DNA of 64,000 nt from Pohlia nutans (lineage: Eukaryota; Streptophyta; Bryopsida; Bryales; Mniaceae). The stretch lies in the NCBI GenBank assembly GCA_022496805.1, contig CM040091.1:24294336-24358335 (forward strand), in the 5' to 3' direction. A program made the position numbers and the translations under genes. The notes beneath the pieces were generated by a model that made no database searches, was not told the DNA's origin, and saw only the letters and a list, made by a program, of their open reading frames with translations. This document shows, one piece after another, positions 1 to 64,000 of this stretch. Numbering within the stretch: position 1 is the stretch's first letter; every line of letters begins with the position of its first letter.

Positions 1-2356
1 AAGGAGCATTCTCCACTTGCACCTCCTTTGCGTTGTTCTTGGTGCTCGAACTCGATAGATCCTTGAACTTGCCATCCTTCTCACCTTCGTCTTCATCGCC
101 AACATCAACGATAGGAGATTTGGAGGGTGTGTCCACAATAACGTCTTCACATCTCCCACTTGGACCATCCTCCAAATGCGGCTCAACCGTAGACTCCTCA
201 CAAAATGTCACATCGCGCGATTGAATAATCTTTTTCGTATCCACCGACATCAATCTATACGCCTTGGTACCTTCACAATATCCAAGAAACACACACTTTT
301 CGGCCTTTGCATCAAGTTTGGTCCTACGAGCATCCGGTACCTTTGCATATGCAATACATCCAAAGATACGCATGTGTGAAACGCAAGGTCGCCTCCCACT
401 CCACGCTTGCTCCGGTGTCATGTTTGCAACCGCACTTGTAGGGCACCAATTGCGAGTGTACACCACATTCACCGCCGGTTCCGCCCAAAGATCCAACTTC
501 AAGTTTTGAGCATGCAACATGCTCCATGCCATCTCCACAATGGTTCGATTTGCGCGCTCCGCAACTCCATTTTGTTGAGGCGTATACGGGGCCGATGTTT
601 GACGCATAATGCCTTCTTTCTTCAAAAACTCATCAAACTTGTTGGACATAAATTTGCCGCCGTTGTCGGATCGAAACACCTTGATCTTCTTCTCGGATTG
701 CTTCTCCACCAACGCCTTGAACTCCTTGAACTTGTCAAAGCACTCGCTCTTGGCCTTGATTGGATAGAGCCAAATCTTCCTTGAAAAATCATCAATAAAG
801 GTCACAAAGTACTTGCATCCCCCCATCGACGTCGTCTTCATCGGGCCACACACATCGGAATGAACAATCTCTAAAGGCTCGGTTGCACCAGTTGCCCCTT
901 CACCCGCAAATGGCAATCGTTGTTGCTTGCCCTCAATGCAACCCTCACAAATAAATGAAGAAGGATCCACATGTGATTGAAGTAGGTCCATGCCGCTTAC
1001 CATGCCACGAAGAGTTTTTACACTCTTGATGTTCAAATGGCCAAGTCGACGATGCCATAACTCCAACTTGTCATCCTTTGCGCTTGATTGCGCCAACGCC
1101 GCCGATTCACTCGTATGCACTTTCGAAAACATGATGTGACACAATCCGTCGATTTCATAAATGATGGCCATTTTGTCCCGACTTGGTGATAACACAAAGC
1201 TCCCCGTATCACTAAACTCTACACGCAAGCTTTTTGCAACCAAATGCCTCACCGAAAGAAGGTTGGCCTTAAGTTTGGGAACGTGGAGGACATCTTTGAT
1301 AGTGATTGTCTTCACACGGCCCCCCACCTCGGTGTCCACTACAATTTGGCCTTTACCCACGGCCTCAAGCACCGTATCATCTCCCAAAATCACTCTCTTT
1401 GGCGAAATAAGATGATAGGAATGAAAACAACTCCTTTCGGGTGTCATATGGCTCAAGGCACCCGAGTCTACAATCCAATTGCTCACACTACCGTTGCATG
1501 ATACGTGACTTGCCATGTTTGCGTATTCGTAATCATCATCACTCATGCTTACGTCACAAGAGACATACCTTGTGGTGAAAGCATACTCATCATCATTGTC
1601 ACCTGTCTTTGTGTTGTTGGCACTCTCACTTTTCTCATTGTACTTCCGTTTGAAACAATATTTTGCGAGGTGACCCTTCTTGCCACAATAGAAGCACACC
1701 TTGTCGCTAGAGCTCCCACCGCCTCCCTGCTTTGCCATAAGAGCCGCACTATCTCCACGAGACTCATTCTCCTTTCGCCGCGAGAGCTCGTGCAACAACC
1801 GCGACGTCACATAGTCCAATGTGAGTTCGGAAATGGGTCTCGTCTCCATAGCCACGATGAGATACTCAAATGAGGGTGGTAGACTCTCCAAGAGCGTCAT
1901 CACGATGTCCCCATCCGAGATGGTCACATCCGCACCGTTGAGTTGATCCGCGAGTGCCTTGACCTTGTTGATGTGCTCCAACATGTCATCTTCTTCCTCC
2001 ATCTTGATGGTGAAGAACTTCCGCCTCAAAAACAAAATGTTGGCCAAACTCTTGGCTTCGTGAATGTTGCAAAGCTTCGCCCATGCTTCCGCGGGTGTCT
2101 TGCAAGAACGAATGTGCGCAAGTTGTAAATCCGAGAGATTGAGAGCCAAAATTGCAAATGCCTTCTTCTCCCTCCTCATGTATGCTTGCATAGCACGAAG
2201 GTCCGAAGTAGAATTAGGGGGCTTCTCACTACCATCTATAATCTCCCACAAGTCCTTCTCGGCCATCACCATCTCTATTTTGAACTTCCACAAGTGAAAA
2301 TTCACCCCGTCAAACTTGTCCACCACTTTAGGACCCTCACCCTCATAAGATGCCAT
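1..2356 (-). CDS. Copia gag-pol polyprotein (gag, protease, integrase), partial
   Basis: The frame is open for 785 codons from the ATG at 2356-2354 to the window edge, without a stop or frameshift. In order it shows a UBN2-type gag domain (about residues 1-200), a CCHC zinc knuckle CFYCGKKGHLAKYC (about 222-235), an aspartic protease site DSGALSHM (about 293), the GAG-pre-integrase motif LWHRRLGHLN (about 430) and the integrase core. Integrase shows D in HSDVCGPM, D in RSDNGGKF and E in PQQNGVAERANR, with exactly 35 residues between the last two. GGKF replaces the usual GGEF, and DSGAL replaces the commoner DSGAS. Reverse transcriptase and RNase H would follow beyond base 1. The clean frame suggests a recent, possibly still active insertion. 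Confidence 0.93.
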   Translation of the reverse strand, partial: MASYEGEGPKVVDKFDGVNFHLWKFKIEMVMAEKDLWEIIDGSEKPPNSTSDLRAMQAYMRREKKAFAILALNLSDLQLAHIRSCKTPAEAWAKLCNIHEAKSLANILFLRRKFFTIKMEEEDDMLEHINKVKALADQLNGADVTISDGDIVMTLLESLPPSFEYLIVAMETRPISELTLDYVTSRLLHELSRRKENESRGDSAALMAKQGGGGSSSDKVCFYCGKKGHLAKYCFKRKYNEKSESANNTKTGDNDDEYAFTTRYVSCDVSMSDDDYEYANMASHVSCNGSVSNWIVDSGALSHMTPERSCFHSYHLISPKRVILGDDTVLEAVGKGQIVVDTEVGGRVKTITIKDVLHVPKLKANLLSVRHLVAKSLRVEFSDTGSFVLSPSRDKMAIIYEIDGLCHIMFSKVHTSESAALAQSSAKDDKLELWHRRLGHLNIKSVKTLRGMVSGMDLLQSHVDPSSFICEGCIEGKQQRLPFAGEGATGATEPLEIVHSDVCGPMKTTSMGGCKYFVTFIDDFSRKIWLYPIKAKSECFDKFKEFKALVEKQSEKKIKVFRSDNGGKFMSNKFDEFLKKEGIMRQTSAPYTPQQNGVAERANRTIVEMAWSMLHAQNLKLDLWAEPAVNVVYTRNWCPTSAVANMTPEQAWSGRRPCVSHMRIFGCIAYAKVPDARRTKLDAKAEKCVFLGYCEGTKAYRLMSVDTKKIIQSRDVTFCEESTVEPHLEDGPSGRCEDVIVDTPSKSPIVDVGDEDEGEKDGKFKDLSSSSTKNNAKEVQVENAP

Positions 2357-3434
2357 GATGTACGTCTCCCCACTCAAATCAACCCTCAAACTCAAAAAGG
2401 ACACTTGTTTTTATGATTTTTGATAGAATGTAGCACCTTTGTGCTTTTAATGCCTCTACAACAATTCTAAACCTCAAATCAGCACTTTTGTGCTTCTCAC
2501 ACACCTTCCAACACTCAAGTGCAAAGGTTCCACACTCAAATTGCCAAGATGTTCACCAAAACACCTCACATCACTCAATGGAGCTCTCCATTACTCGAAT
2601 TGCCTCAAAACAACACCTTAGTGTTTCCAATCATTCAATGCACGTAATCGACACCTTTGTGTCCCTCAATAGCACTAAATCAATGCTCATAGACTCACAT
2701 AAGCCCCTCAAAACCCAAATTGCATTGAATTGCCCAAAACCGCACCGTTGTGCTCCCAAGTGCATTAAACGACTGCACATGAAATTTTGAGCACTCCGAG
2801 GGCATGAAACACATGCAACACCTCTTCCCAAGTGCCCAATCACTAAAATCAGATTGTAGACTCTTCCCTTAGAGCCTCAACACCTCACAAATCACTTGCA
2901 ATCACACAAGTGCACCAAATTGAACAAAACAATGTTCCACTTACAAAAAGGGTTTGGAATCAAGAAAGTAGAGCACCAAAGGAAGAGAGTGACCAAGAAG
3001 AGTGCTCCAATCTGCAACTTCAGCCCGTGCGCACCTTCAAGAGACAATACTCCTCCAAAAAGCTCCAAAAATAAAATGCTCCCAAAAGCTCCAAATCGGC
3101 CCCTTCCGCAACGACCTCCAATAAAACGCCTCAATGCAATCCAACACTCACGCAACACACATGAGTGGGCCCATAACCTAATGAAGGTGATAGAGGAATG
3201 CACAAGGCACATACACAAACACAAGGAATGCGTAGAAAGAGATGATGTTTACTCAAGAGCTTCCCTCCTTAAGAGGTGTACACTAGGAGGTGTGCAAGAC
3301 AACCCATATGGGATAACTCACCACTAGAGGCCTCTTAGATCAACCCATGCCTTGACCCCTCTCCTACACATCATTATTTCCACCCAATCCCCTTTGGCTT
3401 CTAGCAACACTAACCTACATCTTCTACTTCAACA
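2357..3434 (-). other. Copia 5' LTR plus leader, non-coding
   Basis: There is no convincing gene here. Between about 2430 and 2760 the sequence repeats a short imperfect hairpin of the type AGCACCTTTGTGCT (near 2434, 2482, 2610, 2650 and 2745). The rest is the LTR, starting at 3434 on the minus strand with TGTTG. Short open frames such as 2896-3327 plus show no family signature and are judged spurious. Confidence 0.6.
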
Positions 3435-5277
3435 AGTCCCGCCTCTCGCAGCCCCGTGATCGTTCACTCCGACTCTCCTCCGTCCCCACCGATGACATTA
3501 GTGTCACCAGCAGACTCTGCTCCCGCTGTTGTCCGGTAGACAGAATTCGTGGGTGCGCATGTGTCCACTGATCCAAGCGTTGAGAGGATCGACCAATTCG
3601 GGACGAACACACTCCAGATCCGTCTGTGGCTCAACCGAGATCGTGTCGATGGCAACCCTGAGCAGGCGATGGAGGAGGAGGGCGACAAAACCGGGTTGGA
3701 GGATCGCGAAGATGAGCTGAATTAGGAGAATCCTGCCGAGGCTCGACGTGAGCAGCCCTCTCAACAGCTTGAGGACAACTATGAGACGGACTCAGAGTGG
3801 GATAATCGAGTTGTCAAGCAATCACAACCTTTGGACGATCATGACACGGGGAATCCACAGCAGGAGCCGTTCCGTGATTCTCCAGAGGATCCTGAGTTCG
3901 ATCAGGACATCCAGCAGTTCGTGGAAATTGTCGTGGAGCAGGCTGTCGAGGAGGCCCTGCTCCAACCTCTAGATCAGCAGGCGGAGAAGACGACGAATCC
4001 AGCTGCACGCGACTTGTAGGCCAGGGACGAGGGCGTGGAGCTGGCTGTGGAGACGGTTGTGCCGGAGCCTGGAGAAGAGCAGGCGGCAGTGCAAGGCAAA
4101 CCGCCGGGAGACGACGACGACGATATGACCATAACCCAGGTGGATACAAACCGTCCTCCCAATCCGCAGGATGTCGTCCTCTTGGAAAGTGATGATGAAA
4201 ACGATCATAAACGCGATAGTGATGACGACGACAAGGAGCTTGACCAGGACAAGAGAGTGGTCATAGACAAAGAAACTAGGGGGAAGGTCAAGGTGGACAA
4301 AGACTGGTTCACTCAACACATGGAAATACTGGCAAGAAGGGAGGCGAGGGCAAAGCAGAAGGAAGAACTTCAGAGGCAACTAGAGGAGTCAAAGAAGGCC
4401 ACTGCAGCTGCTACTGCCGCCGCGGCTGCTGCTGATCAGCGAGCAGCCAAGGCAACTGTAGATGAGCGTGCTACAGAGTCAGCTGCAATTCCTAGTCAAA
4501 CATTTGAATGTCCCGCTGGAATTGATTACGGTTGCTCCCAGGTGAGTCGCCCCCAATCGACACACCCCAACCTCTTCTGCCCTCCACTAGCGCTCCCGTT
4601 CTTCCGGTCGAGGGACAGCAGTCGGAGAAGACCTCCGATCGTCCACCCGACGATACGGTTAATGCAATGCCCATTGTCGCCGACCCTTCGCCTCTTCTGC
4701 CGTCCGCTAGCGCTCCCGTTGCTCCGGTTGTTGAGCATGAGCCCGTGGAGACTCCTAATCGACGACTCGATGATACGGACGTTTCCGTCTCCTTGTCCCC
4801 TCTGGATCGTGTTCCGTCCACTCCTCCGTCTCAGATCGTTAGGATTCCTTCCCCTGAGGGGTCGGCCTTCGAAGTCCGGGTTCCCCAATCAAGAAGCGAG
4901 GGATCACCCCCAGAGCAAGATCGTCGAGTCGACGATACTGCCATAGAGGTCCAATAGCCGGCGACTGAGGTCGAGGCTCCTGAGGCGTTGGTGTGCTCAA
5001 CCTCTCGTGAAGACCCGTCGGAGTTGCAGTCGCCGTCCTGCATGGACTTGGATTTGGTAGACTACGAGGTGGGAGAAAAAGACCGCGCCGACGACAACGA
5101 CACTGAACCTCCGCTCGCTTCAGACCTGCCATCGCAGGATCCAGCCAGACCGGATCAGGTACAGCCCTCTGACCCTTATGATTTTGATTGATTCCAAGTT
5201 ACTTGGAGTCATTCATGATTGTGTTGAGGTGGGAACGGATAGAAAAAATCCTCTAGTAATCGTTTCTCATCTATATT
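3435..5277 (+). pseudogene. Decayed fragment of the element A ParB-like gene (acidic tail exon)
   Basis: This is a second copy of the last exon of the gene at 32.9-37.6 kb. It aligns from TCCCGCC at about 3437 (35863 in element A) through the shared end DPYDFD-stop at 5191 and about 85 bases of 3' flank. The N-terminal exons are missing because the Copia element cuts it. Four in-frame TAG codons (3537, 3723, 4017, 4955) replace CAG codons of the element A copy. There is also an alanine-coding insertion near 4410-4470 and a frameshift near 4530. It keeps the acidic, Pro/Glu-rich composition and three copies of the element A palindrome (near 4637, 4757, 4919). It is evidence of another element A insertion nearby. 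Confidence 0.85.
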
Positions 5278-5667
5278 CCAAAACGGGATTAAATTGGGCA
5301 ATAAAATGGTCTAAATGGAGGGAATGTGCTCCTCCACTCAAATGGCAGCATATCAATTTATCCAAAAGCTATCCTAAAAAAATCACAAGTGTCTCATTCT
5401 CACGTCAAATGCCCATGAGTGCTAAGTGCTCAAAATTGGGCTAAATTTGAGGAACAAAATGAGTAGGTGAGGTGAATATGCACCCTCACCTAAAATGGCA
5501 GCACTATGATTAACCGGAACATGAGCTTGAAAATTGCCACATTGCCATAAATTCCATCACCATCACCCCAAGTACTACCACACTCCAATAGAGAGTCGAA
5601 ATGACACGCAGTCCTCATTCCATGGGAATCCCGACCCTCAATTAGTACAAAATGACCAAATTGTAGT
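5278..5667. other. Spacer between gene fragment and block P
   Basis: Alignment to element A ends near 5277 and alignment to block P copy 2 starts near 5665. The spacer holds two related short units, CAAATGGCAGCAT near 5340 and AAAATGGCAGCACT near 5495. No gene was seen. Confidence 0.5.
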
Positions 5668-6304
5668 AGCACGTGATACCGGATATTCCCCTAGAACGCA
5701 CTTTTTCGTATTAAGAACGCTCGTAGAGGTGATTTCCGGGTTATCGTTCCGCGGAGACTCTGTGAAGTGGGAAGTTTCCGGAGATGGTCCCGGACTGGTG
5801 ATCTCTCTCTCTCTTTGTCACCAGCGGAATCCTTTTCTCCTACTGAACCGGGCCTTCTCCTACTGACTAACCCGGTTACGACTAGATCCGGTATCTTTCC
5901 GGGGAGGACTTCTTACTAATCTTCCTCTCCCCCGGTCCACCGTTATTACCTAATCCGGTTTTGTTTAACCTCTGTTTCCCCTCAGAGGGTTCTCCATTCA
6001 CATTAGTGGTGCTGGATTGAAAGACACACCCCTCCCTACTGATTCAAGTGATGGGAAAATCACTACCTTCCGGTTTAACTCACAAAACTCCTCAATCCGG
6101 GTAATTCCCGTACTGCACTTTAGCTGCAGATTCATCCCAGACCCACAGCCGGTCACTTAAGCGCAACCCGGTTTTCCCCCTCCTACAAATTACTACAACG
6201 ACCTGATAACCGAGATGGACCCTTATCCGGGGTGTCCGGAATCGGTTGGACTCCTAACATTTTGTTTTACTCTGATCTTTTCGTCTTTCCTTATCACATG
6301 ATCT

Positions 6305-6625
6305 ACCCAGGTGCTGGCACCTCAACCGGACTACCCGTCCAGGAGTTCTGAGAGAACCGGAGTACCCCCTCCTATCCACTCAGCCACTAACCCGGATTAT
6401 ACCTTGCAACCGAGCACGGAACAACCCACCTTCAAACAATCTCTGAGTTTCCCCAATACCCAGACTCTTAACTGGATCTACACAGAACCCGGCTACTCTA
6501 GCTATTCCGGACTCTTCTGTCACGTGGTCTACCCAGGTGCTGGCACCTCAACCGGACTACCCGTCCAGGAGTTCTGAGAGAACCGGAGTACCCCCTCCTA
6601 TCCACTCAGCCACTAACCCGGATCA
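6305..6625. repeat. Direct repeat inside block P (period 226 bp)
   Basis: A stretch of about 90 bases starting ACCCAGGTGCTGGCACCTCA occurs at 6305 and again at 6531, nearly identical. It includes the short palindrome GGTGCTGGCACC. The same pair is present in copy 2 (58815 and 59041), so the duplication predates the copying of the block. Confidence 0.85.
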
Positions 6626-7088
6626 TACCCCGCAACCGAGCACGGAACAACTAGATTTTATAACAGAATCCGATCAACATTTCCGGTTACCAAGGGACTA
6701 ATTTGGACCACGATCTCTACCAACAACCACACTCACACACATATACACAAACATTCCGGTCTGTAGATGAGTATGCCTAGGGTTATTTACAAAGAGAAAA
6801 TGGTACACAAAAAAGACCCCAGGAATGAGGAACATCCCTGGATAAAAAGAAAACACAAAGCCGACTTGGTCCGAGAAACCCGCAGATCCTAAAAACCCGG
6901 GATCCGGAAAAACCAGGGAACTACCCCATGGTTCAGTTCTCTCCCTACACTGCAACTAACATTAGCATCCTAAAAACCTAACTCCCAATCGGAGTCCTAC
7001 CCTACTTACTCAAAAAGGGGCCTGTTCTGAGTGGCCCGATCTACTAAGTCCGGGCCACTGATTCCGGGACTCCGATGACTCCGGGCAG

Positions 7089-8006
7089 CTACTGGTCCTC
7101 CGGCGGCTGCTCTTCCTCAACTTCCGGGCTCCCCACCACGATCGGATCCGCCGGCCTATCTCCTCGAGTTCCACGCGCCGCCGGCTGTCCCACCTGTTGT
7201 TTTTCCGCCCTGTCCGGTTGGACATCCATTGCCTCCATACCTTCGTTCAAATCCCAGACTTCCTCTAGGCTTACTCCCGCGGCTCGGACCACGTGGATTG
7301 GCTCCACATCCATCACGGTTCGGGAGGTAGTTTCCTCCTGATCCGGCTCCTCCTCCGAAGAGCTCTCCCGGATGTACTCCGCCAGTACCCGGAACTCCAC
7401 CAAGTATGCCTCTACCTTGTCCGAGTACTCCCGGACTACATTCTTCATCCGGACTGCTCCTTCCAATCCCGGTTGAAGTACCCGCTCGTCGTACAACCGG
7501 GCCTTCGTTTGTGCCTCCCCATTGGATTGGAACAACCCGGATAGCTTGGAGACGCACTGCCGGCTTGTCTCTGCTACTCTCCGGATGGAATCCTCTTGCT
7601 CCCGGATCTGCAACTCCTTCCTCTGTACGTGGGCCTCCATCTTATTGATGTAGGCTACCTTTCGCTGCAGCTCCTCCTCAAATCCCTTCAAGAGAGCCGC
7701 GGATTCGCTCTCTGCCTCCCGGATACTCTGCAGTTGTCCGGTTAGCTCATTCTCCCTCTCCCTACTCCGGATGAGTTTCCTCTGGAGCTTCCGAACCCGC
7801 GCCGGATACTCCAGAGCGTCGTTCGTCCGGAGAAGAGTCCCTGTCTCCCGGAGAGTAGCCAACATGGGGTTGTACTGCTCCGTAACCATGTCCAGTGCCA
7901 CCCGAGTCTGCAGTAACATGTCCTCCACCCGGAGCGGTTCTCCCTGTTCCGCTGGCACATTCCCGGATGGGCCTGCCTCCTGGACCGGTTCTGCTCCCGC
8001 TGGCAT
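7089..8006 (-). CDS. Block P coiled-coil protein, C-terminal part (305 aa)
   Basis: This open frame is intact in copy 1. Its centre (about residues 70-200) is a long charged coiled coil with repeated R/E/L/Q heptads; the C-terminal third is acidic and ends EEEQPPEDQ. I recognise no catalytic motif. The reading probably continues upstream: the codons before residue 1 encode a natural-looking acidic stretch (ESDSTQPTSQGSREDEEETG), so it may be the C-terminal end of the protein encoded at 8485-10021, joined through a frameshift or intron near 8110. In copy 2 the same frame has in-frame stops (near 60356 and 60488). Confidence 0.6.
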   Translation of the reverse strand: MPAGAEPVQEAGPSGNVPAEQGEPLRVEDMLLQTRVALDMVTEQYNPMLATLRETGTLLRTNDALEYPARVRKLQRKLIRSRERENELTGQLQSIREAESESAALLKGFEEELQRKVAYINKMEAHVQRKELQIREQEDSIRRVAETSRQCVSKLSGLFQSNGEAQTKARLYDERVLQPGLEGAVRMKNVVREYSDKVEAYLVEFRVLAEYIRESSSEEEPDQEETTSRTVMDVEPIHVVRAAGVSLEEVWDLNEGMEAMDVQPDRAEKQQVGQPAARGTRGDRPADPIVVGSPEVEEEQPPEDQ

Positions 8007-10021
8007 TCCCTGCTCCCGGTCCCCCTCATCTCCAGTTTCCTCTTCGTCCTCCCTGCTTCCTTGGGACGTTGGTTGAGTGGAATCACTTTCTTCCGGGCCG
8101 GTCCTTTCTTTCGGGGTGTGGTCTCTGGCCCTTCCGGTTCTTCCTCCTCAATTGTGAGGACAAACTTCCTCTTCCGACCATGGGATCGCGGCTGAGACGG
8201 ACCTCCCTCTCGGTCTGTCCGATTCTCTTCTTCCATACGTTCCTGTGGAGCCGCCGGGGTAGAATCCTCCTCCATTGGTCCGGGTCCCTCTACCGGATGC
8301 TCCTGGGGCTGGGGTGGAGAAGGCATTGTCTCCTCCTCTAGCATAGACTCCTCCACTCGAGGTTGCGCCTGGTAAGGACCACCTACCTCCGGTTGAGGAA
8401 TTGCCTCTTGTCCTCTCGCCGACTTCCTCTGGGTCAGCTTCGGCTGTGGAGAATCCTCCTCCTCATCTGGATCCTCCCTCCGCATTGTTCTCTGCTCCGG
8501 CTAAGGTCTCGCTCCACCCGGTCGTTCTAGCCCCGGGTGCCTTATCCTTTCCTGCCGCTCCTCCTGCTGCGGCCTGGCGCCACCCGGTTGGCCTCCCTCC
8601 GGGCGGTCTTCTCTCCACTTGGTCCTGTTCTCCGGATTGGTGCTGGAATCGCCCGGTGGCCTTCTTACCGGTTGGTCTTCCTTCTCCTTCCGGCGCTCCT
8701 CTCCCCGGACTCTGCTCCTATCCGGTTGGGGTGCAGGTGGAGCCATCCTTCTCTCCTCCGGTCGAGACGACAAACCGGGTCTGCTGGTCCCGGCTCCTCC
8801 TCCCGGAAGCGCCGTCTTCTTCTTGGCCGGGCTTCTCACCCCCGGAATAGGCACTTCCTCCAACCTCTTCTTCTCCCATGCCGTGAGGCACCCATGTTTC
8901 TCGTACAAGTGGTAGAGAAATGGGGCTAACGGGCATCCCTTCTTGTTGTCGAGGTTACCCGCCCACTTCTGCGTGTTCCGGTGAATCAGGATCGCCCAGT
9001 TGATCCGTTTCTTCCGGAGAAGGGCGGAGTAGATACCCCGGGCCAGCGTCACAGTGAGGGTGGTGGGCTTCTCTGGACTGAGGATGGGCACTACGTACTG
9101 GAGCAGTCGTTGCTCCCGGGGCAGTATGCAATCCGCCACCTTGAACCCGTCCTAGTCCGAGAGATGATTGAACCGCGCCTTCACCCAATCCATGTCGCCC
9201 TTGCCTCCCGGTTCCATGTCCTCGTTGGTGTCCGGGAAGTCGTACAGTTCCCGCCACATCTCCTGGGTCCAACTGCCATACTTTGCCCGGATGGTTGTCC
9301 AAAAGGCGTCCACCATTGGCCCGCCTTCCATTTCCTCCAGCATCCGGGAGTCCTGCACATCCCACACTCTCCCAAACAATCCCAAACACCCCATCTTCTC
9401 GAGGTCCTTCATTAGCTCGTCGAAGTCTTGCTCGTGTTGCAGAATGTCCGGGCAAATGCGTTTCTCCGGAATCTTGGCCCCGGCTTCCCTGCGTGCCATG
9501 GCTGCGGACCCCGGGCGGAATTCTTCACTCCTCCGGATGTGGCGCAGCTCCTTCTCCGGATGCGCCCTCTCTTTCCTCGGTAAACCTCACGCCTCCCGCT
9601 GCGGGCGCTTCCCTTTCCGCTTCCGTGGTGTTCTCCTAACCTCCCGGAGACCCCGCGACCCTTTTCCTGGCTGCGCACTTCCTTTCTTCCTCAAACTCCG
9701 CCGGAAATAGCGATGCGCACTGTCCGGATGCTCGCCTATTTCAAATTCTAACCTTGCGTCGCTGTTTCTCACCGGGTGTTTAGTTTCCCTCATTCCCGGG
9801 CGCTTTGAATCTGCACAAGACGGTCGCTCACTGCTCTCTACCTCCGGTCCCACACTATCAATTCTACTGCTATCCGGAAGCACGAAATTCTGCTGGCGCG
9901 GACGACTGGAACTGTAGAGAGTGAATGAACAGTGGGTCGCCCAATTTAGAGCGGCCCACTTCAATGCTCGGATCGTGGCCAGGTCCATCGTAGACCCGTC
10001 CTCACCTATCCGGTCTCCCAT
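7742..10021 (-). pseudogene. Block P gene body: putative plant-mobile/gag-like protein with in-frame stops
   Basis: One frame runs from 10021 to 7742 with stops at 9587 (TGA), 9152 (TAG) and 8501 (TAG). The best conserved-looking part spans 9499-8860: MARREAGAKIPEKRICPDIL, then after the TAG a segment with LPREQRLLQ and KRINWAILIHRNTQKWAG. This resembles the putative plant transposon/mobile-domain proteins in composition and layout, but I cannot name the family with certainty. The part from 8485 is acidic and Pro/Glu-rich with a basic KKGPARKKV patch. Copy 2 shares the stops at 9152 and 8501, so those lesions predate the duplication; the 9587 region is not present in copy 2. Confidence 0.5.
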
Positions 10022-10135
10022 CCGGTTTCCAACCGGAATCTGCTGTCAATCTAGTCCTGTAGTAATTCCTCTGGGCTGCGCCCGGATGCCACTCTCTCTC
10101 CAAATAAATAACTGGGTCGTTATGGCCATTACTTC

Positions 10136-10146
10136 TCCTATTTATG
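10136..10146 (-). promoter_or_regulatory. TATA-like box upstream of the block P gene
   Basis: On the minus strand the sequence CCATAAATAGG lies about 115-125 bases upstream of the first codon of the open frame at 10021. The placement fits a core promoter; this is inference from sequence only. Confidence 0.3.
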
Positions 10147-10264
10147 GCGGAAAGACTACTCCTAGTTGCCCTAGAAACCCTAACTAGCTGCTTTTGGGAA
10201 AACGAGGTTTGACAACTTTTTCAAAAGCACTGTTACACTGAAAACTTTGAAAGTTTCGGTGAGT

Positions 10265-10470
10265 CATTACAGCATGAAATGAGGCATAAAATTTTCACAA
10301 ATCATCCACTTTCTTATCGGATCACACATTCATGAAGCTAACTTCCCATACAATATAGAGTAGAAAATCCACATTGTAAAAATTGCGTGACGGATTAGAA
10401 AACACAGATGAAATCTGTACATCGTCCAAAAATTGAACGCTGAGGCGGTTAGGAACTAACCATGAAATTC
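10265..10470 (+). repeat. Dispersed repeat R, copy 1
   Basis: A unit beginning AAATGAGGCATAAA, then GGATCACACATTCATGAAGCT, then GATGAAATCTGTACATC, is found here and in diverged form at 29252-29580 and 29951-30334. No coding capacity was seen. It is an old interspersed repeat of unknown class. Confidence 0.7.
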
Positions 10471-10986
10471 TTGGAAATGGATCGTAGTTTTGATCCTGTA
10501 GTCATTTGTCCGAGGGACACCAGATTATTGTCATTACGATCAAACACTTTAATCTCGCTGGCCCATTTCATGATCCGGAGTTCCTATCTAGCTATCTAAT
10601 AGTCTTAGTAGTTACACAAACGTAAAAAAATGTAATAGTCTTAGTAGTTACACAACCGTCGGATATAGGCCCCTCATCTTGCAGTTTTAGGGTTGCCGAC
10701 GTGGAGATGCGCACGAACACCTATGATTGCTGACGTGGAGACCGAGGATTGTCCGCGTGGAGATGCACATCAGTGAAAGAAAAAATTGTACCACGTCAGA
10801 ACGTGCACGGGTTACCTTGTACTTTGTAACCCAATTTACCGAAAACAGAATCTCAAAACCCCCAAAATTTTGATATACACTGTAGATCAAGTATTTTAAT
10901 CAAATATCCTATCGTAATGACAATGATCCGGTGTCCCCCGGACAAATGACTACAGGATCAAAACTACGATCCATTTCCGAGAATAG
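10468..10986. repeat. Inverted repeat pair (MITE-like), about 520 bp
   Basis: The arm 10475-10545 (GGAAATGGATCGTAGTTTTG...) is matched in inverted orientation by 10911-10979, differing at a handful of positions. Between the arms are a tandem duplication of AATAGTCTTAGTAGTTACAC (10597 and 10630) and three GACGTGGAGA-type units. This looks like a non-autonomous inverted-repeat element, though no target duplication was identified. Confidence 0.65.
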
Positions 10987-12551
10987 ACACTTTAGTGACT
11001 AGCTACAACAATTACAAAAAGAACACTTTGAAGAATCGTATAAAATTCTATTTTATTTAAATACGTATTGAAAAACTATGATAAATCGATTTATCTCCAA
11101 TTTGTATAAAAAGATACTTGGAAAAATAATGTGTTTTAAAATGTGAGAAATTGATGAGGATTGAGGTTTGTGGATGTCCATTTATGACCATTTTCAATCA
11201 ATCGTATTCGATATTTCGAACTTATTACTAATTCTCTTAAATTTTAAACCGCCCCCCATAGTCTTAAAATCCTCAATCCTAGTACGTGGCTTTTAATTTA
11301 AGGACATTCTCGATATTTCGGTGAGTCCAAAACATATGAGCTTTGTTTCTATAGATGACTAACTTGATGACAAAGTGAATTAGCATAGGATGCCAAGTCT
11401 TTAAAATACAACCTACAGGCAATAAGTCATTGTAGTAAACACATGTGAGGCCATGTGCCGTTGGCCAAGAGTTTGTCATTATTTATTCATTAATTTGTTT
11501 ATTTTTTAATTTTTTGAACGGGAAACCCGTTACCACAACTAATAGAAGTATTATTAATAGTGCATGTAAGTCCAATTCAAGTAGTAGTAGGTGTCTCGTT
11601 CTGTTGCCACAACCAATAGAAGTATCATAAACACTCCTTGTGAGCACATCCAAATTGTATAGAAGTAGTAGTAGATATCTAAGTCTAATTCAGAAGACGT
11701 AATAGTAGGTATCTCTAAGTCCCTGTCCCGTTGCTACAACTAACAGAACTATCGGTAATACTACTAGTCATCATATCTAAGTGGAGTAGAACATTAGAGG
11801 ATATTTGAGCTCTAAGGAGGGCCCTTAAGGATTGACAGAGAACGCCATTTAATTGATGTAGGCTTAGCCTAGGCCAGTACCTATAGATCCGTCTCTATCT
11901 TGTATGAAGGACCAGACTACCCGACAATGAGCCCTGGAGCTGAAGAATGGTTTTATATTCCTGAAGTATGATTTTATATTTGAAGAGTGTCAGAGGCGGG
12001 TACTCTTGTTTGATGTCATGCTCATCACTGAGGGTTGATAGAAATTATTTTTTATTTGTGGGGTTGAAACCCATGCTTAGCTCCAGCAATTACAACTAAA
12101 GCAGAAGCACCCAAAATTGTCAGGGACCAATTCCAGTCATGTATGCAAGCACCTGTTTCAATTTCAGGAGCTCCAAATCAAATTACTAGAACTATTAATT
12201 GTAGCAGTTTGGTGATCAATTATGAATACCAAGTTAGCAAAGTGATTGGACTAGAAATGAAGACAAGTATTGGCTTCCCTACTAACATCAATAGTGGTCT
12301 ATGCAGATTAAGTTTGAAAATTCAGAACAAAATCATACACTGTGACAGAATTAAATAAAATTTTAATTTTGTTCTTAAACCCAAAGTTTTATGTACTACT
12401 ATTTTTAATCATTGGAAACCGTCGATCTACATGGGTTGAAATGCTTAAATTGATAGATATTAGCTTGGCTTGGATGTCTTTTCCGGAACTTAAACAAATG
12501 TGCCAGCAGTTGGTTGAGTTTGCAGGTTGTGGTTGTGAATCATCCCACGAA
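10987..12551. other. AT-rich intergenic DNA
   Basis: No gene is supported. From 11525 to 11770 there are three or four degenerate units containing CCACAACTAATAGAAGTAT and TAGTAGTAG(G/A)TATCT, with a spacing of about 80-110 bases. Short plus-strand frames near 12143-12572 have no recognisable domain. Confidence 0.5.
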
Positions 12552-12987
12552 TTAGTCTCGGCAGTTCCATAAATTCAACATTGGCTTACAATATATTTTG
12601 TAATCCAAGTCCATATAATTTGGACATAATTTACATCTTCTCCCGTCTTCATTAAAATTTTCAAAGCAATTATTACAGATTTTATGACAATCATGTATAA
12701 TTGTACCTTTGGGTAGGTCAACATCTTCACCCTTAAATAACTTTCTAAAAATTTGATTTTTTAATGTGAATTCACAAAGCAATACATACATTTTTGAATG
12801 ACATTCTCGCTTCCGATGAGCAAAATAAGTGCACCCAACATATCCAATGTTTGTCAAACGTTAATTCATATAGATTCTCATTCTCTAAAAGTCTTCTCCC
12901 TTCCACTTTGGTATACTCACATGGTTTTTCATACGTGTGTCTTAGATTTTTTGATTTTTTTCTTTTAGGGTTCGATGAAGATGCCAT
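12552..12987 (-). pseudogene. Small Cys-rich ORF pair, probably a broken gene or two exons
   Basis: The frame starting at 12987 (MASSSNPKRKKSKN...) encodes a basic N-terminus and a segment with YTKVEGRRLLENENLYELTF. From 12857 a second frame of the same strand continues with CHKICNNCFENF and GRRCKLCP, a zinc-binding-like CxxC...CxxC arrangement. The frames overlap by about 85 bases, so a single frameshift, or an unseen intron, would join them into a protein of about 140 residues. The pattern resembles half of a RING-type finger, but too few Cys/His are visible to claim one. Function unknown. Confidence 0.3.
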
Positions 12988-13015
12988 TGTAGTTAGAACT
13001 TTTAGTCTAGTATAG

Positions 13016-14760
13016 GATTATTTAATTCTAAAATTTGTAAACAAATTAAAACATTTTGCAAATTAAAAAGACTAAAAGAGTAGAATTGCATGCACAAAGT
13101 TCAAAAAGTATCAAAAAGTTCAAAAGAGAGTAATAGAAATGGTAGAAAAGTAACAAAGTAAAGTAAGAAAAGCAAAAGCAAAAGTCAAGAAAAAGGAGAC
13201 AAAGGATTTGAAAGGTGGAGCTCACCACGTGTCGTTTGGAGGTATGTTGAAGCAGTTGGGCGGTTTTTCTCCTCCCGCTTGTACTTAAGCGGTTGGAAAA
13301 AACTGCTTTGTAGCAGTTGGCTCGTCGTCTTCATTGTTCCTCATGAAAACCAATTTTCTATTCAATAGAAATTCTGCTCATCTTTTGAATGTATTGTGTA
13401 ATTGGGTTGTATGAGTGTCGAAGTTTTCGCAAAGAGCGGAGTCTGAGCCTGAGGTTTCACAGAGAGCGAAGAGTGTGAGAGACGGCGGAGTGTGAGTACT
13501 GTACGAGTGCTTGAATGTCGCGAAGTTTTCTGTGAGTGTCGGAGGTTTCACAGAGAGCAGTGACGAGTTGTGTGTGAGCGTCGGGTCCCAGTTACTTAGA
13601 GCACCGGAATCGATCAAAGCGACTGTGAGCGACTGTGATTGTGTGTGAGCCGTGGGAGTGACAGTGCCGATGTTCTCTCTGTTCTGAGAGCTCAGAGTGA
13701 ATGGAGCGAAGATGTGAGTACTGGGTATTTTTGTGACTCACGGAAGTACTGGAATTTGTTTTTGTGAGCGCTGGCTGAGGGTTTGTGAGTGCCGAGGTGT
13801 GTGAGCGGTGCTAGGGTACAAGTGCGGAGGAGCGATAGCTTTGCTGAGAGTACTGGAGTTGTGAGTGCAAGGCTCTTCGTAAGCTGCGAGCGGCGGCCGA
13901 GAGTGCGAAGAGGACGCTACCGTCAACGACGCAGACGACGATCACGAGGGCCCGGTTTGAGGGAGCAAGATTCTTTTCCGAATTTCCGAGCTCTTCGGCT
14001 TACTAGCTGTGATGGAGTTACTACTGGTAGCTCACTGTCCAAGTTTGAAGAAGTTGAAGCTAAACAGAGAGATTACTCTGGAGCAGTTGTAGAAGATTCT
14101 GCTGCGCGCGCCGCAGCTCGTGGAACTCGGCACCGGGATTTACAACCAAAAGCTCTCCTGGAGTCAACTGCAATAGCTGCAAGCCTCTCTTGTTCGGTGT
14201 TCAAGACTACGTGGGTGATCAAGGTTTATTATATTTCTTTCCGTGTTTGTGAATGCCATGAATTCTAAGAAGTAGATTTGGTTAGTGATTGGGTAACAAA
14301 TTGCTGAGAGTTTGATCGTGGAGGACCGTGTATTTAGAAAAACTAATAGTTTGGGTGTGGATAATTTGCCTATGTTGTTGGCCTCAACGTCAGTCTGGAT
14401 TTCTTAGGAAGGCGCATCTATTCTCGTAGAATAGAGTCTGTAGTTTTGGATTGTCCACAGTATGGGCTGCACTGGTCGTAGCGTCGAGCGGCTGTTTTAC
14501 GACTTGGTTGACAATACTTGTGGTGGATAGTATTGTGTGGGATATTTTAGGGTTTGAGCTCGTACGTTGGTGATTGTACCGTAGCTGTTTTTTTCTTTTG
14601 TGTGAGTGGTAAGTGAGTGTATTTGTGTGAGACATTCACACAATTTTTGCAATATAAGCAGGTGTTAGTTTTTAGAGAAGAATGAGAGATTGATAATCTC
14701 ACTGTAATCCTTGCAAAAGGAATTTATAAAGTTGTGGTGTGTGTCATGGTGAAATTTGGG
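13016..14760 (+). other. Possibly transcribed GC-richer tract of unknown nature
   Basis: From 13230 the composition shifts to G-rich, with repeated GTGAG, TTTCACAGAGAGCG and GTGTGAG units (13400-13800). An open frame at 13789-14268 (159 aa) is very Arg/Ala-rich with no motif and no conserved look. The tail near 14680-14740 (GATTGATAATCTCACTGTAATCC) resembles the R/U5 end of a plant LTR. It may be an old LTR remnant; unresolved. Confidence 0.25.
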
Positions 14761-17380
14761 AGGCATTGTGGAAAGTTTTTATCAAAACTGCGCATTTTTT
14801 TGTGTTTTCGATTCAAGTTTTGAATACCTAAAAGGAAAAATTGGACTTTGTGTTGAGCTAATGGAATGCAATATTTGCATCATTAATTCCATTCAAACTT
14901 TCAAATTTGGAAAATAATCAAAATTGACTATTTTATGGCAATTCGAAATAGGCTGTTTATAACGGAAATCCATTTATTTTTGAATGTGATGAAATTCATA
15001 GTATTATAATTCAAATTCATGAGTGTCATGATTCAAGAGTAAATTCAAATACTTACAAAACAAAACTCATTAATGATTGCATTCTTTCAAAGGAAACCTA
15101 AATTCCAAATGAATACATAAATTCATAACAAAGATAGAATAGAGTAAATAAAATATAATATAATTTTATAGAAACTAAAGTTAAATCTAATTTTATGGCA
15201 GATGCATGAGATTAGACTTAATTTTTGACTTTTTAAAGTTTAAAATAAAGTAACTTTAGAAGTAACTTTTAAAGTTAAAAGTCGAATATAAAAGTTAACT
15301 TAAGTCTTTAAAGTAGAAAGTTAAAGTATAACTTTTATAAAGTAAAAGTAAAATGAAACCTCATTTTCATGGCGAATGCATGATTTGAGTTTTGATTTTA
15401 TCTTTTCTAAAAAGTTTAGCAATAACTTTTAGAATAAAGTTTGGGAATAGAATAGAAGGAATAGGGAGAAATGGAACAAAAATAGTTATTAGTTTCTGTG
15501 GGTTGTATGTAGGATCTAATTATTGTGTACATTGGACAATTTGACCCAAAGAATAAATAAGCTACAAGAGGCACAATCTTGGTAATAATTCTTTAGTTCA
15601 ACATTCTTTGCACAACTGCCAAACAAATTGTCCACTGCAAAGACTATTTGTCCAGACCATTTGACCTAGAATACTGACAATTGCTAGGCATATTGCATTA
15701 GTTGCAAAGATAGGCTCAAAAGAGCACTTACAAGACTATTTGACCACCACATAAATATAAGATAAAGGAATTAAATATATATATATATATATAAAATATT
15801 ATCTTGGCATTTTGATTAAGTGATAGTTCATACATTGCATGACAAATTGACCAAACCTGACACATTGTCCAGACTATTTGTCCACCTTTTAGAACACTAT
15901 ATAGGACTGAGACTCATTGTGTCACAGCAATTGGTAAAAGACTGGCAACCAAATTGTTTACCCTGGGTATAAGAGTGTTTTTGATATTCTTTTAATCTAA
16001 ATTCTATTTTGATAACTAACTTTAGTCACAATACGATAGACTGAGTACTAGACCTTATCGCCTATATTTTGAACCCCTATACTATTTGTTCCTAGGTTTT
16101 GGAAGTGACCAAACTAGGCTAACAGCCATCACGCCTAAAAACACCAAAAACACAAAACAAGAAAATATATATATTCAAAGGTAATAGCTGTACAAATGCT
16201 TTAAATGCCTGTACTATAAGGCAATTCATGCATTAATATATATATTTAATCAAAGTAAAAGTAATATATAATAAAGTAAAAGCAATACATTTTTCTTTTA
16301 CACATAAAGTAAATGGAGTTCAATATCATACAATTTGAATGATTGAACATTTTGGATGAATTTAGGAACCAACATGTAAGTTCAATGTTTCATTGTCTCA
16401 TGCAAGACTAAATCTTCCCTAACTCACACACGTAGAGCCCTAAATTCCGGAGGATTTTTATAGAGTTTGTATACCACATAAGACACATTCCGGTACAGTT
16501 TTCTGAGCATTGGACACTTTTACAATTTGTTACAATTTTTAGATTGTTTCAACTCTCAAACTCCAAAAAAATAAAAAAAGGTTGTGTGGTGTCCAATCAT
16601 TTATGTTAATGTATCCATTTAGTACTATTGTAAGATTTGGAATGATTTGGATGATTTTCTGAGTCAACGTGTGAGAGTTAGGGAAGATTTAGTAGGTTGT
16701 GACTAATGTGACTAATGCCCAATTAATCACATTAGTCACAACCTACTAAATCTTCCCTAACTCACACACATAGAGCCCTAAATTATTTGAAAGTCAACTA
16801 CAAATTATAACATAACATCAAGGAACGCCCCATACTCTGTACCGCTAATAAATTTTCCAAGATTCTCAAATACTATTATAACATACTAAATTAATTTTGA
16901 AAATGCGAAAGTTAAAATTGTGAGGGGGTCCACGTCTGAATATATGATAGTATCACGATGAAGACAAAGGAGAGAAGGAGAAGGCATTGCGGAATGAAAC
17001 GAAAACACTTCAAACCCTAGGTAGTAGCTCCAATAACATCCTGTACAGTTTTCCAGCTATCCAAATTTTCCTTGGTTCTTGTACTAGTTGACATCTACTT
17101 GTACGATATGGATCTTCAAAATAAGATATTGTGACTTTTGTTTAAATGAAAAAATTGGTTTTTGTCGAGTTTCATTCTAAGTTCTAAAAGCGAGACCTGA
17201 GCATTGATGTTCCAATATAAGTAGAATCAAATAATGGAAATGATACCATCTTATAGTGCATATTATTCCAAATTCGTTCTAAATTTTTTGAATAATGTTT
17301 TTGTTATTTGAGGAATTTAAAGTGATTTTTTTAAATAAAAAATATGATAAATCCAATGGTACAGATGTGTATATTTTAGT
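14761..17380. other. AT-rich intergenic DNA with simple repeats
   Basis: No genes were seen. It contains a stretch rich in AAAGTTAAAAGT-type units (15215-15345), an (AT)n microsatellite at about 15774-15793 and the hairpin annotated at 16669-16767. Confidence 0.6.
16669..16767. repeat. Long hairpin, arms of about 41-43 bp
   Basis: The left arm 16669-16711 and the right arm 16727-16767 are exact inverted complements except for a 2-bp AG insertion in the left arm; the loop is 15 bp. A partial direct copy of the right arm (ACTAAATCTTCCCTAACTCA) also occurs at 16407. It may be an inverted-repeat element remnant or a source of hairpin RNA. Confidence 0.8.
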
Positions 17381-18299
17381 TTTTTTTCTCCCCCGAATAG
17401 CCCGGGCAACTCAGGTAGCCCGGCCAAAAAATTTGGCCCTGCCCGTCCTCCCTCCCAGCGTTCGTTTCTGGAGTTCCGAGACCTTGTCCCGCAGAGCCGC
17501 AGTATAAGCGTAGGCAACGTTTTCTTCTTCCACCATTTCACAAACTGTTATACTGCTAGGTCGTTCTCGTCTGGGCTTACGGTGGAGGAGGCGCAAGCTT
17601 CAAGTGTGTGCTTACAGTGAAGCGAGGAAGCAGTGCTACAGTGTGTGCTTCCGGTGGAGGAGGCGTAGTTTTCCAAGGTTTAGAATTTCCAGGGTTGTGT
17701 TTTCTGCGAGTGTGTGCGTGCAGTGGAGCGTCTGGACGACATCAGCTTCAAAGTGGACATTTTAGGTATTTAGACACCCTAAACTTCATATTTGCTGCAA
17801 ACTTTTTGATTGCCGTGCGATTGACGTGGTCCCTGTTCATGGTGGTGCAAAGGGGGATGCTATTCTTTGCATGAGGAGGTTAACTTTGGGGTTTAGGTCT
17901 GACTGGCTATTCTCGCCAGTAGTCATATGCTTCTTTACTGCGAACTTTTGGACGTGGTACAGCTAGGGTTTTTGAATTTTTTTGACGTGGTACAGCTAGG
18001 GTTTCTGGTGTAGTCACGGAGATGTTTTGGAAATCTGAGATCAGAAGGTCTGATGTTTTTGATTCAATAAAAGACCTTTTGCTGCACTGAAAAAACATCA
18101 GCCATCTGGAAATTGAGTGTAGTGAACTCATAACTGCGGATTAGCAGTCCTTGTGGTCGTTGAGGTCGAATTCGTTTATCTTTTACGTATGGCAGTATTT
18201 CTTTTCAAGTTATATTTCTTTGCATTAAATAGGAGAGCATGTACACGAAGCCGTATAGTTTGAGTATAGCATTGTTTAAGACCAGTGCGGATGTACACA
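17381..18299 (+). other. GC-richer tract without a recognisable gene
   Basis: From 17395 to 17770 the sequence is GC-rich with a TAGCCCGGGC/TAGCCCGGCC pair and a three-fold TGTGTGCTTACAGTG/CGGTGGAGGAGGCG unit. A short duplication of GACGTGGTACAGCTAGGGTTT lies at about 17951 and 17980. Open frames (for example 17608-17874) carry no motif. It may be a promoter or 5' flank of the truncated element B, which starts at or before 18300. Confidence 0.3.
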
Positions 18300-18869
18300 C
18301 AAGAGGGCTAGAAGTTTGGTAGCCAATGGTTAATTGACCACTGGAAGGGTGATTTAATTACGAGTGGAACTCGCTTCCAAGCTTTAGCATTCAGAGTGTA
18401 GTTTGACAACCACTCGTCAAATGACCGCTGGAATGGTGTCTTGTTGACAATTCCAAGCTTTAGCATTAAGAGTAGTTTGACAACCGCTCGTCAAATTGAG
18501 TTTGACAACCATTTTAAACTTTAGCATTAAGACTGTATGTTGTTGTCGGGCGCATCACAGATGCATGCGTAGTGAGGGTAATAGCAGCGCAAAAGAACTA
18601 GACAACATGCACTTGATTTGTAGAAATAGTACGAAATAATACTCATATAAGAAATGAGGCAGATATGGCAACATGAAGAATTGCAAGATGACATAGAATT
18701 GCAGATTAGAAGCGTGTTTACTTTTTGGCAATTTCGTTGGATATAGGCTGAACGTACTAATGTAGTATTGGAGACTCTCATGCCAGCCCTCACGTTTTCA
18801 TAAATGCATGGACTGCAAGACGACGGTGTAAGCAGAGGCATGGAATTCAAATGCTACCAGTGGTCAATT
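18300..18869. mobile_element. Element B, left part (interrupted by element A)
   Basis: This is assigned to element B by its palindrome: a diverged full copy at 18323-18344 and the left half of another at 18857-18869, whose right half resumes at 40517. Repeats of TTTAGCATTAAGA(G/C) and TTTGACAACC(A/G)CTCGTCAAAT occur at 18383-18540. No coding sequence and no terminal repeat of B were found, so the left end of B is undefined and its transposase, if any, is missing. Confidence 0.6.
18866..18869. repeat. Target-site duplication of element A (left)
   Basis: AATT directly precedes the left terminal repeat and recurs at 40517-40520 directly after the right one. Removing element A and one AATT restores an uninterrupted element B palindrome (CCAGTGGTC-AATT-GACCAGTG). 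Confidence 0.8.
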
Positions 18870-18896
18870 AAGGCCTTATTCGTTAAAATGAGACAA
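18870..18896 (+). repeat. Element A left terminal inverted repeat
   Basis: 27 bases, identical to the reverse complement of 40490-40516. A sub-terminal inverted copy of its inner part (TCTCATTTTAA) follows at about 18904-18914. Confidence 0.9.
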
Positions 18897-19204
18897 GTTG
18901 TAGTCTCATTTTAATCTTGTCTATATTTAGACGAGAGGAAGGATTCATTAAATTGAGACATTTCAATAAATTGAGACTTTTAAATGCCAAAACACATTTG
19001 AAATTACTATTTTTAGATTCATGGAGTAGGATGCCACAACAATGAACCTTTGAATTATTCCATCTCATTCGAACCTCCATAAAACACAAATACAAAGTAA
19101 TAAATACCATTGCCATACAATAAGCCGGATCTATCCTTCTACATAAAAGAAGTATAAAAAATAATCAGACAATACCAACAGACGTAGTACATTAAAAGAG
19201 GGGG

Positions 19205-19435
19205 GGTAGTGGTGAAAACCACTGCTAGCCACTCTTTCAAATCACTAGTTTAGCTTGTCTCAGGGGATAGGTGGGGCCGGTTGGTTGGTACAACTTTCCT
19301 GCCATAATAACTCACTAGCAGCACCAAGCCATGTGTATCACGCCACTGCTCAAACGAGCCCAATAGGTTTCGAACCCAGACCACATAACTGTGATACAAC
19401 GCTCTTCACCAACCAACCAAAGAACTCATGACTTG
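19205..19435 (-). repeat. tRNA-related (SINE-like) repeat
   Basis: On the minus strand a region starting about 19432 has an A-box-like TTGGTTGGTGAAG and, about 45 bases later, a B-box GGTTCGAAACC (19366-19377 on the plus strand), as in RNA polymerase III promoters of tRNA-derived SINEs. An inverted GGTTGGTTGGT pair brackets it (19277, 19413). There is no clear A-rich tail or target duplication. A decayed tRNA-derived sequence is equally possible. Confidence 0.4.
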
Positions 19436-19868
19436 GCGATAAAAACGTTCACTAAACATACCTTTATACAAAAAAGAATACATCCATCATTACTTTGGTA
19501 CTATTACTGTTACTTTGTTTTGGTTACTATAGTGTCCATCCTCGAAAGGGGAGAGTAGTATTGTTCCAATGTCCCTTTGAATGTCCGGTGGGCATCAGGT
19601 CTTTGACATTATGAACGGACACTCTATTCGCGCCGGCCCATTTTTTGGGTTGGTGTTTCTATCTAATCAACAATCAATACATTGCCAAACTGTTTCAATA
19701 AAATCGATAAAGTATATATATTTAAACACCTGAAAATAAGTAAATGCGAAGTGCATTCATCGCCACACCGTACAAATAAGACATCTTACGTACGTATCAA
19801 CCATTCATCCATCTCAAAAGTCTTGGCCACACCCTAGAACGAGGACAATTACTATACCTATGAATTAC

Positions 19869-22722
19869 TCATCCCTCCGAAATAGATGTGTCATCCCCGG
19901 AGTCAACCGTAAAAGCTTCCACAGATGCCTTGATGATGTCAATTTGTGGCTTTGGAATTGCAACCCTCGGATCAGAAGTTCCTACTCGCATTCGTGGCTT
20001 CCAAGCAGTCATGATACAGTCCGTGCTAGACCACGTTGGGTTTAGGGCTCGATCTTCGCGCCAAACATTGCCCTTTTTTGTGTCCCATCCATCATATGTT
20101 TCCATATTGATGTGTCGCTCTGAAGCAGACGTCCAATATTGAATTTGGATCATATGCAAATGACCTGGATCCGGACTTGGGTTTGTTATTGCTCTAGCAA
20201 GCCAGAATGGCCTTGCGTCACCGTCAGCAGGACGGACTGCAACAAAGTATCCTGCAAACGTATCGCGATTGACACGGAATGAAGCGCGTGGACGATCACG
20301 TTTACGTCCAACAAATGGTGCATCCTCAGCATCCTCTTCTTGCAATGGGCTGTCCCTCCGCATCCGATCAGACTCGTCATGAGTGATCCTTGAACCCGGC
20401 CAAAATCCTTGTTGTAATCTTTCACGTGGCTCCAGTGCAACATCGAGAGCAGTTCTAACACCTTTCCAATAATCTTTTAAAGGATCATTCTTCCGTCTAA
20501 ATTCTCCGGAGAGATCATCCTCTGCCATTCCGTTCCAGTGTGCAATAAACCCATCCAAACCTCTCTTAATCTCATCAAGTGAACGCATCTTTTGGGGAAC
20601 TAGAGGAAGGGGATCACCGCTAGGAACTCTTGGACGCCCGTCTTCAGTTTCAGACCACAAGCGAATTCCGTTGCCATGTTCTGGCAACCAGGTCTTGTCC
20701 GTACACAAATTCTTGTACTCCATCAAAGGCCATCCACTAGAATCCATATAGAACTTGAATTGTTGGGATTTGGAATGACCCGATAAGAAGTCGTCGCCTG
20801 AGCCTAAATAACCATCAACGAAACTCTTGAAATCAGGAACCTCCTCAATAAAATGTGGAATCACAGTGTGTGCTTCACACTCTATGAAGGATTTCATGAG
20901 TCTTGGAACTGTCGGATAGTTATTAGTCTTCAACCTCTCACTCCATTGGCCGAACATGGCATCAATGTCTTCGTGCGTGTATCCCACTATGAGGAAGTTG
21001 ATGTACACTTTGCGGAAAATGCCTTTGTATACCAGGAGTGAACAAAAGGCAAAGACCCATCTTTTCTTATTGTCTCCTGAAGCATTATCCAACTGCAACA
21101 CCAGTACTGGCGGCAAAGATTGCGCCAAGACCAAAACCTCTGGTAGGGGAAGAAGGAAGTCCAAGCAAGACTCCAAACCCTGTAGAACCGCCTTAGTTAA
21201 TGGTGATTGCGTATCCTCCTCCGAGAACAGCTTACGGGAGGAATTCCTCGGTGGTTCTTCAAGATCACGCAAAAGCTTTGCAATTGACCCAATGGTATGG
21301 TTGGAATTTGTAGGAAAGATGTCAAGGCCATAGTGCGCATATCGAACATCTCCATGTCCGTGAGCGATCATTCCCGTAACAGCTACAGGCATCCTCATGA
21401 AAGAGTCAGTAGCTTTGGTCTTGTGCGAAAAGTGTGGGGACGCCGTCTTGGAGTGATCCATTTTATCATGAATGATGGTTAGCATCCTATCAGGGTCATT
21501 TTCGGAAAGGGTACGATTGAAATAGTAAAGTTCCCTATGTGCCCTCTGGGCTCTGAGGTGGTTATCTAATGCCAAGTTCCACTTCTCTTGTGCATATGAT
21601 AGCGGAGTGCACGCGCTCCGCAACTGCTTGTATTTATCACACAAACCACATCGAGAGAAACTATCTCCACGAGCCTTTGGAGCGTATTCTGGAAAAGAAG
21701 CACGCCGAATGTTGCTCAAGCAAGTTGAAGAAATTGGCTGCAAATCAAAAGCAGCATTTGCCTCATTGATGTGTTTCAACTGGTCACTCCAACGAAAAGC
21801 AGACGGCAAAACCATTGCCGGGACCTTCTCGCCTGAAGGGAGCGTTCTGGATTTGTGAGGCATTTTGTCAGCGTCAGAGACTATTAGCGTTCGAAGTGTG
21901 GCAGTAGCTTGGACTGTATGTAGCCGCGGCCTCTTCAACCCCACATTCCCATGCACCTCAGCTTGTTTCCCGCATTTGGCCATATCTCTGTACCTATAAA
22001 AGGTAGCCTTTGAAATCCCGTGAATGGTCCACCAGGCCGTGGGACAAACTTCCCTACCTTTCAAGGTTATCCACTCCTTGCCAGGGACATCTTTGTGGAT
22101 CTGCCTATGCTTCTCAAGAAGACACTTCTTCCGAGCATATACTCCATCGTTCACGTGTAGTTGAGTGCGAATGACTTGGATCTGCCCGTGCGGAAAGGGC
22201 TGCAAGCAATTTCTCTCGCAACATGTGAGGATGGAGACTGCAGTGATTGCTTCGGGAGCTAAGAGAGCCTCTTTCTTGGGGGAGGCGGCAGTCTCCACTC
22301 TCTCACGAAAGGTGTCATAGGAACGTACGCCTTCCCGACCTCTACGATCAAGAGCTTTCATGGCCACCCTATACTTATACGTCTAGTCATGGTCATAGAG
22401 ACTAACGCCATCTAGAATGACATGTCTTATGTCCCAGGAGAGAATGGACCACATCCATCCGGACGGAACTTCATCCTCGCATAAAGACTCCGCAATTTGG
22501 ACGGCAACTCGATCATCACCAAGAGGCTTGTCGTCGTTGTCGAGAACGACAGTCGGATCAACGTTCTGGCACAATGCTTTGGCGACGTCAAAACCTTCAT
22601 TGTTGCGTAGAATGACTGCTTTAAAATACCATTTCGAACGAGGAATCCCGTCGCATACAACGACGTCCGAAGGTAATACAGACACATGCTTAGCGAATTC
22701 AGTAGGTTCATGAGCATCAATT
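19869..22722 (-). pseudogene. DDE-like transposase (DUF7869-type), one in-frame TAG
   Basis: This encodes about 950 residues. The exon begins after a splice acceptor at 22722 (TTTTTGCAG on the minus strand) and runs to the stop at 19869, with one TAG at 22385-22383; the downstream open frame alone is about 830 residues, its first ATG at 22361. Visible order: CCERNC zinc-like cluster and a helix-turn-helix-like STYR-type stretch (ISKATFYRYRDMAKCGK); CGLCDKYKQLR; then an RNase H-like core with IHDKMDH, VLQLDNASGDNKKRWV and VGYTHEDIDAMFGQW, which I read as the three acidic catalytic blocks. The C-terminus (PFWLARAI...IQIQYWTS...YDGWDT) looks like a small chromatin-reader barrel. The core matches my memory of DUF7869 proteins. 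It is the only transposase candidate for element A. Upstream exons are not resolved. Confidence 0.7.
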
Positions 22723-22848
22723 CTGCAAAAAGAAAACCTTTGTCAGTACAGGTGAGCGAGAACCAGTTGTGCGGAAATCTAATAACTATGTGTTTCTTCA
22801 AATTCCGCCGGGCGTGATAACCATATCTCCAGAGACACCGAAGCACCT

Positions 22849-23930
22849 ATCGTCGCGTCGACGACACGAGATTACTGGCTATGGAATTTAAATCTCGCCT
22901 TGAGATATGATCATCCAAAAATAAAAACATTATCGTCATTAGGTCACACTCAGCATCAAAGGGAATCATCTACCCGACGATAAGTACGGGTGATACAGAA
23001 ATTTGTGTTTGCTCAAATAATCACCGTTTGCGGAAAATAATATTCAGAATTTCGAATATAATTCTGACGCACTACGAGATAATGTCGGGTCAATTAGTAG
23101 TTGGAATATATCGTCGGAAAGATAACATTCAGAAGGGAATCGTTGACCTGACGATATGTCTATACGGGTATTCATCGATTTCCGTGAATGCACTTGATTA
23201 TGGCCAGAGGATATACCACTGACAACGGATAATATTGTGATACTAATTAGGCTATCGTGGGGTCGACGAATACATTAAATGTTCAGCTATCACGCTTACT
23301 GGCAGGGTTATCGTTGACCCGACGATAACACAGAGGAAGACGACAAGTTAAACGTAGTGGACATGTTATCGTGGGGTCGACGATAACCTTGAATTATTTA
23401 TTATCATGCTTACGAGTGCAGTAATCGTTGACCCGACGATAACATGATGCACAGCTAGTTAAGTATAAAATATACGTTACAGTTGGACCGACGATAACAA
23501 TGACATTCCGATACACTACAATTATTATATCAATATTATCGTCGGGTCGACGATATGCATCCCCTTATCGTCGGGTCGACGATATGCATCCCCTTATCGT
23601 CGTGTCGACGATATGCATCCCCTTATCATCGGGTCGACGATATGCATCCCCTTATCGTCGGGTCGACAATATGCATCCCCATATCGTCGGGCCGACGATA
23701 TGCATCCCCATATCGTCGGGCCGACGATATGCATCCCCATATCGTCGGGCCGACGATATGCATCCCCTTATCGTCACTACCACGTTCAGTTGTCAGTTAT
23801 CGTCGGGTCGACGATATCCACAAGGAAATTAGTTTAGACACTGTGGTCCACGCGAGACCATCTAACTGACGACAGCCTTAGTAAATAAGAGTTACAAATT
23901 GACCGAAGTGTTATCGTCGACCCGACGATT
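22849..23930. promoter_or_regulatory. Left palindrome cluster of element A
   Basis: Full or near-full copies lie at 22849, 23139, 23253, 23309, 23367, 23423, 23480, then a tandem array from 23537, then 23798 and 23912; half sites lie at 22931 and 22971. The asymmetric 3-bp centre (GGT or ACC) shows that both orientations occur. The cluster lies directly upstream of the divergent transposase gene, so it could control it or nucleate protein binding. Confidence 0.85.
23537..23768 (+). repeat. Tandem array of eight 29-bp units, each one palindrome
   Basis: Units start at 23537, 23566, 23595, 23624, 23653, 23682, 23711 and 23740. Each is the 19-bp palindrome plus TGCATCCCC(T/A). The first five have GGGTCG or GTGTCG centres and CCCCTT links; the later ones have GGGCCG centres and CCCCAT links. 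This shows local amplification after a base change. A degenerate ninth start follows at 23769. The layout is iteron-like. Confidence 0.95.
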
Positions 23931-26130
23931 TCATCCCTTTCATATTTTGAATGTGTTCCGGAATTTCTGGCATAAATATCGGAAACCGGATAGACACTGT
24001 AACGAAATACAACAGCAACTGATCCCGATAGCTCAGTGAATTGTATCAGCAATCATGAACATCAAATGATGTGAATGTGATAACTGCAAGAAGGGCGCTA
24101 AAGACTACAAAGAGGGGTACCCGAAGGATTCCATCCGATCTTTGCGAAGAAACCAGCGCTGTGTAGAAGTAGGACCAAAAACCTTGGCAAACACAGAGCA
24201 AGCATACACCGTGCGGATCTAAGATGAGCAGTAGAGAGTCAAGAAGAACCTAGCAACACGACTGTGCAAAAAGAGGAGAATGTCGACGTCGAGACTAAGC
24301 ACATCCTTCAGGAACGTTTGGGCGGGAAATGAAATAGGGCGCAAATTCTGAATTTCAAATTCCTTGGAATCTTTGGCGCGAATAAACATTGAATGCTGAC
24401 ATTCCCTGTCAGCGCGGGACTACCGATTTCTATGTGTCTTTTGACAGATTCTTCACCAAAAGATCCGGGTGTAATAAAGCAGACCGAAAAGGTTTTGTCC
24501 GGATATAGTTTAATTCGACAACGGTGTTATTTTCTGCTTTTCGTCACGGGAATTATGCTTTTGGTTGACTTCTGCATGGGATTCCATAAATTATCTTCAC
24601 TATTTAAAGCCTTAATTTCACAAATTCGTTGACCTTCTCCGCGTCCATTCGTTAGAGTTAGGGCAGAGGGCATGAAGTTAGGTTTTAGGGGTCAGGATAG
24701 GCTTTAGGGTGAAAACGGACATTACTATTCAGGAGATATGATAGGAGTCAATTTTTGGATTTTAGAGTTTAGATTCTTGACTTTAGGGTTTAGAGATTCT
24801 CATTGAACATATACATATATTATATTATATAACTCGAATATATGTATTAAAGTGATATATTGTCTTGGTATGCTACATAGGTAAATTAGTGTTAGATGCA
24901 CTAATTTACACAAACATGTTTTAAGTGTTTACTGTTGACCAATTTTTTTACCCTTTATATTAGTGAAGATGATGATTCCAAGTGCAGAATTTCATATGTC
25001 AAATGAAGTTTGATTTAATAAACAAAATGTAGTGCACAATTCTACATATTTTCGTTACATTAAAACTTTAAAATGTAACTTTAAGAAAATCTATTAAAGT
25101 ATTTTTTAGATTTAACCTTTGAAAATTTATATAAATTATAATTTTCACTTTTAGTAATAATGATTAGTATTTAGTATGATTTAAATGTTTATTATGATTG
25201 ATAACATTTGTTTTGTCCACTGTAAACTTGAAGAAGGCAAGTTGAATATTGAAAGGTAGATTAGTAGTTTCTCGAAAATAATCTCAAAGTCACTTAACTT
25301 TAAGACAATGTTAAATTAGTTTACCTTGGAACAATCTCCTGAGTTTAGTTGAACTCTTTATCATTGAGAGAATTGAAAGTGGTTTGAAAAATACATTCGA
25401 TTTAATATTTTAAAATAATATCACTTACATTTCTTTTTCTTTTTTTAAATCTAGACAATCTATTACATTTTGATAGCGACAATAACTGAGCGTTACGAGG
25501 TTTGTAGGTTTTGATAAGACGATAAGGGCCCTGTGTGAGGTGGATAACCTTCTAAATAAACGAACTTCTCAATGGCTTCATGACTTCGAGGAAATTTGGC
25601 CATTTTCATTACAAACGTGTTTAATCATGTCGATTCCTCCACAAGACCCAAGATTATAGGTCACAAGACCCGAGTGTAAAATTCACACTGTAGCATATAA
25701 ATAATGATGATTATAAGTGTTAAGAAATATTAATTATGGATTTTTGCTAATTGTAAAAGATTATGTTATTACATAAAATATCAATAAAATTTCTAATTAC
25801 ATCACAAGTATTAGGTAATTCATGTAGAAGGCTTTGATTGTCACTTCATGTCAACATGAGGGCTCATAATTTTCATTGTCTCTCTATTTAATTTGGTTCA
25901 TAGTTTTTACACAGTCTGATGCCCCTACTGTCATCTTCAGTTCAAGTTGTTGCAATAAAAGATTTTATGCTGGATATTAAACTATCAACGTTCCAAGTGA
26001 CTCTTTTCAGGAGACATATGCAGTGTGAGTCGCTCTTGAGGGTCTCATTGTAAGGAGGGAGGATGTTTAACTTGGAGCCCTACATCTAAAATTCTTGGAT
26101 CAAAAAGCTCTTACGTCGTTCGACAAAGAC

Positions 26131-26370
26131 TCACCAGATATAAGAAACGAGTAGCTCACTATGAACATGAATGAGCACATCACGCAGCATTGATGAACCC
26201 CGCAATATAGAGTGACACGCAAGAGGAGTTGCTGCAGCGTGTCTTTGCACGTGTTTAATCGAATTGATCTTTGATAGGCTAGCTAACTTTTCAACAAAAT
26301 TCGGAACAAGCAATGCGAGCTCTGCAAATCTGATTTTACTTAACGTATGCCTACTAGAATGAAATTGCAA
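26131..26370 (-). other. Possible gene fragment, 79 codons
   Basis: The minus-strand frame reads like coding sequence (FAELALLVPNFVEKLASL, then RHAAATPLACHSILRGSS), slightly ankyrin-like in its TPLACHSIL segment. It has no flanking exons that I can join. It may be a captured host exon or chance. Confidence 0.2.
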
Positions 26371-27903
26371 TTCTCCAGGCTCTTTTTTCAGGCTTTAAGA
26401 AACCTGGAATTCATTTAAAAAGCTCGGTGACTGGGCTATTCGAGTAGTTGAGGTACAGAATTAAGCAGTCATTTCAAGCTAGTAAACTCAATGGTAAGTG
26501 AACTAAATAGTCATAACGATCAAGTGATCTCAACAGCTGTGATTGAACTCAGCACAGTCAGCAGTCATATCATGTATTAGCAGTTAGTATTTCTATACTT
26601 ATTAATATTATATTGTAGTGCAGGACTTTACTAAGTTTGAATTTATTTTTCATGAATGGTGTATCCAGTCTCCTCCACTTTATAGTTGAAACGAAGTTAG
26701 GGCCATTTTACTTTAGTAGACAATACTTTTCAGTTTGTCAAATGCCAATTAAAGAGATGATGACCTCGTTATTTTATCTAATAGTGGACAACGAGAGGGT
26801 TGTAATCAAAATACCTTTGATGCTTCTCTACGTCGCTGGGCTTCTACATATCTTTATAACCATGGTGAGCGTACTTGCAGCTCACCGATAAGGATTTTAT
26901 TAATGTAGTTGTTAAAGACCAATAAGCGGTGATGTTTTAATTTTGTCATAGTTTGCCAGAAACATTTATTGTATAACATATAATTGTATACTGAAAGCGA
27001 AACTTTAAATGAGACATACATAACGTAAAAAATATTGATGATAATACAAAGGTTTAAAATTACTCAAGATTTGAGGCTCATAAAACTATATTTAATTTCT
27101 CTAAACTGTATTTAATAGTACTTCTATGTAATTAATTTAAATAATAACTATATTGAATTAATTGTAAGTTTTCTCTATTACATATATTTTATTGACTATA
27201 CAATATTATATATTTTATCCATTTATAATTATAACAGTAACATTGTAATTCATTAATAATCACTAATGTCATTACAACATTAATAATGGCAGTAATTAAA
27301 TTTCATTTGAATGTTATTTACAGGTTAAGAATATTACCTATAATTTATATTAATTTTTGCTTGACATCAATGTTCTCAAACATTTCACTTATTTACACTA
27401 CTTACACGAAGTAAGAAGTGAAATGGATGATTATGATAGTAAAGTCACGCAAAAATTGTTATGAAAGTCACTAGTTCACATGGTAGAAAATACTAATTAC
27501 TAGTAGCAGAAAGAGTGACTTGCCGGTTTATGAGTACAGTACGTTGGCTTAACTGCAACTTGATCGGAGCTCACTGGTCTGCGAACGAGACTACAGTATG
27601 ACGAAAGTCTGCCTCTCCGATGTAAGTTTGGGCTTCTTGATCTTTCTCTCTAGGTAGACGTCCTGGGTCTGTAGCTAAGCTTCTAGTGATCATCAGAATT
27701 GGAACCTGATGTGTTTATTTTTAAGAAGTTGTGAGCAGGTTATATGCGGTCTTTTCACTTGTTTAATTTTCTTTCCGTTTTAGAGCCACACATGCAATGT
27801 TCTTCTAGTGATGTACAGTACAGTTTTCAATTGTGTTTTCCATATTATGATCAATTGGACTGTGTCTTAAATTTTTTTTTGGATTTGCAAGACATAGGCG
27901 GAG

Positions 27904-28119
27904 ATGGAGTCGTCTGAACAAATGGAAGATAGGCTTCAAATTACATCTCTGACAGAGTCTTCTAAGAGAAAGTATCAACTTCACGTGAAAATCAATGAAG
28001 AGCAGACATACTCCGTGAACTCTGTATCCACGTCTAGCATGCAACTAGGTGACCAACTCGTGATTCACAAACAGCCAGGTTATGACACTGTAAAGCGTTG
28101 CAAAATTAACTTTGGGTAA
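27904..28119 (+). other. Possible captured exon, 71 codons
   Basis: ATG follows a pyrimidine-rich stretch and the frame (MESSEQMEDRLQITSLTESS...) ends at a GGGTAAG that could be a splice donor. It is compositionally coding-like but matches no domain that I know. It may be an exon fragment carried in the middle of element A. Confidence 0.25.
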
Positions 28120-28339
28120 GATTAGGGCTTCCAGCCTTTTGTTTTCTTGATGTCACTGTGAAAGTGTGAACCGGGATATGTTATGTAAGTACGTAAAAGA
28201 ACTCGTGCAATCAAACTTTTTTTTCTTTTTGATTAGACTTTGAATTTTTGAATTCCTATTGAACAAGCTATCGTGATTACCTTACATTCCATAGACCTCA
28301 TTCCTACATCATGTTTTGATTCTAATTGGATATTGATCA

Positions 28340-28605
28340 TACAGTGTCTCTAAATTTAATATCTATTTTAATAGATACTTAACTTTAGTATCTATTTTAA
28401 TATTTATTTCATGTAGTATCTATTTTAATATCTATGTTAATAGATATTTAAATGTAGTATCTATTTTAATATATATTTTAATATATAATTAAATTTAGAA
28501 TCTATTTTGATAGATACTACAATTTAATATCTATTTTAATAGAAAATTATATGTAGTATCAATTTTAATAGATACTTAACTTTAATAGTCATGCCAATAT
28601 ATATT
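28340..28605. repeat. AT-rich minisatellite
   Basis: Irregular tandem units of AGTATCTATTTTAATA with interspersed AGATACTTAA(C/A)TTT, about 16-35 bp each, fill this interval. Confidence 0.8.
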
Positions 28606-29251
28606 TAAATCTGGCATGATATAGTATTATGTTCATAGGATCAGTTACCTTGCTGATAAGCCGAGCGGAGAGCCGAAATGGGAAAGCAGGTTTCAGGTTT
28701 TAGATAGTTTAAGCTGCGATTTGGTATATCAAGTCCAAAATATTCTTCTACAAGTACTTTAGGATGATTTTTTAAGAATCGTTAATTTTCGTAACACTGA
28801 GAAACGTTTAGGAATGAGCTTGACATTCACATATTTTGTATTTTGTTAACCCCTAAATATCCTCACCTTTGTCAAATTTGGGCAGTTTCGCAAAGATGCA
28901 TAATAAAATACAAGTAATATGAATATTTGAAACTTGATGCATGAATAAAAGTTATACATTTCAAAATTTAGATTCAATTTATACGGTAAGATCTATGATT
29001 GCTATAACTAATATTTTTCTATAATTTTTGGAACATAAAATAAAAAAATTATTTTGTGATTAGATTATGGATAAGATATTGACAATATGGGGATGAAATT
29101 TTTTGTAGTGGCTTATAATGTAGTACAGACTCTAGGTGTAGTGATTTTTCGAGATTTTTTGGATGCTTGATTTCAATTATGAGTTTCTTTTTTGAAAAAC
29201 ACTTTTATATACTAAAATTTTTAGAATTTTACGTGAAACACTACTACACAA

Positions 29252-29580
29252 ATGAGGCATAAATTTTTCAAGAATTGTTTCCCTCTACGATTGGATCACA
29301 CATACATGAAGCTACCTTCCCATTAAAAAATCAATAAAAACATCACTGTACAAAAAGTGCATGAAGAATAAGAAATTGCAGATGAAACTTTTACATCATG
29401 CAAAACATGCATGGTTGGGCAGTTAGGGGTTAACTCCTAAACATCCCAGCGTCTAAAACCAAAATCATGAACAGATTTTAAGCCCTGAAATTGTCTCGTA
29501 CAATCTAAAATCAGCATCATCCAAGTCACCTTTTCAAGCATATTAAATCTTCTACTAATTAGAGTAAATATATCGTTAAA
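29252..29580 (+). repeat. Dispersed repeat R, copy 2
   Basis: It starts AAATGAGGCATAAATTTTTC and ends TCTACTAATTAGAGTAAAT. It is collinear with copy 3 at 29951, except that copy 3 contains about 80 extra bases (GAATTTTCGTAACGCTC...) that match 28778-28860. Confidence 0.8.
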
Positions 29581-29950
29581 TATCTGCAGCTGCACTTTTC
29601 TATATCAATTCTAAAAAAACAGGATAAAAGAAAAAGAAAAGATAAAGATAAAGATAAAAGATAAAGATAAAGATAGAAAATAAAATAAAAAATTGTTTCT
29701 TTACAATGAAGAGATTGTAGATAGAAAAAAATCCTTGTTTTTTACAGATATTTTCAAACAAATTTTTTTAAAGCCAAGTTTGCTCATGAAATGAGTGCAC
29801 TTGGCCAAGTGCAAAATTAGGGAATTGGGTGTTTTAGGGTATTTTTAGGCTCGGCCCACCCAAGGTAGCGAGCCGAGCTTCGTAGGTGTACTTCAAAGCC
29901 GACCCTATAAACCAAGCCGGTTCCCGGAGCCAAGCGTAGGAGCCTAGAAA

Positions 29951-30334
29951 AAAATGAGGCATAATTTTTTCGAAAATTATTTCCTTTTCGATTGGATCAC
30001 ACATACATGAAGCTTACTTCCCATAATAAATTCTGTAAAAAAATCAAACCAAAGAAAGTGCATGACGAAAAAGATACTACGGATGAAATCTGTACATCAT
30101 GCAAAATATGGAGGGTTGGGCAATTACGGGTGAATTTTCGTAACGCTCACAAGTATATAGGAATGAACTTGACATTCAAATATTTTGTATTTTGTTAACT
30201 CCTAAACATTTCAGCGTCTAGAAACAAAATCTTGAACAGATTTCAAGCCCCGTAATTGTCCCGTACAATCTAAAATCAGTATCATCCAAGTCACCGTTGC
30301 AAGCCTATTAAATCTTCTACTAATTAGAGTAAAT
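29951..30334 (+). repeat. Dispersed repeat R, copy 3
   Basis: Diverged copy of 29252-29580, with the extra internal segment shared with 28778-28860. It ends at the same TCTACTAATTAGAGTAAAT. Confidence 0.8.
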
Positions 30335-31916
30335 TTTTAGTCACGAGAAAATGCTGATAATATTGCGGAGTTCTTCCAATGCAAGTGTGCTAAATCTTTT
30401 GGGCACTGGATTTCAGCCTTGCAATGGTCCTTTCATGTACACCTCATTGGCATCTCACATTCTTAGACATGTTAATATCTATTTTTGAGGCTAGGATCTA
30501 CTTGTGTTCAAAAGATCCGTATGTTTACGGAAAAAATAAATAAATTTAGGCTCGGTCCACCCAAGCCTGGGAGCCGAGCTTCGGAGACCTGCATCGCTGC
30601 CGAGCCAGGAGCCGAGCTGGTTACCGGACCCGAGCCTGCAGGTTCGGCATAGGGTCGGTAGGTCGTCATCCTCGCCATTGTCCCGCATTTCCAGGGTTTC
30701 CTCATTTGAACTGTGCAGAGTTGCTGCGCTTGTGTTTTGAAGATTGTTCTCTTGTGTGTTGAAGCTTGTACTCCTGTGTTTCGTTCCTGTCTAGCTAGTT
30801 CGCGTTTCCTTGCTTGCTACTACTGCTCATTTGTCGTACCAGTTCTCCTCCTTTTGTAGTTTCTCCTGCTTCTGTAGTTTAGGCGCTATAATCTTAGCTC
30901 TTGCTGCAGTAGTTTACAGGTAGAATTAGGGTTCTCAGTACATGAAATTGAGTTCAGAAGATTGGGTGTGGAGCGCATACTCAAGTGGAGCGCATGCGGT
31001 TTTAGAAACTCGAGCTGCAGCGCCTGCGACTGAGGTAATTCTAACCTTCTCATTTCTGCAAGAGCAAGGGTTTCCTAAACTGTCCATGTTTCAGTTTAGA
31101 GTAGCAAGTCCAAGGAGGGTTTGTCTAGTTTTGTAGGGTTTTAGGGTTTACGGTTAACAATTTCCTGTTTTCATACAAAACTAAAGGCTGGCTTTAGGGG
31201 TTAGTGTTTAGGGTAGACATGCAATTCATCAGGTGCAGCTTGACAGTGAGTGGATGGAGCTGTGGTTGTTGCCTTGTCTCACAAGGCTGTGCACTCCATG
31301 AGTGATTATTATTCACAAACACAGACAGACTTCACGTTAATGGATTCTTCAAGCTTTACATTGCATAGCTAGGGTTTAGCAGCTTACTTCATAGGTTCAG
31401 GGTCGTTTTGCTCGTGTTGGACGTGCTTGCCTGATAGGGATCTGCTTGTTTGAAAGGCAGTGGAACAAAACTGAGATCTAAGTCTGTATGCGAACATTGG
31501 TGTACTTGTCTTGTCTCTATCTGCCATAATTTAGGGTGGTTAAGGTTTGGTTTAGGGTTTAGGGTTCTAATTTAAGTTCGTTTGTATTAGTCCTTCAATT
31601 TCCATATTTCTAGGATTTTGGCTTGTTATGGGTCTTGTTTTAAGCTTGAGGCATAGAATTGTTGAATGATGCCTGATTTGTAACGAATATCACGCATGTA
31701 AATTTGGTTCCTTGTCGTTTTTGGTAAGCACTGACCGTGCATTGTATTCATGGCAGCTGTGTATTGGACTTAAATCCTCTATCTTTGTCATCGTGAAGCG
31801 CAACTATACCAAGCCCAGCTTCTTATACAAGGTAAAACTTTCAATGTCTATGGTCTGAATTAGGGTTTATGAATTCTGGTTCCCGAACTAGGGCATATGT
31901 ATGTATAAAGTCCCTG

Positions 31917-32830
31917 TATCGTCGACTCGACGATACATCACTAGATATACAGATTTAAGTCAACTTCCCAATAGCAGTAGATATCCAAATTGAAGTCACT
32001 GTAGAAACAAACAGTATTGCAGATCACTTCATTAAATTGCAGTGACCCTTATCGTCGGGTCCACGATACCCCCAAGAACTGGGCCTAATCGTCGACCCGA
32101 CGATTAACAAGATTCAAGATGCAGAATAAAAATCAAGATTCAAAAATAATAGAATCATCACCTGAGAAGAAACATATTAAGAAAGCAAGTACATGCACTG
32201 AACCTTAATACGCCAATAAACAGAACCACTAAAACATAAATTAAAGAACACTATACGAATTTGAAAACGGCCCCTTATCGTCGGGGCAACGATACAACAG
32301 TACTGTTCATAAATAACGATTAAAGTATACATCGAAATAATGTGAATAAATAACTAAAAATCACACAAACACATTCACGTAATATCATTATGCAGACAAG
32401 TCATGCAGTACACAAACACTGATAACCGAATCGTCGAATCGACGATAACAAATCCATGGACAAAGCTCAAACCATATCGTCGAGTCGACGATTCCTGAAC
32501 CGATCCAGTAAACAGGACCCAGAAAAGTCAACAAGGCACCCTCAACTTAACAGTAGTACTTATTAGCCATGAAGAACCAGAGAAGCAAATTAAAAAACCC
32601 CTGCAATCGTCAGGTCGACGATACCATCTCGTGCGAAATAAACGAGCAGCAAACAATCAGTCAGATAAAATTAAAAAACAGAGGATACCAATGCAAATCA
32701 ATGGATGACCATTCACAAATTGATGAGGCCTTAAACTGTCGCCTATGCACTTCCTTATAGGAAATATGATGCTAGATCTGCAAAGCCAATGCATCACGCA
32801 AAAGATGCTGCTATCATCGAGTCGGCGATT
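31917..32830. promoter_or_regulatory. Right palindrome cluster of element A, upstream of the ParB-like gene
   Basis: Eight copies lie at 31917, 32050, 32087, 32276, 32429, 32475, 32605 and 32812, in both orientations and with one to three mismatches. They fill the 1 kb ahead of the ATG at 32965, mirroring the cluster ahead of the transposase gene. Confidence 0.85.
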
Positions 32831-32964
32831 ACTAAGACAATTCAATATTGATCTCTAACAGTTGACCTCTAACAATTGTTCCTGAACCATGCCACAGATT
32901 GTATAGAATGGCAGACGAAGACACTTATGACTACTCCGCCACCGCACCTCACCTTTAACCGTTC

Positions 32965-35900
32965 ATGTATCAAGTGACGGATGAGCCCTTCATCCCCGAA
33001 ATGCAAGAAAACTACGGGAAGCTCTGGGAGTTTAAAGAACACATCCACAGCTGGAGTTTTGGTGTGAACCGATTCAAGAATTACGTGTTCCTCCGCTACA
33101 AAGTTGAAGGAAATACGTTCTACCTCAATTGGAATGTGCAGGAGAAAGTCTCCATCATTGAGAGTCAGCGGGATGACTACGTCGTCATTGTGCTGCGCAC
33201 TGTTGATGACGACGAAACAGTCTTGGACCACTGTCACTCAATCGTGATCGATGTCAACAAGAGCCACGGAAAATTCGATCTGGACAACCTCATCGCTTTC
33301 CTTGCGGGATCTGACATGTCCAGTCTCAACGAAGACTTTGCTAAACTTGGCTACGTTCCATGGGTAAATGGAACGGCAAAGTCTAACGCCGATCGACTCA
33401 TGCGAATCTATCAGACACTCGATCACTACGCGATGGAGCACGTAGAGCGGAGACCAACCGTCGGGAGAGGCGCAACTCGATCCCAAAGAAATACCTCCAC
33501 GCCGCGAGCTGAGAGAAAGAATACCATAGGAGGACCGGGAGGCAGAAAGACCAAGCCAAGCCAGCCAAGAACGTCCAGCAAGAAAAGAGACGCCCCCGAT
33601 ACAGAGGCTGAAGGGTCCACCCGAAAGAGAAAGAGAAGCCTGACAAGTGCGTCTGGAGCTGCAGCGGCTGGTGGAAGTTCAGGTTCGGCACTGACTACAG
33701 TCTCAACCGATTCAGACACTTTAGAGAAGATTCCAGATTGGGAGAAGATTGCACAGAATCAGAAGTTATTCTGGAAAGAGCACGAAGAGCTATTTCTAGA
33801 CGAAATGGCAGTAAGAACGGTTCACATCGATCAGCGCATTCTGGCAAACGACGAGTATGTCATTCGAACTCTGCAGAGGGACATTCTCGATGACGTGAAA
33901 AAGGAGCTAGTTCTGATGATCGACGTAAAGCAGAGGCAAATTGTCTGCTTAACGCCGGTCGACGACAATCATAAACTGCTGAAGAAGCGGCCTGGGAGCT
34001 GGGAAGAGATCATGAAGGGAAAGTTCATGATCATCAACGGGCAGCATAGCATTTACGCATCGAGAGAGTTACAAAATGGAGGATGCGGTGAGAAACGTCG
34101 AGATGAATTCCGCACGTGGGACGCGTACACTGTTCCCTCTCATTATTGTCGGGTCGACGATACATCGCGACAGCTCCTGATACAGCCCTTCACTTGAATT
34201 CTAATGTTTCATCTCTTTGTTGTGCAGGCCTTTACAGATGCTGTGGTGCAGAGATTTCAGAGTATAAATCCGGATAAGGACGGGGCCACGGTGAAGGGCG
34301 TGTCGGACCTCAAAAATGAAATCCAAATAATCACCCTTCCAGACCATCTGTGGGCGCATTGGCATAAATTCCTTATCATGCACGCCAACGGGGACTTGAT
34401 AGATCCGGTAACGTTAGCGCCCTACAGGGATGCAAAGGATGGCAAGAAATGGAAGCCGAAATCTTCCTCTCTGAAGAAGCAGTTCTTCAAATCCTTCGCG
34501 TGGTTCACTGATAAGGATTTCGGAGTGGTGGCCCAGCATCTCCTAGGAGATACTCCAGGGCGGCGTGCGCCATATCCAAAAGTCTTAGTCTCGAAGACAA
34601 AGATTGTCGTGGCCGGCAACATGTCAGCCGCGGATTGGGCCGAGCGCCAAAAGCGCAAGAAAATTGTGCTGCAGGATATTATGTCCATAAAGCCAACCCT
34701 GAAATTCCTCGACAATGGCGGCGACGTCAATCATGAGAAGTGGAGGCCGTGGAAGAAGAGGCACCTGTGGTCGTCTACAACGTGGGATTTCCTGCTCTCG
34801 CATCCGAATAAGGATTACTTCGTGAAGCGGCTCCGCCTCGAAGGATGGCATAAGCGTCTGAAGGACTACACTGCGGCGTTCCCGGAGGTGCTCCATATGT
34901 ACACGAGGTTCATGACGCTGAAGTACCGTCTTCCGGATCCAGCAGGAGGAGTCCAAATCAGAGGAGTTGACATGAGTGTCAAAGCGCTGGTGACCAGCTC
35001 CAGTTACTCCTACACTTCTCGTACAGTGAATCTGGCGGTGCTCGACGCCCGCGCAATTCCCAGGACAAAGCCAACCGAGAATGCAGGCGCAATCGATCCC
35101 ATCCTGGAATTCCTCGCGGATACCCTTGAGCCCGACGTAACTGAGCCGAACATTTGGCTGATTATTCTGTCCGGGAAAGAAGACTTCAAAGCTGCATCGA
35201 CCTTTGCAGAAGACGAGCTCGATGAATATGAGGCTCAGGTATCCACGTACGTTCCGAGCAGAGGGGAGATGTTTAACAACGTGACCAGCAGAAATATTGC
35301 CCCAGACGTCACACTTCTCTTTCTATTCAAGAAAGACAACGAATTCGCCAAGGCTGCGCGGAAGTTAGTGACGAAGAAATACACTACTCCGCTACTCTGT
35401 GAATATTACAAGGATGCCTCGAAGAACACGGAGGCCAAATGGAGAGTTGACACTACTGAACTCCGCATGGAGTTCTACTTCCAGCTCTTGCACGCCTGCG
35501 CAGTTCCAAAGGAGAATGTTCTGGGGATTTATGCGGGGGCGAAGTCCATGTTGGCATCGAAGGTACACGCCATTTCTTATCGTCGGGTCGACGATTATAG
35601 TTTCACTGCCATAATTAACGACGTCAATGCTCACCCTTATCCTCGGGTCGACGATACCAGTCGATCGGTTGTGATAGAATGACTGATTTCGTTGAAGACT
35701 AACCTGTAATGTTTTCTGTGCAGATGTTCGGAGCGTACTACTACGGCTTCGTTGATCGGGCACACGTGAAGGCAGACACGAAAATCGGTAGACTTGCCAG
35801 CAAGTTGGATTGGAACGATTTCATGTTCTCGAATTCTCCGTACGCGCTTGGGTACGAGATTCCCGCCTGTCGCAGCCCCGTGATCGTTCATTCCGACTCT

Positions 35901-37571
35901 CCTCCGTCCCCACCGATGACATTAGTGTCTCCAGCAGACCCTGCTCCCGCTGTTGACCGGCAGACAGAATCCATGGGTGCGCATGTGTCAACTGATCCGA
36001 GCGTTGAGGGGATCGACCAATTCGGCACGAACACACTCCAGATCCGTCTGTGGCTCAACCGAGATCATGTCGATGGCAACCCTGAGCAGGCGATTGAGGA
36101 GGAGGGCGACGACACCGGGTTAGAGGGTCGCGAAGCTGAACTGAATCAGGAGAATCCTGCCGAGGCTCGACGGGATCAGCCCTCTCAGCAGCCTGAGGAC
36201 AACTATGAGACGGACTCAGAGTATGATAATCGAGTTGTCCAGCAATCACAGCCTTCGGACGATCAAGACACGGGGAATCCTCAGCTGGAGTCGATCCGTG
36301 CATCTCCGGAGGATCCAGAGCTCGACCAGGAGATCCAGCAGCTCGTGGAAACCGTTGTGGAGCAGGCTGTAGAGGAGGCCCTGCTCCAAACTGTCGATCA
36401 ACAAGCGGAGGAGTCCACGAATCCAGCTGCTACCGGCCTGCAGACCAGGGACGAGGGCGTGGAGCAGGCCGCAGAGACGGTTGTGCCGGAGCCTGGAGAA
36501 GAACAGGGGGCAGTGCAAGACAAACCGCCGGGAGACGACGACGACGATATGACCATTACCCCGGTGGAAACGAACCGTCCTCCCAATTCGAAAGACGTCG
36601 TTATCTTGGACAGTGATGACAAAAACGATCATAAACGCGATAGCGACGACGACGACATGGAGCCTGGTCAGGACAAGAAAGAGGTCATAGACAAAAAGAC
36701 TGGGGGGAGGGTCAAGGTGGACAAAGACTGGTTCACTCAACACATGGAAATGCTGGCAAGAAGGGCGGCGAGGGCAAAACAGAAGGAAGAAATTAAGAGG
36801 GAACTAGAAGAGTCAAAGAAGGCCACTGCTGCTGCTACTGAGCAGATGAGCAAGCTAGAAAGGCAGCTTCAATTCCTAGTCAAACATTTGAAGGTCCCGC
36901 TGGATTTGATTCCGCTTGCTCCTGAGTCGCCCCTATGCGACACACCCCAACCTCTTCTGGCCTCCACCAGCGCCCCCGTTCCTCAGCTCAGGGAGCATCA
37001 TTTGGAGGGGACCCCCGATCGTCAACCCGACGATACGGTTAATGCGATGCCCATTGTCGCCGACCCTTCGCCTCACCTTCCGTCTGCTAGCGCTCCCGTT
37101 GCTCCTGTTGTTGAGCAAGAGCCGGTGGAGACTCTTGATCGTCGACTCGACGATTCGGACGTTTCGGGCTCCTTGGCCCCTCTGGATCTTGTTCCATCCA
37201 CTCCTCCGTCTCAGGTCGTTAGGATTCCTTCCCCCGAGGGGTCTGCCTTCGAAGTCCGGGTTCCCCAATTGACAGAGGAGGAATTGCACCCTGCGCAAGA
37301 TCGTCGAGTCAACGATGCTGTTACGCCAGTTGAACAGCCGGCGACTGAGGTCGAGGTTCGTGAGCCATTGGTGTGCTCAACCTCTCGCGAGGACCCGTCG
37401 GAGTTGCAGTCGCCCTCACGCATGGAGTTGGATTTGGTGGACTATGAGGTGGGAGAAGAAGACCGCGTGGACGACCACGATACCGAACTTCCGACCGCGT
37501 TAGACGTCCCGTCGCAGGATCCAGTCGAGCCGGATCAGGTACAGCCCTCCGACCCTTATGATTTTGATTGA
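32965..37571 (+). CDS. Element A ParB-like (INGQH) multidomain protein with acidic tail
   Basis: Proposed exons: 32965 to about 34124, 34228-35562 and 35724-37571, roughly 1,450 residues. The second intron is well defined (AAG|GTACAC...TGTGCAG|ATG, phase 0 on both sides). The first acceptor is clear, but no first donor keeps phase, so a small error or lesion remains. Exon 1 has an unrecognised N-terminal domain, a basic Lys/Arg/Ser-rich linker, then MIINGQHSIYASREL (about residue 355), the signature of the ParB/sulfiredoxin-like fold. Exon 2 (about 445 aa) matches element B. Exon 3 is acidic and disordered, with a coiled coil near 36720-36900 and three in-frame palindromes encoding DRQPDDT, DRRLDDS and DRRVNDA. 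Both introns contain palindromes (34144; 35578 and 35638). Likely role, by inference: binds the element's own palindromes. Confidence 0.7.
34144..34162. promoter_or_regulatory. Element A palindrome in intron 1
   Basis: The sequence TATTGTCGGGTCGACGATA is one mismatch from consensus and lies in the intron that ends at the acceptor TTGTGCAG (34227). Confidence 0.85.
35578..35656. promoter_or_regulatory. Two element A palindromes in intron 2
   Basis: TATCGTCGGGTCGACGATT at 35578-35596 and TATCCTCGGGTCGACGATA at 35638-35656 lie inside the 161-bp intron 35563-35723. The homologous intron of element B carries the B palindrome instead. Confidence 0.9.
37018..37318. promoter_or_regulatory. Three in-frame exonic element A palindromes
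   Basis: Copies at 37018-37036, 37137-37155 and 37300-37318 are read in the same phase (GAT CGT C.. ... GAT) and give the protein repeat DR(R/Q)xDD. All begin with G where the non-coding copies begin with T, so the codon is Asp instead of Tyr. Confidence 0.85.
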
Positions 37572-37943
37572 TTCTAAGTTGCTTGGAGTCTTTCATTTTT
37601 GTGTCGGGGTGGGAACGGCTAGAATATATCCTGTAGTAATCGTTTCTCATCTGTATTCATCGTTCTTGACAGGATGTCATCACCGGTTCTTGAATACCTG
37701 GCGCTGACGGCCATCCCATCTGTGGCTGCCATCGTTGTACTCTAGTGTATCATAGTGTTCGGAGTAGTTTTGAGTCCAGACTTGAGTACAGACTTATGTT
37801 AATTATACGGATGTAATATTTTGACTTTGTAAATAAAGAGTTCGGAAGTTATACATATTTGAGCACCTGTCTAATTGTCTTTGCCTCTCAATGTGCATGT
37901 TGCTCAGCTCCCAAACAATATTTGCGTGCACCGTCCGCTACCA
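37572..37943. other. Spacer between the ParB-like and phosphatase genes
   Basis: Non-coding. It contains AATAAAGAG near 37840, a possible polyadenylation signal of the upstream gene. The first 85 bases are conserved in the decayed fragment that ends at 5277. Confidence 0.5.
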
Positions 37944-38902
37944 ATGGAAGCAGTCTCCAATGGGAGACCGCAGTCGCTTAAGACATCAGATTGCTCCTAT
38001 CCAGTCTCTGGCTCCCCCATTTCTGCGCTAAAACAGGTAACTCCATCTCTTTGTTGTGATGTTTTGATCAGGTAGAATGCAAGGGTGGCAGCGAGATCGT
38101 GCGGACGTCTGTGCCTCCCGTACTACCACCGCCGCGTAGGAAGTGGCTGAACATTGTCTTCGACTTGAATGGCATTCTCTGTCATACGGCGTAGAAGTCG
38201 TCCGGAGAAAAATTTAGCCCGTATCAACTGCAAGACAATGTTCTCAGCCAGAGAAATCCCACCATCATCGGTCCCAAGGCTGTCCATGCTAGGCAGAACA
38301 TAGCTGAATTCCTCCGCGAGGTATCGTCCCTCGCGGACAGGGTTTTAGTTTGGACCTCCATGTTCAAGCGTAACGCTGAACCCATCGCGGGGCACCTCTT
38401 TAGGGGTTGTAAGGGGCCGTACGATATCTTGAGCCAGGATCAGTGCTCGAAGATAGAGGTCTCGCCGGGGAGGTTCTTTCAAATCGGCATTGCGGTGCTG
38501 TGTATGAAAGTCCTCTCCGAGCACCTGTTCACCAATGTTAGCGGCGACACGTCCTTTTCCCCGGACAATACTCTTCTCATTGACGACTCTCCAGCCAAGA
38601 GCATCTGCAATGAGAATGGGAACGCTATATTCCTCCGCACTTGGAACCAACACGAACGGCAGGACGACGTCCACATGGGGGAGCTGCTGCCGTGGCTGCG
38701 CCGTCTTGACTCAAACTGCCACCCGGGTCAGATGCGCAGATACGTGGAGGAGAATAGAATCGGCCTGAATCCTTTGCGACCCAGTGACTACCACGTGAAG
38801 GACATCATTAACGGCATGAGAGAGTCGTCCAAGAACATGGGGTCCCGATACAGGCTCCCTGGGATAGGCGTAGTCATAGAGGGAGGACGTGTTATAGAGT
38901 AG
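37944..38902 (+). pseudogene. FCP1/NIF-like HAD phosphatase, one in-frame TAG
   Basis: The body reads from 38072 to 38902. The HAD motif I region is WLNIVFDLNGILCHT, where the usual DxDGT/DxDxT has Asn in place of the second Asp; motif III is NTLLIDDSPAKS. Between them lie VLVWTSMFKRNA and DILSQDQC, in the expected order for an FCP1/small-CTD-phosphatase-like domain (RNA polymerase II CTD phosphatase family). A TAG lies just after motif I (about 38193). A 5' piece (37944-38036, ATG then ...ISALKQ) would join across a 35-bp GT-AG interval, too short for a normal plant intron, so this part is uncertain. The Asn in motif I suggests reduced or absent catalysis. Downstream of the ParB-like gene, same strand. 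Confidence 0.65.
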
Positions 38903-39147
38903 ACCCTCCGGACGTTGGGTTTTTATGACGATAATAACGTTCCATTGATTGTACTAATTCCTATTGATTGCGTCTGCTATGTACATTTGTAATTTCCATA
39001 TGTCACCGCGTTCTCACTCCATTTTGCGTTACCATTTGTTATGCCGTCGATGGTCCATGCGTGTTCCCCCTTCTCCATTCCAGGCTGTTTTGCTCTTGTT
39101 CTTCGTCCGGTAACGTGGGATTGTGGTATATATCTTTGTACTGCAGA

Positions 39148-40028
39148 ATGGATGCAATCGCGTTGTTGGACCGCAAAATCGGCTTACCAGAAGTTTCCTC
39201 TCCGGATCCGAATCCGACGGGGGGAGTTGCGACACGGCTCCATTTTCAAGACCTTACCTGTTGCGGTCTGCCCAAACTGCTACGTCCGCGGCCATAGACT
39301 ACTCGAAGGGTGACGTTGAGGCGGGCGTTGTGAACAGCCCCCCGGACCACGGACCCGTCAAGACTCCGGCCAAATCCCCGTCTCCGTTGAAGCAGGCAAC
39401 GCCGAGTCGAGGGGATTGCTTCTCGCCTGAGCGGCGGACGGACTCCCCGACGAATCGCAAGCTGATCCTCCCCTTCGATGGCGCGCCCGGGCAACCTCGC
39501 CTCGATGATGCGATTCCGACTCCGTCTGCTGTTCCTGTTGTTGTCACGGATGGATTAATGGCCACAGTGGCCTCGGACACTCGAACGAGGACGCTGAGGT
39601 CGAAGGCCACTTTTAGCGATACGGTGCTTCTGTTGAGGGATGGGCATCCTCGTCCCGCACAATCTACTGGAGCTAGGCGAGCCCCTTCCGCAGAAGGTCT
39701 CGTAAAGAAACGTATCCTCATCGAGCCCTCCTGTTCTCTACTGCCCAAATCCACTTCGACCCAACTTCCGCACACAAAGGCCCTCGCTCCGACGATGACA
39801 AAGCCGCCCCTTCGAGGGTCTAGATCGCATTCCGCGTCTCAGGCCCGGGAAACCACTCGAAGGTCAAAACGAAAAGCCACCGAAGCTCATAGCCTAAGCG
39901 TATTCGATGCCTGGGCGGCTAACCCTAATTCCAACTACAGTGAACGACAAAAGGTTATCTTGAGAGGACTGGCCAAGCTCAAAGCGGAAGAGGCGGCGAA
40001 AGTCGTTTTCGCGAAATCAGTCAAGTAG
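39148..40028 (+). CDS. Basic, Ser/Pro-rich disordered protein of element A
   Basis: A frame of about 290 codons ends at 40028. It is Ser/Pro/Arg/Lys-rich with KKRI and RRSKRKA patches and a short C-terminal helix-rich segment (FDAWAANPNSNYSERQKVIL). A start at the ATG 39148, just after a TACTGCAG acceptor, gives a natural N-terminus (MDAIALLDRKIGLPEV) but in another frame that stops at 39297, so a frameshift or intron is needed to join it to the main frame. Probably nuclear and nucleic-acid-binding by composition only. It is the last gene before the right terminal repeat. No counterpart was found in element B. Confidence 0.45.
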
Positions 40029-40489
40029 TGTCTACGCAAGCCTATAAATCCAAATCATATTCGTGATGTCTTTAGCTTATAGATGAGTTTACTATAAATA
40101 GATATCGTAAATAGTCGTACATATATTCCTTTGGATCTCACTGCCTCTTGTGGAAGAGAATGCAGCCTAAATTCCACTATTTGTTTTACTTCCATATTAA
40201 ATTCACTCCGGAGAATTCTACCACAGTATATAGTATTCACACACTGTTAAATAAAAGGCGTTCTCTTTTTTGACCAAGTATTCTTATACTTCTAGTCCTG
40301 TTTACGAATCACTTTGTCACTTCATGTTATGTATGGATGTTACTGGAGTGCCTTGTTATGTCCATTGTATCAAATTCTACACAATTTTTGATCGGTGTTC
40401 AATGTACGAGCTCAACATATCATGGGGTTCAACAACTATTCCGTCACTAGAATTTTGTTTCACTTTTTGAAGGTCTCAAAATGAGCATT
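40029..40489. other. Subterminal non-coding region of element A (right)
   Basis: AT-rich, no genes and no palindrome copies. An inner inverted relative of the terminal repeat (CTCAAAATGAGCATTTTG) lies at 40474-40491. Confidence 0.6.
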
Positions 40490-40516
40490 TTGTCTCATTT
40501 TAACGAATAAGGCCTT
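40490..40516 (-). repeat. Element A right terminal inverted repeat
   Basis: Reverse complement of 18870-18896 over all 27 bases, followed by the AATT target duplication at 40517-40520. Confidence 0.9.
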
Positions 40517-41599
40517 AATTGACCAGTGAAATGCTAAGTCTTAGTTGGTGAGTACCGCAACCCAGTGGTCAATTGACCAACGGCTTACTATCCTCCATCA
40601 GTTGTTTTCAATCCTAATAATCGGTTGGCTAGTCAGTTTGAAAGCCAGTGGTCAATTGACCAGTGGTGTGGTATCCTCCATCTGTGCTCATGAGTCCCGC
40701 ACATTTGGATCTGCAAGTCATGGGTAAGAATACAACGGACCCTGTGGCTCATGTCCCGTATGCTGGAGTATTCAAGAAATTGTTCGAGCCCATCTTGGAT
40801 GTCAACATTTGTGGAGACAGCAATGGACGAAAGAAATATTGGCCAAAGCGATGCCTCACCGCACCTCGCCAATGGTACCTCGAAGTTGTCAAGCAAGGAA
40901 ATCCTGTCAAATTTGGTCTTATGGTGGTTGTGAATGGTGCGATCGCTCCAGCCCGTGACATCGCTTTTGCCACCCTCGCAAACCTCGTAGTCATGGACAT
41001 CAAGTACTTTAAGCCATACCTAATTCTATGGGTTGCAAACAACTCCGGGAGCGTGGCTAACCTTTATTTTACGGAAGGAGAGGATAAGTTCCAAGCAAGA
41101 CCCTTCACAAATAGCCTTAGTGAGCATGAGGGTGACCTTAAGGGAGATGGATATGACACCATCCTAACTGACAAGGCTATTTCCTTCCTGAACACAGACA
41201 ACATGAAGGTGAGTTGAGTGCTCAAGTCCGTGATGACTCTTCTAAACAAGGTCACATCTAAGCAATTTAGGAATGAAGGGGTACATGAGAAAACCCGCTC
41301 TAAAAAACGGCCTCAGCCGGCTCCAGTGTCATGTAGTCTTGCTCCTAGCCGTGCCAAATCAAAGAAGGGCAAGCAACCAGTGAAAGAGAAGGAAGTGCAA
41401 GAAGCACGGACCGAGGCGGTGGACATGGAGACATCACCTGTCGAAGAGAATGCCGCAGAGCCTGAGTCACCAGAAGAGCCGAACGTGGTCAGTTCGGAGG
41501 GTACAGAACTCCATGAAGTTGGCGAGGGTGACAACAACCCCAAAGTAATTGGCTCTGTTGCCGGTAGTCAATTGACCACTGGCAGCGATATAGAAGATA

Positions 41600-43295
41600 T
41601 GGTAGAGGGGAAAAAAGGTGCTGATCTAGTAGTCCTCTACCTACCGGTAGAGAAGATGGACACCAAAAGACTACATTGAAAAACACTCACAAACTCCATG
41701 TGTTCTCACACCAGGAGGTCTCACTTATATAAGAAGAAGATACAATGGAAAGATCCAAGATCTGGATCTGGATCTGGCTATTGACTCGTGGCTACCTGGT
41801 CGGTTACCTAGTCGACTACCAGGTCGGTTACCTAGTTGACTACCAGGTCGGTTACCTAGTCGACTACCAGGCCGGTTACCTAATCGACTACCAGGTCGGT
41901 TACCTAGTCGACTACCAGGCCGGTTACCTAGTCGACTACCAGGCCGGTTACCTAGTCGGCTCCCGGGTCGACTACCGAGTAGACTAGCCTCTGGTGCTAC
42001 CGAATTGACTACTGACTGGGAGGAGATAAATCCCGTTAACATCATCCTCCCTCCAAAGGCGTTACGCCCTCGTAAACGCCATACACAACTAAGACATTAG
42101 CTTACAGATTCTACAATTAGTTAAAAGTGGCCGCCATTTGGTAGAATTTCTTGTTGGGAACCTTCCTTCAAAAGTCTTGCTGCCACTTGAAAGCATCCTC
42201 GCCATTCGGTATTCACCCCTCTAAATCTGACTCAGTTACTCCTTCTGGGTTCTTCATGAGTCCAATGGGAGTCCTATACTCCTTCTGATGGTAGTCACTT
42301 CACCACTGGAAGTACTGGGTTCAGTAGGTAGTTACTTTAGGGCCGTCCGAACGATTGACCTCCAGCTTGCAGTTACTCTCCATCTGGTGTTGCCGGGTCG
42401 ACTACCTAGGCGACTACCGGGTCGACTACCTAGTAGACTACCGGGTCGACTACCGAGTCGACTAGCCTTTGGGAAATCTCCATCCGGTGTTTTCTCCTCC
42501 AACTCTTTAACTTCAATAGAAATCTGCAAACTTATATACTTCTACTAGAGAAAAACATTTGAACACTTGGATTGGTAGTGGTTGGACAGAATCGGTAGTG
42601 ACAGACTGTACTGGACTGTACTAGACAGGGTCGGTAGAGCAGACTATGGCTTTAAAATAGACTAGAGTCACAACATTTCTACACTTTAGTTTTAGTTCTT
42701 CAGATTTGGCTCTTTCTCTTAGCTTTTTGGTATCTTGCTTCTATGGCTCACCTCATCTAAGTTCATCAAAGCATCAAACTTTCACTAAAATCTTCAAGAG
42801 TGTCGCTCTAGCTCTAGATCTAGATCTCTTTTGAAGAGCTACCAATCTTCCAAAACAACAACCTATAGATCCAAGATGATAAGAAAGAGCACAAGAAACA
42901 TCACATTGCAACAAGAATCACTTTACAAACAAGAGATTAGAGTACGAAACACTAGATGGTCGCCAAATGGTAGAGGGGGAAAAAGGTGCTGATCTAGTAG
43001 TCCTCTACCTACCGGTAGAGAAGATGGACACCAAAAGACTACATTGAAAAACACTCACAAACTCCATGTGTTCTCACACCAGGAGGTCTCACTTATATAA
43101 GAAGAAGATACAATGGAAAGATCCAAGATCTGGATCTAGATCTAGATCTGGATCTGGATCTGGCTACTGACTCGTGGCTACCTGGTCGGTTACCTAGTCG
43201 ACTACCAGGCCGGTTACCTAGTCGACTACCGAGTAGACTAGCCTCTGGTGCTACCGAATTGACTACTGACTGGGAGGAGATAAATCCCGTTAACA
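41600..43295 (-). mobile_element. Non-autonomous LTR retroelement (TRIM-like) in a B intron
   Basis: LTRs at 41600-42041 (442 bp) and 42968-43295 (328 bp) read TG...CA and are flanked by AGATA/AGACA, a 5-bp target duplication with one change. On the minus strand the element starts TGTTAACGGG. A primer-binding-site-like TTTGGCGACCATCTAGTG follows the 5' LTR (42950-42967), and a purine-rich GGAGGGAGGATGA precedes the 3' LTR (42042-42054). The 926-bp interior has no gene. TATA-like TTATATAA lies in each LTR (about 41725, 43093). The LTRs differ mainly by the number of copies of a 24-bp repeat. Confidence 0.85.
41796..41985. repeat. 24-bp tandem repeat with palindrome TAGTCGACTA in an LTR
   Basis: About seven units of GGTTACCTAGTCGACTACCA with a GGTC/GGCC link are present. 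The other LTR holds only one to two units, and a related array of GGGTCGACTACC(T/G)AG lies inside the element at 42395-42468. In a minus-strand LTR this falls in U3, so it may act as a repeated enhancer or binding site. Confidence 0.85.
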
Positions 43296-44094
43296 AGACA
43301 TGGTTGCAGGATCGCCTCGACCAGCCAAACGTCGGCGAAAGCAGACGACGACAGTGAGGTTCTCCGGTACGCCAGTTCTCGAGGATGCGATTCAGATACC
43401 AATCGAGAACTTGGAGAAAGAATCCAACGCATCGGCAACACTTACTGCAGCCAGCCAATCTAAAAGACGACAAAAGGAACGTCAATATCAGCACCCAGTG
43501 AAAACGGCGGAGGGGTAGGACATAGACTTTGACGACTGTCGAGAAGAGCTAAAGCAATTTAAGAACAGAAGTGCGCCAATGTACATATGGGGGCAAGACT
43601 TCACGAAAGAGATCGACGTGGATCAAATGATCAATGCACCAATAGAATTTAAGTACCGCCCATTCCATGAAACATGTTGCAAGAATCTGTTTGAGATTTA
43701 TTTGACTGGGATACACCCGCCCAAGCAGACCTTGACTCTCATGCCCAAGGTAGACAAGAAGCCATGCTACTTCGATAATGTAAAAGATGGAGAATTTTAC
43801 ATTATCAATGGGCAACATTATGTGGCGGCTGCAAATAAATTGTTGGCTCTTGATTGAGTTGATCCCGAGCGCCAGAAAACGTACAAGACTTGGCAGTGTG
43901 ACTTCGTGTAGACCGAGAATAAGATGCTGCTGTCAGAGCTGTCACGGCGCACAAATAACACCAATCAACACAAGTGGGATTCGCCGGAGTATCTTCTGCA
44001 CGTGAAGTATTGCCGAGATCTGTAGATCACCTATGGGAGACCAGATCCAAAGAACCCCGGCAAACCAAGGTCTGAAGCGAGGAAGATCTTCAAG

Positions 44095-44219
44095 GTGCGC
44101 TGGCATGGTACAATTGAATACTAGCATTGTGCCATCTATTCATCTCAACTTTTCATTATCAGATTGCATGTCACTTGAACCAGTGGTCAATTGACTACTG
44201 GCACGATGGAGTTTTGCAG
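44095..44219 (+). other. Element B intron 2 with palindrome
   Basis: The donor is AAG|GTGCGC and the acceptor is TTTTGCAG|G, phase 0 on both sides. The palindrome is at 44180-44201 (one mismatch in the right arm). It is equivalent in position to element A intron 1, which carries the A palindrome. Confidence 0.75.
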
Positions 44220-45604
44220 GAATTTCAAGAAAAAGCAGTGGAGACTTTGAACGCTATGACTTTCAAGAATGCCAACAAGACCGCCATGGAGTACCACGGC
44301 AGGGTGAGTTCTTGGTCATTTGTGGATCGGACGACTTGTACAATGGCATCCACAACGCATTTGAGTGGTATGAGACAGGCGACCTCCTGAACTCCGACAC
44401 TGGAAGAAAAATGAAGGTCAACTGCAAAGACAAGTGGGTTCGAAAACTGACCAAGGCATTCGCATTCAAGTGTTTGCGTGGCTTAGGGACTAACTCACTC
44501 CTCGAGCTGGTGCAGAAAATTACTGCCGGCTTGACAGTCAAAGGGGAGCTACTGAAGGAAGACAATGCAGTTCCCAAAGTGTATTTGGGGAGTACTCGGC
44601 CGAGAAGCAAACACTGCTGTAGCTTGAAGGACTGGACGGACAGAAAAAAGGTGAAAAATTCCATCATGCGTTGGCTCAATAAGAAGTCGCCCCAGAGTAT
44701 CTGGGTCAACGACGACGTAGATCGAGTGACTTGGGGCAAATTCAAACGCAAGCATGGGTTCAACTCAGCCCACATGGACGAGTTCATCAAGCGAGCGACA
44801 AAACTCTTCTTGTTGAGGTCCTTGAAAGTAAGCGACAATCCTAGAAGAGCGCAAGAGCCCCCCTCGGATGCATTCTTGGCGGAGATGGAGAGAATTTTGG
44901 AGAAAGAGCACGTCTTGAACTCCAACATAACTCCGGTACTGAGCAAGATCCTGGCAGACGGGACACTCTCAAGATTTGCAAAATTTCCAAAGCGTCATCT
45001 TGTACCCGGCGCGATGATGAATTTAACCGACCCTTCTGTATGGTGCATTGTTAATTCAGAAGATCTTAATTTTGATGCGGCCATCATGGATTTGCGTGCA
45101 ATCGACAGATGGCTAGAGCGCGACGATTTGAGTATTGATCGGTGTTACCAGTTCATTCTTTCCAAGATGCTGAACCGGAGCCGCTATGGCAGGTGGCCAC
45201 CGCATTGGCTGGTAATTCGCCACTGCACAAATGAGAATGAGACCCTTCAGGCGGTGGATGGGCATTTGAAGGGGTATTCGCATATGGAGAGCCGATATGT
45301 GCCAGCGGCAGCAGAGACGTACTTCTTCTCCTCCCGAATCATGAAAAAAGGTAAGGGTGTCACCATCTTCTACTTCTGGAATCTTGAGATGGCAAATGCC
45401 ATAAATTGGAAGAATGAAGTTCGTACATCGGAGTCGACAAAGCGTGTGGGATCTGTAAGGGAGGTCGACTTGCTTGACGACGAACTTAGGATGGAGGTGT
45501 ACATGCATTTCCTCATGCAACTTCCACACATTGATCATGAGACCAAAGACCCACGAACTGTGCTATGTGTGGCTGTCGGGCTGAAGTGCATGATCGCGGC
45601 CATG

Positions 45605-45717
45605 GTACGCTCGTTTGCTCTTGCCAGTAGTCAATTGACCACTGGCATCGTCTATAGTTATCAGCCACTGGATCTCACCATTATTGACAATTGCTAACCT
45701 TCTAAGGTGATGTGCAG
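45605..45717 (+). other. Element B intron 3 with palindrome
   Basis: The donor is ATG|GTACGC and the acceptor is GTGCAG|ATG, phase 0 on both sides. The palindrome is at 45624-45645 (one mismatch). It is equivalent to element A intron 2 (AAG|GTACAC...GTGCAG|ATG); the splice sites are conserved but the palindromes are different sequences. Confidence 0.85.
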
Positions 45718-46596
45718 ATGTTTGATCTCCGACCCGTCACCGTGGGTATACCGGAGGATAACTTCCGAGTGTTGGTCAGCAGTCACCAACTCGGCTACCA
45801 ACTCCAGAATTTTGAGCACATCTTTCACACGTCCTTGCACACATTGGATGAGCCAAAGAAATATGGCTCGTGGTTTTCATTGAAGCCTAGTAGGCCATCC
45901 GAAGAACCACATAGTTCGGGTGTCCAGCGACGGGAACTCTAGTCCAAGAAATGTGCAGACCGGAGTAAGACTGTTATAAACATAGAGGACGTGGTATTTG
46001 GCGCAAGCGGCGTAGAATCTGGCGACGACCGTGACGGTGACCGTAGTGATGAAGGGGTAGGGACCGAAGGGGAGTGGCCAAATTCTGTCAGGAAACGCAA
46101 ACGGTTTCTGTCGTCCCAGGACAGCGACGCGGATGAGCCTTCCGGAACTGCCTTGCAGTTTGATAATGAAGAGGGAATGAATGATGCCACGGGCCCAACA
46201 GTTGCAGCTGCAGCGAGCATTGGAGACGACGCCATTGAGACGAGGGCCGAGACTCTGACCAAAGCAAAAGATGTAGAGGCCTTGGCAAGAGGCAATGACA
46301 TGAACGTCGAGAATCCCTATCACCTTTCGCCTCCAGTGGCTGCACCAGCGCAAACTATAGAGCAGTGTATTCCAGTACCGCTAACTCCGTGCAGCCCTCC
46401 CTTGTAAGCAAGTGGCGATCATGGTTTGCCTCAACCCTTGAGCCCGGTTGTTCATTCTAGGAATATGAAAGAAGCAATGGCCTTTATTGGGGAATATGTT
46501 GAGGACCTCACACTTGGGCCTCCTCCCCCTACAGATTCGAGGGTCCGCAAACTCTCGCCACTTACACTTGGAGAGCCTCGATGTGATGCACAACCG

Positions 46597-47283
46597 CCAG
46601 TAGTCAATTGCCCACTGGTCAATGTTGAGCAAAAGAAGTTGCCAGTGGATGCGTGCGACGGAGTCGACAGCGACTCTGTTCATGGTGTCGCCGAACCTGA
46701 CCTCGATTTGGTTCTTCAATGCAATGTGTCTCCACCTAAAGAGCTGACTAGTGGTAGTGACGAAATTCCAGTAGTCAATTGCCCACCGTGTGAGAGAATT
46801 TATCTGAGAATAAAGGTGTTTGAGATGTGGATAGTGAAGACAGTATCCGTGCCTATGAATTTTACAGTGATTTGGAAATCCATCATGATGAGAGTGCACC
46901 TCTAGCAGACATCGAGGATGGACTGGAAACTGATTCCGGAGCAGCGGGCAATTGCGCAGAGGTTAATTCCGCCCAACAGTTCGCGGTTTCGCATGGAGTT
47001 CGAGTGCACGAGGCACGCATGGCCCCAGTGCATATCTATGAAACACCTCCTTCACCTGCAACAGATGTCGTCTTGGTCTGCACTTCTTATGTAGTGCCAC
47101 TAGTCAATTGCCCACTGGCAACCATTGAGGAAGTCTCCGTTCCCCAAAAGAGTTTTCCTTCACAAGGTGTGGACGATGCACGCATGGCCCTTGTGGAAAT
47201 CCATGATTCATCAACGGCCGCTGAGACAGAAGACATGTTGGAGTTCACTCCGTCTCTGGAACCAGTGGTCAATTGCCCACTAG
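46597..47283. promoter_or_regulatory. Four in-frame exonic element B palindromes
   Basis: Copies at 46597, 46768, 47097 and 47262 are all in the phase CCA-GTR-GTC-AAT-TGC-CCA (47097 has CTA as second codon). All four have TTGCCC where the non-coding copies have TTGACC or TTGACT. In this phase the unaltered palindrome would place TGA in the frame. Confidence 0.9.
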
Positions 47284-48300
47284 TTACCATCGAAAACGAC
47301 GCTGCTGCAGATGAGAGACTTGTGCTTGCTGTGGTTCCGGGTTCGACTTCTGAGGCTTCTACTGTGCCTCTACCACAAGCCCTTGCCATTCCATCTCTGT
47401 TGATCGTAAAGAAGGAGGTCACGGAGGTCTCCGTGCCTTCTAATAAGGATAACCCATCGAGATTGACAGCGGCTCTGATGATAATGCGTACAGAGCATCC
47501 TTGTGAAATTTCCCATCCGATGTGGAGTCCGACCTGTCAAATAGAACCAAAGACGTGGAGTCAACCGACGGATCAGAGCAGAAGGTCTCTCAAAGAAGAC
47601 CTTTGAGAATACAACTGGAGACCGTCTTGAAGAAGAAGTTGATCGTGAATCGAGCTGCAGTGCGAGCGAGCCGAGAGCTGGAAATGCAAAACAAGATATT
47701 GAAGTTGGAGTTGCAGAAGGTCCGTGAGGAAGCAAGGCTGAGGGAATTGAAGTTGGAGGAGGCAATTCGTATGAGTCAGGTAGTGAGTGCGGGTGAGTTC
47801 ACAGACTCCCCTTCCACGCACATAACCCATCAAACAACCTCGATTGCATCAGCACGAGAAATTTTGGACCATGAGGTGGAGATTTCTAAAGGTCCCGTAC
47901 AAGACTGTATTCCGGCCACAAGGAACAGATTTCCCTCGATGATTTAAAAGTTCTGCTAGATGTTGTATGCTATATTCAAGAAAGTCGTGAAATGTTGACC
48001 ACGCCTACTGGTAATCGCAGGAATGTGATGTTATTGAGCAGCGTGCAGCCATGGAAGCAGCAATGACAAACAAGGTTAGTGTACTGTCGTATTATTGCAT
48101 TGAAGTTGTTTCTGATTAGTGGATGTGAGCGTCATTTTTGAATGAAATGGTGCCCGGTCTGTACAGGAAAATTGAGTCTCTTCGTAGGGCGCATCGAGTT
48201 GAAGATTCGGACACCACAAAGACTTCAGTTGTAGATTATTATGTTGACTAGGCCGCTTCCACCATAATCTATTGTACACTAGACAATTAAATTTTTTTTC

Positions 48301-49934
48301 ATCAGCACAGGTGGAAGGAAGCGCCCATCGGGAAATCGATTTTATACAAATTAGTAGTCGACCGCTAGAGGACTTGGTGTGCATATTGAGTAATTGTAAA
48401 TGTGTGGCAATACCAAGTTTTGATTATGTACCCGGTTTTGAAAATTTCAGGAGAATAGACCATGTGTACGCATCTCCTTTGCTGTTGCTCATTTCCTCTT
48501 GGGACTACAAGCTCGAATTAAAGGTTCAGAATTAGACCTCACATCGGTCACTTGGTGGTCGCTGTGTAGACTATTGATTCAGATGCTTTTCTTTCCACAG
48601 GGTTCAGAGGAGCACTCTATGGTGCGAGACACGAGGAATTGAATGCGAGAAAGCGAGGGGTTTGATGCTTTAAGGTGGTTGTTGAGGAGAAGGTGTGGAT
48701 TGGAATTTGTAGAAATGGCAACGAATGGCTTTGCCTGGTGGGGAGTTTCTGGTGTTTTTAGGGTTCATGATGAGACGTAATCTAGTCGAGAGTGTCAGTT
48801 TCGTGTGGCAGTGAACTTTGCGCTTCTTGCAAGCGGTGTAAGCGGTCGTGAACGTGTAGAGAGATAGGGTTTGTTTTTGTCGACTTTGCTGGTGACGTTG
48901 CTGATTCATTTCTCTGGACTTCCGTTTCCAATGATCAGATTCTCGCGCTTAAGCTACAGTCGGTATTTTTGAATTGCTGGTAAGAGCTGAATGGTGTTTT
49001 GGATCATACCCTGTTGCAGGTTTGTCAGTGGCGTTTGCAAGTAATCACCAAACGGATTTTGAATTGACTGGTTGTTTCTGTAGAAGGCAACTCAGAGTAG
49101 TACAGCTGGTTTATGTTGTCTTTAGCTAATTATCGAATTGGTGATTGTGTTCTTTTTGCAGTACGCTCTTCGGGTAGAACGTCGATGCCCAATGTAGTGG
49201 ATTCTCACGCTTGACGATTTGTTTCTTCAGAAAAACGAAATGCATTCAGTTGTGGTTTCAGACTGGCGGGCAGCGTCGGCGCTTGATGCCATCACCGCGA
49301 GCAGCTCGTATTCTACAAAATATTTGGGGCCTCCTTCTATTTCAACTCGTCAGCAAAGACATGCAGCCAAAGCTTGTGGACGTTCTTTTCGAATAAGAGG
49401 CGCCTGTGGAAACTGGCAACGGATCAACCTTGTGCAAAAAGCTGTTCCACAACTCCAGGTTTGGCCTCTTTCCGGTCACGCCTTCAGGTTGAAAGTTGAG
49501 GATTCTTTCAAATTCTTAGCGAGCCATAAAGACCGTCGGAGCATCAAGATGAGGCTCATTTCTTATGTTGGATATACACCTTTGCGGGCGGAAAGAAAGA
49601 TTTCAGTCAGCTTCTTGATTAAATTGCCTTGTGTACAATTAAGGTGGTGATCACGGGTGAGCACTTGCTCGGAAGGCAATGCTTGATATCTAGGTTGTTA
49701 CATTTTCCCCAAAGTAGCAGCACGTGAACTTGGTCGACTGAACCCCGAACCCTGACCCCAGTATTGATAGGAAGGTGTGCTTGAGCTCTGCTACTAGTGT
49801 GCTTTTTGAAAAACTGTTGGGGCTTTTTGTGAGCAGGATGTGCGTGCGAACACACTGTTCAAGTCTCCATGGCCTGTCTACCCTTTGTTATCCGTGCTCT
49901 TGTGCCCTCATGGAGGACGTAGTGGACAAATTAG
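48301..49934. other. Region between element B and the PPR gene; possible upstream exons
   Basis: No gene is firmly supported. The plus frame at 49219-49650 (143 codons) could contain an N-terminal exon of the downstream gene, but I see no OB-fold signature in it. The segment 49640-49760 is non-coding. Confidence 0.3.
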
Positions 49935-52900
49935 GTGTTTATCGACATCATCGGTTTGGAGAAGATCATCCACGCGTGCCGAAGCTCCAGGTGTGTGACA
50001 GGCTCTCGTGGAATGAGGTGGATGGGATTTGTCTTCCCCGGAGAGAACGTGACTGACATGAAGTGTGTTGCACTTGCCTCAGACAAAGCTGAGCGGACTG
50101 AAGAACTTTGGGAAGAGTACTTTGCGGATCCTTCCCAGTGGTGGGACAACAGAGTTGACAAGGTATCCCAGGACTGCCAGTGGGTTGATGCTAGAAAGTG
50201 GATGTGAGCCTTGGATCAGACACGTGAGGTGGATATTTCTTAGTTGTACAAAGGATGTGGGCACTAGGCAAGCATAGGTATTGTGCTTTGTGTACTTTGG
50301 AGTGGAGTCTGATCACTTGAGGGTTGAAAAAAATGTTGTCCTTGATTGTTGAGTGTTGGGTGCAGATTAACCGGGCTTAAATATGCGTCACATGTTGCAT
50401 ATTTGATGGTGGGTTGTGGTGCCTACAGAGGAACCCCAGATCACCTGACTTCAAACATAAGGTGAAAAGAGAAGCGCTGTGGCTAGATGGCTGGAAAAAT
50501 CCAACTTGGGTGAAGGCAAGACTCAAATCGGTCACTCAGGGCACATCTCATTCTCATGCTGTTGGTAGTAAGCACATTTGGAGCACAAGTACCACGAGCG
50601 AAGCGCTTGCTGTTATGGAGAATCTACTCCAACAAGGCATCACCATAGACTCGTCCATGTTTGTTGAAGTTTTGAAGCGGTGCTTGAAGCAGAAAGACCT
50701 TATGGCGGCCAAGCAGGCTCATGACTGCATCATCAAGAGTGGAATGGAGCAAAATGTATATGTGGCGAACAACCTTTTGAGTGTGTACATCAGATGTGGG
50801 AGGCTGCAGGATGCACGCCAAGTGTTTGATAAACTTCTGAACAAGAATGTTTATAGTTGGACCATCATGGTTGGAGGTTATGCTCAGCACAATTGTGCTA
50901 AAGATGCACTGGAAGTTTTCAATCAAATGTGCCAAGAAGGTGTGCAGCCAAATGAAGTTACTTACTTGAGCATCCTGAAGGCATTTGCCAGTCCAGCAGC
51001 TTTGAAATGGGGTAAAGAGCTTCATGCCCTCATCAGACACGATGGCCTTGAATCAGATCTGCGTGTAGGGACTGCGCTTCTTCAAATGTATGCAAAGAGT
51101 GGCAGCATTGATGATGCCATACGAGTTTTTGACAGAATGGAGGAACGTGATGTGGTCACATGGAGCGTGATGATTGGTGGACTTGCAGACCATGGACGTG
51201 GGCATAAGGCATATGAATGTTTCCTTCGAATGCGAAGAGAGGGCTGTGTACCAGACTCAATCACGTATGTGAGCATTTTGAATGCATGTGCAAGTGCGGG
51301 TGCTTTAGAGTGGGTGAAGGATGTGCACAGCCATATCCTGGCAGATGGATTGGAGTCGGATTTGCGCGTGGCTAGTGTGCTCGTTCACATGTATGCAAAG
51401 AGTGGCAGCATCGATGATGCTGTACGAGTTTTTGACAGAATGGAGGAACGTGATGTGGTCACATGGAACGTGATGATTGGTGGACTTGCAGACCATGGAC
51501 GCGGGTGTGAGGCATATGAATGTTTCCTTCGAATGCGAAGAGAGGGCTGTGTACCAAACGCAATCACGTATGTGAGCATTTTGAATGCATGTGCAAGTGC
51601 GGGTGCGTTAGAGTGGGTGAAGGATGTGCACAGCCATATCCTGGCAGATGGATTGGAGTCGGATTTGCGTGTAGCTAATGCGATTATTCACATGTATGCA
51701 AAGAGTGGCAGCATGGATGATGCTGTACGAGTTTTTGACAGAATGGAGGAACGTGATGTGGTCACATGGAGCGTGATGATTGGTGGACTTGCAGACCATG
51801 GACGTGGGTGTGAGGCATATGAATGTTTCCTTCGAATGCGAAGACAGGGCTGTGTACCAGACTCAATCACGTATGTGAGCATTTTGAATGCATGTGCAAG
51901 TGCGGGTGCTTTAGAGTGGGTGAAGGACGTCCACAGCCATATCCTGGCAGATGGATTGGAGTCGGATTTGCGCGTGGCTAGTGTGCTGGTTCACATGTAT
52001 TCAAAGAGTGGCAGCATCGATGATGCTGTACGAGTTTTTGACGGAATGGAGGAACGTGATGTGGTCACATGGAACGTAATGATTGGTGGACTTGCAGACC
52101 ATGGACGCGGGTGTGAGGCATATGAATGTTTCCTTCGAATGCGAAGAGAGGGCTGTGTACCAAACGCAATCACGTATGTGAGCATTTTGAATGCATGTGC
52201 AAGTGCGGGTGCGTTAGAGTGGGTGAAGGATGTGCACAGCCATATCCTGGCAGATGGATTGGAGTCGGATTTGCGTGTAGGTAATGCGATTATTCACATG
52301 TATGCAAAGAGTGGCAGCATCGATGATGCTGTACGAGTTTTTGACAGAATGGAGGAACGTGATGTCATCACATGGAACGTGATGATTGGTGGACTTGCAG
52401 ACCATGGACGTGGGCATGAGGCATATGAATGTTTCCTTCGAATGCGAAGAGAGGGCTGTGTACCAGACTCAATCACGTATGTGAGCATTTTGAATGCATG
52501 TGCAAGTGCGGGTGCTTTAGAGTGGGTGAAGGACGTGCACAGCCATATCCTGGCAGATGGATTGGAGTGGGATTTGCGTGTAGCTAATGCGATTATTCAC
52601 ATGTATGCAAAGAGTGGCAGCATCGATGATGCTGTACGAGTTTTTGACAGAATGGAGGAACGTGCTGTCATCACATGGAACGTGATGATTGGTGGACTTG
52701 CAGACCATGGACGTGGGCATGAGGCATATGAATGTTTCCTTCGAATGCGAAGAGAGGGCTGTGTACCAGACTCAATCACGTATGTGAGCATTTTGAATGC
52801 ATGTGCAAGTGCGGGTGCTTTAGAGTGGGTGAAGGACGTCCACAGCCATATCCTGGTAGATGGATTGGAGTCGGATTTGCGTGTAGGTAATGCGATTATT

Positions 52901-54196
52901 CACATGTATGCAGAGAGTGGCAGCATGGATGATGCTGTACGAGTTTTTGACAGAATGGAGGAACGTGATGTCATCACATGGAGCGTGATGATTGGTGGAC
53001 TTGCAGACCATGGACGTGGGCATGAGGCATATGAATGTTTCCTTCGAATGCGAAGAGAGGGCTGTGTACCAGACGCAATCACGTATGTGAGCATTTTGAA
53101 TGCATGTGCAAGTGCAGGTGCGTTAGAGTGGGTGAAGGACGTGCACAGCCATATCCTGGCAGATGGATTGGAGTCGGATATGCGCGTGGCGAGTGCGCTT
53201 GTTCACATGTATGCAAAGAGTGGCAGCATCGATGATGCAGTACGAGTGTTTGACAGGATGGAGGAACGTAATGTCATCACATGGAGCGTGATGATTGGTG
53301 GACTTGCAGACCATGGACGTGGACACGAAGCCCTGGAAGTCTTTCGAAGACTGATTGCTGATGGTGTGAAACCTGACGATTACTCATTTCTGGCAGTGTT
53401 GTCGGCCTGTAGTCATGCAGGCCTTGTTGATGAAGGCCGTCGGCTCTTTGGGGTTATGATGCAGGATTATGGCATGGAACCTACTGTGTTTCATTATGGT
53501 TGCATGGTGGATCTTCTTGGGCGGGCAGGAAACTTAGAGGAAGCAAAGCTCTTTATTGGTAACATGCCAGTTGAAGCAGGTGCAGCTACTTGGGGAGCTT
53601 TGCTTGGTGCTTGTAGAAGTCATGGTAATGTGGAGTTGGGCGAACTTGCTGCTAAAGAGGTTCTTAAGTTGGAACCGGAGGGTGCCGCTCCATATGTGCT
53701 CCTCTCCAACATCTATGCTGCCGCTGGCCAGTGGGATCAGGTGTCATCAATACGGTGTATGATGCAGGAAAGAGGTATTCGCAAGGAACCAGGGATTAGC
53801 TGGATTGAGATTAATAACAAGATTCATCGCTTTGTTGTAGGAGATACCTCTCACCCAGAAGCAAAGCAGATCTATGCTGTGCTGGATAACTTGACCAAAA
53901 AGTTAAGGGCTGAAGGTTACATTCCTGATACTCGGCTTGTATTGCGCAATATTGATGAGGAGGACAAAGAACTTGCTCTTTGCTCTCACAGTGAAAAGCT
54001 AGCTATTGCTTATGGCATGATGCACACGCCTCTTGAAAAGCCAATTCGTGTATACAAGAATCTTCGGGTGTGTTCAGATTGCCATACAGCAACCAAGTTC
54101 ATCTCTAAGGTGACTGGACAGGAGATTGTGGCCAGGGATGCCAATCGCTTTCACCACTTCAAAGATGGCGTCTGCTCTTGTGGTGATTATTGGTAA
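49935..54196 (+). CDS. PPR-DYW RNA-editing-type protein with an OSB-like PDF motif at its N-terminus
   Basis: Exon 49935-50162 ends ERTEELWEEYFADPSQWWDNRVDK. After a 266-bp intron (AAG|GTATCC...CTACAG|AGG, phase 0 both sides) exon 2 continues RNPRSPDFKHKVKREALWL, completing a PDF motif of the kind found in organellar single-stranded DNA-binding (OSB) proteins. Exon 2 then encodes about 25-30 PPR repeats in P-L-S order, E1/E2 motifs, HSEKLAIAYG (deaminase zinc ligand and Glu), CSDCH and the terminal CSCGDYW. DYW proteins deaminate specific cytidines in organelle RNA; PPR repeats choose the site. The first in-frame ATG of exon 2 is 50615; the true start is upstream and unresolved. The acceptor ATTAG for exon 1 is tentative. 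The sequence style is that of moss DYW proteins. Intact, and the only clear host gene here. Confidence 0.85.
51091..53320 (+). repeat. 303-bp tandem repeats inside the PPR gene
   Basis: Seven near-identical units of 303 bp (101 codons: one 35-residue P, one 35-residue L and one 31-residue S motif) are centred on VMIGGLADHGRG at about 51170 plus multiples of 303. Units 2 and 4 share VPNAITY and a CEAY variant, giving a hint of a 606-bp higher-order repeat. Differences concentrate at the fifth residue of P and S motifs (N or S) and at the last residue of P (D or N), which are the base-selecting positions. Confidence 0.95.
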
Positions 54197-55780
54197 CGGG
54201 GTTGGAAATTTTCAGACTGAAAGTTGTCGGGAGATGTGCAAGATGCTAGAAAGTGCGCCATTGGTATTAGTTACATGGTGTGCGATTCGTTTTATCTTTA
54301 CATGTTCTTGGAGTTTCTTTATTAAATAGTATCGGTTGGTTCGCAATTAATTGTCTCAATGATTATTGAATGAGATAGTTTTGTTTTAGTTTATGTTTAT
54401 TTTCTACAGTTGGTTTTTCGGGTTTGTTGGTTGGAAGTTTATTCCTTTGAGAAATAACATATACTGGAAATTGAAATGGTTCTTTGAGCAGAGCTTGCTG
54501 ATTGTATGGTGTGTTTTTTTTCTTGTCTTTTCGGAAGGAGCTATTCAAAGGAGAAGAGGTTGTCCAACTTTAAGTTGCTTAAACCCTGAACCTTAAACCC
54601 TAACTTGAAAATGTTATGCTTGATAACCAGAGGTACCATGTACTAGTCTTGAGTAGTGTATTATCGTATTCAACAAAGCAAGGGGCAAATCCAATATTGT
54701 TCCAGCTCCTTAATCTGTGCCCTCGAGTCCCGCTTCTTGTTTTCCTAGGTCACTTTGCATTGAATGCAATGAAAGTGTACACCTAGTGAGGCAGAGTGGT
54801 GAAATTGGGAGCTTTGCATGAGGGTGAGAAATCTTGTTTTTGATCAATATGAATGGAGACTAGAGAAGATCATACTACTACACACTTCAGTGCATTCACT
54901 ACTTGTACTGGAGATGATAGTACTCCAAAATCCTATACTATAGTATTTGGAAGTTATATACCTGTACTTCAAAAATAGCAAGTGCTAAAAAGTTGGCACT
55001 CATGTACTTGTTGGTTATCATCTACATCAGTAATGAATCCAAATTTCATTCAATAAAGAGTAGATTTGCTTTATTTGCTAAATCTACTATTTTATTGTCT
55101 TATAAAAATCAAATACAACTAAATTAGTGTTCTTTAAGAGTGCATCGTAGTATACTCACATCCACAAAGTCTGGATCCATTCAAAAGATATTGTGAAATT
55201 TTTATTGACGTAATTTCATTACAATTTAAGTAGCGACGCTAGCGTGAGGCTAAATGGAGAGCAATACTTACATTCAAGGTATCTAACATCCAACTTCCAT
55301 GTCCTCTGTTGCGACCATTCCACACTACAATCACCACACGTGAAATTGCGAGTAATAACATGAAGAAATCTTGATGCCACCCAACCCGCCTCGCGAATAT
55401 AGTGAAAAACCTACGGACCCTTAGAAACGCAATCATCATATCTCCCACAATGCCAACACAAAACCAACAGTTCTCCTCATCGAAAGAGAGAAACGGAGAA
55501 GTTCAAAAGCAACAAGGATTCGAAGGTGAACAAACGAATTCAAGAAGCATCACTACAGAGCTATACAAGAGAAAAGAAGTTCCAATGCCAATGCAACATC
55601 GAGGAAGCGAAAAGTAAATGTTTGGGAGAACGTTGCGTGGTTTTGGCGGGAAGAGAAACGATGACCTTAAGCCACTTTCTGATATTCAAAGTTCATGAAC
55701 GTGGATGGAGGACTTCATCCTGCATCCGTAATTGGGGCACGAGGTTCAAGGCTCGAGGGTCCAAAGTTTAGGATTAAAAG
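54197..55780. other. 3' flank of the PPR gene and intergenic DNA
   Basis: AT-rich. No gene with recognisable features was seen; small frames at 55402-55771 are compositionally unremarkable. A GACGCTAGCGTG motif at 55231-55247 recurs at 55902 and 56331. Confidence 0.5.
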
Positions 55781-55900
55781 TTTTTGGATTTGGAATTTTA
55801 CGGTTTAGAGTTTAGGGTCTCGGGTTTGGATTTTAGGGTCTAGGGTTTAGAGCATTGGAATTTTAGGGGATTGAGGGTTTCGGGTTTAGAGTTTAGGGCA
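55781..55900 (+). repeat. Degenerate telomere-like tract
   Basis: Repeats of TTTAGGG, TTTAGAG and TCTAGGG run in one direction, as in interstitial plant-type (TTTAGGG)n sequence. Confidence 0.7.
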
Positions 55901-55901
55901 A

Positions 55902-56750
55902 TGACGCTAGCGTGTAAGCCTAGAGTAGAGAGCGTAGGAGCTGAAATTTGGAGAGCCTACAGTTCAGAAAGCGGAAAAAAGCAAAAAAAATTCAAAAAAT
56001 TCAAAGACATTTGCTAATTTTTGAAATTTTACTAGATAAAGTAAATTTTATATCCTGTGACGGCGTGACCTATGACCGTGGTTTAGAAGTCGACATAGTT
56101 TAAAGTTTGGGATCATTTTGAATAGGTTGACAACTTTTACGCCAGTTAGAATGAAATTGAATTCCAAAGTTAAAATCTGCCCATGTGTGACAATGAAGCC
56201 ATAGAAGTGCTTTATTGGACCCAAATCTAGAATTATATTATTTGGAATTTTTAATAAACATTCAGAGTAGCAATACTAAGCCATCAAATAGTCATAGTTA
56301 ACAAAGATATGGTACGTGCCACAATTCAACGACGCTAGCGTGCGAGCCTAGAATGGAGAGCCCAAGAGCGGAGAGCGGGGATTTGGAGAGCCTAGAACCT
56401 AGAGCCTAGAATCTAGCTAAATTTAAAAGTAGACACTATTTTTAGATTTTTTTCTTTATATAGTAAATTTTGGTCCCTATGACCGCTGGATGTATGACCG
56501 TGGATTAGTAGTTAGTAGAGTATAATGTTTATAGTCAACCAAAAACAAATTGGGAAATTTTGAGCTACATAGAATGAAATTGAATCCCAACATGAGAACC
56601 TCTTGAAAAGAGACAAAGAAGGAAGGGAGGACAATTGGACCTATATGTAGGATTATATTTTTTTCTTTTTTCTAATACATAGTCATAGTAGCAAAACTTG
56701 GCGAGCAAGTACTTGAACCAATTAAAAATACTAGTCTTGCAGCAATTTAC
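55902..56750 (+). repeat. Diverged tandem duplication, period about 429 bp
   Basis: The units at 55902 and 56331 both start GACGCTAGCGTG and GAGCCTAGA/AGCCTAGAG, then share TTTGGAGAGCCTA, ATAGTAAATTTT-type, TATGACCGTGG and AGAATGAAATTGAAT blocks in order. They are diverged and non-coding. Confidence 0.75.
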
Positions 56751-57396
56751 AATAGGATGCTATTGTTTCTAGTTCTACTCTCCCCCTCTAAACTCCAATT
56801 GTGATTCATTCTTCAATCCTCGGTCTTGATGATCTCGGCAGCGACAAGAATTTTTTAAACTTCATCCAAGCTAAGAGTAGGAGCATGGATGTACGTATCG
56901 ACTTTATAGTCTAGCTTGCAAAAAAACCGAAAAATATAGTAAAGGTGCTTGCAATTGACGTACTGGCCACGCCTCCCAACAACTGATGAGTTGATGCTAG
57001 CGTAATGCGGGCATGTACAAGATGGGAAATTGCACAATGTGACATTGTACAAAATAAATGTTCGTCAAGCTCTACCCTAGAGTGGAGCACGATGATGGCG
57101 CCAAGGCCGGGGTAGAGGAGGAGGTTGCTGCGGAGAATATTGGCCTTCACATTTCTTGCACCCTCCCATTGATTGCGGTGAGCTTCCATGGGAGCCTTGT
57201 TGTTTCAACGCACGTTTTTGCCATTTCGGGAGGATAAAATCCTATCGGCATGCAATGGGCTCGGATGAGTCCACAACACTGGTTTGAACATCTTAGACGT
57301 TGTAAAGAGGCAACAAAGCGAAAAGGCTGTACTAGTGGATTGAAGATGAAACTCGGCCTCTTGGAGTTCTAGGATCTCCGAACGCATGAGGTCAGT
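56751..57396 (-). other. Possible host gene fragments interrupted by an LTR
   Basis: On the minus strand 57405-57205 (ending KMFKPVLWTHPSPLHAD...) and 57189-57070 (starting MEAHRNQWEGARNVKAN) read like coding sequence, but no domain was recognised and each is short. The LTR starting at 57397 abuts the first, so a gene may have been broken here. Confidence 0.25.
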
Positions 57397-57817
57397 TGTT
57401 AACACTAAATTAGTACTTCCCGATATTACCGGTCTGGGTTTTTTACTACCTCGGTAATTTTCCGATTTACCCGAGAAAGTAGATCTGGGAAGACTTTTTT
57501 ACCGATCTGACCGTTACTAGTTAGATCGGGTTTTACATGTATATAAACAAGGAAGCCAGACTCATTTGGCACACTCTGCTTTTTCCAATACAGATTTTCT
57601 TGTGTTTAACATTGAGTGTCCTTTCATTCTCTGATTCGAGTGATTCTTCTTCGGTATGTGTGTCCGATCTTATGGACTGTTTGCAGGAAAGACTCCTCGG
57701 TAGTTAGGATCGAGTACTTCTACTGAGCTACCTAGGTTCTTGACTGATTTAGTATTTGGTACTCCTGTCACCTCGGTAATTCAGTACTAACTACCGAGTA
57801 GGAAAGAGGACTTACCA
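57397..57817 (+). mobile_element. LTR (421 bp) with TATA box and primer-binding site
   Basis: It starts TGTTAACACT and ends CTTACCA, followed by TTTGGCGACCATCTACTG, the same primer-binding-site sequence as in the element at 41600-43295. GTATATAAACAAGG at 57540-57553 is a good TATA box. It is rich in CTCGGTA/TACCGAG units. The interior that follows (57818-58165) is non-coding and is cut by block P. No partner LTR was seen in the window. Confidence 0.7.
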
Positions 57818-58165
57818 TTTGGCGACCATCTACTGTTACGAAACTTTGAATCTTAGCAAAAAATTCCTTCTATTAGACCAGTTACAAACCGTCTTTGGTA
57901 TTAATACTTATTACATCATAGAACACGGGAAACTACTCGACTATTCCTGCAATTAAGATCGGTAGATCCAGATCCCTCTCTTACAAAACTCACTAAATAG
58001 CTGGGCTCAGTACACTACCGAGTCAGTATTTTCGGTTTTGCTAAGCGTAGACAAATCTGTTCTGCGGATTTACAGCTTCACCATGTCCCGACCCCACACT
58101 TGATCGGCGGGACCACCCCCAGAACTGGATCTCACCGCATTGGGAAGCTCACAAACACAGTTTCA

Positions 58166-61100
58166 CCGGAGTGTCGTAGCATGTGATACCGGATATTCCC
58201 CTAGAACACACTTTTTCGTATTAAGAACGCTCGTAGAGGTGATTTCCGGGTTATCGTTCCGCGGAGACTCTGTGAAGTGGGAAGTTTCCAGAGATGGTCC
58301 CGGAGTGGTGATCTCTCTCTCTCTGTCACCAGCTGAATTCCTCTTTCCTACCAAACCGGGCCTCCTCCTATTGACTGACCCGGTTACGACTAGATCCGGT
58401 ATCTTTTCGGGGAGGACTTCTTACTAATCTTCTTCTCCCCCGGTCCACCGTTATGACCTGATACGATTTCGCTTAACCTCTGTTTCCCCTGAGAGGGTTC
58501 TCCATTCACATTAGTGGTGCTGGATTGAAAGACACACCCCTCCCTACTGATTCAAGTGATGGGAAATTCACTACCTTCCGGTTTAACTCACAAAACTCCT
58601 CAATCCGGGTAATTCCCGTACTACACTTCAGCTGCAGATTCATCCCAGACCCACAGCCGGTCACTTAAGCGCAACCCGGTTTTCCCCCTCCTACAAATTA
58701 CTACAACGACCTGATAACCGAGATGGACCCTTCTCCGGGGTGTCCGGAATCAGTCGGACTCCTAACAGTTTGTTTTATTCTGATCTTTCCGTCTCTCCTT
58801 ATCACATGATCTATCCAGGTGCTGGCACCTCAACCGGACTACCCGTCCAAGAGTTCTGAGAGAACCGGAGTACCCCCTCCTATCCACTCAGCCACTAACC
58901 CGGATTATACCTTGCAACCGAGCACGGAACAACCCACCTTCAAACAATCTCTGAGTTTCCCCAATACCCAGACTCTTAACTGGATCTACACAGAACCCGG
59001 CTACTCTAGCTATTCCGGACTCTTCTGTCACGTGGTCTACCCAGGTGCTGGCACCTCAACCGGACTACCCGTCCAGGAGTTCTGAGAGAACCGGAGTACC
59101 CCCTCCTATCCACTCAGCCACTAACCCGGATCATACCCCGCAACCGAGCACGGAACAACTAGATTTTATAACAGAATCCGATCAACATTTCCGGTTACCA
59201 AGGGACTAATTTGGACCACGATCTCTACCAACAACCACACTCACACACTTATACACAAACACTCCGGTCTGTAGATGAGTATGCCTAGGGTTATTTACAA
59301 AGAGAAAATGGTACACAAAAAAGACCCCAGGAATGAGGAACATCCCTGGATAAAAAGAAAACACAAAGCCGACCAGATCCGAGAAACCCGCAGATCCTAA
59401 AAACCCGGGATCCGGAAAAACCAGGGAACTACCCCATGGTTCAGTTCTCTTCCTACACTGCAACTAACATTAGCATCCTAAAAACCTAATTCTCAAACAG
59501 AGACCTACCCTACTTACTCCAAAAGGGCCTGTTCTAAGTGGCCGGACCCACTAAGTCCGAGCCACTGATTCCGGGACTCCGATGACTCCGGGCAGCTACT
59601 GGTCCTCCGGCGGCTGCTCTTCCTCATCTTCCGGGCTCCCCACCAAGATCGGATCCGCCGGCCTATCTCCTCGAGTTCCACGCGCCGCCGACTGTCCTAC
59701 CTGTTGCTTTTCCGCCCTGTCCGGTTGGACATCCATTGCCTCCATACCTTCGCTCAAATCCCGTACTTCCTCTGGGCTTTCTCCAGCGGGTCGGACCATG
59801 TGGATTGGCTCCACATCCATCACGGTCCGGGAGGTGGTTTCCTCTTGATCCGGCTCCTCCTCCGAAGAGCTCTCCCGGATGTACTCCGCCAGTACCCGGA
59901 ACTCCACCAAGTATGCCTCTACCTTGTCCGAGTACTCCCGGACTATATTCTTCATCCGGGCTGCTCCCTCCAATCTCGGTTGAAGTACCCGCTCGTTGTA
60001 CATCCGGGCCTTCGTTTGTGCTTCCCCATTTGATTGGAACAACCCGGATAGCTTGGAGACGCACTGCCGGCTTGTCTCTGCTACTCTTCCGATGGAATCC
60101 TCTTGCTCCTGGATCTGCAACTCCTTCCTCTGTACGTGGGCCTCCATCTTGTTGATGTAGGCTACCTTTCGCTGTAGCTCCTCCTCAAATCCCTTCAAGA
60201 GAGCCGCGGATTCGCTCTCTGCCTCCCGGATACCCTGCAGTTGTCCAGTTAGTTCATTCTCCCTCTCCCTGCTCCGGATGAGTTTCTTCTGGAGCTTTCG
60301 AACCCGCGCTCGATACTCCAGAGTGTCGTTCGTCCGGAGAAGAGTCCCTGTCTCCTAGAGAGTAGCCAACATGGGGTTGTACTGCTCCGTAACCATGTCC
60401 AGTGCCACCCGAGTCTGCAGTAACATGTCCTCCACCCGGAGCGGTTCTCCCTGTTCCGCTGGCACATTCCCGGATGGGCCTGCCTCCTAGACTGGTTCTG
60501 CTCCCGCTGGCATTCCCTGCTCCCGGTCCCCCTCATCTCCCGTTTCCTCTTCGTCCTCCCTGCTTCCTTGGGACGTTGGTTGAGTGGAATCACTTTCTTC
60601 CGGGCCGGTCCTTTCTTTCGGGGTGTGGTCTCTGGCCCTTCCGGTTCTTCCTCCTCAATTGTGAGGACAAACTTCCTCTTCGGACCATGGGATCGCAGCT
60701 GAGACGGACCTCCCTCCCGGTCTGTCCGATTCTCTTCTTCCATACGTTCCTGTGGAGCCGCCGGGGTAGAATCCTCCTCCATTGGTCCGGGTCCCTCTAC
60801 CGAATGCTCCTCGGGCTGGGGTGGAGAAGGCATTGTCTCCTCCTCTGGCCTAGACTCCTCCACTCGAGGTTGCGCCTGGGAAGGACCGCCTACCTCCGGT
60901 TGAGGAATTGCCTCTTGTCCTCTCGCCGACTTCCTCTGGGTCAGCTTCGGCTGTGGAGAATCCTCCTCCTCATCCGGATCCTCCCTCCGCATTAATCTCT
61001 GCTCCGGCTAAGGTCTCGCTCCACCCGGTCGTTCTAGCCCTGGGTCCCTTATCCTTTCCTGCCGCTCCTCCTGCTGCGGCCTGGCGCCACCCGGTTGGCC

Positions 61101-61901
61101 TCCCTCCGGGCGGTCTTCTCTCCACTTGGTCCTGTTCTCCGGATTGGTGCTGGAATCGCCCGGTGGCCTTCTTATCGGTTGGTCTTCCTTCTCCTTCCGG
61201 CGCTCTTCTCCCCGGACTCTGCTCCTATCCGGTTGGGGTGCAGGTGGAGCCATCCTTCTCTCCTCCGGTCGAGACGACAAACCGGGTCTGCTGGTCCCGG
61301 CTCCTCCTCCCGGAAGCGCCGTCTTCTTCTTGGCCGGGCTTCTCACCCCCGGAATAGGCACTTCCTCCAACCTCTTCTTCTCCCATGCCGTGAGGCACCC
61401 ATGTTTCTCGTACAAGTGGTAGAGAAATGGGGCTAACGGGCATCCCTTCTTGTTGTCGAGGTTACCCGCCCACTTCTGCGTGTTCCGGTGAATCAGGATC
61501 GCCCAGTTGATCCGTTTCTTCCGGAGAAGGGCGGAGTAGATACCCCGGGCCAGCGTCACAGTGAGGGTGGTGGGCTTCTCCGGACTGAGGATGGGCACTA
61601 CGTTCTGGAGCAGTCGTTGCTCCCGGGGCAGTATGCAATCCGCCACCTTGAACCCGTCCTAGTCCGAGAGATGATTGAACCGCGCCTTCACCCAATCCAT
61701 GTCGTCCTTGCCTCCCGGTTCCATGTCCTCGTTGGTGTCCGGGAAGTCGTACAATTCCCGCCACATCTCCCGGGTCTAACTGCCATACTTTGCCTGGATG
61801 GTTGTCCGGAAGGCGTCCACCATTGGCCCGCCCTCGATTTCCTCCAGCATCCGGGAGTCCTGCACATCCCACACTCTCCCAAACAATCCCAAACACCCCA
61901 T
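58166..61901 (-). repeat. Block P, copy 2, truncated at 61901
   Basis: Matches 5660-9397 with small differences. It contains the 226-bp internal duplication, the minus-strand coiled-coil frame (59596-60198 and upstream), the acidic frame (60249-60992) and the mobile-like frame (61008-61666), with the stop equivalent to 9152 retained. Additional stops relative to copy 1 lie near 60356, 60488 and 61787. It ends abruptly at CCCCATCA, where element F begins. Confidence 0.85.
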
Positions 61902-61945
61902 CACTAGCATAGATGGGTGCTTTTATGACTGGGAGAATGACTGCG

Positions 61946-62415
61946 TTTATGACTGCGCGCAGTCATAAAATCGGGTCTGTGACTGCGCGTCATATTTTTT
62001 GCTGACGTGGAATGTGACGCGGAGCATGACTGGGTGCCGTAGTTACCGACGAGTCGCTTTGGACACCTAGTCATATGAATAAATACGCCTTAAAGCGTAT
62101 ACTTGGGTGCCATGTACGTGCCACGTGAGCATTCCAGCTTCCATCTTGACCGGCCCCAAGTCCTTGACTTTTGGAGGTCTGCCCGGGCAGCTGAGGCCAA
62201 AATCCGACGTGGCATGTGACTCGGGCGAGTCATATTTTTTGCTGACGTGGCATCCGACGTGGCACGTGACTCTGCGTAGTCATATTTTCTGCTGACGTGG
62301 AATGTGACTCTGTGGAGTTATATTTTTGCTGACGTGGCACTTCCACGTGGAATGTGAATACTGTCATTTTTCGGCTGACGTGGAATGTGACTCTGTGGAG
62401 TCACATCTTTGGGCA
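61946..62415. repeat. Palindrome/TGACGTGG tandem array of element F
   Basis: Units GTGACTC-nnnn-GAGTCATA followed by GCTGACGTGG lie at about 61977, 62215, 62265, 62303, 62345 (degenerate) and 62392. TGACGTGG is a core known to be bound by plant bZIP factors, so the array may have regulatory activity. Confidence 0.8.
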
Positions 62416-63705
62416 TAATGTTGCTGATGTGGAATTCGATTGGTAGTGATGTTTTAGGCTGTCGTGGATTATGACTGTGTACAGTCGTGTGTGAGCGGTC
62501 TTATGATTGTAGCGAGTGGTGTGTTCAAGACTTCCAGTAGTGTCTGACAAGAGTGCAAAGGATATACGGCTGGTTTCAGTCATAGTATCTGTCGGAGTGA
62601 GACCAATACATGACTCGAGGTAGTCATAATGTTGTTGCCATGTATGTGGCCCTATTAGTACACACAGTGATATTTTCGCTTACTGAGAGTCACATTACTA
62701 TTATGTATGTGAAACATACAATAGAAGACACATACGTGGAGTTCATTGGAAGACGCTTACGTCTAAGAAGGGAAATGCAACAATGTTCACTTGTATTTAG
62801 TAGTGAAAGACTCAATACAAAACCAAAACTCGATAATGTCATAGAGGGAGTTGCTATCTTGCTAACCGACTCTTATTCCTCACCATTATATACATCCAAC
62901 ATCCATCATCTCGTGCTTCCCGCTTCCTTTTTGCTGCTGGCTCGTTGTGATTTTCTTCGTCATCCTGTGTTCACCACCACAATGACAAGTGAGTTAATCA
63001 ACTTTTTTGCGCAAACCTCATTAATTCAGTAGAGGACCCCTTAATACGGATGTTGCGCAATTATGACTATTATCTGTTACATTCATTTGTATCATGACTA
63101 GTCCCTGTGACCTTCCCAGGTATACTTGACTGAACCGTGTGACATTCTCACTATGCTTATTACTGATCACTGTGACATGGCAGACTGCGTACATTACTTA
63201 ACCCTGTGAGATTCAGGGAATTCATCAGCATTGCGTGCTACATCAAACATCAGAAGATCGTTTATATGTCACCTTCTCTTTCGCAGTCGCGGCATTTAGG
63301 CTGCCTCCAGTGCGGCAACGGGCCACTTGGTGATGCTGTTGAGAGCAGCACCTAAGCGATTTACAACCGGATCGTACGCCACCGGGCTTCACCAAGTTAG
63401 AGGTCCCCTGGTGCCACACGGTAAAGGGAAGTCAGAAATCCACTAGTCATGAGTAAGCACATTTAAAACTTTGATTTGTAAATTACTTGTAATAAGTGGC
63501 GCAAATAGGATCACTATAAATTAAATCTATGTGATCTCTTTGGACACACCAGAGAAGGAATTTTGTGGATTTCTATTACTTGCACTAATTGAAGTTGTCA
63601 ACAATGAAGGAATTGATTCGAGAAGGAAAATATGCGGTAATATGAAGCATTGTAAGTCATGAGTATACAATGAGTATGCGATGGCTCATTTATGACTACT
63701 CGGGG

Positions 63706-63932
63706 TCACGATGCGTGTGGTACCTCCTCGTTTGTCAGGTGGACCTCCTTTGGCCACACTGGGTCCACGACTGCCTGCGCTATTGCCGGTGGAGCCACTG
63801 CTGGCGGGTGGGACTCCTCCAACCCCGTGTTCCCCACCTCCGACGATTCGTGTGGTGTCATGGGCAGTTTTAGTGTGCGGACCTCTTGGAGCAAAACCCT
63901 GAGAGTGGCCTTCATGTCATCGACATCGCCTG
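63706..63932 (-). CDS. 3' exon of an unidentified gene entering from the right edge
   Basis: On the minus strand TTTTGCAG at 63933 precedes GCGATGTCGATGACATGAAG. The frame reads DVDDMKATLRVLLQEVRTLK (amphipathic helix), then a Pro/Ala/Glu-rich tail, and ends VPHAS at 63706. The stop codon lies inside an element F palindrome (63691-63709). No known domain; possibly the tail of a gag-like or element-specific protein. Confidence 0.4.
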
Positions 63933-64000
63933 CAAAACCATCCATGAGTGAGAAGAAATGAATAAGAAAACTATGTTTCTGTAACAACCCCAGCATTAAG

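Follow-up and report, generated by a model that had tools for sequence, protein, structure and literature searches.

A 21.6-kb moss transposon with a private palindrome and a predicted ParB-pseudo-methyltransferase gene, nested in a related element

Two nested elements and their genes

The window, a 64,000-nucleotide stretch of Pohlia nutans DNA, holds a giant DNA transposon, element A, which interrupts a second element, B. Element A has inverted-repeat ends (AAGGCCTTATTCG...CGAATAAGGCCTT), which define its limits together with an AATT duplication, and contains a DUF7869 ORF, a ParB-like gene and a NIF-type phosphatase ORF. The features are listed below, with strand where one applies. The exon and intron limits in both A and B are those of a gene model made from genomic sequence.

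18866..18869, forward: left target duplication AATT, equal to the centre of a B-type palindrome
18870..40516: element A, DNA transposon of 21.6 kb (inverted-repeat ends, copies elsewhere, 4-bp duplication)
18870..18896, forward: left terminal inverted repeat of A (matching ends, recurrence genome-wide)
19869..22382, reverse: DUF7869 ORF, likely transposase (PF25273, E 3.4e-43)
32965..34139, forward: exon 1 of the A ParB-like gene, with estimated start and splice site, coding for a PH-like N-terminus and some of the ParB domain
34229..35562, forward: exon 2 of the A gene, with the methyltransferase-fold half at residues 239-444
35724..37571, forward: acidic tail exon of the A gene (135 D+E and 53 K+R in 615 aa)
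38195..38902, forward: NIF-like phosphatase ORF, a conserved accessory gene (PF03031, E 3.9e-9)
39114..40028, forward: A ORF without known function; 15 of 20 long A-lineage loci have a stretch like it
40490..40516, reverse: right terminal inverted repeat of A (matching ends, recurrence genome-wide)
40517..40520, forward: right target duplication AATT (flank reading)
40660..44105, forward: exon 1 region of the B gene, with in-frame stops, an inserted repeat, an INGQH motif near 43804 and a B palindrome at 41561
44220..45605, forward: exon 2 of the B gene, homologous to A exon 2 (sequence comparison)

The ends of A recur in the genome, with at least 67 matches for the left and at least 40 for the right end (best 40 candidates scored per end). 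Both flanks were read for 10 other copies, and nine of these have an identical 4-bp duplication while the tenth differs by one base. Judged from the end positions, eight of the 10 are 19.8-23.6 kb long, and the remaining two measure 10.3 kb and 44.8 kb. Certain further end pairs lie wider apart, as nested insertions would make them. TTAA as the target duplication instead of AATT is ruled out by the limits of the sequence shared among copies and by their flanks. In the window, A has cut a B-type site in two (18857/40517). A preference of A for such palindromes as targets was considered and rejected, since none of the 10 other copies shows one by eye, and the window case is put down to chance.

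The DUF7869 ORF is likely the transposase of A. An A exon-2 match lies within 45 kb of 41 of 56 DUF7869 matches (two of the 41 being pieces of one ORF), and the other 15 have none. In all 41 co-located cases the two genes are on opposite strands and divergent, and 35 are spaced 10-20 kb. The ParB-like protein evolves faster than DUF7869, because in the 12 pairs with 61-67% identity to A in exon 2, the DUF7869 protein is 80-89% identical. DUF7869 is abundant in this genome (1934 candidates, of which 150 were scored) and was found in none of 14 control genomes. Compared with PDB sequences, the ORF gave only three matches, all with E above 1, and a literature search for DUF7869 found no paper. 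The phosphatase ORF is present in 16 of the 20 long A-lineage loci, and most of the 15 loci with sequence similar to the ORF at 39114..40028 stop inside it. A DYW-type PPR ORF, taken as a sign of a land-plant host, was also read at 50381-54196 of the window.

The genes of A and B are homologous, as the initial annotation had claimed: the two second exons are 22% identical (E 6e-10). Both ParB-like genes look damaged in the window. The B gene carries in-frame stops, and the A gene lacks some 65 residues of its ParB domain, a segment kept at least partly in all 35 other A-lineage loci longer than 4 kb (31 distinct places). No ends of element B were found, and its 3' flank passes into another repeat at about 48464. 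By eye, no DUF7869 gene adjoins a B-lineage gene among the best 150 of the 1934 candidates.

For the protein encoded by exons 1 and 2, the predicted structure joins a ParB clamp domain to a beta-class DNA-methyltransferase domain whose catalytic motifs are degenerate, both domains lying in one gene model. Its description as ParB-like gains support from structure prediction, in which the INGQH region takes a ParB-type fold with the features of a ParB N-domain; among PDB structures, ParB, Noc and KorB match it best. With this model, Foldseek gave no match reaching E 0.001. Sequence-only searches (Pfam, NCBIfam and, with P0002 only, PDB sequences) detected neither ParB nor methyltransferase, so both are predicted folds only. 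GERR is the form of the phosphate motif in CTPase ParB proteins. Here it is replaced by NGQHS, with N, G, Q, H and S present in 42, 40, 41, 42 and 39 of 42 sequences, which makes CTP binding and spreading doubtful. CTP-driven spreading may occur, yet the changed motif weakens the case for it. Beta-class DNA N6-adenine methyltransferases have a catalytic DPPY motif; the places of this and of the glycine motif in the present protein were judged from the fold match. At the DPPY place there is D-x-R, without a proline between: of 32 aligned proteins, 31 have the D, 31 the R and 30 have both. The acidic residue of the glycine motif is kept in one of 27. We therefore predict that the methylation chemistry has been lost, with D-x-R in place of DPPY.

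Private palindromes and gene lineages

Each element has its own palindrome. That of A, TATCGTCGNNNCGACGATA, is matched 35 times in the window at up to three mismatches, where shuffles predict 0.15. Element A (18870-40516) holds 32 of these matches, an A-like fragment at 4637-4937 holds three, and B has none. That of B, CCAGTGGTCAATTGACCACTGG, has 11 sites with up to five mismatches, all within 18323-47283 and none in A, with two to the left of A (18323 and 18410) and nine to the right. The two sets are therefore unmixed, as first described. The earlier count of about 25 for A becomes about 32. The sites are as follows.

18323..18431: pair of B palindromes on the left side of A, one with 2 and one with 4 mismatches
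22848..23930: cluster of 18 A palindromes upstream of the DUF7869 ORF, some of them forming a 29-bp tandem array (motif search)
31917..32830: eight A palindromes upstream of the ParB-like gene (motif search)
34144..34162: A palindrome in intron 1 (motif search)
35578..35656: two A palindromes in intron 2 (motif search)
37017..37317: three A palindromes within the coding tail (peptides DRQPDD, DRRLDD, DRRVND)
40562..40666: two B palindromes upstream of the B gene (motif search)
44180..44201: B palindrome in intron 1 (motif search)
45624..45645: B palindrome in intron 2 (motif search)
46597..47283: four B palindromes within the tail exon (peptides PVVNCPL, PVVNCPP, PLVNCPL)

With up to three mismatches, the A palindrome is absent from exons 1 and 2, from the phosphatase region, and from the outermost 3.9 kb at the left end and 3.1 kb at the right end of the element. 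One other copy (L095) has 20 sites at the place of the 18-site cluster. The B sites comprise four upstream, one in the exon-1 region, one in each intron and four in the tail exon. The shared placement that had been noted, upstream of genes, in introns 1 and 2 and in the tail exon, is thus found again, and B has an extra site in the exon-1 region (41561).

Genome-wide, the A palindrome has 1279 exact occurrences and the CAATTG form of the B-related site has 352, with none for either reversed control; the CAATTG search pattern was derived from the same loci after reading them. The 50 A-palindrome places listed first are all on contig C1; 47 of them have an A exon-2 match no more than 20 kb away, where about 1% is expected. 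A variant B-type site also occurs in a satellite at a spacing of 277 bp or multiples (C4, 43455701 to at least 43486469).

A exon 2 has at least 95 matches in the genome including itself (100 to 56% identity) and B exon 2 at least 99 (100 to 41%), some of the latter being pieces of one gene; 28 and 32 of these, respectively, were read for sites. Eighteen of the 20 long A-lineage loci have at least two exact copies of the A-arm palindrome and the other two have mismatched sites, while eight loci at 56-70% identity also carry it with up to three mismatches. In intron 2, the palindrome is found in all 27 A-lineage loci tested, with 62 sites of up to two mismatches as against none in 200 shuffles; locus L029, whose intron sites have three mismatches, is excluded from this count. 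Between A clades, intron 2 diverges around the sites and the palindromes recur. The A palindrome is constant in this genome across 97 to 56% protein identity, and so coupled change within the A lineage is read from peptides of database proteins only. In 136 related database proteins, several of which extend into introns, there are 60 peptides compatible with an A palindrome whose arm position 5 has changed in a matched way; 50 shuffles, which ignore relatedness, gave 6.3 on average and 12 at most. This is a coarse test. The matched variants are G, C and T, for example RRVDD, PRVED and IFDSK, and 17 peptides fit unmatched changes only. IVAST in close relatives accounts for 15 of the 60, a weak SSxR[RG] type for 13 and positions in the conserved domain for three, which leaves 29.

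Among B relatives the site itself changes. An intron-2 site like CCAGTGNNCAATTGNNCACTGG, equalled by no shuffle, is present in 28 of 32 loci, in three classes with GTC, GGC or TGC before AATT, and both halves have the same dinucleotide in 27 of the 28. By clade, with clades delimited by match length and intron flanks rather than by a tree, GT is found in nine B loci, GG in nine clade-C loci (one asymmetric) and TG in four clade-D and six clade-E loci, the clade-E sites having two to three mismatches. Peptides from the start of exon 3 do not include the site; where they have at least 18 residues, which holds for 26 loci, their nearest neighbours belong to their own class in 25. We take the one miss to be L066, whose peptide came from a wrong frame. 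For intron 1, one locus per clade was read: that of clade C has an exact GG site, that of clade E a TG left half with an altered right half, and that of clade D no palindrome. In the loci read, the palindrome follows the gene lineage, in keeping with the proposal of element-specific palindromes. Relatives lacking the palindrome had been named among the results that would speak against that proposal, and they exist in part, since four of the 32 B-related loci (clade F) have no intron-2 site.

Palindrome binding, self-recognition and rival explanations

Element A is a transposon whose DUF7869 gene diverges from the predicted ParB/pseudo-methyltransferase gene, and we consider it rather probable that the protein of the latter binds the palindrome of A as a dimer. 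Palindromes that are bound to a lineage and whose halves change together are the trace expected of a dimeric DNA-binding protein, which makes this protein the likely binder. Since the palindromes surround the ParB-like gene and lie upstream of both genes, not at the ends, this again points to the protein as binder and makes element-specific regulation or anti-silencing likely. By analogy, the whole is likely a palindrome-specific, transposon-encoded self-recognition system that would be regulatory or anti-silencing. In such a system, the protein would bind as a dimer to the palindromes upstream of both genes, in the introns and in the tail exon. The bound protein would mark the element as self and, on the analogy of VANC, keep it transcribed or unsilenced. 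It may also spread from the palindromes in a ParB-like manner, whereas VANC proteins serve VANDAL by their own means. Element B would do likewise with another palindrome, so that each lineage would control itself alone.

Four other explanations have to be weighed. Since a methyltransferase fold is predicted, the protein could be catalytically active and methylate the palindromes of its element as a mark. Such self-modification has been proposed for algal ParB-methyltransferase proteins, among them an Ectocarpus protein predicted to make N4-methylcytosine or N6-methyladenine (PMC12477816). For the present protein it is unlikely, because the replacement of DPPY and the near-absence of the acidic glycine-motif residue argue against catalysis. 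Alternatively, the palindromes could be sites where the transposase or a cofactor acts in excision and insertion. In other DNA transposons, transposition proteins do bind subterminal repeats, but here several kilobases at either end are free of the A palindrome and sites lie in introns and the coding tail, which makes this role quite improbable.

We give the same low standing to a role of the palindromes in RNA, where they would form hairpins and might serve, for instance, the splicing of the ParB-like gene or its autoregulation. The palindromes are perfect inverted repeats able to fold in RNA, and by the gene model the transcript has them in introns 1 and 2 and the tail exon; the biggest cluster, of 18, is upstream of the DUF7869 ORF and probably untranscribed, though, and a B-type site is also found in a satellite. 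Least probable of all, the sites could be functionless hitchhiking repeats multiplied inside each element, with identity among copies reflecting recent descent. The copies are indeed related by descent and some A sites form a 29-bp tandem array, but the intron-2 sites recur although the remainder of the intron diverges between A clades, sites lie inside coding exons, and both halves change together.

Beyond dimeric binding of a private palindrome, a eukaryotic ParB-parS-like code can be proposed tentatively, at somewhat less than even chances. In each lineage, the ParB pseudo-methyltransferase would load as a clamp at the private palindrome, spread and shield the element from silencing, and lineages would split by matched half-site changes of one or two bases together with changes in the protein, giving many mutually blind systems in one plant genome. 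The partitioning role that the initial annotation had listed finds no support, as no ParA was detected with Pfam among the eight ORFs of A and B, and the ends of B were not located. Dozens of copies from several lineages are present in this genome, and most of them have a candidate site, so that specificity and its switching are directly testable.

Comparison with known systems

The closest known cases are the ParB-methyltransferase genes of algal giant transposons and VANC of the Arabidopsis VANDAL elements. To our knowledge, VANC has no known ParB or methyltransferase domain. Like bacterial ParB-parS, the elements described here combine a predicted ParB fold with dispersed palindromic sites near the gene; unlike it, GERR is changed, no partitioning role is indicated and the eight ORFs scanned include no ParA. 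Transposons of the Sola superfamily make a 4-bp target duplication. Element A resembles them in this duplication (nine of 10 copies and the window copy), in its giant size and in having a ParB-type accessory gene, as Sola1-1_Ec32 does. The putative transposase of A is recognised by its DUF7869 match.

ParB-like and methyltransferase proteins are already known in algal transposons. The available part of PMC12477816 describes such an accessory protein in Sola1-1_Ec32 and other algal transposons; its main text has no match to 'palindrom' and it names no binding sites for these proteins. As in the algal accessory genes described there, the ParB-like gene is opposite to the inferred transposase in a giant element. 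It differs from the Sola1-1_Ec32 proteins in that the copies are from a land plant, the catalytic methyltransferase motifs are replaced and the palindromes are private. To judge from the literature searched, four things are new: the land-plant host, the degeneration of the catalytic motifs, the palindromes private to each element and the matched change in these palindromes.

VANC proteins recognize lineage-specific dispersed or tandem target motifs in noncoding sequence, introns included, and these targets diverge between related elements (PMC5735166 and PMC10398659, in the parts available). The VANC21 motif is the 9-base, non-palindromic YAGTATTAY, whereas the A and B sites are palindromic. 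In both cases a transposon-encoded protein is paired with lineage-specific motifs; anti-silencing has been demonstrated for VANC (same sources) and is putative here. If binding is confirmed, these elements would provide natural protein-site pairs that are potential programmable chromatin tools, and they would be a second independent case, besides VANC, of transposon self-recognition through short private motifs.

The DUF7869 family and remains of another A-family element

DUF7869 (PF25273), the family of the ORF carried by transposon A, is an abundant protein family in the Pohlia nutans genome, where there are 1934 candidate places, of which the best 150 were scored. It was absent from all 14 control genomes searched. 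We suggest that this family probably belongs to transposons. Outside element A, a fragment at 3437-5188 resembles the acidic tail exon of the A ParB-like gene, with 76-81% protein identity to the A tail, and contains three A palindromes. This fragment is a remnant of another A-family element.

Other repeats in the window

One repeat is present in two copies, at 5655-9700 and 58165-62000 (outer limits approximate), which lie about 52.5 kb apart and are 93-98% identical in their matched blocks. A PPR ORF at 50381-54196 has a 303-bp (101-codon) unit in about 7.5 copies with 94% matches.

Repeats and possible duplication around element B

The exon-1 region of B, the related element interrupted by A, holds an inserted repeat (41599-43300), within which there are direct repeats at 41599-41784 and 42967-43152 (97%) and also 24-bp tandem units. 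Another repeat, common genome-wide, begins in 48464-50000. Elsewhere, a B-lineage gene at C4:43448600 lies near a satellite of at least 31 kb (C4:43455701-43486469), which has a 277-bp spacing and carries the site CCAGTGGTCAATTGCCCACTGG. Most of 47600-50000 is present at 13 places, including that in the window. Nine of these are no more than about 0.6 Mb from the end of a contig, a distribution that may point to subtelomeric duplication of B copies.
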